Assembly: GCA_001599715.1 (NCBI GenBank)
Contig: BCHU01000012.1
Span: 682,001-746,000 of the forward strand
DNA length: 64,000 nt
DNA from: Phaeotremella fagi
Taxonomy: Eukaryota; Basidiomycota; Tremellomycetes; Tremellales; Phaeotremellaceae
Direction of reading: 5' to 3'
Shown: positions 1 through 64,000 of the stretch, one piece after another
Position numbering within the stretch: the stretch's first letter is position 1
Layout of the letters: every line of letters starts with the position of its first letter
Made by a program: the position numbers and the translations under genes
Notes under the pieces: generated by a model
Databases searched by the model: none
What the model saw: only the letters and a program-made list of their open reading frames with translations
Told to the model about the DNA's origin: nothing

Positions 1-1260
1 GGATTCAAGGAATCGGAGAAACTCGAGACGGAATTATCAAAGAAACAGGTAGAATTGCAACAACTTCAAACTCAGGAGGTGGGTTTTATTTCTTTTCTTG
101 AAGATTTTCGACTGATTGTTTCTAGCCTCCACTCAAAAAACTCGAAGGGGATTATGTTCAACTTATGAGTGACAAGACGAAATTTATCGCTTTCATCGAT
201 TTACATAAACAAAAAGCTGAGAAGATTAAAGTCGGGAATTCAAGAGCTCGTATTGCAATCGCAGACAATGGTAGGTGTTCACCGTGAGAACACAGCGACT
301 GATCTTTCAGAAAAATCTATCGAATCTCGTCGTGCCGAGTTGGCTCAAATCGAAGCTGCGGTCGCTGCTCAAAATCTTTCACCTGACGAGGTCAATCGTA
401 TGAATCACGAACGTGAAACACTCAGTCGTAACCTTGATGAATTCAGGACAAAGATTGCTGAAGCTTCTCAACAATCTTATGATCAAGAGATGGCTGTTAC
501 GAAATCAATGGATCGATTCGAGCAGTTACTCTCGGATTACACATCACTCGCTCATCAAATCGGTGTGATCCCAAGTCCAGACGGTGTAGATTACACGTTA
601 GAGTTGGATCTTGGTGTTAGCGATCTTGGTGAGATTCAACAAGCAGGAAAAAAGATGCGACAAGTTATTCGAGGTGGTTTACAGAGTTATGGTGAGAAAT
701 TCAGGAGGGAAGCTCTGGAATTATCGAACAGGATGATTGGACTGGAAGATGAATTTGATCGTTTGGCTCAAGGTGTGGAGAGACAGCGTGAGGAAGTTGG
801 GAATCAGGAAGTTAAATTGAGGGTCGTTCATAATCAAGCTGAGGATGCTAAGAATGTGAGTTGGATTAATGATTATGTGGTTATGAGTGATGTTTGCTGA
901 ATCTGTGACGTTAGAATTTACAAAACGATACTCAAGATACGAATAAGAAGATTGCGACTCTTGAAGAAGAAGTTAATATCATGTCGACGAATAGTCAACA
1001 AGGTATTTTAGCTGCAGAATCTCAATTGGAGAGTACGAGGATAGCGTGAGTGGTTTGGTTCTGTTCAATGCCATTATTGGAATGCGTGAGACTGATTGCT
1101 TGTTTGTCTGAACAGATTTAAAGAACTTCGTCATAGAACTGGGTTACTTCAGGATACTATCGTTGCTGATATCATGAGTCATATTAGTATCATTGCGAAG
1201 GCCAAGGAACATACTGCTAATAGTTTGAAGGGAGTTAAGACTTTTGCACTATCGCAGTAG
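1..1260 (+). CDS. NDC80: NDC80/HEC1 kinetochore protein, 3' part
   Basis: This is the C-terminal coiled-coil part of Ndc80 (Hec1), the outer-kinetochore subunit that links spindle microtubules to centromeres. The 5' end, with the calponin-homology microtubule-binding head, lies outside the window. The visible coding sequence is a long, charged, heptad-rich segment. It contains the family-typical stretch around LSPDEVNRMNHERETL (roughly 379-426), where Ndc80 proteins carry a conserved D-E-V-x-R-M element, and then the segment DYTSLAHQIGVIPS. Introns sit near 79-133, 855-912 and 1048-1115. The last exon reads ELRHRTGLLQDTIVADIMSH and ends ...KTFALSQ with a TAG at 1258-1260. The family assignment is strong by motif; exact splice sites at the left edge are less certain. 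Confidence 0.85.
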
Positions 1261-1654
1261 AGGGGGGGTAGAATGTAGTAGTGATAGTGGTAGATGGTTG
1301 TCTTGTTATGCTTGTTTCTGGGAACATATTATATCTTTTTCGTTTACTTTTCTTTGAACAGATATCGTTCATGTACATGTAATACATTTAATCAGCAAGA
1401 ACAACAACTTGTGCCAGCTGCCACTCCCCACGCGTCGTCGCGTTTCAGCTGCCAGTTGTAGTACGCTCGGACACTCACACTCACACTACTCACACAACTT
1501 AGATTCAATTCATACAAATACATTCAATTTCATTCATTCTTATCTACTTATTTGTCTCCTACTCTCATTCATCTCATCTCATCAACCATAACCAACAATC
1601 ACTACTCAACACTGTAGTCGATTCACCACTCCCACTCCAACTCCCACACGCCCA
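1261..1654 (+). promoter_or_regulatory. NDC80-MYO2 intergenic region with MYO2 leader
   Basis: This holds the NDC80 3' end and the MYO2 promoter and leader. The last 200 bases before the MYO2 ATG are strongly C/T/A-rich and poor in G, with CTCACACTCACACT and CATTCATTC-like runs, as is common in leaders of intron-rich basidiomycetes. An ORF at 1409-1591 is low-complexity leader sequence and I do not call it a gene. Confidence 0.5.
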
Positions 1655-4600
1655 ATGTCAGCATATTCAAAAGGCACAAGAGTCTGGCTCCCAGATCCAA
1701 CAACAGGTTGGATCCCAGCAACAGTAACCTCCATAACCATCCCCGCAGACCCTCAACCAACATCAGAAGTAATCCTAGAAGTAACATACGACGAAGGAAC
1801 TTCAGATGAATCTTCCAAATCTTTAAGATTCCCTTATTCAGTCTTAGTGTCAGCTACATCAGATGGGGCTGCTGTAGGTAACGTCCATCCTACAACTCCT
1901 CCACCCGGTCAGGACGCTTTACCCCCTTTGAGGAATCCACCTTTGTTAGAGAGTTCAGAGGATTTGGCAGGTTTGAGTAATTTGAATGAACCTTCTGGTA
2001 TGTCTTTTTTTTTGTTTTCCGATGAGAAGGAAAGGATCGTTGATGTGATGCGAAAATTATTTTATTCATTTAGTTTTACACGCTATCGCAACTAGATATG
2101 CTTTACATTTGCCATATACCTATTCAGGTATTGTTTTGGTGGCATTAAACCCTTTTAGTCCTCTTGCTATTTGTAAGTCTGTTTAAGGGATTTTTATTAC
2201 TCTCACTGACGTTGAAAAAAACAGATGGTCCACAGGTCATCCAAGCTTATTCTGGGAAAAAGAAGGGCGATCTGGAACCTCATTTATTCGCTATCGCAGA
2301 AGAAGCGCTGGATTGTATGAGAAGAGGTAAAGGTGGTGGAGGAAAAGATCCAACTGGTGCAGGCGATCAAACTATCGTCGTCAGTGGAGAGAGGTCAGTC
2401 ATCAGGTTCCGGCACGAGATTAATAAACTGATTAAAACCATTATAGTGGTGCTGGAAAAACAGTTTCTGCCAAATTCATTTTACGATATTTCGCGTCGGT
2501 TGAAGATCCTGCTAAAGCTGGTACACTGAGACGGAGAGGGACTGATGCCGGTTTAAATGGTGGCGAGGAAGATGGAATGTCGGAGACTGAAAAACAAATT
2601 TTGGCTAGTAACCCTATCATGGAAGCTTTTGGTAATGCTAAAACAACTAGGAATGATAATTCTTCTAGATTTGGTAAATATATCGAAGTAAGTTTAGACC
2701 CTATCCAGAAATCAGGCGAAGCTGATTCACGAATATAGATTCTTTTCGATAATACCCATGACATTGTTGGTGCTCGCGTGAGAACCTATCTACTCGAAAG
2801 ATCTAGATTAGTCTATCAACCGGAATCAGAGAGAAATTATCATATCTTCTATCAGCTTCTTGCAGGTGCCCCTTCAAAGGAACGTAAAGATTTATCGTTA
2901 TCGACAGATTTCCAATCGTTCGCGTATCTAGCTGGAGGTGGACCCAGTTCAACCCCTATCCCAGGTGTCGATGACGCCAAAGAATTCCGTGATACCCAAA
3001 CAGCGCTATCAACAGTCGGTATAGCTATCGATAGACAATGGCATATCTTCAGATTACTGGCTGCATTGTTACATCTTGGAAACATCAAAATTACTCAAGC
3101 TAGAACAGACGCCGTTCTATCGGACGACGATCCGGCTCTGGCTTTGGCAACTAATCTTTTGGGTTTACCTGCTTCCGATTTCAAGAAATGGACAATCAAA
3201 AAACAATTGATCACTAGGAATGAAAAGATTGTCACTGCTCTTGGTTCAGCTCAAGCTTCGGTCGTTAGGGATTCAGTTGCTAAATTCGTTTATTCATGTT
3301 TGTTCGATGTGAGTTGTTGAGTTTTGATGGTTTTGCTGATTTGCAGTGGCTCGTTGGTGTCGTCAATGAAAGTTTGGGTGGTGAGGGTGGTAGTGGTGCT
3401 CAAAAAGCTACTAAATTTATTGGAGTTCTTGATATCGTAGGTTACAATTTTGTGATCGATCCGTGTTTAACTAAAATTGTCCTAGTATGGATTCGAACAT
3501 TTCAAGAAAAATTCTTTTGAACAGTTCTGTATCAATTGGGCAAATGAGAAACTCCAACAGGAGGTAAGTTTTGGTTATGGACATTACTGATGGAAAGTTT
3601 AACGCGCATGTGTTTAAAGTAAGTTGGATTACGGATAGACGACTGACCGTGTAGCTTGAACAAGAGGAATACGTTCGAGAGCAGATCAATTGGACGTTCA
3701 TCGATTTCGCCGATAATCAAGCTGTTATAGATGTTATCGAAGGAAAGATGGGTATTCTTACACTTCTCGACGAAGAGTCGCGTCTACCTGCAGGAGCAGA
3801 CGCCTCGTTCGCTTCCAAGTTACATCAACAACTTGCTAAACCAGAACATAAAGAAGTATTCAAGAAGCCCAGATTCAACCAGAACGCTTTCACCATCGCT
3901 CATTACGCTCACGATGTTACTTACGACGTTGACGGATTCATCGATAAGAACAGGGATACAGTTCCTGATGAACATTTAGCTCTTTTACAAAATTCATCCA
4001 ACGAGTTTTTGAAGGAGGTTTTGGATGCTGCTTTGGCTGCTGCCACTGCTGCTAAAGGTGATAACGCACCTAAAAGACCTGGTGCAGCTGTACGAAAGCC
4101 AACTTTAGGTTCTATTTTCAAGAGATCCCTCATTGATCTTATGGATACGATCAATAATACCAACGTTCATTATATTCGTTGTATCAAACCAAATGAAGCT
4201 AAGAAAGCTTGGGTTCTTGAGCCTAATCAGGTGTTATCTCAGTTGAGAGCTTGTGGTGTTTTGGAAACGATTCGAATCAGTTGTGCAGGTTACCCTTCAC
4301 GTTGGACTTTTGAGGAGTTTGCCGAAAGGTAAGAATGTTACTGTAGGGCTAAGCTAATGTTAGATATTACGTTTTGGTCAATTCGAAAGAATGGAACGCT
4401 GAAGCGGAAGTCAAAACTTTATGTGGTTTGATTCTATCAAAGACTTTGAAAGAAGAGGATAAATATCAAATTGGTTTAACGAAAATCTTCTTCCGTGCTG
4501 GTATGCTTGCTATTCTTGAAGGTTTACGTACAGCCAGAATCAATCAATTGGTCACCTTGGTTCAAAAGAATATACGTCGTAGAATCGCTTATAAACAATA

Positions 4601-7236
4601 TCAAACTCTTCGTAAGAGTACGATCAAAATTCAAACTTGGTGGCGTGGTATTTTGGCACGTAGATTCGTGGAAGATCTTCGAAAAAATACAGCTGCTACT
4701 ACTATTCAACGATATGCTAGAGGTTACATGGCTCGTAGGAAGTACATGGAAGTCCGACAAGCTGTTGTCAAGATCCAATCTGTCATTCGTGGTCATCAAG
4801 CTAGGAAACGTGCTGGTGAAGAAAGGACTCAAAGTGCTGCTCTTACTTTACAATCCCTTTTCCGTGGATTGTACGTGTACTTTCGTATTACATTTGTGTT
4901 ATGTGCTGATCTATCCTAGGGCTGTACGTCGTCGATCCAAAGCTGAAATTCGAAAAGTTGTCGTTCTTCAATCACACTGGCGTCGAAAACTTGCTGTCAG
5001 AGAATTACGTGGTCTTAAAACTGAAGCTAAATCTGCTACCAAATTCAAGGAGATCTCCTATCAACTCGAAAACAAGGTCGTTGAGCTTACTCAGAATCTC
5101 CAAAAACGAACGACAGAAAAGAAGGAATTGGGTTCAAAAGTCGCTGCTTTGGAACAACAGCTTGCTGCTTGGCAAGGTAAACATGATGAGATGGATAGTA
5201 AAGCTCGACAACTTGAGGTTGAATTAGCTAGACCGACTGTACCTAGTCATCAATTTGATGCTTTGGTTAGTGCCAAGGCTGAAACTGATGCCCGGATGGA
5301 ACAAGCTATTAAGAAGGTTGCGGAACAGGAGAAGGATATTCAGAGGTTGACTGAAGAACTTGCTCAACAAGCTTCCGAGATGGAGGAGAGACAATTCACT
5401 CTAGACGCTGCTGTTAACAAGGGTATTGAGGACAGTTCAACGATTTCATCACTTCGAACTGAACTTGCTGGATTGAAGGAGCAGATCAGTCGATCGAACG
5501 CTTTGTACGCTTTGACCAAGAATCAAAGAGATCCACAACCTCAACCACCTACTTCTCCAACTTTGGCCAACGGTCATCGTACGATGTTACCATCAGATGG
5601 ATTGGCTGGATCGTCAAGAAGAAGGGTTCGAAGACATTCTACCACTGGAACAGGTGCTATCGGTCACACTAGAAATCTATCGAGTGAAGAAGTGTTAGCC
5701 ATCAAGAAGAACACCAACAACAACAGAGCAGTTTCAGTCATCTTACCTCAGAACAATCAACTTCGTCCAAGAGATTCTAACGGTTTACCGACCGTTCATG
5801 ATTCTGCTTTCGATGAGATTGCAAGGTTACTGGAAGACGAGGCTGGTTTGGATGATGATGTTCTACAAGAACTCATTTATAAATTGAAGATTCCCGCTGC
5901 TAGTTTACATAATCCACCTTTGGCCAAAGAAGTCATTTTCCCTGCTCATCTGATTAGTGTTATCTCCAATGAGATGTGGAAACTTGGGATGGTTCAGGAA
6001 TCTGAAAGGTTCTTGGCTAATGTTATGCAGGCTATTCAAGGACATGTTATTGTGAGTTTAAACTTTAGGAGAATTCGAGGAGGTGAAACTAACTTTCATC
6101 TTAGACATTCAAAGGAGAAGACGTCATTGCTCCAGGTATCTTCTGGTTGTCCAATGTTCAAGAAATACTTTCATTCATTACGGTAGCTGAATACGACGCT
6201 TTACAAGGTATAGCACCTGGTGATAACGATGTTCGAGGTCGTGAACTCGATTGGCCCAAATATGAAAAATTACTAGACGTCGTTCATCACGATTTAGATT
6301 CACTCGAATACAACTTATACCACACATGGATGATAGAAGTTAAACGTAAACTCATCAAAATGGTTATCCCAGCTTTAGTCGAATCACAATCTCTACCTGG
6401 ATTCATAACATCTGACGGTGGCGGCAGAATGTTTTCGAGAATCGTCGGTGGTTTACAAGGTTCCAATACACCTTCGTCGACTATGGACGACATACTCAAC
6501 TTGTTGAACAAGGTTTGGAAATGTTTGAAGAGCTATTATATGGAGGAAAGCGTTATGCAACAGGTCGTTACTGAATTGTTGAAATTGATCGGTGTTACTA
6601 GTTTCAATGATTTGTTGATGAGAAGAAATTTCTGTTCTTGGAAACGAGGTTAGTGTTTGTGTTGGTTATTTGGTGAATACTGATTGTTGTTAATAGCTAT
6701 GCAAATCCAATACAATATTACTCGTATTGAAGGTGAGTTACAGATTGATTTCAAAGCTGATTTGAATAGAATGGTGTAAATCTCATGACATGCCCGAGGG
6801 TACTTTACAATTAGAACATTTAATGCAAGCAACTAAATTACTGCAATTGAAAAAGGTAACGCTGATTCATACATAACTGAAGTAGTGACAGAGCTAACGG
6901 GTATTATAGGCAACATTAGGTGATATTGAAATTCTATTCGACGTCTGTTGGATCTTGTCACCCACTCAAATCCAAAAATTAATCTCACAATATCATAACG
7001 CTGATTATGAATCACCGATTTCACCTGAAATTTTGAAAGCTGTTGCTGCAAGAGTACGACCTGATGATAGAAGTGATCATTTACTTTTACCACCTGAAAG
7101 TGATGAAGTCGGACCATATCAATTACCACCAGCCAGAGAGATTGCTGGTTTAGAAACTTGTACGTTTGATGTGACCTTGAAAGTTGGAAATTCTCATACT
7201 GATCGTTTCCTTCTTAGACGTACCCGCTTGGCTTAA
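1655..7236 (+). CDS. MYO2: Class V myosin heavy chain
   Basis: This is an actin-based cargo motor that moves vesicles and organelles to growth sites. The protein starts [15 protein letters not shown], the SH3-like N-terminus of class V myosins. The motor follows: the P-loop GESGAGKT is encoded across an intron at 2394-2446; the relay/converter region includes [13 protein letters not shown] and [19 protein letters not shown]. At least four IQ-type calmodulin-binding motifs lie at about 4520-4960 (for example [37 protein letters not shown]). A coiled coil follows (about 5030-5520), then a Ser/Asn-rich linker and a globular tail with a DIL domain (about 5800-7230). The stop TAA ends at 7236. Length is roughly 1,600 residues, normal for the class. 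The many introns are short. In C. neoformans the orthologue lies inside the MAT locus, which matters for the region as a whole. Confidence 0.93.
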
Positions 7237-7416
7237 TGTCCCACTTGTTAGACGATTAGCGACCTTTGTTTCGTAGTATAGAATAAAAACTTGATTTTGA
7301 CTTGTTAGATTTTGGTTCTCATCTATTTCTTGCATGTCTCCTTTTATTCTTATGTGATTGATGCAGAAAAAAAAAGATATTTCAATATATCATTACAACA
7401 ACCTGTCCATCTAAGC

Positions 7417-7707
7417 TTAATACAATCCCCTCGATCTGGTCATCTCAAATTCCTCAGAACCACCGAAACCAGGTTGTAGATCGTATCCATAACCCCGTCT
7501 TCTGGAGATTGGATTCGAAGGCTGAGTGAAAGCTTGCCAGACGTCTGAACGTCGGATTTGGATTCCTAGACATGTCGAGAGGAAACAATAGATTATTGAG
7601 GATAGTCTTGGGTTGATTAGTTGGGTCTGAATTTTTGGGGAAAAGATCTCTTGGGCTTACAGGATGAAACTACATATTATTATTAGGATGAATAGTGATT
7701 CATCCAT
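7417..7707 (-). CDS. Small single-pass membrane protein (78 aa), unknown function
   Basis: I do not recognise this protein. It starts at 7707 with MDESLFILIIICSFI; a 54-nt intron (7607-7660) with GTAAGC donor, CTAAT branch-like sequence and AAG acceptor joins in frame to a second exon ending at the TAA (7417-7419). The spliced product is exactly 78 codons. It has one long hydrophobic segment (about residues 4-33, ending FLSTCLGI), then a basic and polar tail with IQIRRSDVWQAF, PISRRRGYGYDLQPGFGG and a terminal TRSRGLY. This looks like a signal-anchored small protein of ER or another membrane. It lies tail-to-tail with MYO2 and shares a promoter region of about 230 bp with the divergent TSR1. 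The in-frame splice and continuous amphipathic design support it, but no homologue is known to me. Confidence 0.5.
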
Positions 7708-7933
7708 TTCTTATCTTTTTTTTGGTTGGTTTGAATCGTGGTTCACTCCCTCTCTTGTCTTTTGGGTTAATGTAGGACAGGTATGGTTGATGTTGATGCC
7801 GATTTTATCACTACGAGTTCCATTTTACCCCGCGAATTTGCCACGTGGCTCGAAGAGATTTTTCAGAATTTTTGGATTTCGGTTTGACCAAAACTATTCA
7901 TTTATTGACATATACCAATTAATCACCAAAAAA

Positions 7934-10900
7934 ATGGCTCATAGTCATAGACCAACTCTCAAGCAGGTAAGTGGATGCATAGTACAAAAAGACAGTAGGA
8001 TGTATCCATTGACATGTCTTCACAGACTAACAAAGGTTTTAAATCCAAACATGCCTCCAAGGGGTCTTTGAAAGAAGCTGCCAAAGGTGAGAACCATGGT
8101 TCGATTCATGGATTTAAGTGAGTTGTATCGCTCATACGACCATAGGTAAAACCGCTTCACCGACTCTATCGAATCATCATAAATCTTCTAATAGTACTCC
8201 ATCTAAGAGAGCTAGATTGAACGCTCAAGTTCAAAAACGTGAATTGAAAAGAAAGAATGTTGGTTTAGATCTAAAATTTTTCTCAACAAGTAGTGGTGGA
8301 GGTGAGTACCTCATTAAACATAGTATAGAATGTTATACTGATAGATTCAAACCTTATAGGTCAAGTACCAAGAATCGTCTCGATCATACCATTATTACCC
8401 TCACTCTCACCCAAAAAATTCCTCTCAAATTTAATACAATCGTTTGGTCTACCCGAATCAGAATTAGAGGAGATCTCATCAATCCTAACGGAACGAGGAA
8501 CCTTCTTACTTCGAGCTCCAAAATTTAAAACTTCTTTACAGATAAATTTGTTACCGAGTTTATCTGTTTACGCTACTCTTGATAGTGCTTTGGTTTCTGA
8601 TTACGTTGTGCTGTTACTTAGTAGTGTTGATGAGGTTCAGTTGGAGGGTGAAGCTGTCTTACGTTGTTTACAGGGTCAGATTGGGGGTGCTGAAGTGGTA
8701 TCTTGTGTTCAGGTTAGTTCCGATTTTATCTGGTAGTACGAGCAACTGTTCTAACTGAATCGCAACTCTTTAGGCACCAGCTGAAAACCCAATTACACCT
8801 TCGACAAAACAGTTGATTCATAAATCTTTGTTATCGTTCACCAAATACTTCTTTCCTTCGGTGGAAAAAATTCATTCATCAGATACACCTAATGAAGCAG
8901 CTTTATTGGCTAGAGCTTTATGTGAAGCTGTACCAGGAGGAAATAGGGATGATAGCAGTCGAGCTTTTATTGTTGCTGAGGATGTTCAGTTTGGTGTCAA
9001 TGGGGTCGGAGAGGATGGGTTGGAATTAGGACAGCTACAGGTTACAGGTACAGTACGTGGTGGATGTTTGAGTGCGGATCGATTAGTCCATATTCCTGGA
9101 CATGGTGATTTCCAAATAGAATCTGTGAGTTGTTCAAGGGAACATTAGGATGTTGTGACTGACGTATGTCTTAGATTCTACCAGCACCCCCTTCCAGTCT
9201 TTCATTAGCAGCAAAACGTCATCAACAAGCATCACAGATGGCTGTTGAACCTTCTTCTCAACCACTTTCAACACCTACTGAGGCAGCAGATGATCTTACC
9301 GCAACGAACACACCAGATCTCATGAACAATGAACAAACTTGGCCAACCGAGGAGGAGATGGAACATGGAAACGCTTTAGCTAGTAGTTCCGGTGAAAAGA
9401 AACGGACCAAGAGGGTGCCAAAGGGTACGAGTGCTTATCAAGCTGCTTGGATCTTTGATGATGAAGATGGTGAGGTTGATGATGACGAGGAATTTGATGA
9501 GGTTGATGAAGATGGAATGGAAGTTGAGGGTGATGTCGCTGAGGGTGGTGTTGCGGCTGGTTACGGAAGAGAGGTCGATGTGGAAGAAACTGAAGAGATT
9601 GAATTGGACGATCGAAGAACAGAAGTTCATTTCGATATGGATGATGAACAAGAGGAACGGGAGTGAGTTATTTGAAGAGACTGCTGTCGAACGAAACGAT
9701 ATACTGACAACAACGGCAGATATTCAACCTATCTAAGAGACAGAGAAAGAGCTCACAAAGAAGACATGATGTTCCCAGATGAAGTCGATACACCCCGTCA
9801 TATACCTGCAGCAACTCGATTCCAACGTTACAGAGGATTGAAATCTTTCCGAACAAGTCCGTGGGATCCTTATGAAAATCTACCAATCGATTACGCAAAG
9901 ATTTTCCAGTTCGAATCGTATGAAGGTACGAGGAAAAGAATTGAACGTGAAGCTAGAGAGGAGGGTGTTAAGGTTAGTACTTGTTTATCGATAGTGCTGA
10001 TTTCGCCAGGCTGGGACCAGGGTCATTGTTATTTTGAAAAACGTACCGAAGACTGTTTTCGACGAGAGAGATTCTTCCTTACCGTTCATCATTCATGGGT
10101 TACTTCAACATGAACATAAACAATCAGTTCTTCACTTCGTCGTACAGAGGAACACCGAATACACTGACCCAGTTAAAGCTAAAGTAAGTCATCGTCTCGA
10201 ACTGACTCAGGTGGAATTGACTAACTTTTTCTTCAGGAACCTTTGATATTATGTGTAGGACCTAGACGTTATACCATCAGACCAATCTTTTCACAACACG
10301 TTCGAGGAGGTGGTAAAGGGGTTAACAATGTTCATAAATCCGAAAAGTATTTGCGTCCAGGTGCAGCAACAGTTGTAACGACATTTGGACCTATCTGCTT
10401 TGGCAAAACCGGATGTCTATTACTAAAAGATGAAGGTGACGATCAAGGTGAGTTAAAGAACAACTTTCAAAATGATTCCAATTCAACTGACCATATAACG
10501 AAAAATCTAGTTCCAAGTTTGGTAGCAATGGGAAGTTTCCTTTCACCAGATCCAACCCGAATCATCAGTAAACGAATCATCTTGACCGGTCATCCGTTCA
10601 AGGTACACAAGAAAACTGCAACGATCAGATACATGTTTTTCAATAGGGACGATATCGATTGGTTCAAATCTGTCGAACTTCATACTAAATTCGGTAGGAT
10701 CGGTCATATAAAGGAAGGATTGGGTACCCATGGTTATTTCAAGGCTCATTTCGATGGACCTATACAACAGATGGATACGGTTTGTATGAGTCTTTATAAG
10801 AGACAATATCCTAAGGTCAGTTAGATTTTTTTTATTGGATTGGATTCTTGATAACTGATTGGACTGCTTAGTGGTCGGAAGATTTCAAAGCTCCAAGGAT

Positions 10901-10946
10901 CTCTTATGATGAACAAGAACAGGAAGAGAGTATGGATCTCGAATAG
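7934..10946 (+). CDS. TSR1: Ribosome biogenesis protein Tsr1
   Basis: Tsr1 is a GTPase-like (but GTPase-dead) factor of late cytoplasmic 40S maturation, related to Bms1. The start MAHSHRPTLKQ and the second exon TNKGFKSKHASKGSLKEA are the diagnostic N-terminus. The middle of the protein holds the AARP2CN region, with VRGGCLSADRLVHIPGHGDF near 9050-9110. A very acidic stretch lies around 9440-9660. The conserved C-terminal RIBIOP_C/DUF663 block follows: YRGLKSFRTSPWDPYENLP, VGPRRYTIRPIFSQH, TFGPICFGKTGCLLLK and GHPFKVHKKTATIRYMFF. The stop is TAG at 10944-10946. About nine short introns interrupt it; the first follows only 11 codons. The product is complete. Confidence 0.93.
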
Positions 10947-11176
10947 ATGCAATTGTTTGTTTTCTCCATTAGTTACATGTAGTGTATTTTTGTCTATGCA
11001 AATCTATAGTAATGCATCGTATCGTATGTTACATTTTATTCAGATCATCAACTATGTATAAATAAAGTAGACGTTCAGAGTCATAAAAGGGGCGTTATAT
11101 TGTAAACAACTAACGAAGGTGGTTTGGACGTACTCGTACAAAGCAAAAAGGGAATATCAAAAAACAAAAGCCATAG

Positions 11177-14100
11177 CTATTTACCCACAGCCAAAGACTG
11201 TAAATTTGGCATTGGCGCACCCATCCCCATCCCCCTACCAGAATTAGCAGCAGCATGAGCAATCTTCATACTAGCTCTAGCTGCTTCTGGGGAAATTTCA
11301 GTCCCACCAGTCCCATCACTACTAGTACCGAGATTAGATTTCGAAGTAGAAATAAAAGATTGTTGTAAAAGTTCAAAAGCCGTTGGTCTCTTTTGATAAT
11401 CCAATTCAAAAGTTTTAGTCAAGAATTCCGATGCCTCTGTTGAGATGTCGTTCGGGATAGCTGGTTTAGCTGATGAGCCGATCTAAACAATTTCATTCCC
11501 ATAAGTGTCTGTTTTCCATTGTTTTGGTGGAGGTAGATCTAGACTTACCCTGTACATCGCTTGCATTTGATTCAATTCTGCCCATGGATGGGTACCAGTC
11601 AGCATTTCTACCACCAAACAGCCGACACTCCAGATATCAGCTTTGGAAGTGTAACTAGTTTGTTTGACTATTTCAGGTGCCATCCAAAACACACTACCCT
11701 GTAATGAAGGTCGATTGGCTTTAGAAACGTTCATAAGATCTAGTCGTAGTCAGTACCTGTGGAATTGAAATTCAAAAGATCAGAACCCACTCGATTCGAC
11801 TTTCTTCGAAATCCCGAAATCTGAAATCTTGATACCGCCTTTATTGTCGACTAGTATATTCGCACCTTTGATGTCTCGATGAATGATTTCACGTTCATGC
11901 AGATAATTTAAACCAGTTAAAATCTGTCGAACGAAATTCCTGACTAGCGCTTCTTCGAATGCACCGTAGTTGTTTAGAAGAGCAGCTACCGAACCACCTG
12001 GGACGTATTCCAAGAAAATATTCAAATGAGCAGCGTCAGTTGATGAATCTAATTATAGGATTTGATCAATTAGCTTAACGAGACTGTCACCACAGATTGA
12101 CTGAACTTACCAAGATACTGAACAATGTTCTCATGCTGAAGTTCCTTCAACAGTTCAATCTCACGTTCCAAAGCGTCAACCATCGAACGTTTCCTCTCTT
12201 CATTTCTAGTGTTTCCAACGGGCAACTCGACTTGTTTCACAGCCATCAATAAACCTGAATGAGCGTCCATCCCCAGATAAACCGAACCAAACGATCCAGC
12301 ACCTATCAAAGCACCTTTAATCCATTTAATCGATCGTTTAGCTAAGAGTTCCATCAGTGTCAATGCCTCAATCCTTTATCCAAGTATCACTTACATCCAG
12401 TCGAAGTGTAAGCTTTCCCATGTTCTTCTTCGACTTCGTCCTCGTCCTCTTCCTCCTCATCACTATCCTCCTCTTCATCTTCATAATCATCCTCCTCCTC
12501 ACTCTCGTCATCCCCTTCATCCTCAAGTTCAGAAGTTGGTACCGAACCAGGATCAACAGCAGCGGGAACACTAACGCTCTCAACGTCAATTTCAGATTCT
12601 TCATCGCTCTCCTCAAAAGTTATCGTGCTGGCTCTACGATTTTCCATCTCTGCCGTTATCTCATCAACGGTTAATAAAGAAGCTGTGTCGGATCGATCAC
12701 GGTTTCGACGTAATTGAGACAATAGCGACATTCTTGATTTGGTCGAACCTCCGGAACCTCTTCTGGCCATGGTGATCGATTTAGGTCTTTGAGACTGTTG
12801 TGGTAATTTTGGTGAGAACACTGCGAGAGAATCCGATAATGATTCGTTGGAGGGGACGAAGGGTGGTAGCAATGGTGGTCGTGATTCTATCGATGCGACA
12901 GATTCATCTTCCGATTCACCATCAATAGTCGGCTGAACAAGTTCACCTCCATCTGTAGAAACCGATACTCTAGGTAAGAATTCTTCTTCTTCCGGAATAG
13001 GAGCTGAAGGGGGTGAAGAAATATTTTTCAACGAAGTAGATCTAGAACCTCTCTTATCACCTGCACTCGAATATGAACTCGATAAAATTGAATTCCGTTT
13101 CTCAGGTAAAGGAGGCACATCCAAAGAAGATCTAGTATGAACACTACTAGCCGACGACAATCTCTTGAAATTGTTATTCCCACTGAATTGTCCAGATTGA
13201 ACCCGTAACATCATAGATTGTCTTGCTGTCTTCTCCAATTCTTTTTTCTTGGCAGAAGGGAAATATTCTTGTAAATGATTAGAAATCAATTCGGACGGTG
13301 GTCGATGTCCAAAGAAATTATACATTTTTTTACCTCTTGACGCAAGGAATGATCCTGACGAAGGTGATTTAGCTGTACTCGGTGAAGGTGGTAGTTCAGA
13401 TACCGGTACACCTAAACCAGACATTATCGAAACTGTACTAGCGCGATTCATTTTTTTGCTGGTCGAGGAGGATTGAGAAAGAAGATTCATCGGTGGTGTC
13501 ACATAATGGGTAGGCGATGTTGGTGACATTGGTGGAACGTCGCCAAGGAATGTTTCCATGTTTTTACGATTTTGAAGTTTTCTCGTACGACGTAATGTCA
13601 ATGTTTGGGGTTGTGAACCATCTCGATTTGCGGTTACATTCTTTCCGTGACAGATTGCAAGCAGTTTAGCTTCAGATAGTGGATGGCCTTTGAAGAATAG
13701 TCAGTGATCCCACCCCAAAACTCAACTTTAGCACTTACTGTCGTCGTCAGGATCAGTTTCAGCATATAAACCCCAACCATCAACTTCCAATCTTTCACCA
13801 TCCTCATCGGATTCCGTATCAGTTCCAGTAGAAACAGAGCCAACCGACCATTTATTGAATTTCTTCAAAACCTTCTCCAGAACATCCACACCACTCGTAC
13901 AACTGGTCATCTCCATAGTTCTAGTACTACTATCATCAGGATTAACGAATTTGATAAACTGTCTGGTTCCTGCTGAAGATCCTTCGTACTGACTACCAGG
14001 ATTAGTCCGTGGTCTAGAAGAAGAAGTCGAAGATGAAAACGTCGATGAGCTAGTTGGATAACCTGAAGAGTTTGAATTTCCAGATGAAGGGATTCTTTTC

Positions 14101-15521
14101 ATAGAAGTTCCAACTTCAAGTTGATTGTTCGTCGATTGATTTTCGTCATCTCGAGAACGAGGTGCAGCGAATGGATGAACTGATCCCTGGGTAGTTGAAG
14201 GTCTTCCAATCATCGCCGAGAATTTCGATTTAACGGGACTAGTTTTCCCACCTGGAACAGCGGATGCACTAGGATTCTTACGATGGATACTACTGCTACT
14301 ATCAGATCTAGGTAGTGGATGATTCCTATTGTTGTTACCGGATGAACCTGGTGCAGGACCTTTTGGTAATCCAAATTGTTGATCACTGACAGCCCAAGTT
14401 GGGGTTGAATTGAATTCATTCTGTTGTTGTCGTTGAGTGATTGAACTTGCATAAGAAGCTGCTGAAGATTGCTGTTGAATCGGTGCAGGTGGTAATGGTC
14501 TATCCAAGAAATTCGTTGAATCGTTCGTAACAGGACTAGGTGATCTACGTCCACCATCTCTACTTGGTGGAGCTCTAAGATTTGAATTAAATCTACTTCC
14601 ATTCCCATTCCCATTTCCAGTTGAAGTACCTGTTATATGAATAGTCTTCGTCGATGTCGACGAACTATTGGAACTTGGCAGTGCAGGACGAGAGGGTAAG
14701 GTCGTCGAATGGATAGGTCGAGGTGTCAAACTAGCTGATAAACTACCGTTACCGCTATCATTACTGTTGTTACCATTACCACCTTGATAAGCCAGTGGTA
14801 AATTCCTAGAAGGATTTTGATGTTGTAAATCCAATGGTGGAGGTCGAGTCGTATGTAATCTCCTACCAGCGCTACTCGAAGATGACCCATAAGGCGTAAT
14901 CAATCTATGTGAAGAATCGACAGAAGGTGATAAACCCGGTGACATAGAATCGTCAAGTGGTGGGGTAGCAGCTCCGTTTAAACGTAATTCAACCCTTGAA
15001 AGATTAGGATTATGGGGATGAGAACCGTTATTCGAAGCTCTTTTCCGTAAATCCTTAATTCCACCAAGCAATTTAACCCTCTCGCCAACTTTACTTATCC
15101 CCATCTCCTTCAAACTAGCCATGTCCAATTCCAAAATGACCTTCCCGTCAATATCATTCCTAGCGAAAACAGGCGCTAGATGTGAACATTTATGAAATGT
15201 CAGAAAAGTGGTTATCTCATTTGGACCCCAAGTTTTTAGATAAGACGAGAAAGATTGGTTGGGGGGTGGATGGAGTAGTGGCGGTGTTGATGGACGGGGG
15301 TGATTGATTGTTGAGATGGAGGCGGTTGTTGAGAGTGAGAGGGAGGAGGTTGAGTTTTGATGACGAGGTTCGCGGGTTGAAGTTAGTTGGGCTATGGAGG
15401 GGGTTACATGTTGAGCGTAGTGGATGTTGTTGGCGAAATGGGGGGAGGTTGGGGTGGTGGTGTGAGATGAAGCTGAGGAGGTTGGTGAATGTTGAGGACG
15501 AAGGGTGGTGTTGGACGACAT
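11177..15521 (-). CDS. STE11: MAPKKK of the pheromone-response pathway (Ste11/Byr2 type)
   Basis: Ste11 phosphorylates the MAPKK Ste7 in the pheromone and filamentation MAPK cascade. Reading from 15521, a Ser/Thr-rich N-terminus leads to a SAM domain (about residues 93-160, [16 protein letters not shown] ... [19 protein letters not shown]), which in this family docks Ste50-like adaptors. A long disordered Ser/Asn-rich stretch follows, then a Ras-association-like segment ([15 protein letters not shown] ... [14 protein letters not shown]) spanning the first intron. A second disordered region ends in an acidic Glu/Asp run. The C-terminal kinase has the glycine loop [12 protein letters not shown], lysine in MAVKQVELP, catalytic [17 protein letters not shown] in ISDFGISKK and activation segment [13 protein letters not shown]. 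Length is roughly 1,300 residues. A short non-kinase tail rich in Gly/Met/Ala follows the kinase. Its orthologue is a MAT-locus gene in C. neoformans. Confidence 0.9.
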
Positions 15522-16000
15522 GATCAGTGATTGGATGGGATAGTAAGATCACTGTAAGATGGTGTATTAGCATTAAACGAACATGACCATATCATTAATA
15601 AAAGGACGCCTTGATAAAAGTATTGGATTACATACCTTGGATCGCAGTCGTGACAACGCTTGCTGGTGGTGGGTGTATTGCTACTCCTTCCCCTTCGTAT
15701 CCATACCAATTTCACCCGCTTCCTTTTTGTTTTCCCTTCCCTTTTCGTTTTTGAATCTTACCATCCAATTGTGAATCGCACCCTAATTTAAACTCGTTCC
15801 CACCCCTCTATTCTGAGTGTCTGTGCATGAAGACAGAAATGAGAATTAGAAAGTGACAATGAGAACAAAGAACAAAGAGCATCAACGTTATTTTAGGTCA
15901 ATCGCGTGTGAATCGCGTGGTGAATTCCTGAATATTTACTTAGAATGTTGTAAAACCAATGCATGAGACTACAAAAGAAGTGACTTCAACCTATCTCATC
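15522..16000 (-). promoter_or_regulatory. STE11 upstream region
   Basis: This is the region between the STE11 start and the ETF1 stop, both genes being on the minus strand. A tandem pair of ACAAAGA heptamers occurs at 15865-15878, about 345-360 bp upstream of the STE11 ATG. These resemble the core of HMG-box sites; basidiomycete pheromone-response elements contain ACAAAGGG. The match is incomplete, so any role in pheromone response is inference. No other gene is visible. Confidence 0.35.
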
Positions 16001-17385
16001 CTACTTCTTAGCTTCCTCAACAGCTTTGACCAAAGAAGGAACCGCATCGAATAAATCAGCGACAAGTCCAACATCAGCAATTTGGAAAATGGGTGCATCA
16101 GCGTCCTAAACATAAAATCAGTCAATCCGTGTCTTCAACGAAATGTATATGCCTACCTTGTTGATAGCGACGATCATCTTTGATTCCTTCATTCCAGCTA
16201 AATGTTGGATTGCACCTGAGATACCAACAGCGACATAAAGTTCGGGTGCGACAACCTGTAGCATGTCAGTGATTCATCGACGTACGCGCAGAGCAGACCC
16301 ACTTTTCCAGTTTGACCAACTTGTAACGAATTATCTGCGTAGCCTGCATCAACAGCTGCTCTCGACGCACCAACGGCTATGGTGTTGTGTCAGACAGCAT
16401 TCAGATTAAATGATCGACCACTTACCAGCCCCTAATACGTCTGCCAATGGATCTAAAACTTTTTCGAAATTCTCTTGACTCTTCAAAGCTCTTCCCCCAG
16501 AAACGACTCTAGGTGCAGAGGACAAATCAGGTCTCGATGAAACTGTCAACTCTTCCGAAACATATTTTGTAGGTGCTAATTCACAATCAGCTTCAAGTCT
16601 TTCCAAAAAAACTTCATAACTAACATTCTGTTTCAACAGCTTGAATCTCCTCTGAACTAGCTGATCCACCTTCTTTATTAGCTTTATCAAAAGCCGTCGT
16701 TCTAACTGTAACGATTTTTATCGTGTCCTTGTCTGAAGATTTGATTTTAAGAATGGCGTTACCGGCGTAAATTGGTCTTGTGAAAGTATCGCCTGAAGAT
16801 TCGAGATCGATGATATCGGCAATCATGGAGACGTTGAGGGATCCTGCTAATCTTGGGAAAATGTTTTTACCGACGGCGGTGTGAGCTCCGAATAGATGTG
16901 TTATTGATTTCGATGGGAGGAACGAAGCGAGGAGGGGAGTGACGGCTGTGATGAGTTTAGTTGTAGCTAGCTTGACAGTCGATTGGATTTACTCACTCTC
17001 GGCAAGTGAATGGGAGTAGGCATCTGACGACGCTGTGTAGATTTTTGATAGACCATCGATTCTGGTCGTCAGCTAATTGTCACAAACAAAACCTTACTTC
17101 TTGACCTCGTCCAAAACACCATCGACATCAGCCTTTGAGCCAGTTACGATACCAGCAATCTACAGAATCCATTAGAACGTCGTTGATGAATTGTAAAACG
17201 CGACCTACCTCTCCATTTAATTTCTTGGCAGCAGTAACGGCGCTTAGAGAACTATCGTTCAATTTACCGGATTTGTGTTCCAGGAAGACTAGAGAGGAAG
17301 CTAGTCTACGTTGCGAGATGGAGGAGTAGGTGGATGAGGAGGATGAAGCTAATCTTGAAGCTGACTTTATTGATTGTCTGAACAT
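16001..17385 (-). CDS. ETF1: Electron transfer flavoprotein subunit alpha, mitochondrial
   Basis: ETF alpha binds FAD and passes electrons from acyl-CoA dehydrogenases to ETF-QO in the mitochondrial matrix. The start at 17385 gives [18 protein letters not shown], a basic and Ser-rich presequence, followed by [19 protein letters not shown], the usual ETF alpha opening. The middle includes [18 protein letters not shown] and then the signature FAD-binding region: [18 protein letters not shown] with [18 protein letters not shown]. The C-terminus reads [20 protein letters not shown] and ends EEAKK with TAG at 16001-16003. Several short introns are present. Size (about 340-350 residues) matches the family. 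Its orthologue, also called ETF1, is in the C. neoformans MAT locus. Confidence 0.9.
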
Positions 17386-18492
17386 TTTATGAGGTGAGAT
17401 GACAGTGAGAATGAGAATTCAAATTAAAGATCTTTTGAGTGTCACAACACCAACCTGCAACCGGTTATTTCTTAATCGCACCCGACTTTATTTGTTACCC
17501 GACGGTAACATCGGGGTTTCGGTGTTATTTTGTACGAGGCATTGGTTTATCTCCTCTAATCTTCGATCTTCGTAAATGTCTACATCTTTCTCTGTTAGAT
17601 CTGTTACAATATCTCCCTAGTCGTTAGACCATGAAAGATATAGACATAGACCACATCGGTAGGATTCATGTTAATAGAAGACTTATCACAGATGATATCC
17701 ACATGAGAGCCTAAATTCCATCTAAATCTAAGAGCAACACATTCTTCTCAACTGTCGACGCAATCGCGAAACAAATACTCTTGAGCCATGTTCCACAGCA
17801 ACGCAGCATCGTTGTCAAGCTCCCAAACCCAAGTTGTTAATACAAGTCGTACAACTACTGATACACCATTCATCGTTGAACTGATCGATAGCATAATTCT
17901 CGTTCCTTAGATTTCAGACGTTTCTCAATTACGTATGACAATTCAGCAAGACCAAATATGAGAATTGTATCAAGCTGACAACCATCTCGACATGAGGGGG
18001 TTTGAAAGTTTAGTTTCTCATGTTTGAGAATGACGGCTTTCAACCTTCCTTAGATACAGTCTGCGTGTCGGTCGTTGATCGTTGAATGATCATCGTTGGT
18101 CAAAATGGCACTTTGTTCGAAGAAACCAAGGAGTTCAGGACTCCTGGTCGACACCATGCATTGATAAAATTAAACCTCATATAGAAAAACCAGCATAAGC
18201 AGAGCTCTATATCACTTCTGAAAGAGTACAACGATAAAGACTAAAAAGACCAACCCTTCCAGACAGAATCCAAACTAGCAAACAGTTGCGCCAGAGTTTT
18301 ATTTTGAATTTCCAGGAACTCGATGAATGTTTCATTCTTTCATCCAACCAATTTATCCAACTTTCTTTTCAAATCTCATGAAAACCATCTAATGAGCCTC
18401 TGAACAACCTTTCAAAATCCCATTCTTACCCACTTCCATACCAATAAATACCCAATTTCCATACATAGGATCCCAATAATTAACCATCCAAG
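17386..18492. other. 1.1-kb divergent intergenic region with possible decayed minus-strand coding segments
   Basis: This separates the divergent ETF1 and SNT2-like genes and is one of the longest gene-free stretches here. On the minus strand, protein-like open segments follow one another in shifted frames. One from about 18049 to 17893 contains SCRDGCQLDTILIFGLAEL and YVIEKRLKSKERELCYRS; another from 17893 to 17752 contains VWELDNDAALLWNMAQEYLF and ends at a TGA. I could not join them into a convincing spliced gene, so they may be a pseudogene remnant or chance. The final 400 bases near 18493 look like an ordinary AT-rich leader. Confidence 0.3.
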
Positions 18493-21400
18493 ATGGTACT
18501 TCACGGTTATAAAGTTACGAAAGCTAAAGCAGCTAATGGGACTGAAGTAGCTGTCAACGGTGAGTTTTCATTTCTTCCACGACGCGATTTGTTCTTGCAA
18601 TACTGATCATGACTTGATATAGATCATGTTTATGTTACTCTACCTTGGTCTGAACGTGATGGTAAGCTAAAAACAAATCTTTCATAATACTAAACCGTGA
18701 TCAGGTAATCCATATAACGTCGCTCGAATTATCGAATTTCTACCTGCCAATTCAACACCCAAAAAGGGATCCCGACACAACTCAAATTCAGAGCTTCAAG
18801 TTAGATTATCTCTGTTCTATCGTTTATCTGATGTAAGTCATGCTTCAAATCCAACAAATGCTTTGCATACAGATATTGATGTTCCCCCTTCTTAGCTTTC
18901 CACTAGAACAATCACAGATAATAGATTGTTAATGGCAGCCATTCATACGGATATCCAACCACTTTCAGCTGTTCGTGGTAAATGTTTCGTTAGACATAAA
19001 GATCGAATAGACGATCTAACGAGTTGGAAACGTAAACCTGATCATTTTTATTTTGTCAAATACTACGATCCATTTATAAAAAGGGATTACGAATTGGTTC
19101 GAACAGAGAACGTTAACAACAGTCAGTCTTGTTTCTTCCTCTTCTTATCTGTCGAGAAATTGTTATTGATGATTGCTTGGTAGTTCCAACTAAAGTGAAA
19201 GAAGTCTTGATGTCTCGATATGAATATCTCATAACTGAGAAGGAGATGGTTGCTGATCTCACTGACAACTATCGATCTTGTTGCGTATGTGATTTATGGG
19301 CGGCAAGTCAAGAATCAGTTAGATGCGAGTAAGTCATTCCACTCTAAAATATCATTCATCATCTTCACTAACCATACTACTTCATTCAAGATCATGTAAA
19401 AAAGATTATCACATGGCATGCTTGAACCCACCCCTTTTAGCTAAACCAGCCAAAGGTTATTCATGGAATTGCGTACCATGTTCCCTTCAACGACATAAAG
19501 ATGTTCAAGATCATAAATTTCTTTTCACATCGAATGGAGCGTTACCATCGAAAACTAAAGGTAACGGAAATAAATCGAATAAAGAGAAAACGAATACCGC
19601 AGCGTCACATCGTCCGGATACGACGTATCGTGGATGGAGTTGGAGATATTTCGGGTAAGTCATATTGACTCTCTGGTGATGTTTGAACTAAAAAATCATG
19701 CGTGTAGACTGTATACTGAAGCAGAGGATACTTTGGATCCGGATGATTTGATTTTTCCTAGAGCTGCTACAAGAGTTGGACCTAGATTTCAAGCTAATGT
19801 ACCTACATGGGAGGAACAGAAGGCAGCAGAGTTATCACGTTCTCTTGGTGAGAGTGAATCAGGACCTTCGAGACATATAGGTGGTAGGTTTTCGTTTGGG
19901 TGATGATGTACTGATGGCTCGTAGTGGATCGTGGTTACGATGTCGGTCAAAGAAAACATGAGTCTACCATTGATGTGATTTGTGTACCAAGCGATGATTG
20001 TACGTTTGATACTATGTCGTGGGAGAGGGTTACGGCTAATATCATATTCAGTGAATTCATATATGGAAGAAGTAGCTTCACTTAAACTCCCCGTACCAGA
20101 TTATGATGTGGAACGATTAGATCGAGCTGCGCTGGATTACACCAAACTTGGTAGGGAAGGTGCATTGAGATCAATGAAATCATTAAGATTGGCAGATTTC
20201 AATCCTATAATCGTGAGTCTTGTTTATCAACTGTAAACTCATCCTTTTTCAGTTCACCGACCAAGAAACCAAAATCTTCGAAGAAGGTTTAGAAACTCAC
20301 GGCGGTCTCGATACCCATCAAACAGCCAAGAAAATCTTCAAAACTCCAGCTACAGTACTTCGATATTCTTACATCTGGAAAAATCAAAAATTGAAATCAG
20401 AGAACGAAGCTTTGAAACATAACTACAAAGTTTCCACTGCTCATGCGAGATCTAATAAAACACTTGGTGCACCTTCTTTAGGGAAGATTAGGAATCGTGA
20501 AGATGACGATGCGAGTTTGAATTCAGATGAGGAAGGTTCGCTTTATAATTCGACGATTGCTTCGAGTAAACGTTTGGTTTGTGCTGGGTGTCATACAAAG
20601 ATATCTTCTGTTTGGTGGAGAGCTCCTAGAGGGTTTTCGGGTGATGTCATGTGTGAAACTTGCGGGTGGGTTGATTGACTCGTTTTATTGTTGTATTCCG
20701 TGATGAGCTGATCAATCCTTCATAGAACGGATTATCGTAAATATGGAATAAGAACTTTTGCTCGTGCAGAGGATAGTAAAAGAGTTGAAATTAAGAAAGA
20801 TGGACCACCGAATAAAAAGGTTAAAGTGAGTGATACTGTCGGAAGATCAGTGGAACACTGCTGACATGTAATAGGGAATATCAAGTGGTACAGCAACTCC
20901 TGTACCTTCCGTACCCAAACTACCAGCTTGCGCAAGTTGTCAGAAAATGGAACCTAAAGCTATGATGGCGAGATGCAAGAATTGTACTTATTCTGTTCAT
21001 GCTGGTAGGTTATTATATTGATTTGAGATGATGGAGCTGAGGTTCACGGAACAGGCTGTTATGGAATCGCATCACAGGATCTGGGTCCTGATTGGGAATG
21101 CGAGTTGTGTACCAATCTGAAATTGGAGGAATGCCATTTGGTAAGTGTTTCATCTTTACCTCTTTTCAGGGTTCGTGGAGTACCGACTGATCTGATCTAC
21201 AGGAACCTCGTTGCGTACTTTGTCCCAAATCCTCACAAATTCTTAGCAACGAAACGAGAGCTACAAAGAAGAAAACGGATTTCGATTTTTTGTCAGCGTT
21301 GAAACCTACTGAAGGTCGACGATGGAGTCATGTCATGTGTTCTGCTTGGACTCCTGAGACGGTTTTCACTAATGCGGCTACGTTTAAATCTGTAGAGGGT

Positions 21401-22257
21401 ATAGGTTCTATCCCTGTTAACACCCAGGTCAGTTATTGTTTCTTTCATTTTGAGACTGATAACTGATGGTTGATTCAGACTTGTTCAATCTGTAATGCCA
21501 CGGATGGTGTAGTGTTGAATTGCGCCTTCCAAGGATGTAATGCCAGTTTCCACACTGCTTGTGCTTGGGTATCAAACTACAAATTTGGGTTTGAATTCAG
21601 TTTGGTAAGTGGTCGTCCATAAAGCCAACATGGTCTTATGTCTAACTCCACTGAAAACGTATAGGCAAAACCCGGTCGGAGAGAGATCATAACGATAGCC
21701 AAATTCAAAGAAGAAACAGGTGTTATGAACGCTTCAATCTGGTGCAAGAAACATGATCCGAACACCAGCGTCGAAGTTAAAGAAATACGAGAGAATCGAC
21801 CGATCTATGAATTCCACGAGATTGATCCGGAGTTGAACGAGGTATGTTGTCTATCACAAAAAGTTGATTTTTTCTAACGAACGTGCAATAGACCGCATTA
21901 CAAGTCTACATCTCATCTTATAAAGTCATCTCTCCACATGATTCATTCCCTCTACTAAGGAAGGCTAAGAGATTAGATCATTTGTTACCGAGTACGAAAG
22001 ACAATCTGTCTGTTGATGGGAACGGCAATGGTAGTAAAAAATGTGGGAAATGTGAGATTGACGTTTCGCCGTTTTGGCATAGGGTTGAAGCGGGGAGGAA
22101 AAGGAAACGTGAGGACGAGGATGGGGATGGGTATCTGAATGGTCATGGGAATGGATTGCATTTGAATGGGGTTAAGGAGGAGATGGATGTTGATCAGGAT
22201 GAGGTTGTGGATGGCGGTGCTGTTGGTTATTTGTGTCATCAATGTTCGTTCTTGTAA
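18493..22257 (+). CDS. SNT2: BAH-PHD-SANT chromatin reader, Snt2-like
   Basis: This is a multidomain histone reader of the Snt2 type, which in yeast works with Ecm5 and the Rpd3 deacetylase. The start MVLHGYKVTKAKAANG leads to a BAH domain (about 18620-19260, including VYVTLPWSERD, HTDIQPLSAVRGKCFVRH and FYFVKYYDPFIKRDYEL). A PHD finger follows (CCVCDLWAASQESVRCE ... CKKDYHMACLNPPLLAKPAK ... WNCVPCSLQR), then an ELM2-like stretch and a SANT/Myb domain (FTDQETKIFEEGLETHGG). Next come a GATA-like Cys4 finger (CAGCHTKISSVWWRAPRG), an extended PHD module (CASCQKMEPKAMMARC ... CSICNATDGVVLNCAFQGC ... FHTACAW) and another C-terminal Cys-rich finger. The stop TAA ends at 22257. There are at least a dozen short introns and the protein is about 1,000 residues. 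The symbol rests on domain order, not on an alignment. Confidence 0.8.
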
Positions 22258-22421
22258 TTCGATATTTATACCTTGATACCATCCATCCATCATCAATAGC
22301 TAGTCATTTGTATTTCTATCATGACAAGATTCGAATTGATGCATCATCAACATTATCCTCATGCCAAAAGAAACAACGAACGAGAAATAAGGGATGCATG
22401 CAGTCCGAAAAGCTATTCAAA

Positions 22422-25012
22422 CTAATTAACAATCTCCTCAGTTTCATCGATAATCTCTTCAGTCCATTCTTCAACAGTCTCATCTTTCCTCTCTTCAACA
22501 ACCTTCCTAACCTCTTTCCCAAGAGCCCGTCGTCTCTCAACCAACCTCTCAACGTTCCTCTTCCTCCAAGCGTCCCACTCTGAAATATCACGTTGTCGAC
22601 TAGCCAATTTCTCCGCTGAACCCCGATTCTCCTCGGCCGAATCATCCTCTTCAAACTGTTTACTGTATTCTTTCAGTTCTTTCCTGATTTTCTTTTGGGT
22701 TTCTTTAGGGAGAAGGGTGGTTGGTCTTGGTCTCCAGAGGAATTGTTTGAATTTGTCTTGTGGGGTGTGGACTAGTTGTTGACCTTTGAAATCCCAGATA
22801 CAGAAGCCTGGTTCGGGCTACGAGGTTTGGGTATTTAGTATATACAAATCCGGACTTGTGACCTTCAATTTAACTTACAGTTTGACGCCATGACGAAGCG
22901 GATGTACCCAAATATCTTCCAGATGGATCCCAAGCAATATCAGTGATACCGTAATGTTCACCAACGCTCAATTGTTGAACGTTAGATCCAGGTTCAACAT
23001 TCTCACGTCTAGAATCATCAATCGTGAAATCCATATCCCAGAATTCAATATCGAATTTAGTCGAACTTCCGATAGTCGCCAAAACGATATGACGACCTTT
23101 AGGACTCCAAACCAAAGTGTTGGCGATCTTGTTATCGAAATGTTTGATCAGAGCGAAATCACCTTTCTTGATGTCTAACTGATAGAAATCAATGTTGTAT
23201 TTGACGACTACTCCTGGAACTGCTTGACCGTAATTTGGATCGTTGGATGAAACGATTGCGAATCGATTTCCTAGTGGTTCCCAAGCGAATTGTGGAACGT
23301 AATCTTTATGTTCGATGACTTCAACTGGATAATCTTTTTCTCTGACTCTGAAAAGTTCCAAGTTACAGAATGTAGCTTTCTTGGATTTAGCTTTTCGAGC
23401 GTGACGATCGACTTTGACACAAAGGTAATCTCCTTGGTTTTGCCAGTAAAATTTACACTAAAACCACCAGTCAGTTCCACCCGTCATCATTGAAACACAT
23501 GATCCCAACTTACATCAGTGACGTTGAACAAATTCTTGGATCTCAAGATAGTTCTACTTGGAACAGCCATGAGATTGACTCTAGCCGGTTGATTAGGAGC
23601 TTCAGGAGTCCAATAAGCCAACATGCATTCTCTAGCTTTTCCTAGTTTCTTGAGTTCCCACTCTTTATCTCCCATAGGACACCATTCAAAGTCTTGAACA
23701 CCTTCGATCTTGACACTTTTCTTGTCAAGCAGACCCATTCCTGGAAGTTCATAGACAGCAATACCGTTACCAACTGAACAACGAGCGACGTATGCGTCAT
23801 CAGGTGACCATTTGAAAGCTGGCCAAACGAGTTGACGGGGTGCTTCATCACCGTTAGATGTTGGTTTATCAGCTGCAAATGTTCTGAGAACTTTGGTAGA
23901 TTTGACATCCCAGACTACGTATTGATGACCGGCGTCATCAGCAGTAAAAGTTTCACGGAGAGCGGCGTTGGGACTTTCTTCGTAATTTCCGAGTGGTTCT
24001 TCTGACCAAGTGACGAGATAGTTTTCACATGGTGAGAATTGGATGAGACGAACTCCAGGGTGAGTGAATCGAAGAACGTTGACACCGATTGGTCCGTCAA
24101 GTTTGGGTCCAGACCAAAGAGCAACACCGACACGATGAAGTGAAGAAAGGTATGTACCAAGAGGTGACCATTGGAGATACAGTTCTCCCCATTTCTAGGG
24201 TGTTGTCAGCAATTGAGTCTCGAACTGGGTACTTAAAAGTGACCTACAGGGTTGCGAATGACTTTTCCATCGGCATCCTTAACCTGTTCAGCATTACCGT
24301 TTCTACCGTTCCACCAGATATTAACTTCTTGATCCCGGAAGGTAAGATATTGATCACGACCCAAAGGATCAGCCAACCAGCTTCTAAGATGATCCTATAG
24401 CAAATGGATCAGTATCAATACAAAGCAAACTCCAAGCATCATAACCAACCTTCTCAACGAAAGGTTTCTCTTTCCAACCAGTTGGTAATTCACCCTCTCC
24501 AACAGGTAAATTAGCGTATCTTTCGATATCACCAAAACGGTTAACATAGAAAGTATGAGCTTTACCGAATGACATGTTATCAAGTGCTCGTAAAGCGTTT
24601 TCAGCTTGTTGAGCATCTGGATAAGTTAGGAATAAGAATCTATGACGAATCAGTATGATAGCAAGGAGATGGAAAAGGTATATATATATTTACCCCTTGT
24701 TGGTAGCAGCTTTTTCATCCCATGGCATAGATATTCTATCCTCGTCAAGTCCAGCTCCAGCTTTAGTGAATACCGCACTTAATCTTTCGATTAATCTCGC
24801 TTTTTTACTTTCATCAACGATAGGGATTCCATCTAATACCAAGACGTTTTCGAAGCCTTGTTGAGAGTCTACTGCGTATCTGGTCGTCATTGTCAGTGTT
24901 TGATGGTTGGAGAGAGGAAGGAGGAGACTTACTTTTGTTCAATTTCGTTGTAACCTTGTTGTAATTCTTCTTCTAGAGATATCTCTTCTTCATCATAGAA
25001 TTCGTTTGACAT
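22422..25012 (-). CDS. PRT1: Translation initiation factor eIF3 subunit b
   Basis: eIF3b is the RRM/beta-propeller scaffold of eIF3 that binds the 40S subunit. The start at 25012 gives MSNEFYDEEEISLEEELQQG. An RRM follows, with ENVLVLDGIPIVDESKK and RLSAVFTKAGAG, closing with FLFLTYPDAQQAENALRALD and the tail FYVNRFGDIERYANLP. The WD-like propeller includes QYLTFRDQEVNIWWNGR, ELYLQWSPLGTYLSSLHR, VQDFEWCPMGDK and ITDIAWDPSGRYLGTSASSW. The C-terminal helical eIF3i/g-binding tail is highly charged (SRQRDISEWDAWRKRNVERL) and ends EETEEIVN-like at 22422. Length is about 740 residues, typical for fungi. Its orthologue lies in the C. neoformans MAT locus. Confidence 0.93.
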
Positions 25013-25202
25013 TTTGGTTATAGATAGATATGGTTTTTCAATGATGTAGAGAACACAAAAAAGACAAAAGAAATGTTAATGTATCGCGTTCACGACGTAC
25101 ACGTGGCATTTCACCGATGGGTTTATGAATGTGGCACAGAGAAGTGATGTTTGGGTCCGCAGTTCTACCTGTGTCCTGAGGCTCCTTTCCGGCATTAAAA
25201 CA

Positions 25203-25229
25203 ACACGGAGAATTGCGGCATTAGACTTT
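25203..25229. repeat. 27-bp direct repeat, copy 1
   Basis: The core reads GAATTGCGGCATTAGACTTT. A second copy begins 71 bp further on and matches at 25 of 27 positions. A shorter GGCATTA-like echo occurs at about 25191-25197. Confidence 0.7.
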
Positions 25230-25273
25230 TTACCTGCTACTATCGTTTTCTTTGTAACCTTGCTACACAAATC

Positions 25274-25300
25274 ACACGGAAAATTGCGGCATTACACTTT
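25274..25300. repeat. 27-bp direct repeat, copy 2
   Basis: The core reads AAATTGCGGCATTACACTTT. It differs from copy 1 at two positions. The 71-bp spacing is close to seven helical turns, which would place two bound proteins on nearly the same DNA face if these are binding sites (inference). Confidence 0.7.
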
Positions 25301-25361
25301 CTGTTTAACGTTTCATTATGCTATGTACAAAGTTCACCCAAATCCACCTTCTTCATAGAGC

Positions 25362-27057
25362 TTAAGCCTTCGTTGCCTAAATACACATATCAGCGATCAA
25401 ATCATAAGCAACAACTCCCACACTCACTTTATCGTATAAACCTTGAACGACCCCACCCATTTGTTTCAGTGTGTCCAAAGCAGTTTGATACATGGTCTGC
25501 ACTTTTGTTAGTATGTCCCATCAAATAACAACAGGATAACGTACATCTTCCTCGATCTCTTCATAAATCTCTAAAGTTCCAACACTCTCATTTAGAACTC
25601 CATGGAAAACTTGATCTAAAATCATTTGTGACAATCTGCAATGATTCGTATCAGTCCAAAAACTAATTTACCCAATTTCCAGCTGTTGACTCACTTCTCT
25701 TCAACAATCTGTAAACTCTGTCCAACCTCTTGTGCGATCCATGTCAATTCCACCGATGAATATGGTTCAATTATTCTGACTAAGTTTTGTTCTAAAAGTG
25801 TGTCGTAGAGTTGAGATAGATGAGTTCGGATCAGTGGATCTTGTTGAAGTTCTATTCTATCGTTAGATATTTGTCGTTCGAACTAAGAATCTCAACACCT
25901 ACGTTCTTGATAATCTTTCAAAGCATTTTTGAACAGATCTAACGACCTTTCTTTAAGAGCTTTAGCGGTTGCTTTCATGGCATCCAAATCTTTTCCGGCA
26001 TGAGGTGCAGCGGCTTTGAGTAGAAGAAGTGGTTTAATGTCATCTGGCTGTGATGGAATATGTCAGTTGGTTACGAAAATGAACTGTTGAGAACCAACTC
26101 ACCACACCCAACATGATTTTACACAACAACATATATTTCAACGCTCGAAGAGCTCTAGGATCTTTATCATCATAAGAAGCCAAACCTTCGAAAGCTTCAA
26201 AGAAATAAGAATACGCCGTTTTATAATCCTTGTCATCAGCGTTGATAGCACCAGCTTGAAGATCAAGTTGAGCCTGAAGTAGAGGTGGACAATAAACTGA
26301 ATTAGCGGTTGTTCTAGCCGAAGTTAAAGCTGATTTAGCTCTAGGTAGATTCTGTATCGCATGAGCTGCACGAGATTCCAATAAATACACTTCAGTCAAG
26401 ATTATTTTATCGTCTAATCTCTTCAATTCCTTCAACAGGGAGTCGATTTTCGTTAACGCTTGTCGATGTTCTTGACTATCGAGTTGTAAACCGACTAATT
26501 TTATTTCTAGACTTTGACGAAGAAAGACTCTTTTCTCTTCTGATGCCCAAGTGATGTTTTCGTTGATGACTTTGATTTGTAAATCTCTTGCGGAAGATGG
26601 GAAATAATCAATGAGTGTTCGAACTGCCATCGAGTTAGATTACAGATGAATTTTTCACATCGAAAGGGACTTTTACTTACTGATTTTGGCCGTTTTAGCT
26701 TTAGCAATCTGTGACATGAAAGTTCTTGAATCCGAAACTAATTGAGCAAGTTGTTCGATTTGACTAAAATATTCGTTCAGCTCTGAATCACATCGGTTAC
26801 GATAGCAGTACTCACTCGCTATCCCTATACAAAGCACCAAGCTTGACCAAAGCAGTCTCCTGATCCCTCAAATCATCCTCGTCAGCTGTTTAGATAGTTA
26901 GCTTAACTACATGATCTTAACAGAGATTGGGAATGAACCAACTTGAATGCCTAGCTAGAACACTTCTGTAAATCTCCTCTGCCTGTTTGGGTTCTGATTT
27001 AGCTAAACCATTTGCTTTTTCTACTTGTTGAGCTAGGTCTATAGGTGGTATAGCCAT
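25362..27057 (-). CDS. RPN6: 26S proteasome regulatory subunit Rpn6 (PSMD11)
   Basis: Rpn6 is a PCI-domain subunit that clamps the proteasome lid to the core particle. The start at 27057 gives MAIPPIDLAQQVEKANGLAK. The TPR-like helical repeats include RTLIDYFPSSARDLQIKVI, NITWASEEKRVFLRQSLEIK, LDDKIILTEVYLLESRAAHA and LPRAKSALTSARTTANSVYC, the last being a hallmark of Rpn6. The PCI domain follows, with DPLIRTHLSQLYDTLLEQNL and EVGQSLQIVEEKLSQMILDQ. The end is split: after GLYDK a 51-nt intron leads to a last coding exon of only 15 bases (25362-25376) giving ATKA and the stop, which matches the family ending LYDKATK. Predicted size is about 430 residues. Confidence 0.92.
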
Positions 27058-27286
27058 ATTGATATCTTCTATAGGTATTCTTTGTGCTGTTTTACAGGTA
27101 TATATGGTGATGTTAAATGTTAAATACTACACAGCGACGATGATGATCTAGCTATAGGACGCGCGAGCGGGTGTTAAAGGGGGTTCAAATAAGTATTGTT
27201 AGTTGAGTGGGGCACCATTGCCACCTAAAATCTCTAACTGTAAGTTCTTCCTCCATCTCTGCATCACAATCAACACCTATCCCAAA

Positions 27287-28587
27287 ATGTCAAAAACAAA
27301 TCTACCATTACCTCAATTCTACGCTCAAACACTAACCTCCCTCTCCCCAATCCTAGATGACACAATATCAACCTCCCTCCCATCAACCCAAGAAACCCTT
27401 CAAGAAGCTATCGACAATCTGTACCTGATTTCAAGAATGTTATCGACTCTAGGTGTTTTCTCTGAGAACGAAGAAATAGATGAATTGGGAGATGGCGAGA
27501 TTGTGTTTATGACTGTTGGATGGGTGATTTCTGAGGCTGAAACTAGAGGTGGTTTGGGTGGGAGAGATGATCGAATGAAATCATTGAAGAGGAGTGAGGT
27601 ATGTATTCTGATTTCTTGGAGCTGGGTGGATGATTAATCGATGGAATTAGACGGCTATACATGCTTTCTTGGGATTATTGACGAATTATCATGTACTTTC
27701 TTCAGAGGAGGAGGCTGAAAGTTCTGCAGTGGCTTCGGGAGCTCTACCTAGAGATCCTGGTGCTAGACGAGAAGCCAAGATCCGTCAATACAAACGTGAA
27801 AAGGAATTGAAAGAGAAAATCGCCGTAAGTCAATCTATCTTCACAGATGTACTGAATGAATAGAATTCCTTATCGATACCAACTTCATCATCACCTATTG
27901 AATTCATCCAAGAAATCCTTAAACCCAAATCAAGAGCTTCAACCTCTGTCAATCCCGAATCCTCAAATCAAAGAGAATCCACACTTCTATTGCTACGACT
28001 ACTACACACAATCTCCCTAACTTCTCTTCAATCTACTGCGATGGAATTACAGATTCTATCGGAAGCACCTGCAACTATCGAAGAGATTCCTATGGACCCT
28101 AGATCGGAGAAAGAGAATCAAGATTCAACTTGGAAACTAGATCTTCAACCTGGAACCTATCGACCTCGAGAATTGATTTCAGGTGGTGGAAGGGTGTTAC
28201 GACCGTTTACTATTCTACCTAGTACGAAGAACATGTCTGATCGTGAGAGATTGCGATCGGAGGTTTTCAGGGATGGTCGGAGATTACCTACGATGACTAT
28301 TGATGAGTATCTCGAGGAGGAACAGAGACGGGGTAACATCATAACTGGTGGAGGGTGAGTTTTCTAATTCCTTTCATTCATGTTTTACTGTCATACTGAT
28401 AAATACTGATAGCCAAGCATCTTATGACGCACCAACTTCATCTGAATTATTGGAATTGGCAGCTGAACAAGATGGAACTATGGAAGCTGAAGAGAAGGGT
28501 GAAGAGAAGAGATTGAAGGAAGAAAATTGGGCTCAGTATACTGAAGCTAATCCAAGAGGGGCTGGGAACACTATGAACCGCGGTTAG
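27287..28587 (+). CDS. TAP42: Tap42/alpha4-type regulator of PP2A-like phosphatases
   Basis: Tap42 binds the catalytic subunits of PP2A and Sit4 downstream of TORC1. I chose the ATG at 27287 (MSKTNLPLPQFYAQTLTSLS) because the reading frame upstream has no ATG. The helical N-terminal domain contains AIDNLYLISRMLSTLGVFSE, FLGLLTNYHVLSSEE and the conserved ARREAKIRQYKREKELKEKI near 27755-27825. The C-terminal part has TMTIDEYLEEEQRRGNIITGG and ends ENWAQYTEANPRGAGNTMNRG-like at 28587, the characteristic Tap42 terminus. Three or four short introns are present. The length is about 380 residues. Confidence 0.9.
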
Positions 28588-28790
28588 TGGAGTGGGTAGA
28601 TGGAGATGAACGTCCTTTCATGCGTTGTTACGTGTTAGAGCGATTGATCCTTTGGCTTTGGACACATGTTAACCTTTGATGATGTTACTAATAAATATAT
28701 TGAATCACTAATATGAATTATAAATTCGTTCGACATACTGACGAAATTCAACTTTTATAACTACCAGAACAGGATATAACAAGATTCGAA

Positions 28791-29803
28791 ATGCGTCAAC
28801 CACCCCAACGTAAATCCAGCAAGAACGTTCCGAAACCAATAGAGATCTATCCCTCAAAACCAATTCCAAATCCATGTCCATACACCATAAATCCCAAAAC
28901 CCCCAAAGAGATCTTCATAGCTTACACACTAACATCGACTTTATCTCCCATATCACCGAACACAATCCCTAAACTTCAAATAAACTCAAACCGTCCCAGT
29001 CCCCCCCGAATAAGAAATATAACTAAACAAGAAGCCAACCAGATTATCATCATCCTAACTCAAACTCTTACACCACATCGGTTATCACATAAGAAGTTGA
29101 TGGGTGAGTCTATCAGGTTGTCTGATGAATTTGGGAAATGTGGGATTAGGTGGGATAGGTATAGACAGGTTATGGGGTTACATTTGTTAGGGATTTGGGG
29201 GTTGATTAATGGGGGTTTTGGACGACCTGTTGAGTAGGTTGTTTGTTTGTGAATTATTCAAATCTGATTGATTGATTGATTGCACTCTTTAGTTATGTGC
29301 AAAAATCATTCATGAGTTTGGCAGATACTCCACACCCACTTGATACAATGTACGTTGACTCTCACCACGAAAAAAATGTTGGCTGATATGGAAACAGGCC
29401 TATCCCCATTCCAATCGAAATCGATCGTTCGAATCTAGTACATCCAAAAACGACTCTAGAAAATGGCTTGATGACTTCTTTACCCCTCCCACTGAAATCA
29501 TCTCATGACAGGAGACACAGTCTTCATTCAACTAATCACCAGAATCACGATTCAACGAAATTCGATCATCCGGTTAGTGCTGGTATCACCTGGAAATCCA
29601 GTTTCGGGTGAGTGGTGTTCAGGAAATTCATGAATTGATTAGATTGTGATAGGAACGAATTGGATTTACATGTTATCTCAAACTTTGGTGATCAACTGAA
29701 ATGTAATCGACGGACTAGTTTGAAAGATAGTTTAAGTCGATTACTGCCTGAACGTTCTTCTTCCGCTCGAAGATCTTCGATTGGTGTTTGGGAAGTTAGA
29801 TAG
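28791..29803 (+). CDS. Unrecognised 286-aa protein
   Basis: I do not recognise this product. The first exon (28791-29233) starts MRQPPQRKSSKNVPKPIEIY and ends GLINGGFGRPV; the frame continues through exons at 29293-29349, 29398-29607 and 29653-29803, giving exactly 287 codons including the TAG. All introns are GT-AG and 45-60 nt, which supports a real gene. The protein is basic, Pro- and Ser-rich at the N-terminus. It has a helical middle (QEANQIIIILTQTLTPHRLS, GESIRLSDEFGKCGIRWDRY) followed by a hydrophobic segment LHLLGIWGLING. The tail is Ser/His-rich and ends SSARRSSIGVWEVR. It could be one of the basidiomycete-specific proteins known near MAT in Cryptococcus, but I cannot show that. Confidence 0.6.
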
Positions 29804-30018
29804 GTGGTGATGGTTCGAGGTGTTTGAGAGAATTTGATTTTGGTTGAGAGAGACGACTTGTTGTACTTATATCTCGTATGCATCTTGTCAACAACTTTAA
29901 AACATATTCTATCAACACGTTCCCCATTGGGATCTGGGTATCTATCCATGGGTATATTCATTAACCATAACCATAACTCCTAATTCTCCCTATGAATCAA
30001 TATATCAGTTAAAAAAAC

Positions 30019-31130
30019 TCATTCATAAGACACAGTTGAAAAAAAAACCCACGGGATCCTGAAAACAGTGATTTCCTGTTGTTTGAAATACCGTCTGTTC
30101 TCTTCATCGATCAAAACCAAATTCAAATAATATCTCGTACTGAATTTCTTGTTGACGTCACGGAACGTAGGTGTCAATTCGAAACCACCCAAGAACAATC
30201 TTATCGGTATAGTTTCACCTCTGACTGGTGCACCGTCCATGATCTCGAATTTCGTTATGGTTTCAGATTCGTTGTATTGGTTAGGGGCTGAACCGGTTGT
30301 TTCTCTTCGAATGATTGAGAGTTCCATGTGTTTGATTTTTATTCGGACTAGGAGGAAATAGATTTTACCGACTATGACATCTTTCAGATGGTATCTGTGA
30401 GATTCGTTCAGCTTGTGATTGATCAAACGGCGTGATGACTTCCACCCCCACTTACTTCGCTTTGTTATATTCAAACTCTATATGTAAACAATCTTCAATC
30501 CCAACTTCCATCTTTATACTGGTATTAGAATCAGGTGGCATTCGATAAGAATGAACCCAAAGTTCTTTCTCTTTGATAACCTCACCCATCCTTCTAGCAA
30601 GAGTGACACGGAGGTAGTATCTAATCATAGTCAAATGGTTTAATCAACTCCTCCTCCATTTCATATTCCCACCCTAACCTACCTTAATTTAACGTTAATA
30701 CCAGAATAACTTTCATACTGCTTCTCGACGTTTTTGAAAGCGAAATCGAAACTCTGGGCCTGTCTCATTTCACCACCACTAGCAAGTTCTTGAGCCATCG
30801 AAACGAATTCGTAATGGTTACCACGATCGTAGAACAGTTCTATTGAGCCGATGAATTCAATTCTTATTCCGTCATGTTGGAATTTCTTCCCGTCTTTTAC
30901 TCGGACGTTCACCTGGAGTTGAAGTAATGATCAGTTGCAATGTAACTGTGATGCAGATGTGGGCAAAGTTGACCTACCTGACCAAGAATACTTTCACCAT
31001 CGTAGTACACAGGACTCATCTCTTTCTTATCCTTCTCACCTTTAACTTCAACTTGTTTTCTATCATCTTCACCTTGTAGTTTGATTTCCACTTCTACTGG
31101 TGCAGCTGCGAAATTGAAGAAAGCAGCCAT
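30019..31130 (-). CDS. VPS26: Retromer subunit Vps26
   Basis: Vps26 is the arrestin-fold subunit of the retromer, which recycles receptors from endosomes to the Golgi. The start at 31130 gives MAAFFNFAAAPVEVEIKLQG. Conserved blocks follow in order: NVRVKDGKKFQHDGIRIEFI, NHYEFVSMAQELASGGEM, FDFAFKNVEKQYESYSGIN, KLRYYLRVTLARRM, EVGIEDCLHIEFEYNKAKY, HLKDVIVGKIYFLLVRIKIK and GETIPIRLFLGGFELTPT. The last block is NLVLIDEENRRYFKQQEI, after which the fungal protein ends soon, here at FRIPWVFFSTVSYE. The final dozen residues may be altered by an unseen splice. Length is about 300 residues. Confidence 0.92.
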
Positions 31131-31387
31131 GGTGGTGTCTTACAAGATATGTATGGGAATGTAAGTGGTAAGTGATGAGTGATAAGGTGTATCAGTGGAA
31201 TGGATCATCCAGCGGTGCACAACGAGTATGCGTCTATTACACCGTGGGAAAGTGAAAGATGTATATAACCGGTGACTACTAGCTACGTATGACTTGCACG
31301 CCTGTTGATGCTGTTAACAACAACAATGTGATGGATAGAAGAGTAGTATAGCATAATACAATATATCATATCACACCACAATCAACA

Positions 31388-32334
31388 ATGGAACCAACCT
31401 ACATCTACTCAAGAACTTCCCCAGGCGAAATATGGACTCCAATAGGGTATGTAATGAAAAACACTTCAATCTTGACTCACTCCTCTCAGTCAAACATCAA
31501 ACCAACTAATCCTTTATCACCCCCCATCACACGCTCTATCAGTGAGACCACATCAAGATCAAACCCCAATCCCCGCTCCCACCCACTCCCCTCAAGCAGG
31601 TCCATCAAGATTACTACTAGATTATCGAGAAGAAACACCAATCCCAACCATCCAATCCCAATCCGATACCAATACCAACCCCCCGAAAACATGTCCATAC
31701 TGTCTTCAACCACTTCCGATAACCTCCCAACCTCTAGAAACCGATATCAACCGTAATGAATATTTTCAAATTCTGGAAAAAGCTCATGAAGGTTCTAGAC
31801 CACCTTCACCTGGTGGTGGGAGACGTGGATTGAGATATGGTTCAAGTACACCTTACACGGATGTAGATGACGGAGATGGTTTCAATCATAATGGGACACA
31901 TGGGTATGGGAACGATGAATCTTTTGGAGAAGATGATTTACCTGCTCGTGGATATTATCAGAGGTTTTTTAGGGAGGAGAAGAGATTGGGGATGGGGGCG
32001 GAAGGGAGTGTGTATCTAGCTACTCATGTGATTGGTGGGAATGTTCTTGGTGAGTTTTGATCGTTTCTTCCGAAAATTATGGTGCTAACCATCACTCCTC
32101 CCCCCCCCCCCCCCCCCCCCGGTCCCTCAAAAATCCCCATTCTTCGTCCTCACTATCATCCCCATCCTCAACAACCATCTCAACCTCAACTTCAACCTCC
32201 TCCCGACCAACAACCTCATCTCCAACCCCAACCCCAANCTCAGCAACAGCAAAGCATCAACAAACAAACTGAAAACCAAAACCACTCACATCACAACCAG
32301 CAAAACCCCCTCCATCGCAGTTTCAACTTCTCTC

Positions 32335-32371
<37 letters not shown>

Positions 32372-34098
32372 ACATTCGAAGGCTCCTACGCAATAAAGAA
32401 AATCGCAGTTGGAACCTCCAAATCATATCTCCTAAAAATCCTACACGAAGTCAAACTTCTCGAAGCACTCCGACATCCAAATATCATCCCCTACCATCAT
32501 TCATGGATAGACATCACTCAATTCTCATCGTTCGGTCCACCAATCACAGCACTCCATGTGTTAATGATGTACGCCACAGCTGGTAATCTAGACACTTTTT
32601 TATTAAATCGGGGTGATTATTCTGTGGATTCAAAGAACGGGATTGGGATGGGTGATGATACCTCGTCAATGAAGGGGATGAACAACGTTGATAGGATCAA
32701 GGCTTTTAGGAAGAGACGGGCTAGTATGGGTCCCGGGAATGGGAAGGCTAAATTAGAGGAGAAGAGGGGGGTGCTGTTATTGGGTAAAGAGGAGATTGCG
32801 ACGTTGTTCGGAGATGTTGTTGAGGGTTTGGCTTTTTTGGTAGGTCACCTGCAAGTGATGGTCTTTGGTCTCACTCCTCATAGCACGCTCAATCTATACT
32901 TCATCTCGATCTGAAATGCTCAAACGTTTTGTTGAATTGGGAAGAAGGGAAATTGATGTAAGTATTTATGTTTGTTGGTCAAACTGACAGTCAGACCTAA
33001 AGCCATGTTATCGGATTTTGGGACTTCTGAGGAGATGCTCAGAGGTCAAAGAGAGAGGACTGGTCATACGGGTACCATGGAGTAAGTTGTGTTTATGACA
33101 TTTGAAGTTGATGCTGATGATGATAGATACATGGTGAGGCATTTTGAAAGACGTATTTCAGTGTGTTGACGTTATTAGGCTCCGGAAACACTTTCTATGG
33201 ACATCAATGGTCATTATCGACCTTCAGACTCTCATGGTGATATGTGGTCGCTGGGTAAGTTTTCGTGTTTAAGTTGAAACTCATGCATTGTAGGGATGAT
33301 TTTACATAAACTGCTATTCCTTCAGTTACCCTTTGGCGATACAACGGATTTTGATGAACTGCAAGCGAAGATCTTAGCATTCCCTGGGTAAGTGTATAGT
33401 CAGAGGCCATCTGACAAGTACAGGTTTATTCCGTCACCAGAACTCATTCAATCCTGTGAAAGAAGACATATACCCAGAGATCTACTTTTGTTATTATCAA
33501 AACTTATCCATGTCAATCCTGAATCTCGACCGACCGCTGATAAAGTTAGAGCCGGTATACGAAGTCTTAGCGTGAGTGGATCAGTTCTGTGTTTACGTTC
33601 GTCAAGTTGGAAGGCCTATTTAGATGAACTCCAACTCCGTCAATGGTGATCGAAGAAAATCATCTTTTGTATCAAAGTTTGTTAAACCGTTCTCTGGACC
33701 AGGTTTACAACCTGATATAAATACTCAGAAATCTGTGAGTTCAACTCAGCGCTGTTCAGTACGGTGATTGATATCCTTCAGCCATGGACTTTAGCGCCTG
33801 GGTTATCGTCACCGGTGAAACCTATACTCGCACTTCCATCTCCACCATTGGAAGTACCTATGCAATCAATGGGAGACGTTTCAGAAACAGCATTCAATCC
33901 TTTTGTCAAGTCTATGGACGATAATCGATTGATACACGTAACGATTTTTGTCATCAAAGTGAGTCTCAGGTCGAAGGTTTTATGGCGTTGGTGGCTGCTC
34001 TGACGGCAATGATAGATTCTGTCAATCCAACCTCAATTGATCGGAAAGATGATCAATCCGTTTGTAGTACTTGTTTTGATTTGCTTGTCTTTAATTGA
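31388..34098 (+). CDS. IKS1: Serine/threonine kinase Iks1
   Basis: Iks1 is a poorly understood fungal protein kinase. The start MEPTYIYSRTSPGEIWTPIG leads, after a short intron, to a Pro-rich stretch and a Cys pair (CPYCLQPL). The kinase then begins: GYYQRFFREEKRLGMGAEGS, with the glycine loop GMGAEGSVYLA and, after a 332-nt intron (32050-32381), SYAIKKIAVG with the catalytic lysine. The catalytic loop reads ILHLDLKCSNVLLN, an HLD in place of HRD as in other Iks1 proteins. The activation segment is SDFGTSEE ... TGTMEYMAPETLS, then GDMWSLGMILHKLLF. The end is uncertain: the most protein-like tail (EGFMALVAALTAMID) uses an extra intron near 33900 and stops at 34098. The large intron contains homopolymeric C runs and one undetermined base. 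The orthologue is a MAT gene in C. neoformans. Confidence 0.87.
32100..32120 (+). repeat. Poly-C tract (21 C) in IKS1 intron
   Basis: Twenty-one consecutive cytosines lie about 50 nt into the long IKS1 intron. Homopolymers of this length are prone to sequencing and replication errors, so the exact count is uncertain. Confidence 0.8.
32336..32371 (+). repeat. Poly-C tract (36 C) next to IKS1 3' splice site
   Basis: Thirty-six consecutive cytosines end 10 nt before the presumed acceptor AG at 32380-32381. The tract may serve as an extreme polypyrimidine tract, and the minus strand is a 36-nt G run. The exact length may be an assembly estimate; an undetermined base lies at about 32238 between the two runs. 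Confidence 0.8.
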
Positions 34099-34409
34099 AC
34101 TTGGATTGAGTTGTTGGTATTACACTGTTGGGTTTAGTATACTTCATTTAGCTGTGGTTGTTGTTGTATAACTTTAATGACGTGTTGATTTTGTTTGTCT
34201 TCTTTTTTGAGCTTTGACGCGCTCAACGCTCAAGCATGTAAGCGGCGAGTTGAAGCTACGATTGTCAGGCGAGTTAACAACAACAAATAACATCAGCAAC
34301 AAACAACACCAACACCATACATCTCATGCATCCCCAACTACCTAAAAGACCAATAGGTCATCACTACCTCTAAAACCCACTGGTCCCAAAGACAGAGAAA
34401 GGTAAAAAA
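34099..34409 (+). promoter_or_regulatory. IKS1 to BTB/CAP-Gly gene intergenic region
   Basis: This holds the IKS1 3' end and the leader of the next gene. The leader (34275-34400) is rich in CAACAA and ACACC-like sequence and poor in G, similar to other leaders in the window. I see no gene in it. Confidence 0.4.
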
Positions 34410-37400
34410 ATGACGACCCAAACACCAAGATCGAAATCGAAATCCAAAGCTAAACCTTTACCAGTGTCAGTGCCGTTATCACTGTTCCCAAGTGTCGAGG
34501 AAAGAGTGTTCGAATCAACTGAAATCTGGGCAAGGGATTTAAGATCTTTATTCGAACATGCTAAAGATAGATTTGGGGATGTTTCTTGGGAATCTGATTA
34601 TGTGGGTGGTAGCGGATCGATGGATTTTGATGGTGGGAACGGTGAAGAGGGAAGGATATGGGGACATAAAGGTATTTATTCATTCCATGCAATATTCTAT
34701 TTCTATGGACTGATAGGAATTGATTTTAGCTGTTATCTATGCTCGAGCTCCAAGTAAATCCATTTCTTTGAGTGATAAAATTGTGCTTCATACTGACCAG
34801 GATAACAACCTGATAGAAGCCTTTAAAGATCGTTATTTCTCTTCGAAACCTTTCTCAAAATCTCCAACTTCCCAATCCTCACCTCAACCACATCTCCTCC
34901 CACCTCTTTTCGGGAATGGAAACAGGAACACACCTTCTCCAAGTAGTTTCTCGTCTTTCAGTAAAAACGGTAATCTGAATACCAACATCAACACACACAC
35001 CAATCATGGTCTTGGGATAAGTAGGATTGGAAGTAGTTTATCTGTTGATAGTGAGAATACTATTCGTGGCAATGGGGTGGATGGGGTGATGAGGTTAACT
35101 CATGGGGATACACCTGAATTATTCGTTGCTCAATTAGAGTATGTCTTGTTTATGGTTTTTTTATGACGATGATGGTTATACTGATTATGGTTTGTAGATG
35201 GCTTTATACTGGTGAAGGATTCGGTGATGTCGTCGAATGGATCAGTGCTGAGAGTGAAAGTGGTGATCTACTTGGGGGAAGTGTTAGGGATTCTTTAGGT
35301 CGTCGTGGAAACTTGGCTGATCGAAGGGATAAGCTTGGACAAGTGAGTTTACGGTGTTTCCAACCAGATTGAAGAGAAAGTATCTGATTTATACAGGATC
35401 TTACCTACATGTGGAGAAGTAAACTCTACTGTGATGTCCGAATCCATCTCAATAGTTCCGAAAATCTAGACAACAGTGATTCTGATTCATCCGATTCATC
35501 AACGGATTCACTCTCTTCAACAGCAGTTTTCACTTCACACAGATTCATCCTCTGTTCAAGATCACCTTATTTCGCTTCGGTTCTCTTGAATCCGTCGTCA
35601 TTCCGTCCATCACATCCTAACGCAACTGCCGATATTTATCTACAAACACCACCTTTCACACCTGCATCACTACATTTCTGTCTTGGATACATGTACGCGG
35701 GACATCTAGATTTCTCAAACAGAACATTCGATCTAACGACCTCGTTTCAAATTCATAAAGCGGCTTCTTACTTGCAATTAGAAAACTTAATTCAAGAACT
35801 CGAAGCTAGGATCGTTCATGATTTCTGTCATGGGATCGATAGTGACAATGACAAATGTCATTGTAAAAAATGTCCACAGAGAATAGCGAGAGTTTGGAGA
35901 TTCGCTTCATCACCTGAAGTTGGTGCTGTGGCCCTAAGTTTGAAATGTAGGAATTATTTGGTTAAATTCTGGGGTCAAAGTTGGGGGAAAGAAGTTGCTG
36001 GTTCCGAATTGGAAGAGAGGGAGGGTTTACTTAGAGATGTTCTTGATGGTATCAATTGGAAGAATGTTGTTACTACTTTCAAATCACTTGATCAGCTTCG
36101 GACTAGGAAAGATGATGAGATAAGACTACGGGGGAGGTCAAGAATGGATTGGATAACGACGTTGGAAGATATCATTACCAAAATCGAAGATCATACAAGG
36201 TCCATACTCGTTTCTCAATTCCCAATCATAGCTGATGGAACGGAACTATGGAAATTGATAAACGACGGATTCGATAACGATATCCTAGAATCTATAATGA
36301 ACGAATTAGTTGATGGAGTCGGAAGTGCAAAAGGATGTATAGAAGGTCCAAGAATTTATCAAGCTCTGGTTTCATCGATTCTACTTAAAGTCGATCCTGA
36401 CACTTTACAAACGGCTTTACCATCTCGATCTCGTGTACGTCTACTTGTTGAGAACACGAAGAACGGTGTTTTGGGTCATATCAGACGAAGGTGGATGCAG
36501 ATTAGGGAGGCTGGTGGTTTTGCCGATTTAGAAATTTGGTTGTTGAAGGAAATCAGTGATGGTGAGTGGTGGAAGTAATTTCTCTATGCTGACTTTTCGT
36601 TAGAAATCGAAATTTCAGAAGAAGATCTTGCTACTTCAACGATGACTAATTTATCCGTACCCATGTCGATTCCTAGAAAAACACTTTCAACACGTACATT
36701 ACCCAGAACTACTTCACGAATCAGTTCACTCAGTGACGCTGCTAGTGTCAAGAGTACCAGAAGTCGAACGACGACCACAAGTAGACCTTCGACACTTCGA
36801 CCACCTCCTGAACCAAGTCTACCAGAACCATCAACAGGATTGAAAAGACTTCGTCTGAGTAGTTCAGCATCAACTAATTCAGCTGCTAGTTCATCTAGAC
36901 TGAGTTCAACAAGACCTGGACCTACACCACCACCTTTACCTTCGGGACCTACGGCTAGATCACCAACAGCAGCTAAACCGAGTACTTTGGTACCGGTTGG
37001 TTCTGTGCGGGCGAGAGTCGCTGCTGCGAATCGTGCCGCTGCTGCTTCACCTACACCGATCAAGGTCCCTCCTAGACCTATTCTTAGTGGTGGACCTAGA
37101 CCTCTACTGGCTAGAACTCAAGTTCAACCTGATGCAGCTTCTATCGCTTCTACTAAAACTGGTAAAAGTGTCAAATCGACTGCTACCAGTACCACTACGG
37201 GTACCAGCTCTAGAACCGTACAACCTAAACCTCCAGTACCAGTGGTTAGACCTCCAATTCCGAAAACTCCTCTACCAACTAAAACTACTGTTACACCTGC
37301 GAAAGGTCAAACTCAAACTCAAACTCGCGCTCGATCTGCTTCAATAACTACCACAGCTTCTACTCGAAGTAAAGCAGCTTCGACAATTAGCAAAGCACCA

Positions 37401-38579
37401 TCGGTAGCTTCTAGGACTACCGCTACGTCAAAACCTCCAGTCCCACCTGTACCAACCACATCGAAAGTTCCGGCAAAAGCTGGAAGAACATTGTTTCCTA
37501 CTTCAAGTGGGAAGGAGACGAACCCCGTACCAAAAGGTGTATCTGCTGTTACTGCGAATCGATTAAGGAACGCTTCGAACGTTTCCACGACATCTATCAA
37601 ATCATCTCTTAAACCCTCACTCCCTTCTTCGGTTCCTTCACCTATACCTACGGCACGATCACCCTCTGGCTCAACAGATGATACCCAGGAAGCGACCACG
37701 CCATCAAATTCTCAAGTTTTAGATCCAGCTCATGAACCTAAAATCGTGAGAGCTGGATCAACACCACACACTTCACCACCTACTTCACAAATCCGAACCA
37801 CCTCTAAACCAATAACCACAATCAAAACCTTACCACCTGTCAGTAATCATTTCCCAGTGTCACATACACCAAGAACAGCGAGGAAATCATCTCAATCATC
37901 TACCCATTCGTTCTCTGGATTGAGACCACATCCGGCCTCAGCTTTTGATCCACCCAAAGAAAGACCTAAACAACCTTTCCCACCTGTTTTGACTATTACC
38001 GATGGAAGTTCACCGTTTGAGGGGTTCGGGGTCTCGTTCTATGTTGGGATACCTTGTGTTGTGTCTTTGAATCAGAAGAGGATGAGGTTCAGGGCGAATA
38101 TCAAATATATAGGTCAAATGGTTGATGTAAGTGATCACTCCATTGTAGATACAGTGACTAATATCGTGTACAACCACTCTTAGTCAAAAGGTCCATGGGT
38201 TGGAATAGAATTAGAGAAACCCGATCGAAACGATATAAAAACCTATGAAACAGGTTCCAAAGATGGAATCCATTATTTCCATTTCAGTCAACCAGAGAAC
38301 GAAAGTCAACACCATCCCAAACCATATTCGGAAATTAAGATTCGTGAAAAGAGAAGAAGGAGGATTGACGCGATTGCAGAATCACTTAATCGATCGCCAT
38401 CTGTTATTGGTGGGTTACATGGGATTGGGATTGGCCTTGGGATACAACAGAACGACGTGGGGGTGGGGATGGGGAAACGTAGTCTCAGTCCATCACTTTT
38501 CACTGAGACTGGGTTCTTGGAACCGAGGGCGATGTTCGTTCGTCCGGAGGAGATCGTTTTGGTACTTGGGGCAGAGTGA
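34410..38579 (+). CDS. BTB/POZ and CAP-Gly domain protein
   Basis: This large protein combines two protein-interaction modules. It starts MTTQTPRSKSKSKAKPLPVS. The BTB fold begins near LYCDVRIHL (35422) with FTSHRFILCSRSPYFASVLL and continues through LHFCLGYMYAGHLDFSNRTF and FQIHKAASYLQLENLIQELE. A helical BACK-like region follows (35880-36570). A very long disordered stretch (36640-38000) is rich in Ser, Thr, Pro, Ala and Arg, with repeated TSRP, TSK and PPPLP-like elements typical of microtubule-associated linkers. The C-terminus encodes a CAP-Gly domain split by an intron: a first half near FEGFGVSFYVGIPCVV and FRANIKYIGQM, then SKGPWVGIELEKP and KDGIHYFHF. The stop is TGA at 38577-38579. 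Length is about 1,290 residues. The domain pair suggests a microtubule plus-end or tubulin-binding adaptor; function is inference. Confidence 0.75.
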
Positions 38580-38827
38580 TGGGTTAGGGTTTTGGTTTTG
38601 GATTGAGCTTTTTGTTTATCGCTTTTTTTGTATATCTTGCATTATCTCACATACCATTCCTTACTTCTGTATGAACTTCCTTTTTGTAGATTTAACTGGA
38701 ACATTTATCGTTTATGTAGATTACGATTACTTTAATGACAATTTATGAATATATGTTGATTGCAAGGTCCAGCTAAACGGGTTGAAAGGTAACAAGCAGC
38801 ATAAACAATAAGTTTTCTATATCATCA

Positions 38828-40820
38828 CTAATATAGCCAACCTTCCACTTCAACCTCCCCCTCCACCCCAATCAGTTCAACAGAACAACTCCCCCCACAA
38901 TAAAAATGCGAGGTCAAAACGAATCGTTCATTCGCGTATACCTCGATAACCCCTGCATCAAAAAAGACGTCCAGCTCCAAATCTTCAATGGACCCATCGG
39001 AGAATCGCAGTAGAGTGTGTTTCCCAAATTCGAGTTCAGTTTTTACCCCGCCTTGAATAGCTTGAGGGTTGGTTTTGGAACGATCTACAACGATGATTTC
39101 GAGGTTGGGTTGGAATTTTATTTCAACTTCACCACCAACTCCGATACCCTCGATATCGGTGTAAAGACGTAACCCACAATCAGACGATGTACAAGTTAAA
39201 TTCTTATGACGATATCTTATCTCCCATGTTGAATGATTTTCGAATCTGGTCTTCATCACATTTATAGATTTGGATGTACGTTTTGAATAGATTTCAGAAG
39301 CGGGTTTGATACCTAACGTAAATAGATTTTTTGTTTGGAAGTTATAATTGAATGAAGGAATTTGTTGAAGATCCGTTTTGAGTGTACCGACAACATTTGA
39401 TTTTTGTTGGAGATAGAGTTCTCTTGGTAGAGTCATTTTTGAGGCGTAACCTTGAACTGATCTTCCGGTTGGTGTGAGGTCGTCATCAGGTATCCAACCT
39501 AGTTTTGCAATCAGTGTTGAGATACCTACGTGTTGACTTACCCCACATCAACCTTTTTCCTTTATTATCAACAAACGTCTGTGAGGCATAACTTGTTCCC
39601 CAATCTAATATCCCTTCATTGACGATCTGTAATCTAGGTCCTCCTGTATCTGATACCACCAAAACACCAGATAACCAGATTTGCCATCTAGGAACTTTCT
39701 TCTCGACACCATTTGCGTCCTGTTGAATACCAGGATACCGAATAGATTTCGAATAATCACCTTCAGAAGAGATCATGATCATCGCCACCCTTTCCCCACC
39801 ACCACCACCCAAGGGGAAATCAAAAAACCCAGAACATTCCCAATTCCATCCTCTATCCCCAGTCCATTCCGAAGACGGTAGATCAAGTTTCGGAGTAGGT
39901 TCGATTAGGTGACCTAGATATTCCCATTCGATCGGTGAGACGGGGTCGAGTTTGTAGAGGAACAACGTTGGTCCGAGTGATTTTATTCCGCCACTTATCG
40001 TTGCGTAGAGTTGTTTTTCGTTTAGGTTGAGGAGTTGGGTTAATGATTCCCAATTTGATATGTATGGATCTCGCCAACCTGTTAGTTCTTCCTGATCACT
40101 GGATTCAGTATGAAATTCGGGTTAAGATGTTCAAGGAGAATGACTTACGTTTGGTGGTCTGATCTTCAATGGGTTATTGGTATCTTTGACCCATTTCCAT
40201 CCGTCTTTGGATGTAGCTAGAGCAACAAGTTCTTGCCCATTGATATAACCAGGATTCAGACATATATCATTAATCTAAATCGAGTAAGTCTCTTGATACA
40301 TAAACCACAAGACAAATTGAATTACCGCAGAATAAACAACCATGAAACCATCGTTATCATCGAACCTCGGAATAAAGTTACCCTAACCAATATAAGTTAT
40401 CTGTTCTCAAGAAAAGTTGTTGTTGCTGAGACTAACAGTAAAAACTCCTAGTTCATCATATGAACCCCTCTCTTTATCAGGCATCAGAACAGGTTCCGGA
40501 TCTTTTTCCCAATCGACCAGATTACGAGTCCAGGAATGACCCCATCCAATCTCACGATTCCATTCTGTATAATTCGGGCACCCTGTAGAATCAATCAATC
40601 AATTCATTCAGCTGGACAAGTACAAAGACAATGAGAATCCCACATTGATAATAAATGTGATAAACTCCATTGGGATCTTGGAACGGCTACTTTCTTTCGT
40701 TAACTTGTTCTTGATTTACACACAGGAGAGGGCACCTACAGCACATGGATCGTTCATCCATCCTTTTGGTGGTGTTAAATGGATCTTTGGTCTTTGGATT
40801 TTATCTTTTGATTCTGACAT
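38828..40820 (-). CDS. Glycoside hydrolase family 32 (fructofuranosidase-like)
   Basis: GH32 enzymes hydrolyse fructosyl bonds in sucrose and fructans. The start at 40820 gives MSESKDKIQRPKIHLTPPKG. The catalytic signatures are all present: nucleophile Asp in GWMNDPCA, split by an intron from PFQDPNGVYHIYYQC; transition-state Asp in TGWRDPYISNW; and acid/base Glu in WNWECSGFFDFP. Further conserved parts are CPNYTEWNREIGWGHSWTRN, ILDWGTSYASQTFVD and DDLTPTGRSVQGYASKMTLP. A C-terminal beta-sandwich ends EVEGWLY. GWMNDPCAP is the version found in a fungal subgroup, so the substrate may differ from yeast invertase. No signal peptide is visible, which suggests an intracellular enzyme. Length is about 570 residues. 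Confidence 0.87.
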
Positions 40821-41318
40821 TCTCGTTATTGCTTTTTCTGTTTACATGCTTGATTGAATCTCTTGGACTTTGGTTGGAGGTCAGTGGTCGAATTTTGGAC
40901 TGTTACGGCTCATCTTCGGTTTAATTGGATGTTATGTCACTTTAGACAGACATTGATACCACCACCAAACGAGATAATAGGTGTAAAGCAACAAATGTCA
41001 ATTTTCAAGGTCAAGTCAATATTTACCCCTCCTAAGTTGACCAAGGTGAAATGACTGTTAGAAAGAAAACAACACGAACGAAAATTCACGCAAAACTAAA
41101 TCCCACGCCCACGCCCAAAATCAAATATCGTCGATCAACCCAAATTCATAGAGTCAATCTACTCTAATATACAAGGACCGAACGTAACAAATTCCACCAA
41201 AACACTATATTGATAGAAAAAAGTTTTGTTGAAATTGAATCCATTCGTATCCCCATCTGTTCTCCTTTCTCCCCATCCCGAATCCCAATCTCCAAATCCA
41301 GATCCGATTGGAAATCGA
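40821..41318. other. GH32 to RPL39 intergenic region
   Basis: This carries the GH32 promoter (minus strand) and the RPL39 3' end. A CCCACGCCCACGCCCA-like repeat at about 41101-41116 is the only notable element. ORFs at 40645-40857 and 40854-41054 are not supported by any recognisable domain. Confidence 0.4.
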
Positions 41319-42081
41319 TTAGAGGTTGAGCTTCGTTCTACGCCAATGACGACGTTTGGCGTTGTACTATAAAGGAAGTTAGTTTATGTCCACTTTGGTT
41401 GGATGATGAGGGATTTGGAAAGTCCTTTCGAATTGATGATTGAATGGAATGACCAAACGATGTTCATTCATTGAATGACTTTGCTCCAAATCCCAAATGA
41501 TTTTTTGATGGTAAAAGGAAACAACACTAACTTGGATTTTGGCTAGAACGAGAATATCAGTAAATGTCCAATACAGTTTCGATCGAAAAATCAAAAACTC
41601 ACTGTCAGTCTTTAAACGGAACCATTGGGGGATAGGTCTGTTTTGTCTGGCCTTCTTGGCGAGTCTTTGCTTGATGATGAAACGCTTTTGGGAAGGCTAG
41701 AGAGGGGAGGTGTCAGTGACGTGTATATGAGTTATTCGTTTGAGATGGGGTATGGGATTTGGTCGTTTGAGTTGGGATTTGGTGATTTGTGTTGTTTTTT
41801 TGATTGCTGTTTGGAGATCTGATAAAAACAAAATGAAGCCAGATCCTTCGTTTTGTTGACGAAATCATCCTCCAGCTATAATCCATCCATTCATTTTCTC
41901 AAATGATCCAACACATCATTCCCTCTGATCGCCGTCTGAATTTCGAAAAGCGTCTTTCGATCCAACAAATCGATGTATCCAACAACAACCCTCTCCCAAT
42001 CCTGATATCCTGATATCCTGATATCTATTCCCTTCCGTCCATACGAGAGATGTTGACGAGAAGGATATGATAACTCACCAT
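41319..42081 (-). CDS. RPL39: 60S ribosomal protein eL39
   Basis: eL39 is a tiny basic protein lining the ribosome exit tunnel. It has four coding exons on the minus strand: 42079-42081 (the ATG alone), 41603-41696 (PSQKRFIIKQRLAKKARQNR ... WFRLKTD), 41532-41542 (an 11-nt microexon completing Thr and giving KIQ) and 41319-41366 (YNAKRRHWRRTKLNL and stop). Together they give exactly 51 residues, the size of eL39, with NRPIPQW and YNAKRRHWRRTK as family signatures. All introns are GT-AG. The first intron is 382 nt, far longer than its neighbours', and could hold an intronic RNA. The orthologue is a MAT-locus gene in C. neoformans. Confidence 0.92.
42001..42025. repeat. Three tandem 8-bp repeats in RPL39 intron 1
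   Basis: The unit CCTGATAT occurs three times in a row, followed by C. It lies inside the long first intron of RPL39, close to its 5' splice site on the minus strand. Confidence 0.7.
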
Positions 42082-42959
42082 TTTTGATAATGTTTTTTGA
42101 TGATAGATGAAAGAGAGAATCAACTATTCGACAGGATAACCATTAACCAGCAACGGCAGTTTCGAAAGGTTTTTTAGTGGCACTTCTATAACGCCGTACA
42201 GGTGGCTGCCGGTTTTATGTATTGTGGCACTGGTGTTCAACAGGTACTTGTACAAGTACGAAGTAAAATTTGCTTCCGGGCTTAAAGGGGAGACTCGGAT
42301 AAGTTTATGCATTAGTTATGTCAGATGTCCAGATCTGGTAGGTAGGTAAGTTTACGGAGTGAATTGCCAGTAATAGAATAGACTGCTGGAATCATCTTTA
42401 ACCGTACTATACACAGTAAGCTATATCATATCACATATACATAACTTATTCAACATCTCACAGCCCAGTCTAGTAAAGCAAGTCGTGAGCACTACTCTAG
42501 TCTAGTTTAGTCTCGTCTCGTCTCATCATTTCGGATCGGATTTCGGGGGAAAGTCCATTGGACTGTAGTAATTGTAACTCAACTCATTCAACCAGTCACC
42601 TAGATATCTATCACCCATGTCCACCCAGCAGTAGGAGCAACAGTAACCTCCCACCACCTTGAATCTCACCTCACTACCACCTTCGACAAGTTATACATAA
42701 CGTACTCCCAACTATTTCTCACGAGGTTTACATTAACCGGACTGAATCGCATCTGAAACATTAAAATTTAAACTAAATCCAGAAATTTCAATCCTATATC
42801 AAGTTATCCATCCTTACAGCCTACACTTATAAGTCGAATCACCAACATAGCCAATCTTCACATTCATCAACTGAAAAAATTCCATCTTGAACTCAAATTT
42901 ATACCACCCGTCCTCCACTATTCAACTTCGCCACCAGAAGTAATATTAGATCGTTCACA
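42082..42959. promoter_or_regulatory. Divergent region between RPL39 and the zinc-cluster gene
   Basis: This 880-bp region serves as promoter for RPL39 (minus) and for the transcription factor (plus). It contains a low-complexity stretch of AGTCTAGT/GTCTCGTC repeats at about 42491-42530 and a GAACAGGTACTTGTACAAGT-like partial palindrome at about 42237-42260. I see no coding sequence. The long leader is usual for fungal regulator genes. Confidence 0.45.
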
Positions 42960-45832
42960 ATGTCAAATTCACATACTCCCGATTCTAATCATGGCCTTAG
43001 TGCCTCTCCATCAGATTCAGGAAACGTTCAGATGAAAGAACCTCAATCTGGTAAATGGGATAACAGGGATATCTCTGGGTCTGGTCCGGTTAAAAACGCT
43101 TGTTTAAGTTGTAGAACGAAAAAGGCTAAATGTGATGGTGAACAACCTATCTGTCGTCAGGTAAGTCAACCACTTTGAACTCTTTCACTGTTACTGAAAC
43201 TTCCAAATCAGTGTCGTAAAAAAGGATTAGAATGTGTTTATGTTAAATCTAAAAGAGGTGGAGCCAGGAAGAAACGTGAACGTATGTAATGACACCATTT
43301 CATCCAACTAACATTGCGTCTAGCTGGACCACCTCCATCATCACTCATCGAATTTTTGAAGAAACTTGATGGCTTATGGAAAATACCCGAGTACAATCTC
43401 AGTCCAGCGAAAAGTGAGAGCTCGTTGGTCGAAGACAAGAAGAACGTGGTCAGAACTTTCACGTCGAGAGAGGAAATGTTGGTATACTGGTTGGGTGATT
43501 CAATACGACACTGACTTGGTTGCAGTTTACGATGCTATTACGGCGAAGTTCATGCTTTCGTTACTGTTTTACCACCTCGACATTACCTTTCTGATGTCCT
43601 CCCTATCCTCCTACCTGAATCACCTTTCTTATCAGCAGCACAAACCATTTTACTACTCCGACCTCACCCTCTTGATTCCAATCCCAATTCGGTATCATCA
43701 AAACAATCACGGCGAATAGCGTCCGAAGAAATGGGAGCGAAAACCTTAGAATTAATCGATAAAGTGTGGAAGCAGAAACCATCTTTGGAATGTATTCAAG
43801 CACTTGTCATGCTGTGTCTATGGGAATGGGGTAATTCTGGAAATCTAGCGAAGTCGAAAGAACGCGCAGCTCTTGCAACCCGTATGGCTATGCAGATAGG
43901 TTTACACGAAATGGATGCTGAAGAGCAAACAGCGAATCCACCACCACCTGGAGATTTCGGAAGATCTATAGAGGGTTTAGATTGGAGAAAGGACATGGCA
44001 CGTCGAACTTGGTGGACGGTTTATAACAACCAGATGACTTCTTCAGTCGTCTCAGGAGTTGAACCTGTAATGGGTGCCGATGATCCACGAATCAAAGTCA
44101 ATTATCCAGTTTGCAGCGTCAACGATTATTCTTGGCCAAGATGGGTAAACACTTTACGACAGTGTTCAAGAGCTTTCGATTTGGTCAACAGTGTTGTTTA
44201 TTTCCAGAACGATAACAAATGGGGTACCCAAGCCGATGGATCGATTGATAACAGGTTACAAGAAAGACGTAGACTTGATGTCATCAATCTCGACAAGATC
44301 TTGGCTGATCTCATGAGTGAAATTGAAAAAGCTTCTTTGTTCACGTTGGTACCAGGTGGTGAAGAAGATGTATGTAAAAATCAACAAACGTCTTCAAGAT
44401 TCGGGATAGCTGTCACTCATATACATCTACATCGACAACAAGCTTTCCCCGAAGTCTCTCTGTTTAGTAAAATGATTTGTGGTTTACCTAAATTTCAAGA
44501 AGATAGTTCTTTTGGGACTGAAATTTCTGATTCGGTTTCTGCTTCTGGATCTGGTTCCATCTCTGCTATTAGTGAATCCCCGAGGAATTCTGAAGCTCCA
44601 TCTGGTGATTTCAGTTTTAAACATAATGGTGGTAGTGGTTTCAATCCCGTTCAGACGGTTGGTCATGGGAACGGTCAAGTGAATGGTTATAACGGTTATA
44701 TGAACGGTAACAACGGAACCTCTATGATTAATGGCAATGGGTACCAAGTACCTTCAGCGACTTCAACTCAGCAGCCTGTCGAGTTTGATTATATTCAACA
44801 ATCACTCTGGCAACCTGAAACTTATCCCTCAAATCTCCCTGTACCATGGTTCGCTCAACCGAATGGGGCTGCTTCGTTGTATGTGACGCCGAAAGAATGG
44901 GAACCTACAAAGTTCGTTCATGCAGCAAGCTCGATACGTCAATTAGACAACCTGAACATACCTGTCACACCAACCTTACCCACACAACCTACCGTCAACC
45001 CACAGACATTCTCCCCGTCATTCAATTTCAGTAGTCCAAGCGGTCCATTCTTCTCTCAACCAACCGTTCAAAATTATTACAATGGATTATGGATGCCTAA
45101 TCAAAATGATCAACCGTCAATCGAAAACAACAACGGCTTCATGATAGAAACTACGCAATCTCATACCAACGGTGAAAGAAGTTCATCGATTTCATCCACA
45201 ACTACTACCACTTCGAATAAAGCTCATAAAGCTTGGGGAGTAGATGATAACGCTAAACCGTTATCTAAAATATCTTTGGAAGACGGTGCTAAAAATGATA
45301 AATTGGTTTTAGGAACTGATTCAGATGGACAACAACTTTTCCCACCTGGAATCAGTTTGGCCAGATGCGCAACGGCAGCTCATTCTATCGTCAGATTAGA
45401 GGTTTTACATCATTCAGCAGCGATAGCTTTAGAAACTGGACCGTAAGTCTTTCATCCTTCCATCTGATTGAAACATTACTAATTAGGACTCGATAGACCT
45501 AAATGGCTACCATTCTGCGCTTGTGCTCTAGTAACTGGAGCTTACGCGTTCTTGTTGTTAGCACTAGCAGTCCAAGCCGAGAACGAATTCGAAGAATCAT
45601 CAGAAGAGATTGAATCGCTTTTAACCAACGTTAAGATTATCTTAGCTGGTTTGGAATCTTATGGTACGATGTGGGCAGGGATTGATGTCATGGCTGGTGA
45701 GTCGAGTGTTGAAGTATTCGTTGTTTTTTGGAATGATTCTGACGTTTCATGGATTTAGGTGAAGTTAGGGCTGCTTTGGAAGCTGCTACGAAATTACCTG
45801 GGGAGGTTCAGAGTCATCATTTGATTGGTTAG
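42960..45832 (+). CDS. Zn2Cys6 transcription factor with fungal-specific domain
   Basis: This is a fungal binuclear zinc-cluster regulator. It starts MSNSHTPDSNHGLSASPSDS. The cluster is CLSCRTKKAKCDGEQPICRQ joined across an intron to CRKKGLECVYVKSKRGG, with all six cysteines in the expected spacing and a basic linker (GGARKKR). The fungal-specific transcription-factor domain follows, including GEVHAFVTVLPPRHYLSDVL, TLELIDKVWKQKPSLECIQA, MLCLWEWGNSGNLAKSKERA and ATRMAMQIGLHEMDAEE. A long Asn/Gly/Ser-rich region (44500-45250) is disordered and probably activating. The final part (FPPGISLARCATAAHSIVRL, YGTMWAGIDVMAG) ends at 45832. Length is roughly 890 residues. Targets are unknown; the GH32 and decarboxylase genes nearby are possible, but this is only positional. 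Confidence 0.85.
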
Positions 45833-46030
45833 GTTGGGGTTGGGGGTTGGGGCTGGGATTCTACTATTTTGTATACAAATTGATCATTGTACCAACATCT
45901 TCATCCGTTGTGAAAATCTGGCTTTCTTTTTGGTGTAAAAAGTTGATGGTATCAAGATTACATATTCATACATGACATATAATGTTATTCATATTTATAA
46001 TTGCATTATCTATTATAATAAAAAGTCAAA

Positions 46031-47786
46031 TCATCCCATAACCCCATCTAAAACATTTTTAACGACTTGGAATTCCTCATCCCCACCACTCCCGGTTCTC
46101 CAATTACTAACAGCCAAACGAATAGCCTCAACACCCCTCCATTTCGTCCCCGTAACATAAATGATTCTAGTTGAATTAATAGCTTCCGTCAAAGCACCAG
46201 TCGATCCAGAGAATTTCGAAGTACTCGACCCTCGAAATAAAACAATGTTCAACGGGATAATAGGTTTCTCACCGTTCAGAGATTGAGATTGAAATGAAAG
46301 TTTCGAAGATTCGTTCAGTAATTCGTAATTTTCGTTTTGATTCATGTATTCCGCGATGCGTCTTGCGAAAATGACGTTTCGATTGATGAGGGAACTGTAA
46401 CCTTGTTCACCTAGTGATAAGAGACTAGCGAATAACGGTAGGGCACGGAAACGTCGACTGTTCTCTATGTTCGTGTACCAGGGTGTTGGGACTTGGATTT
46501 GGGTTTGGGTGTCATATAAGTAGGCTGGGGTTTGGGCTGCTGGAGGAGCGAAGATTCCTGGGAGGGAGGTTACTTGACGTGTGAAGAAGAGACCGCAATC
46601 GTAGGGTACCTGTGATGTGTTTTTGGTCAGTTTGAGTCAAGATTGGATGATGATAGATTTACGTTCAACCATTTATGTCCTTTTGATAGCAGTCAGTACG
46701 GAACCCAAATGATCTTGGTTTTAGACTACTTACCGTCTAACGTTAGACTATCTGCTAGATCCATGTCTGCAGATAGATGAGCGAGATCAGGCATCAGAGC
46801 AGCGAAACCTCCGAATGCTATTGATTCATTAGTACCCAAGCAACCAAACAAAACCTCCAACCTACCAGCATCAATATGTAACCAAGCCCCATACTCCATC
46901 GAAAGTCTAGCAACATCTTTCATCCCAACCCCGAATCCACCCGTATTAACCTCCCCAAATCCAGCAACGACAATCACCCCTCTACCCACCTTCTTCTCCT
47001 CTTTCAATCGACTTTCCAATTGAACCAAATCAAATGACAGTTCATCGTCTGGTTGCGATGGTATGGTTTGGATCACTTCTGGACCTGAACCTATACCTAC
47101 TAAGGCGGCTGCTTTTAGGATGGAATAATGTGGATGGAGAGTTAGGATTGTTATCCCTGGATTTGGAAGGGTTGGGGAATTGGGTGGTCCGTTTTGGGAG
47201 AATGAATAGCCTTTTGGTAGATGGGGGGAATTCGCATATAGATGATCTCTTGCACAAGCTGTGAACACGTTTAGCATGATCTCAACGAAACAAAGTAGAG
47301 TATAGACGACCCACCCAACCCAAGGATATTAGATCCAGTAGCCCCAGTAGTTATAGTCCGACCTTGAAACCTATTCCTATCAATCCTCAAAAGATCTAAA
47401 ACCATATCCAAACTCCTCTGTTCGATAGCGGTAGAAGCCGTACTCCCCACGAAAGAAGCATGAGCGTTCTCATCATAACTCCCGCCAAGTATATCAGCAA
47501 TCTGTGCAGAAGGTGTCGAACCTCCCACCACAAACCCGAAATATCTATTACCGTTTTGACCTTGGAGGATACCTGGGAGTAACTCGTTGATTAGATAGTT
47601 GGTTGTTTCTGAGGTTCCTAGACCTTTGGTTGGGAGGGTTTCTGGTAGGGATTGAAGGGTTTTCGTCACTTGTGCTTGGGTTGGGAGGATTGGGATTTCG
47701 TTAAGTGTTTCATGTCTTCGCTGAAGATGGGTGAACACTTTTTGGAGGGAGGTGTTGAATTCTGGATCGAATTCTTGGGTGGTCAT
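46031..47786 (-). CDS. PLP-dependent group II decarboxylase
   Basis: This belongs to the aromatic-amino-acid/glutamate decarboxylase fold. The start at 47786 (MTTQEFDPEFNTSLQKVFTH) was chosen because no ATG lies upstream in that frame. Conserved parts: FGFVVGGSTPSAQIADILGG, ENAHASFVGSTASTAIEQRS, the GATGSNILGL substrate/phosphate region, YGAWLHIDA (PLP-ring aspartate), and the cofactor lysine in LDGHKWLNVPYDCG, reconstructed across an intron. The C-terminal domain ends EFQVVKNVLDGVMG. Length is about 500 residues. The substrate cannot be read from sequence: aromatic amino acids, diaminobutyrate and others are all used in this family. It runs convergent with the zinc-cluster regulator, leaving less than 200 bp between them. 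Confidence 0.85.
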
Positions 47787-48142
47787 TTTTGGTGATGGTC
47801 CTCTGTGCTCGGCTTGTGAGTGTGATATATGATACCTCTGTTTTGAATGTAGAAGTATATGGAATATAAAATCTGAATCAACTTTCAATACCTTGTCTTC
47901 GACTCGAAATGGTCAACGTAAATCAGTCACGACATGAATGTGGCAGTGGGGATTCAGTATGGTATCTTTTGTTATCAAATGACTGTCAGGAGGTCATCTC
48001 CTTTCAAGGAGCAGAGCTGAGTTTCAACAGACAGACAATCCCAAAGAGTTATAAATGGACGCTGCCTTCGGGTTTCTTTATCTTACTGTACAACAGCTTT
48101 CGATTATCCGCCAAACTCATTAAATCTTAAATTCGCTACACA
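47787..48142. other. Intergenic region upstream of tandem family
   Basis: This separates the divergent decarboxylase and the first gene of the tandem family. A 73-codon open frame (47909-48130) has no recognisable domain and I do not call it. Otherwise ordinary promoter-like sequence. Confidence 0.4.
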
Positions 48143-48730
48143 ATGCCAACACCAGTCGAAGAAATAGAAAGTCTTCTGAGAAGCATTGAAGAAGATTACG
48201 CCCCCCAAAAAAAAAGTCTTTCAAGAAGCTATTCAGAAACATACTCCCAAAAAACAAAAAGTCTCTTGGAAAGCTGCACAGAAGCTTACTCCAAGGGGAA
48301 AATCGTCATAGTAGCTAATCCACTTTTCGAAGGTTGTGAGGGTCATATAGATGTTCGAACACGAGAACACGTCAGTCAATCAACTGAGAATTCTGAAGAA
48401 TCCAAAACCATACGCCGAGAAACCAGAATACGTTTAGGTACAGAGATCGCAAGGGTCTTAAGACTACGAACGGAAGAAGACGATATCACAAAAAAAATCC
48501 ACTCCCGCATCTACCAAACGGGTTACAGTAATTTCAGAAGTTTTGTTTCAAATCCAGAGTACTGTAAATGGGTTCTTGACCTTAGATGTGAGGTGATGCA
48601 GAAATATGCGGAGGAGTTAAATGAGAGTGGAAAATACCCTAGATGCTTCATTGCGGTCACAGACAAGGATACAGCTGAAGAGTTTGCGTCTGCTTTTCAT
48701 AGTTTTAGATCAGATTCAATTGTAGAATAG
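48143..48730 (+). CDS. Tandem family protein, copy 1 (195 aa, intronless)
   Basis: I do not recognise this family. The protein starts MPTPVEEIESLLRSIEEDYA and has an internal N-terminal duplication: SLSRSYSETYSQ is followed by SLLESCTEAYSK. It then shows the family features: a beta-strand-like KGKIVIVANP, a charged helical middle with LRLRTEED, the core GYSNFRSFVSNPEYCKWVLD, and the C-terminal KYAEELNESGKYPRCFIAV followed by TDKDTAEEFASAFHSF. No signal peptide, membrane segment or intron is visible. It is the longest of four neighbouring homologues. The lack of introns contrasts with the genes around it. A cytosolic protein is likely, but function is unknown. Confidence 0.7.
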   Translation: MPTPVEEIESLLRSIEEDYAPQKKSLSRSYSETYSQKTKSLLESCTEAYSKGKIVIVANPLFEGCEGHIDVRTREHVSQSTENSEESKTIRRETRIRLGTEIARVLRLRTEEDDITKKIHSRIYQTGYSNFRSFVSNPEYCKWVLDLRCEVMQKYAEELNESGKYPRCFIAVTDKDTAEEFASAFHSFRSDSIVE

Positions 48731-49210
48731 CTTAGTATTGATTCAGAGTCGGGGCTTGATTTTGAAGGTGGATGGGATTTGACTGAGATGTATACATTAT
48801 ATGTTAGGGATTTTATCAATTTGTCGAATGCCTAGCAAGTTCCCCGTCTATCTTGGGCATTAGCGATCCACAGTAGCAGCGAAATAGAAAGATTCTCGAC
48901 TTTCCCAGATTGCATTTGTCACATCAAGTCATTGCCCCTTGTATCCTAGAGGTGAAATGTGGACCCTACTGGGCTTCGATAAAACCTTCCAGACACTGCG
49001 TCGGAGTGTGGTTGATAAGAGTTTCGGGATTAACTGTCACTGTGACTTTTCGTATTGAAAGAAATGAGAGACCGCTTGGAATGAAAGGAGAGACCAGGAA
49101 ACAAAGAACAAACCAAAAGAAGAAATCGAGTGATTGCCTACGCCTTCATCAAGGGTCACTCTCAATACGCTGAAGTTCTACAAATCGTCAAATCTTCAAT
49201 TCAACACACA
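48731..49210. repeat. Duplicated spacer upstream of copy 2
   Basis: From about 48906 this spacer resembles the one at 49855-50155. Shared stretches include GATTGCATTTGT, CTTCCAGACA, GTCGGAGTGTGG and the ATGAAAGGAGAGAC leader. The offset is about 945-950 bp, so spacer and gene were duplicated as one unit. The end (49120-49165) resembles decayed family coding sequence around IIAYPSIEG. Confidence 0.65.
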
Positions 49211-49690
49211 ATGTCAAGAGCATCCCAAGAAACAGAACGTCTGATGACGATCTGTGCAGAAGCCTACTCTCAGGAGAAAATTGTCGTGGTAGCTTGTACA
49301 ATCAGCAATGACGTAGGGGTATACCAACGCACTCACGCATATAGTACCTTCAGCTCAGAACCTGAGACTGCCGAGATGGACAAAACCATAAATCGTGTAC
49401 TCTTAAAACATCTAATACACGAGATCGGCACACTCTTACATCAACGTACGAAAGAACCAGAATTCTTAGAACAAGTCAACTCCCGCATGGCTCAAACCCG
49501 TTTCAGTACTTTGGAAAGTTTTCTCTCATATGCAGAGCATCGTCGGTGGTTTGTCGATCTGAGATTTGATAAATTAAAGAAATATGCTGAAGAGATCAAT
49601 GAGAGTGGAAGATACCCAAATTGCTTGATTGTTTTTACGGACGAGGATACAGCTTTCGAGCTCGATTCTGCCTATCATAGGCTAGACTAG
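49211..49690 (+). CDS. Tandem family protein, copy 2 (159 aa, intronless)
   Basis: This is the second member. I use the ATG at 49211 (MSRASQETERLMTICAEAYS), which matches the start of copy 3; the frame is open further upstream but that part is leader-like. Family features are AYSQEKIVVVAC, the middle HQRTKEPEFLEQVNSRM, the core RFSTLESFLSYAEHRRWFVD, and KYAEEINESGRYPNCLIVF followed by TDEDTAFELDSAYH. The C-terminal half is closest to copy 1, while the N-terminus is closest to copy 3. It has no intron, signal peptide or membrane segment. Confidence 0.7.
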   Translation: MSRASQETERLMTICAEAYSQEKIVVVACTISNDVGVYQRTHAYSTFSSEPETAEMDKTINRVLLKHLIHEIGTLLHQRTKEPEFLEQVNSRMAQTRFSTLESFLSYAEHRRWFVDLRFDKLKKYAEEINESGRYPNCLIVFTDEDTAFELDSAYHRLD

Positions 49691-50155
49691 TTCGGTTTGT
49701 ATTTGGAAATGGGGTAAGTTTGGAGTTGGAAGGGACTTGTATACTGTACTGTGCTGTATCTGTTAGACGTTTTATCGGGTTGTTAAATGCATAGTAGATT
49801 CCAAGTCTTTACTCTGATAACGATCTATCATTGAGTAAGAAAATATTCCATGTTCTCAGATTGCATTTGTTATATAAAGTATTGCCTCTTAATCCAATCC
49901 TATAGGCGACCCTTGGACTCTGATGGGTTTTGCATCACTCTTCCAGACAATGCTGTATGGGTCGGAGTGTGGATGATAGGAGTTTTAGCACTCATTGTCA
50001 CCGTGGCTTCTTGCATTGAATGAAAGGAGAGACGACCAAGAAAAGAACAAGACAAAAGAAGAAATCGTCATGATTGCCTACCCGGCTTTCCAGAGTTACC
50101 CTCAATAGGTTGAATTTCAAGGAATTGTTAAATCTTGAATCCGCAACACAACATC
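49691..50155. repeat. Duplicated spacer upstream of copy 3
   Basis: This is the second copy of the spacer described before copy 2. Its end (50059-50110, GAAATCGTCATGATTGCCTA onward) again resembles the coding stretch inside copy 3 that encodes KVVIIAYPSIEG, but is interrupted by a stop codon. It appears to be a decayed fragment of the family. Confidence 0.65.
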
Positions 50156-50635
50156 ATGTCAAGATTATCCCAAGAAACAGAACGTCTCATGAGCATTTGT
50201 ACAGAAGCTTACTACCAGGGAAAAGTCGTAATAATTGCCTACCCCAGCATCGAGGGCTTCTCTGAACTTGTTAATGTTCGATCAATCGAAAAGGTTTCAG
50301 CAACCCCTGAAACATTGGATATGGTAAGAACTATCGGTAGAGTAGCAAGACGGTTTATCATGAACGATATGGCAAAAACTCTTGCCATCAGAACTCGAAG
50401 GCGAGAGATAGTAGAACCAGTCGTTTCCCGGGTTCGTTCAGAAGGGTTCAGTGATTATAGAAGTTTTATCTCTTTGGCTGAGAACCAGAAGTGGCTTCTT
50501 GATCTAATAACCAGGGCTCACAAGACGTACGTAGAGGAGTACAATGCGAGTGGAGAATATTCAAGACGTTTTCTGGTGGTAACAGATGAAGAGACTGCTG
50601 ACGAGCTTTATTCGGCTTATGAGAGTCATAAGTAA
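50156..50635 (+). CDS. Tandem family protein, copy 3 (159 aa, intronless)
   Basis: This is the third member, same length as copy 2, starting MSRLSQETERLMSICTEAYY. It reads YQGKVVIIAYPSIEGFSELV, then SATPETLDMVRTIGRVARRF, an arginine-rich middle (LAIRTRRREIVEPVVSRV), the core GFSDYRSFISLAENQKWLLD, and YVEEYNASGEYSRRFLVV followed by TDEETADELYSAYES. The conserved tail block, an acidic residue pair in TDxxTAxE, is the best family signature. Function unknown. Confidence 0.7.
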   Translation: MSRLSQETERLMSICTEAYYQGKVVIIAYPSIEGFSELVNVRSIEKVSATPETLDMVRTIGRVARRFIMNDMAKTLAIRTRRREIVEPVVSRVRSEGFSDYRSFISLAENQKWLLDLITRAHKTYVEEYNASGEYSRRFLVVTDEETADELYSAYESHK

Positions 50636-51240
50636 ATTGATTATTTACCTTTTATATTTACTCTGGATTGGAAGGTGCGAGGGGTTCTCGGAAATTGTTT
50701 TATGTATATTATATTGTCGAATGCATCGTAAAAAACAATTTGTCACCGCACAGTAATCTACATAACGTATACCGTTACACATTCTTTCACCTGTCGCCTC
50801 ATTCTGCTCTCATGCTCTGAATACAGAAATTGCACTATCTTGGTCATCATTCTCAATCAAAATCTTTCTTCTGATAGTGTCATCCCGAAAGAAGATTGTT
50901 CGTCAAAACATGACGTACTTCATCTAATCATTCACGAACTGATTTCTTTTACTAGTCCCTTCTAGGAAGACAAAAAATCCCGATGGTAAGAAGTCCCTAA
51001 TCTTCGAAAGATTTCTCGCCGGAAGGCAGAAATTTTGGGAAGGTGGCAAAATTCTCCTTCAACACTTGCACTTGTACTTTCACTTTGCTTTACTCGCCCT
51101 TCATCCAACATTCATCTACCAACACTCTAACTGTGTTCACAATGTCTTCATGATTAACAGCAGAACAACGGTTAACGCTTATCGACAAGTGCGCCACAGC
51201 CAGCACACAAAACAAATCAATCGTTCTATGTGTTCCGAAA
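50636..51240. other. Spacer between copies 3 and 4
   Basis: This 600-bp stretch does not continue the duplicated spacer beyond about 50750. It holds promoter-like sequence for copy 4 and one unsupported 60-codon frame (51066-51248). I see no gene. Confidence 0.4.
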
Positions 51241-51651
51241 ATGGTTGAAACAAAATTTCAAATCAGTTTCTATGGTGGTGGTATTTTTACTTGCAGAAAT
51301 CTAACCTTATCTGATGCGTGTGCCGAAGCCAATGAACGCTACGCAGATATTTTGGCAACTAGACACAGGTTTATCGAAAAAGTCAAGGAAAAATTAACAA
51401 GTCAAAGTCTAATTCCTGAATTGTTTACGACAATTCATGGAAGTGGGTTTACAGAATTTGAAGAGTTTGTCAGCGTTGATGAAAATAAAGAATGGTTTTT
51501 AAGATGGATGGGGAGCAAGACTATGGATTTCGTTGACGAGGTCAAGACCGAGAACGATTTTTCTGGCGCTGAGATTCTCACTTCTGATGCGGATACTGCC
51601 GAGTATTTGAATGGGTTTGTTGAAGGTGGATTTCAGTTGGAGATCTTATGA
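51241..51651 (+). CDS. Tandem family protein, divergent copy 4 (136 aa, intronless)
   Basis: This is a divergent fourth member. It starts MVETKFQISFYGGGIFTCRN. The match to the others is clearest in the second half: GFTEFEEFVSVDENKEWFLR aligns with the GFSDYRSFIS core, and TSDADTAEYLNGF aligns with TDEETADELYSA. The N-terminal ETERLM segment is lacking, although DACAEANERY may correspond. It is shorter and more acidic than copies 1-3. It could be an older duplicate or a truncated gene. Confidence 0.6.
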   Translation: MVETKFQISFYGGGIFTCRNLTLSDACAEANERYADILATRHRFIEKVKEKLTSQSLIPELFTTIHGSGFTEFEEFVSVDENKEWFLRWMGSKTMDFVDEVKTENDFSGAEILTSDADTAEYLNGFVEGGFQLEIL

Positions 51652-52198
51652 AATAGTTTTTACAAGTTTGAAAGGTTAGATCTACTGAGACTGAAAGGAG
51701 AGTTTGTGTTAAATGCCCCACAGGAGGTAGGATGCGTGAATTGCCGTAGATAATTTGATGACTCCTGTTTTGCCTCTCACTTGCCTTGAAAATTGTGGAT
51801 AATACGTAGAGCACTGGTTCTTCCTCTTTACCGTCTGAGCTCTGAAAATCAGGTAACATCTTCATCTTACGTAGAGTAAGTACAGTAAAGTTTATCTCTT
51901 TGGACCTGCTCTAAAACCGTAGTAACTGACGTAAATCTCACGTCAGGACCCGAAATACTGTACTGACTGGTACCTGGTTGAAGGCGTTATTTACCAACAC
52001 TGTGAACCAAGCTTCGACCACAGATTCTCGGTAAGTTCTATTTAAAGACCGTAACTTCCGCACTGCAGGAACGGGCGTTTACTTTTGAGGCCCCCCACCG
52101 AGTTCTGCAAACGATAAAAGCATCGAATGAAATTCCTTGTCTCCTGCTAGTTCTCTGGCAACTACGAGTGTTCATATCAACTTTTTCTCATATACAGA
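51652..52198. other. Spacer upstream of secreted-protein gene
   Basis: The region is ordinary intergenic sequence. Two closely spaced TGACGTAA/CACGTCA-like sites (about 51926-51946) resemble CRE/bZIP half-sites. A 95-codon minus-strand frame at 51578-51865 overlaps copy 4 and has no domain, so I do not call it. Confidence 0.35.
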
Positions 52199-53505
52199 AT
52201 GATGCTCACAACCCGATTTCTCATACTTGCACTCTCACTAACCTGTGTTTCATCATTTGCCAAGGTTTCTGGTTCATCTCAAGGAGTCGGTGAACGATTC
52301 AAAATCAGTTTGAAAGCTAGGAATCCATCTTCGATAGCTTTTTCTACTTCGTTGGCGGAAAGACAGTGGAAACCTCGTTCTGTCAAAGAGAAAAGAGTTC
52401 CGAGTGGTACATGTCCTACTCAACCTTTACCTTCCAATAAGGGATGTAGTTGTGATACCCAAACTCTTTGTAGTGGCAGTTGTGTTATTCTAGAAGGAAA
52501 TGATAATAACAAGTGGGTTCTTGGTTTTAGCGATATGATACTGATAATCTAAACTACAAGTTGTGGAGCTTGCGGTGTAACTTGTCCAATTGCTTGCAAT
52601 GCGGGTGTATGTGTAGACAGTACACCTGAACTTTTGAATTTCAGAATTGAAGGCAGTTCAACGACGATATTTGAAGGTCAGATTTATACAGCTGGACATG
52701 ACATTGCCACCGCTCAAGGAGGTACTCATTTGTGTGATGGTACGAATAACGGAGATAACCCTCAACCGGGGGGTACAGCAACAACAGCTATCGATGATGC
52801 AGGCCGTCTCAATGGATTCACTTTCGATGGACCGTACTACGATTGTAAGTCTATAAATCGAATTACTTGGTATAAGCATCAACTGATTTGATGGAAAAAC
52901 AAACTGTCTTCGGGGATTATTTAATCAGTAAGTAGATATTTTGTATTTCTGTCTCTTAAAAGAAAGGCGTCTGATATTATATATTTTACAAAGCGAGAAT
53001 TGGACCTGACTCGGAAAATGACGATACAAATGAGTCTTGGGGGTTTCTCAAAAATTACCAATTCACAGTGACATCGGGATGTGGAACCCAATTCAACAGT
53101 GGTGATGAGATCTTATGGGCGTACAACGCCTTCAATGTTGATTATTTTTTAAAACTTTCTGGTTCTTCCAGTGCTGTTAATGGGTAAGTCAGACTCTACT
53201 TTCTTTTCCATATACTTGTTAAAAGGAGCCTGGAAAGTATTCATTCCACTGTAGAGTCGCTACTCAATATACTGTCACCGATGGGGTATCAGGTAAAGCA
53301 ATCGGCGATGCTAGCATAACGTACGGTTCGACGACGGTAACCACTGATTCCAATGCTAACGCCCAAATCACATTCGCAACTGCAGGAACGTATAGCTTGA
53401 AAGTAAGTGGTCAAAGGCGTTCCAATCACTATTTACTCATGGTTCTACTAGGCCTCAGCTTCAGACGCAATTAGATCCAACGCTATTGTGGTAACTGTGT
53501 CATAG
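52199..53505 (+). CDS. Secreted cysteine-rich protein with DUF4430-like domain
   Basis: The start MMLTTRFLILALSLTCVSSF is a clear signal peptide, so the product is secreted or cell-surface. A Ser/Arg-rich propeptide-like segment follows, containing KEKRVPSG, a possible dibasic processing site. Next is a cysteine-rich module (GCSCDTQTLCSGSCVI joined over a short intron to CGACGVTCPIACNAGVCV). The rest matches the fungal DUF4430 pattern: FRIEGSSTTIFEGQIYTAGH, GFTFDGPYYD, SWGFLKNYQFTVTSGCGTQF and SGDEILWAYNAFN. A C-terminal Ig-like repeat ends AIVVTVS at 53505 (VSGKAIGDASITYGSTTVTT). Four or five introns. It is probably an adhesion or surface protein; exact role unknown. Confidence 0.75.
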
Positions 53506-53868
53506 AAAATTTCCGTAGGACATTGTTTTGAGCAGTACTTGAACCTTCTATAATTATGTTTTGGGTTTTTCATTTGATTTATTTGGGGGTTTGACGTTTC
53601 TACAAGTATCAAACAGATCCTGCACTGTAGACAGATGTTGATTGATGGAGAGGAGTACTCATTGCCACTATGGATGTATGCTCTCTGCACTTTACAAAGG
53701 ACGCCGATATTATCGGGTAATATTAAGTACGTGCCTGAATCTGATTTGAAAGCGATCAGTGACAACGAACGAATTGATAAGCGTTAACTTAATATCTTAT
53801 CAACAACAACAACGACAACAACAACAACGACAACAACAACAACAACAACACATCGTATACTTCAAGAC
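53506..53868 (+). promoter_or_regulatory. GGT promoter and leader with CAA repeat
   Basis: The leader just upstream of the GGT start has an imperfect CAA/CGA trinucleotide repeat at about 53801-53850. The rest is promoter-like; a minus-strand frame (53448-53765) overlaps the previous gene's end and is not supported. Confidence 0.5.
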
Positions 53869-56462
53869 ATGTCAACAGCATCAGATCCAGAGAACGAACC
53901 ACTCCTATCTTCTTCAAACGAAGAACAAAATCAAGATCAACCCTCCACATCAGAACTACCTACACCAACATGGCAATTCTGGAGAAGAACGTCATCGACC
54001 AAACGGTTACGGAGGGATCAATTGAAGAATAACGGTAGTGGACATGTAACTTGGGCTACCAATGAAGAAGGCAATGAGGATGAAGATGAGGACAACCTTT
54101 CTGTATCTGAAAGACGTCGAGGTGTTGTTAGAGTTTTGACTTATCTTGTGGTTCTTTTGGTCGGTGTTGGAATTGGGTTCGGGGTTACCTATGGTTGGGA
54201 TCATAGGGCTGGAGCTGGAGGGGACGATGATGGAGATATACCCATGGTACCACCTGTGTATACTTTACCACCCGTATGTCCATTTCCAGTGTCTCCTCAG
54301 CTTGTCATGCTTTTGAAACTAACGAAATGCTTCTAGCCTACCGGTCTTCCCCGTAATCCAGCTTATCTAATAAACGCAAGCACAGCAGCGGTTGCATCAG
54401 AAGACATAACATGTTCTAAATTAGGTCTAGAAATACTAAAGAAACACAACGGAACAGCGATCGATGCTGCCGTAACAACGACTTTATGTATCGGCTTACT
54501 CAACGCTTTTAGTAGTGGTATAGGAGGTGGTGGATTTATGGTCATGCGTGTACCCAGTGAATTAGCTAAAACCGGTAGTGGAAGTGAAGATTTCGAAAAT
54601 GGACAAATGGTCTTTTCTGATCAAGAAGTTGAAGAGAAAAGAAAGATTTGGGCTATTGATTTTAGAGAGACGAGTCCTTCTTTGAGTGAGAAGGAGATGT
54701 ATGGTTCGGAGAGAGCTGGTAGAGTTTCTGCTCAGGTTGGTGGATTGGCTGTCGGTGTTCCTGGTGAACTTAAAGGTTTGGAGATGGGTGAGTGGAAGGT
54801 ATCTTGGTCACAATCTGGCTGACAGTCGGATTTAGCTCATCGAATGTATGGTCAAGTTCCTTGGTATGATTTGGTCATGCCTGTTGCGGATCTCGCTAGA
54901 GGATGGTTTGTTAGTCGAGAGTTAGCGAGAAGGATAAGAGTAAGGCATCGTCTTCTATCAGACATGTCATACAGCTTACTAATGTATTCAAGGTCTTTGG
55001 TCAATTTATGTTAGACAGTCCAACTTGGTCGGCTATTTATGCTCCACGAGGAACTTTACTCATCGAGGGGGATTACATACAACGTATCAATTACGGTCGA
55101 ACTCTTGAAAAAATCGCTCGGGAAGGTGCTAAAGCATTTTATGAGGGTGAAGTTGCTCAACATATGGTTCAAGCTTTGAAAAAAGAAGGTGGAATCATCA
55201 CTTTGAACGATGTGAGTGTTTGTGTTTGTTATCTTTGTACAGAAGCTAATCTTGATTGTGCAGCTTAAGAAATATCGGGCAAAGGCTTATCCTGCTATCC
55301 ACCAAACCTATCATGACAAGACAATCTTCACAACGGACGCTCCTTCATCGTAAGACATAACCGAGCGAATTACATTGCATGAAGCTGATGAACTTGTGTA
55401 GCGGAGGTGTCATGCTTGGTATGCTTAATATACTTGAACCGTACAATATCACAACACGTAATCCATTAAATACCCATAGACTTATTGAAGCTATGAAGTT
55501 CGCATTCGGAGCTAGGTCAGAGATCACTGATCCAACTTTTGCCAAGAACGTTACAAGATTTTCAGATTTCTACAGTAAATCTTGGGCAAAGGAGAAACGG
55601 GATCTTCTCGATGAAGTGAGTGGATTTTATAAGTAAGAACGTTGTTGATGATCGTCTCAGAATCAAACCTTTGGTCCTGATCATTATGGACTCGAACATG
55701 ATACTCCTGCTGATCATGGCACTACTCATCTCAGCGTTGTTGATCAATGGGGAGGAGCTGCTTCTGTAACCTCGACCGTGAGTTTTCTCTTATCTCCAGT
55801 AAAATTTGTAACTCAAAATCCTTTTTTAGGTCAACTTGATCTGGGGAAGTCATGTGATGGATCCTGAAACTGGTGTTATTTTCAATGACGAACAAGACGA
55901 TTTCTCGGTTCCAGGTGCACCCGATGCTTTCGGTTTATTACCCAGTCCATGGAATTATCCAGCTCCAGGAAAAAGGTGAGATCAGGCTTGTTGTGTGTCG
56001 AACTCGAATGAAAAACTGAACAATGGTTTAGACCACTTTCATCGACTGCCCCGTCAATCATGGAAAACCCCGACGGATCACTATTAGCAGTCCTAGGCGG
56101 TTCTGGAGGATCAAGAATTTTCCCTTCAATCGCCCAAGTCATTCTGAATCTCGAAAGCGGTGATGATATATCTCAAGCGATCGAACGACCAAGATTCCAT
56201 AACCAAGTGGTCCCCTCGATAACTACTGTTGAAGTTGGACCTGGAGGTTTTTCTGAGAGGACGAAACAGAGTTTAGAGGATAGAGGGCATGTCATTGGAG
56301 AGTTCGATATCAACATGGGAGTTTCTGAGAGTAGGTCGAGTTGGATATATGTCTGGGCTGAGCTGACGGGTTGTTGTCTCAGTTCAAGCTGTGTTACTTG
56401 AGAATGGACGTGTATTCGCAGCCAGTGATTCGAGGAAGAATGGGTGGGCAGCTGGTTATTAG
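53869..56462 (+). CDS. ECM38: Gamma-glutamyltransferase, membrane-anchored
   Basis: GGT cleaves glutathione and transfers the gamma-glutamyl group. The start MSTASDPENEPLLSSSNEEQ gives a cytosolic tail, then one transmembrane anchor (VRVLTYLVVLLVGVGIGFGV), as in fungal type II GGTs. The large-subunit part contains NAYLINAS-like AYLINASTAAVASEDITCS, NGTAIDAAVTTTLCIGLLNA and SSGIGGGGFMVM. The autocatalytic cleavage site and nucleophile are in DHGTTHLSVVD. The small subunit follows, with SVTSTVNLIWGSHVMDPETG, VIFNDEQDDFSVPG and LLAVLGGSGGSRIFPSIAQV, and ends SRKNGWAAGY at 56462. At least eight introns. The enzyme should be active at the vacuole or cell surface. Symbol by yeast analogy. Confidence 0.88.
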
Positions 56463-56746
56463 TGTGAATTTGCCACTCTCACCGTGGGAAAGTAGTGGCA
56501 ATAAGTTCAAGTTGACTGTGTTATCTTTGGATATTTTGATCTTCAACTTTTACTTTTTTATACATTATCTCTCATTCTTCCTACTTTTCTTAACCCTCAT
56601 TCCTCTTCGCATTGCATAGATAGAAAGGTTATTAGATACATATATTGACTCATTCACATAATTCAGCAGCTTCTTCATTCTTTGCGAAACATTGTCAAAA
56701 ACCTAATTGGCGCATCAATTATACTACCCTTCTCCCACCGGCCAAG

Positions 56747-59700
56747 ATGGCTGCAGAGCTCGTCTCCCTTCCAAGCACCAGTACACACTACATAGACATC
56801 GATTCAAATGCATACGACATTGCGCAAATAACTCCTTTGGTAAAGAACAGTATCAACGCAAACGCTGATAGTGAGTCCCACTCCCCAATCAGCTTCGCAT
56901 AAAGTACATTCTAATCCCAATTACACAGACACCCCCACACCCCCTGAATATCCCAACCATCATCTTCACTTACATACATCAACTCTCGAATCAAACCTCA
57001 CACCTCCCCCTGAATACATCGATCGTCGTGGAGTTCCTCAACTCAATGGTCAATACGCTGTAGTAGAGGATCTTCGTAAACTACTCCGAGATAACCTAGA
57101 TCCGTATACACCAATCACAATCATCGAACCCACCTTCGGTCTCCTTCATCAACCCAATTTCCCAGCAAACTCTTGGCCGAACCGTCCAGAAAAACCATCA
57201 AGTGGTTTCATCGTCCTCAAAGATGTTTCACTCCATCGACCATTCGTCAAATTACCGATACTCATGGCTAACGATCATAAAGAATGGTTACCTAATTCAT
57301 CAGCTTGGGATTTACAAAATTGGTTACATAGTATTTTGGCTTTGGATCCAGATGAAAAATCAACTAGAGCTAGATCGACTGCATACAAAGGAATCAAAGA
57401 AGTCGTTGAAGGACAGGATCCCAAGGATGCGAAAGCTAGACGAGTTTTTTTTCTTGAAACTGGTGTACAAATTTGTTGGGTTCCGGATGGAGATGATGAA
57501 TTGGCTGGAACGGATATTAAACTCATGATTACTTTCAAAGTCTTTGCAGATTCGACATTGGTCTTCGATAGGTTACCTGACGTGGGGGAAGACATGAGAG
57601 GACTCATCTTGAATTCTCTCATTCCCTCACCCACTTTTTACGTTCCTCGATCAGAAGCCGAAGCTCGTTCTAAGGCTTTACGACATTTCTTCGACTGTAT
57701 TCGTCCAGCACCAGATCTACCGTTAACTTTTGACGCTGCTCGATTACAACCCGCTGAGATGATCACTAAATTACTCCCATTCCAAATTCGAACTTTGGCA
57801 TTGTTGCTGAAGAGAGAACGAGCTCCTAACTTCTTGCACAGCGATCATCCTGGACGACCAACGGATCCTCGAGGTTTCTGGCAAGATGTCGAATTCTCTG
57901 AAAGCTTTGGTAAATCAACCTTTCGTCGACTAACAACTGATATCGTCACCACCGATATCGAGGATAGGAAGGGGAAGCGTAAAGCTGTCTCTGATGAGGA
58001 TAGTGAAGGAAACTTAGCTGTTGACCATTCAAACATACCGCCTTTGATTGATTTATCAGGTGTCAGAGGCACGATGCTGTGTGAAGAAATGGGTAAGTGC
58101 TTGTCTGTTATGGCTTTCACTAACAAATCAGGTCTTGGAAAGACACTTGAAGCCATCGCTCTTACACTCCTTCACAGACATCCTCTGTCTTCAAATCGAC
58201 CGTTCAATCGTCATTCCGCCAATACCAGAGAAACTGATCGTCCACCAGTTCCCGTTATCGATTTGGGCAAAGGGCCACCAGGATTCGAAACTAACATTAC
58301 ATGGTACAAGTGGGCTCGATCTGAGCAAAAAGCATTTTCTGACACCTCCGTTTGGGATCCAATCGCTAATCTCAATGTTGCTCAAGTCGGCGTAAGTTAT
58401 CCTTTTCTTCATGCAATTTCATCACTAATCTCTTTGTCAGACCACTCTGATCGTCACACCGCCGTCGTTACTGAAGCAATGGGTCTCGGAAATACAAAAA
58501 CATGTACCTTCACTTCGTGTCTGTGTTTACGAAGGTTGGAAGGGTCTTCAAGCGGGGATCAAAAAGCACAAGACCAAACAGATGAGAGATCAGGCCAAAA
58601 AACGCAGTCGGCAGAATGAGAAGGATCGTCAAGGCATCAGAAGGAAATACGCTAAAGGTTCTGGTGGAGTTAGAGTGAAATACGAAATCAGTGATGACGA
58701 GGACAGCGAGGAAGACGATGAAGGTGATGATAACGTTGAAGATCTTGATACTTTGGTGGCTGTTACTCAGAGAGAGTTTCTCGCTTATGTTAGAGCTCAT
58801 GATATTGTTATCACTACTTATCAGTGAGTTTTTGGTTTGTTCAATGTTGGATATAGGGATGTTAGACTGACTGATTCTTTAGGGATTGTGAGTGCTTAAT
58901 TTAGATGCCATTCGTTTAGCTTATCCGCCCGTCATCTAGTGCAACAAGACTTGAATGTAGCTTTACCTCCACCAAAACGATCACGTCGCTCGAACGCTAA
59001 CTATAAATTGGACGAGAGACCTCGTAGTCCATTGATCATGGTAGAGTAGGTATTAAGTCAAGATCACTTGCTGACCCTATGTAGATGGTGGAGAGTCATA
59101 ATGGATGAAGTTCAACTCTGTGGAGATCAATCTCAAGCCGCTGAAATGGTCTCGTTGATACCCCGAAAATTGTCTTTGGCAGTCTCTGGAACTCCCGCTA
59201 GATCTGATATCAAGGATCTCATGGGTTCTTTACGTTTCCTTGGCGTCCCGACTATCCCTAAAGATAATCGCTTGTGGTACAGATTGCAGCAAACTAGCAA
59301 CAGGTCGGCATTCGAAGGTATATTCAGGGAGCTGGCGGTTAGAACTACTAAACGAGAGGTTTCTGGAGAGTTCAACCTTCCGTCTCAATCGAGATACGTT
59401 GTTCCCATTGAATTATCCGAAATCGAACTTCATTATTACAACGATACTTTGGAACGTCAAAGAGGGTTGTTGAAATTAGATGCTAGAGCTTTAGGCTTGG
59501 AATGGTACCTCGATAAAGGACTTTTCAGATCGGCATTGATGAATCTTCGACAGATCTGTACTCATATTCAGGTCGGTGCTGGACAGGATCGTGCAGTCCG
59601 TGGTGAAAGATTACATCTGGGACGAGCTTTGATGACCATGGCGGAAGCTCTCAAGAAAATGGTCTCGGATCATAACCAGACCTTTATCAATGAGTCCAGG

Positions 59701-62700
59701 ATGCAAGTACGTGTACCCTCGATAGTATGGTGAATATCTTCGTGCTGATCTGTTGCAGGCAAGGAACATGATCAAGAAAGGACAACTACTGATCTTGAAC
59801 GATGGAGATGATCTTCGTTATATGAAATCGCTCGATGTGAGTTTGAGTGTGGATTGTCTGTAGTACGCGCGCTAATGTCCCAATCAGCTTTACAGGAAAG
59901 CTCGAGGAGTCGTCGGTCAACAACTGGAGGAGATGCGAAAACATCTTTTCGACTTGTTAGGAGATCAACATGTCGATCACGATGACGATGAAAGTGAAGG
60001 TACCCCTGATCGTAACGCCTCTCAAGCGGATCGAGAGCGTGTATTAGCTCTTCAAGCTGCACGTCAACAGTGAGTGTTAATGCTTCATTTGGAACTGATG
60101 GAACAGAATTCGAGAAATGTCAATTATTAATCATCAAAGTTGGTTCTTTGAGGGTGATATCCATCATGTACAAAAAGAGGAGGTCGAGGAGCGTGAGTGC
60201 AACGACAGTTCACATAATTGACTATTTTTCAGAGAGCTCTTATGGTCAAGCAGAAGAGATACGAAAAGAGATTCTCAGTCGACCTTTGCAATCCGCAAAC
60301 AAATCAATAGCGCAGATGGAGGCAGCGTTGAAGAAGTCGGTGGCTATACACTCAATCAGTGATCTACAGACCGAGGAAACACACTTCAGAGGCGGTCTAC
60401 AGACAAATGAAATTGTGCTCAGAACAAATAACTTGCTTAAAATCCTTAACGAGAAGTGAGTCTTTCTGCGCCTAGATATTCGTTTTCTTACCAAGCGTAG
60501 TGCTTTACTTGTATACAATTGGCGATCCACTATCATCAAATTGTTGTCCTCACCTGTTGAAGCTGAAGCTGAGGCGGAATTGCTGAAAGCTGGGGAAAAT
60601 CAGGATGTCATTGATCCTGACAAGGAATATTATGCCGAGGCTTTGAAAGCTCAGGGAGATGGTGAGTAGGAGGTTGAGACCAAACACTGATCGCGTAGTT
60701 GAGGCGTATATGATCGCCTATGCTGCTGTCCTTTTTGATAGGAAGGGTAGGTCAGGCGATTGAATTGTAAACTGACAAAACTCAGAATTCATGCTTGAGG
60801 AGAGAAGTCTTCTCGCGGAACATAACGCAAGAATCACTAAACAGGTATGTGAAAGTACAAGTAAGCATTTGCTGATTATGATAGCGAAAAACTCGGGCTG
60901 CTCAAGAAGCGATGATTGATGCCCCTATCGAAGAACGGATCAACGCTGATGTCCAAGATCAAGCTGATATACTTATGGGTGAACGTCAGGTGAGAGAAAC
61001 ACACTGTGAACGTAACTGAAATGTCAGGCATTACGAGTTGCTCGAGTTGAGCAAGATTGTCAACGACCTCTCAAAGGTTTATTGATGGATCTCAACGGTA
61101 AGTGTAATTTTCGTGGCTAGAGCTAGTGCTAATTTAAACTTAGCTATTGTACACGGTAACGAGCGAGTTGAAGAGCGAGCTATTGCAAAAAGAATTTCTG
61201 CTTTCCTTAAAACATATTTAGATCAACAAAGTAAGTCAAGACCTTACCAATTGACTTTTGCTTACAACCTTTACAGCTGTTTACATCGAGGATCTGAACA
61301 AAGAACTTGAAAAGGTTTTAAGAGCGACTTTCAATCGTCGGGTCATTTACTTTGCTGCTCTTCAAGAGATTTCTGATTCCGTAAGTTCATCTTCGATTTT
61401 AAATCATTGGTCTAACTCTAGTTCCAGGTCAGCGTACCAGAATTCAAATCCCTTGAAGATGAGATTAGAGATGTTACAGAAGACATTTCCAAATCCGAAG
61501 TTTTGTTGACGAAGATGACGGTCAAAAGCAGGTATCTTCAGTATCTAGAGGGACAGGAGGCAAAGAAAGCGGATGTGAAAGAAGATTGTATCATTTGTTT
61601 TGGTACTTCTGATGATACCATGGCGGCCATGTTACCTTGTGGTCATGCTTTCTGTCTAGTGAGTTGCTGGCGGAACGTAAGATCTTTTCTAACATTTTTG
61701 CAGTCTTGTTTCAGAGGTTATCGAAGTTCAATGCACGGAAGGAAGTGTCCTGTCTGCAAAACTGATAGTATGTATGCCCCATTCAGATCTAACTGCATTA
61801 AACTTACTCAACTATCAGTTGACGAAAAGCAAATCACACAAATTCGTATCAATCCTCAACTTGAGGCACCTTCCCAGGATCCGACTGGATCACCTGCTGC
61901 CGCCACTTCTCTAGTTCCCATTTCACATGAAGAAGCTGAACGAAATGAGGCAGATATCAGAGCGGCCAATTTACGTCGATTGCGTATCATGCCCGATGAT
62001 CGGATGAGGGAGGTCAATCAGGTTGATATGTTGGGAGAGTTTGGATCAAAGGTAAGCTTTGACACCTTGGCGAGAAATTTCAGAGTTGAGCTGACTTGAC
62101 TTAGATCAACTTCCTCATCAAACACTTACTGTATTACAAATTCACTGAACCTGATAGTGAGTTCATCTTGTGATCTATTGCTAAATCATACAGCTCGTCA
62201 TATCATTTTTTCCAATTGGTCAGACAGTTTAAACAGTATGTTGTCTTTGACTTCGTACCATTGGTGGATAAAATTGATCATACTTGTTAGTCGTCATTCG
62301 AGCATTAACCGTGAACGGAATCAAGTTTGCTTCTTTTGGTACAGCCAAAGACCGGGACGTCGTTGAGAGATTCAAGAGTGATCCTAGCATTTCTGTTTTC
62401 TTGCTTCACGCCGAAAGAGAGAGGTAGGTGGTTGATATCAACCCATCGGCATGCAGCTGATCAGTTTTTTTTTCCTCCCTCAGTTCTGGATTGACTTTGA
62501 CTTCATGTCGTGTTGTCCATTTACTTGAACCTGTACTTAAACATAGTTTCGAACTTCAGGGTGAGTGGTCTATTTGATGGCTCTTGCTGTTACTGATATA
62601 TCTATTAGCTATTGGACGTGTTGATCGGTAAGTAAACAAAGCACATATCGAGTGGTAGTTGGACTAACTCGAAAAAGATTGGGTCAAACGAAAGAAACTA

Positions 62701-62954
62701 CAGTTTATTGGTTGGTTTTCACCCTTCTTTTCAAACATAAGAAGTTGCTGATCAAAAGAAACAGTTACGCCACGATGGATACAGTCGAATCAAGAATCCT
62801 AGCTCAAGGAGTCAAAAATTCAACAAGCATTTATTTGGATCAATCGAACTCTGATAGTCTCGTTGCTGATTTACCTAATTTCGCGAGTGCCGCTCATAAA
62901 GGTGGTGATTTGAACGATAACGATGATGATGAGTTGTTGAAACTTATCATTTGA
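56747..62954 (+). CDS. Large SNF2 helicase with RING finger (IRC20/SHPRH type)
   Basis: This is a DNA-dependent ATPase and probable E3 ubiquitin ligase for DNA-damage tolerance. The likely start is 56747 (MAAELVSLPSTSTHYIDIDS). The N-terminal region is long (57000-58030). Walker A is MGLGKTLEAIAL, encoded across a very short intron (58093-58131, 39 nt). Motif Ia and the split, acidic insert lie near 58660-58830 (YVRAHDIVITTYQ). Walker B is RWWRVIMDEVQLCGDQS, with DEVQ for the usual DEAH, as in SHPRH-type proteins; the SGTPARSDIKDLMGSLRFL motif follows. A RING finger is inserted late: CIICFGTSDDTMAAMLPCGH ... SCFRG ... GRKCPVCKTDS. The helicase C-terminal motif includes GRVDRLGQTKETTVY and ESRILAQGV. 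It ends at 62954; length is roughly 1,700 residues. Domain order helicase-RING-helicase argues for this family over Rad5/Rad16. Confidence 0.82.
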
Positions 62955-63077
62955 GGGGGATGAGTGAGTTAGGAGTATACCATGTACATTGTTTTTGTAG
63001 ATATGTGGCATTCCTGTAACAATACGTATGCTATCATGTAATAATAAGATGATGTTTTAACACTGTGCATCAGGAAT

Positions 63078-64000
63078 CTACTCTGCCATTTCTGCCAAGA
63101 CACCACCAGATTTAACCTACAAACAACGAGTCAGTATTCCAGAACTTGTCTAAAGCAAAAACGAAATCGATACATACCTTACCCCAACCAATCAATCTCC
63201 AATGATTATCGATTCTTCTACTTAGCGCAATCTTTTCACCCTTTTCTGTACAAGCTGGTGTCGTCAATTGAATAGTGACATCACCACCTTTAACTGATAA
63301 AATTCTTCCACCAGTTTGTGAAGCTCCTACGTTGACCAACAGCGTTTCTCCAATAACTAATTTGGTGACTTTGGCTTTTTTGCTGTCATCCGTTTTAACA
63401 CCTAACAGTCTTCTTAACAGGAAGACTACAGCATATATCAGTAATCAATTTTCTGTTGGATGACTGCTACTCGTACTCACCTTCTGCTTTGATTTCAACA
63501 AAAATAGAAGGTCCCTTTCCAACACTACTCATAACCATACCTAGTAATCTATCCGCACGACAGAGAGCTGGATCAACTAATGTACCTGCACCAATTAAAC
63601 CACCTGGGACTGCGAATTGAAGATTATTCTGTTCGGCGAGTAATGAGACTATTCTTGATAAAAGTGGTTTACAAGTCGTACGACCGTTGGCATCTCTTAT
63701 AATAAGACCTGGACGAATTTCGATCTCTTGACCAACCTGAATCAAAGATGAGTGGTTAGAAAGTTTACGGTTTGATAGGACTTCGGGACATACCTTGAAA
63801 ACACCTTGCAGAATACTACCACCAGCTACACCACCTTTTAGTTCATCTACACCTGCTCCTGGTTTGTTGATATCGAAAGATCGAATGACGACCATCCTTG
63901 GATCAGCTGTGAAATCGTAGTTTGGTGGTGTGATGTTACAGATAGCGGCAACTACTGCGTCGATGTTGAATTTCAATTGAGCAGAAACTGGAATGATAGG
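63078..64000 (-). CDS. GCD11: Translation initiation factor eIF2 subunit gamma, 3' part
   Basis: eIF2 gamma is the GTPase subunit that delivers initiator Met-tRNA to the 40S subunit. Only the C-terminal part is in the window; the gene continues past 64000. Reading leftward: [60 protein letters not shown] (joined over an intron), [60 protein letters not shown], then the third domain ([20 protein letters not shown]) and [20 protein letters not shown]. The last exon gives [12 protein letters not shown] and TAG at 63078-63080. The G domain with the GTP-binding motifs lies outside. Three introns are visible. Confidence 0.92.

Follow-up and report, generated by a model that had tools for sequence, protein, structure and literature searches.

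Genes of the window

The stretch of DNA analyzed here (the window) comprises 64,000 nucleotides of the Phaeotremella fagi genome, C12:682001-746000, where C12 is contig BCHU01000012.1 (1,046,802 bases) in an assembly of 22.6 Mb and 24 contigs. Genes were modelled with a self-trained, splice-aware script in the window and in 100 kb on either side. An initial annotation had placed six genes, MYO2, STE11, ETF1, PRT1, IKS1 and RPL39, within about 40 kb. Gene models together with domain and homology searches recovered all six (IKS1 as an IKS1-like kinase) between window positions 1,655 and 42,081, the latter being exactly the end coordinate given for RPL39. The assignment of the six genes to the MAT gene list of Cryptococcus neoformans agrees with PMC2873909 and PMC11980393.

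At the left edge of the window lies the 3' part of NDC80 (1..1260, forward strand; Pfam NDC80_loop, 4.6e-07), and the whole gene occupies C12:680904-683260 across that edge. MYO2 follows at 1655 to about 7246 on the forward strand (models g044 and g045, counted as a single gene); it encodes a class V myosin with Pfam Myosin_head and DIL domains, and its closest PDB sequence matches were class V myosins. TSR1 (7783..10946, forward; Pfam AARP2CN and Tsr1_G-like) does not appear in the available portion of the published MAT gene list. The MAPKKK gene STE11 (11177..15521, reverse) has SAM and Pkinase domains and a Ras-binding match (Ras_bdg_2) under the cut-off, and its last exon had no match in the PDB sequence search. 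ETF1 (16001..17385, reverse), for the electron transfer flavoprotein alpha subunit, has the Pfam ETF domain, and the Pfam pair PF01012/PF00766 is carried by the 120 homologues among the matches listed.

The gene at 18493..22257 (forward; models g049 and g050) contains a Pfam PHD domain and a BAH match under the cut-off; it is probably ZNF1 of the published pheromone/receptor (P/R) region, a name that we infer. PRT1 (22422..25012, reverse) was identified from PDB sequence matches, 12 of 12 being eIF3 subunit B, and the exon tested gave no Pfam family. RPN6 (25362..27907, reverse; Pfam RPN6_N) and VPS26 (29980..31130, reverse; Pfam Vps26) come next. The following gene, at 31388 to about 34373 on the forward strand, has a fragmented model. 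Joined exon pieces gave a Pkinase domain, and the first exon, tested singly, had no Pfam match; we call the gene IKS1-like from its position and its naming in the initial annotation, its sequence giving a protein kinase domain only. A single N, at window position 32238, lies within a repetitive proline/glutamine-coding stretch of this gene.

BSP3 (34410..38579, forward) has a BTB domain and a CAP-Gly match just under the cut-off, with two more exons giving no Pfam match. BSP3 and the probable ZNF1 are two further genes of the published block inside the window that the initial annotation had not named. A GH32 hydrolase gene (38828..40820, reverse; Pfam Glyco_hydro_32C) separates BSP3 from RPL39 (41319..42081, reverse), whose four exons were placed by eye; a tblastn query with an RPL39 consensus matched at 93% over the last 15 residues. 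Pfam thus upheld the identities of TSR1, RPN6, VPS26 and GH32, which had been described as a background of non-MAT genes. When single exons were searched against Pfam in three batches, no family was found for 4 of 10, 3 of 10 and 3 of 10 exons. A conjectured name for model g021, UBP6, found no Pfam support and was dropped.

The pheromone/receptor locus and the HD1-like gene

None of the genome-wide profile matches to STE3, the KN homeobox, STE12, PBD or the homeodomain fell in the window, and a CAAX scan of single-exon frames of 25-90 residues found no match there, in agreement with the earlier remark that the window holds no STE3, pheromone, STE12, STE20 or SXI gene. A link to a pheromone/receptor region had been proposed, with a search for STE3, STE20, STE12 and CAAX pheromone genes within 100 kb. 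All four kinds were found to the left on the same contig, in a P/R locus at C12:621-647 kb, 35-60 kb from the window.

From left to right, this locus contains a first STE12 gene (STE12_1; C12:621445-623663, reverse), a pheromone gene (MF; C12:629550-629732, forward), a DBP10-like helicase gene (C12:629956-632529, reverse), a second STE12 gene (STE12_2; C12:634211-637309, reverse), STE3 (C12:638034 to about 639300, forward), STE20 (C12:639766-642305, reverse; PBD at 641.5 kb, kinase motifs recognized by eye) and a gene for a C2/MUN protein (C12:642737-647330, reverse). STE12_2 adjoins STE3 and is transcribed divergently from it. The STE3 gene is unbroken and encodes 383 amino acids (PF02076, E 6.7e-56); its best match was C. 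gattii WM276, in a comparison where the mating types of the rows are not given. We take WM276 to be MATalpha. Between STE20 and MYO2 lie 15 gene models, including the C2 protein, ATG7 (C12:663183-665962, about 24 kb from STE3) and NDC80 (about 42 kb from STE3), and MYO2 starts 44 kb to the right of STE3. To the left of the locus, C12:612255-618956 holds a 1,911-aa gene model with a myosin head, which we presume is perhaps a chitin synthase with a motor domain.

The pheromone gene was detected by the CAAX scan. Its predicted precursor has 60 residues and contains EDGQYRSGPTAQCVI twice, the repeat units being identical at 40 of 51 bases over the compared stretch. The first copy is followed by SYTASEV and the second by A and the stop codon, so that the terminal CAAX box, CVIA, stands only on the last copy. 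Precursors of C. heveanensis, by contrast, have 39 residues (PMC2873909). The Pfam pheromone profile missed the gene, and its sole match was a weak one on C1 (E 0.52). No second gene like this pheromone was matched in the genome, in a search that would miss an unlike pheromone.

To the right of the window, three genes that belong to the C. neoformans MAT locus or its edge extend the block: LPD1, for dihydrolipoyl dehydrogenase (C12:760852-762842), a GEF1-like gene between 760 and 793 kb of C12 (RhoGEF E 0.0074, under the Pfam cut-off) and RUM1 (C12:786630-792572; JmjN/ARID/PLU-1).

The KN (HD1-type) homeobox had one genome match, at 57 kb of C1, in an HD1-like gene; a neighbouring open frame runs divergently from it. 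This frame was recognized by eye and was not identified by profile as HD2; none of the seven homeodomain matches in the genome lies on C1. One of the seven, at C12:365303-365449 (29.6 bits), is 273 kb to the left of STE3. The HD1-like gene is about 57 kb from the start of the C1 contig, and Kwoniella HD loci are mostly subtelomeric (PMC12510652). The P/R locus and the HD1-like gene sit on different contigs, and the locus looks unlinked to HD. A fused bipolar MAT locus of the C. neoformans type was set aside because the only KN homeobox is on C1 and none is in the block; the homeodomain match on C12 is outside the block as well.

The window had been described as either one flank of the locus or a block detached from it. 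The outcome that would have refuted the link, STE3 and pheromone genes on another chromosome, was not observed: both are on C12. The window is therefore a flank, and the detached block falls away.

The window as a flank of the locus

The arrangement resembles that of Kwoniella (Cryptococcus) heveanensis, in which a P/R region of about 180 kb carries STE3, MFA1, STE11, STE20, STE12, ETF1, ZNF1, PRT1, MYO2, IKS1, RPL39, BSP3, LPD1, GEF1 and others (PMC2873909). Both have STE3, a single pheromone gene with a CVIA end, STE12 and STE20 (PMC2873909, PMC12510652), linked to STE11, ETF1, PRT1, MYO2, IKS1, RPL39, BSP3 and LPD1 at the scale of about 180 kb, with the HD genes unlinked. P. fagi differs in its two STE12 genes and in the two peptide units of its longer pheromone precursor. 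With the fused MAT locus of C. neoformans and C. gattii it shares MYO2, STE11, ETF1, PRT1, IKS1, RPL39, BSP3, STE12, STE20, STE3, a pheromone gene, LPD1 and RUM1 (PMC2873909, PMC11980393), whereas the block here has no KN homeobox. In Tremella mesenterica and Papiliotrema (C.) flavescens, STE3 and STE12 are adjacent and divergent, as STE3 and STE12_2 are here, and STE20 and MF are nearby as well; the available part of that account mentions one STE12, against two in P. fagi (PMC4374795).

The Kwoniella P/R locus measures 29.3 kb on average and has nine shared genes; BSP3 was added to it in clade G, and several locus genes of Cryptococcus clade B lie just outside the locus in Kwoniella (PMC12510652). 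Locus tags agreed with such linkage, STE3 and ETF1 being 34 tags apart in Kwoniella CBS 9459 and STE12 and ETF1 31 tags apart in K. bestiolae. DBP10, the C2 protein, ATG7 and NDC80 are P/R-locus genes common to Kwoniella (PMC12510652), and their presence in the same neighbourhood here suggests that their proximity predates the genus.

ETF1 was 74-78% identical to its homologues in Saitozyma, Kwoniella, Papiliotrema, Naematelia, Dioszegia and Tremella and 64% identical to that of C. neoformans. In a tree of the query and 25 of the 120 homologues among the matches listed, 11 Cryptococcus/Kwoniella rows grouped together (84/90) without P. fagi, the rest having no resolved order. In a STE3 tree of 14 of the 17 matches, three Cryptococcus/Kwoniella rows formed a 100/100 group that excluded P. 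fagi. Judged by these sequences, the lineage apparently falls outside the sampled Cryptococcus and Kwoniella species.

The window is thus very probably the right flank of a P/R mating-type locus in a Tremellales fungus apparently outside the sampled Cryptococcus and Kwoniella. The gene identities, their order and linkage and the placement of the HD1-type gene on another contig are read directly from the assembly. Under this reading, the locus itself (STE12, MF, DBP10, STE12, STE3, STE20 and the C2 protein; C12:621-647 kb) would set mating type: a prenylated pheromone would leave the cell, the partner's STE3 would receive the signal, and the response would presumably pass through a STE20-STE11-MAPK-STE12 chain. 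The window genes, mostly housekeeping, would be long-time neighbours of the locus, and the lineage of C. neoformans would later have taken these genes into its large MAT locus. We infer that the window recombines and that its gene order is ancestral; it is most likely outside the non-recombining core. In C. heveanensis, STE11, ZNF1 and IKS1 hardly differ between mating types (PMC2873909).

What counts against this reading is that the gene order differs from that published for Kwoniella, in which ATG7 and NDC80 are inside the locus (PMC12510652), whereas here they are away from STE3. Either P. fagi has a larger locus or its locus did not take those genes in. The homeodomain match on C12, 273 kb from STE3, and an HD2 partner that no profile identified also weigh on this side. 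A rival reading puts the window within a non-recombining P/R locus that has expanded, as it has in tetrapolar Cryptococcus (84.5-101.5 kb); we consider this unlikely. In its favour, the locus of Cryptococcus clades B and D includes MYO2 and RPL39 (PMC12510652), trans-specific polymorphism has been described for MYO2 in Cryptococcus (PMC9296135), and the distance from STE12_1 to RPL39 is about 103 kb in P. fagi. However, published expansions in Cryptococcus accompany a drop in GC content, and none centred on the locus was found within C12:582-846 kb by comparison with the flanks. GC was 40-44% throughout C12:620-724 kb. Among gene models scoring at least 40, GC3 was 0.38 around STE3 (7 genes) and 0.36 between there and the window (12). 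The window itself had 0.33 in its first 42 kb (14) and 0.35 beyond that (5); the outer stretches had 0.35 (left, 12) and 0.38 (right, 28). The single pheromone gene found, as in Kwoniella, also speaks against an expanded locus.

That the cluster arose by chance or is functionally neutral, with no relation to mating type, is hardly credible: most of the six genes are housekeeping genes and unrelated genes are interspersed, but clustering of this kind has a hypergeometric p of 2.7e-11 (at least 6 of 25 MAT genes among 20 of 7,500 genes, all three inputs being our rough figures), STE3, pheromone, STE20 and STE12 genes are on the same contig, and the idea was set aside once extension along the contig showed these mating-type genes.

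Similar flanks have been published for Kwoniella and C. heveanensis, and the arrangement is a known one in a new lineage. The flank, ordinary in kind, is useful for that lineage: it is further evidence from the Tremellales that the P/R locus already had beside it genes which the MAT locus of C. neoformans captured later. The pair of STE12 genes was unexpected and is the part worth following.

Two STE12 genes in one locus

The P/R locus contains two complete, divergent STE12 genes 10.5 kb apart, some 45-61 kb to the left of the window, and the STE12-type DNA-binding domain had no genome match beyond those at 623 and 636.5 kb of C12. Both genes were modelled by hand, each following the reading frames of the other. 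The predicted proteins have 538 (STE12_1) and 850 amino acids (STE12_2); STE12_1 may lack part of its C-terminus, and another open model (g018) lies just downstream. Each gene has 13 exons, is free of internal stops and encodes a STE DNA-binding domain and two C2H2 fingers. The introns are GT-AG in 23 of 24 cases and GC-AG in one. The two proteins share 53% identity across 302 positions that include the DNA-binding domain and 69% across 238 domain and finger positions.

Trees were built from 29 of the 120 rows among the matches listed (2,283 matched in all): 22 named Tremellomycetes, three unnamed rows and four outgroups, with other unnamed rows left out. STE12_2 grouped with Kwoniella and Cryptococcus STE12 in three trees (89/78, 92/80 and 91/80); in the tree of domain and finger columns, the Kwoniella rows fell in no supported place relative to STE12_2. 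STE12 is described as alpha/A1-like in C. heveanensis CBS 569 and T. mesenterica (PMC2873909) and in C. depauperatus (PMC9296135). STE12_1 grouped with Papiliotrema laurentii, Naematelia encephala, K. dendrophila and the Trichosporonales (100/100 in both the first tree and the domain/finger tree). It still joined Papiliotrema, Naematelia and the Trichosporonales when K. dendrophila was removed (100/100), and Papiliotrema, Naematelia and K. dendrophila when the Trichosporonales and Naganishia were removed (100/100). K. dendrophila is described as having an a2-like left side of the locus (PMC12510652). By these groupings, STE12_2 would belong to the alpha/A1 class and STE12_1 to a second class that includes K. 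dendrophila.

A recent duplication was rejected: constraining the two genes to be sisters cost 59.7 log-likelihood units (p-AU 1.6e-05), and 51.3 units (p-AU 9.8e-07) over 246 DNA-binding and zinc-finger columns. Placement of STE12_1 inside the alpha class was rejected as well (p-AU 5.6e-21). These AU tests were run after the first STE12 tree was known. It counts against the class reading that the longest STE12 branches are those of STE12_1 and K. dendrophila and that the tree program issued a warning about long-branch joining.

The three Trichosporonales rows belong to the second class, and STE12 in that group is not mating-type-specific at that depth (PMC6730849); this distribution fits an old gene pair as well as it fits two alleles. 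Among the matches listed, the best 120 of 2,283, seven of eight Kwoniella strains had the first class only, one had the second only and none had both, in a count where truncated genes may be unannotated. A tentative reading is that the a and alpha STE12 'alleles' of Tremellales go back to an ancient gene pair in the P/R locus; each mating type or lineage would later have kept one of the two, and P. fagi both. We think this rather unlikely. Alternatively, recombination within the locus may have brought an a-class STE12 into an alpha-type haplotype. No description of two complete STE12 copies in one locus was found in a literature search. In some a2 strains STE12 is truncated, and pieces of it flank STE3 on either side (PMC12510652), in contrast to the two complete genes of P. 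fagi.

The pair could also be an artefact if the assembler had merged two haplotypes into one mosaic contig: a haplotype switch in a rearranged locus of a heterozygous assembly could pair an a-side with an alpha-side STE12. We hold this to be decidedly unlikely. The sequence runs for 264 kb with no gap besides the one N in the IKS1-like gene, and, apart from three diverged STE3-like genes on C3, a single STE3 gene was found in the genome, along with one match to this pheromone (an unlike one would be missed) and one KN homeobox, so that there is no sign of a second haplotype. If the STE12 pair is real, the origin of the deep STE12 polymorphism becomes directly testable.

The three STE3-like receptor genes form a cluster at C3:583001-592500; the one compared was at most 21% identical to the STE3 rows. 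No CAAX frame was found in these 9.5 kb (single-exon frames, 25-90 residues). Some of the six-frame matches contain stops, which may be introns, and a further predicted membrane protein lies among the three genes.
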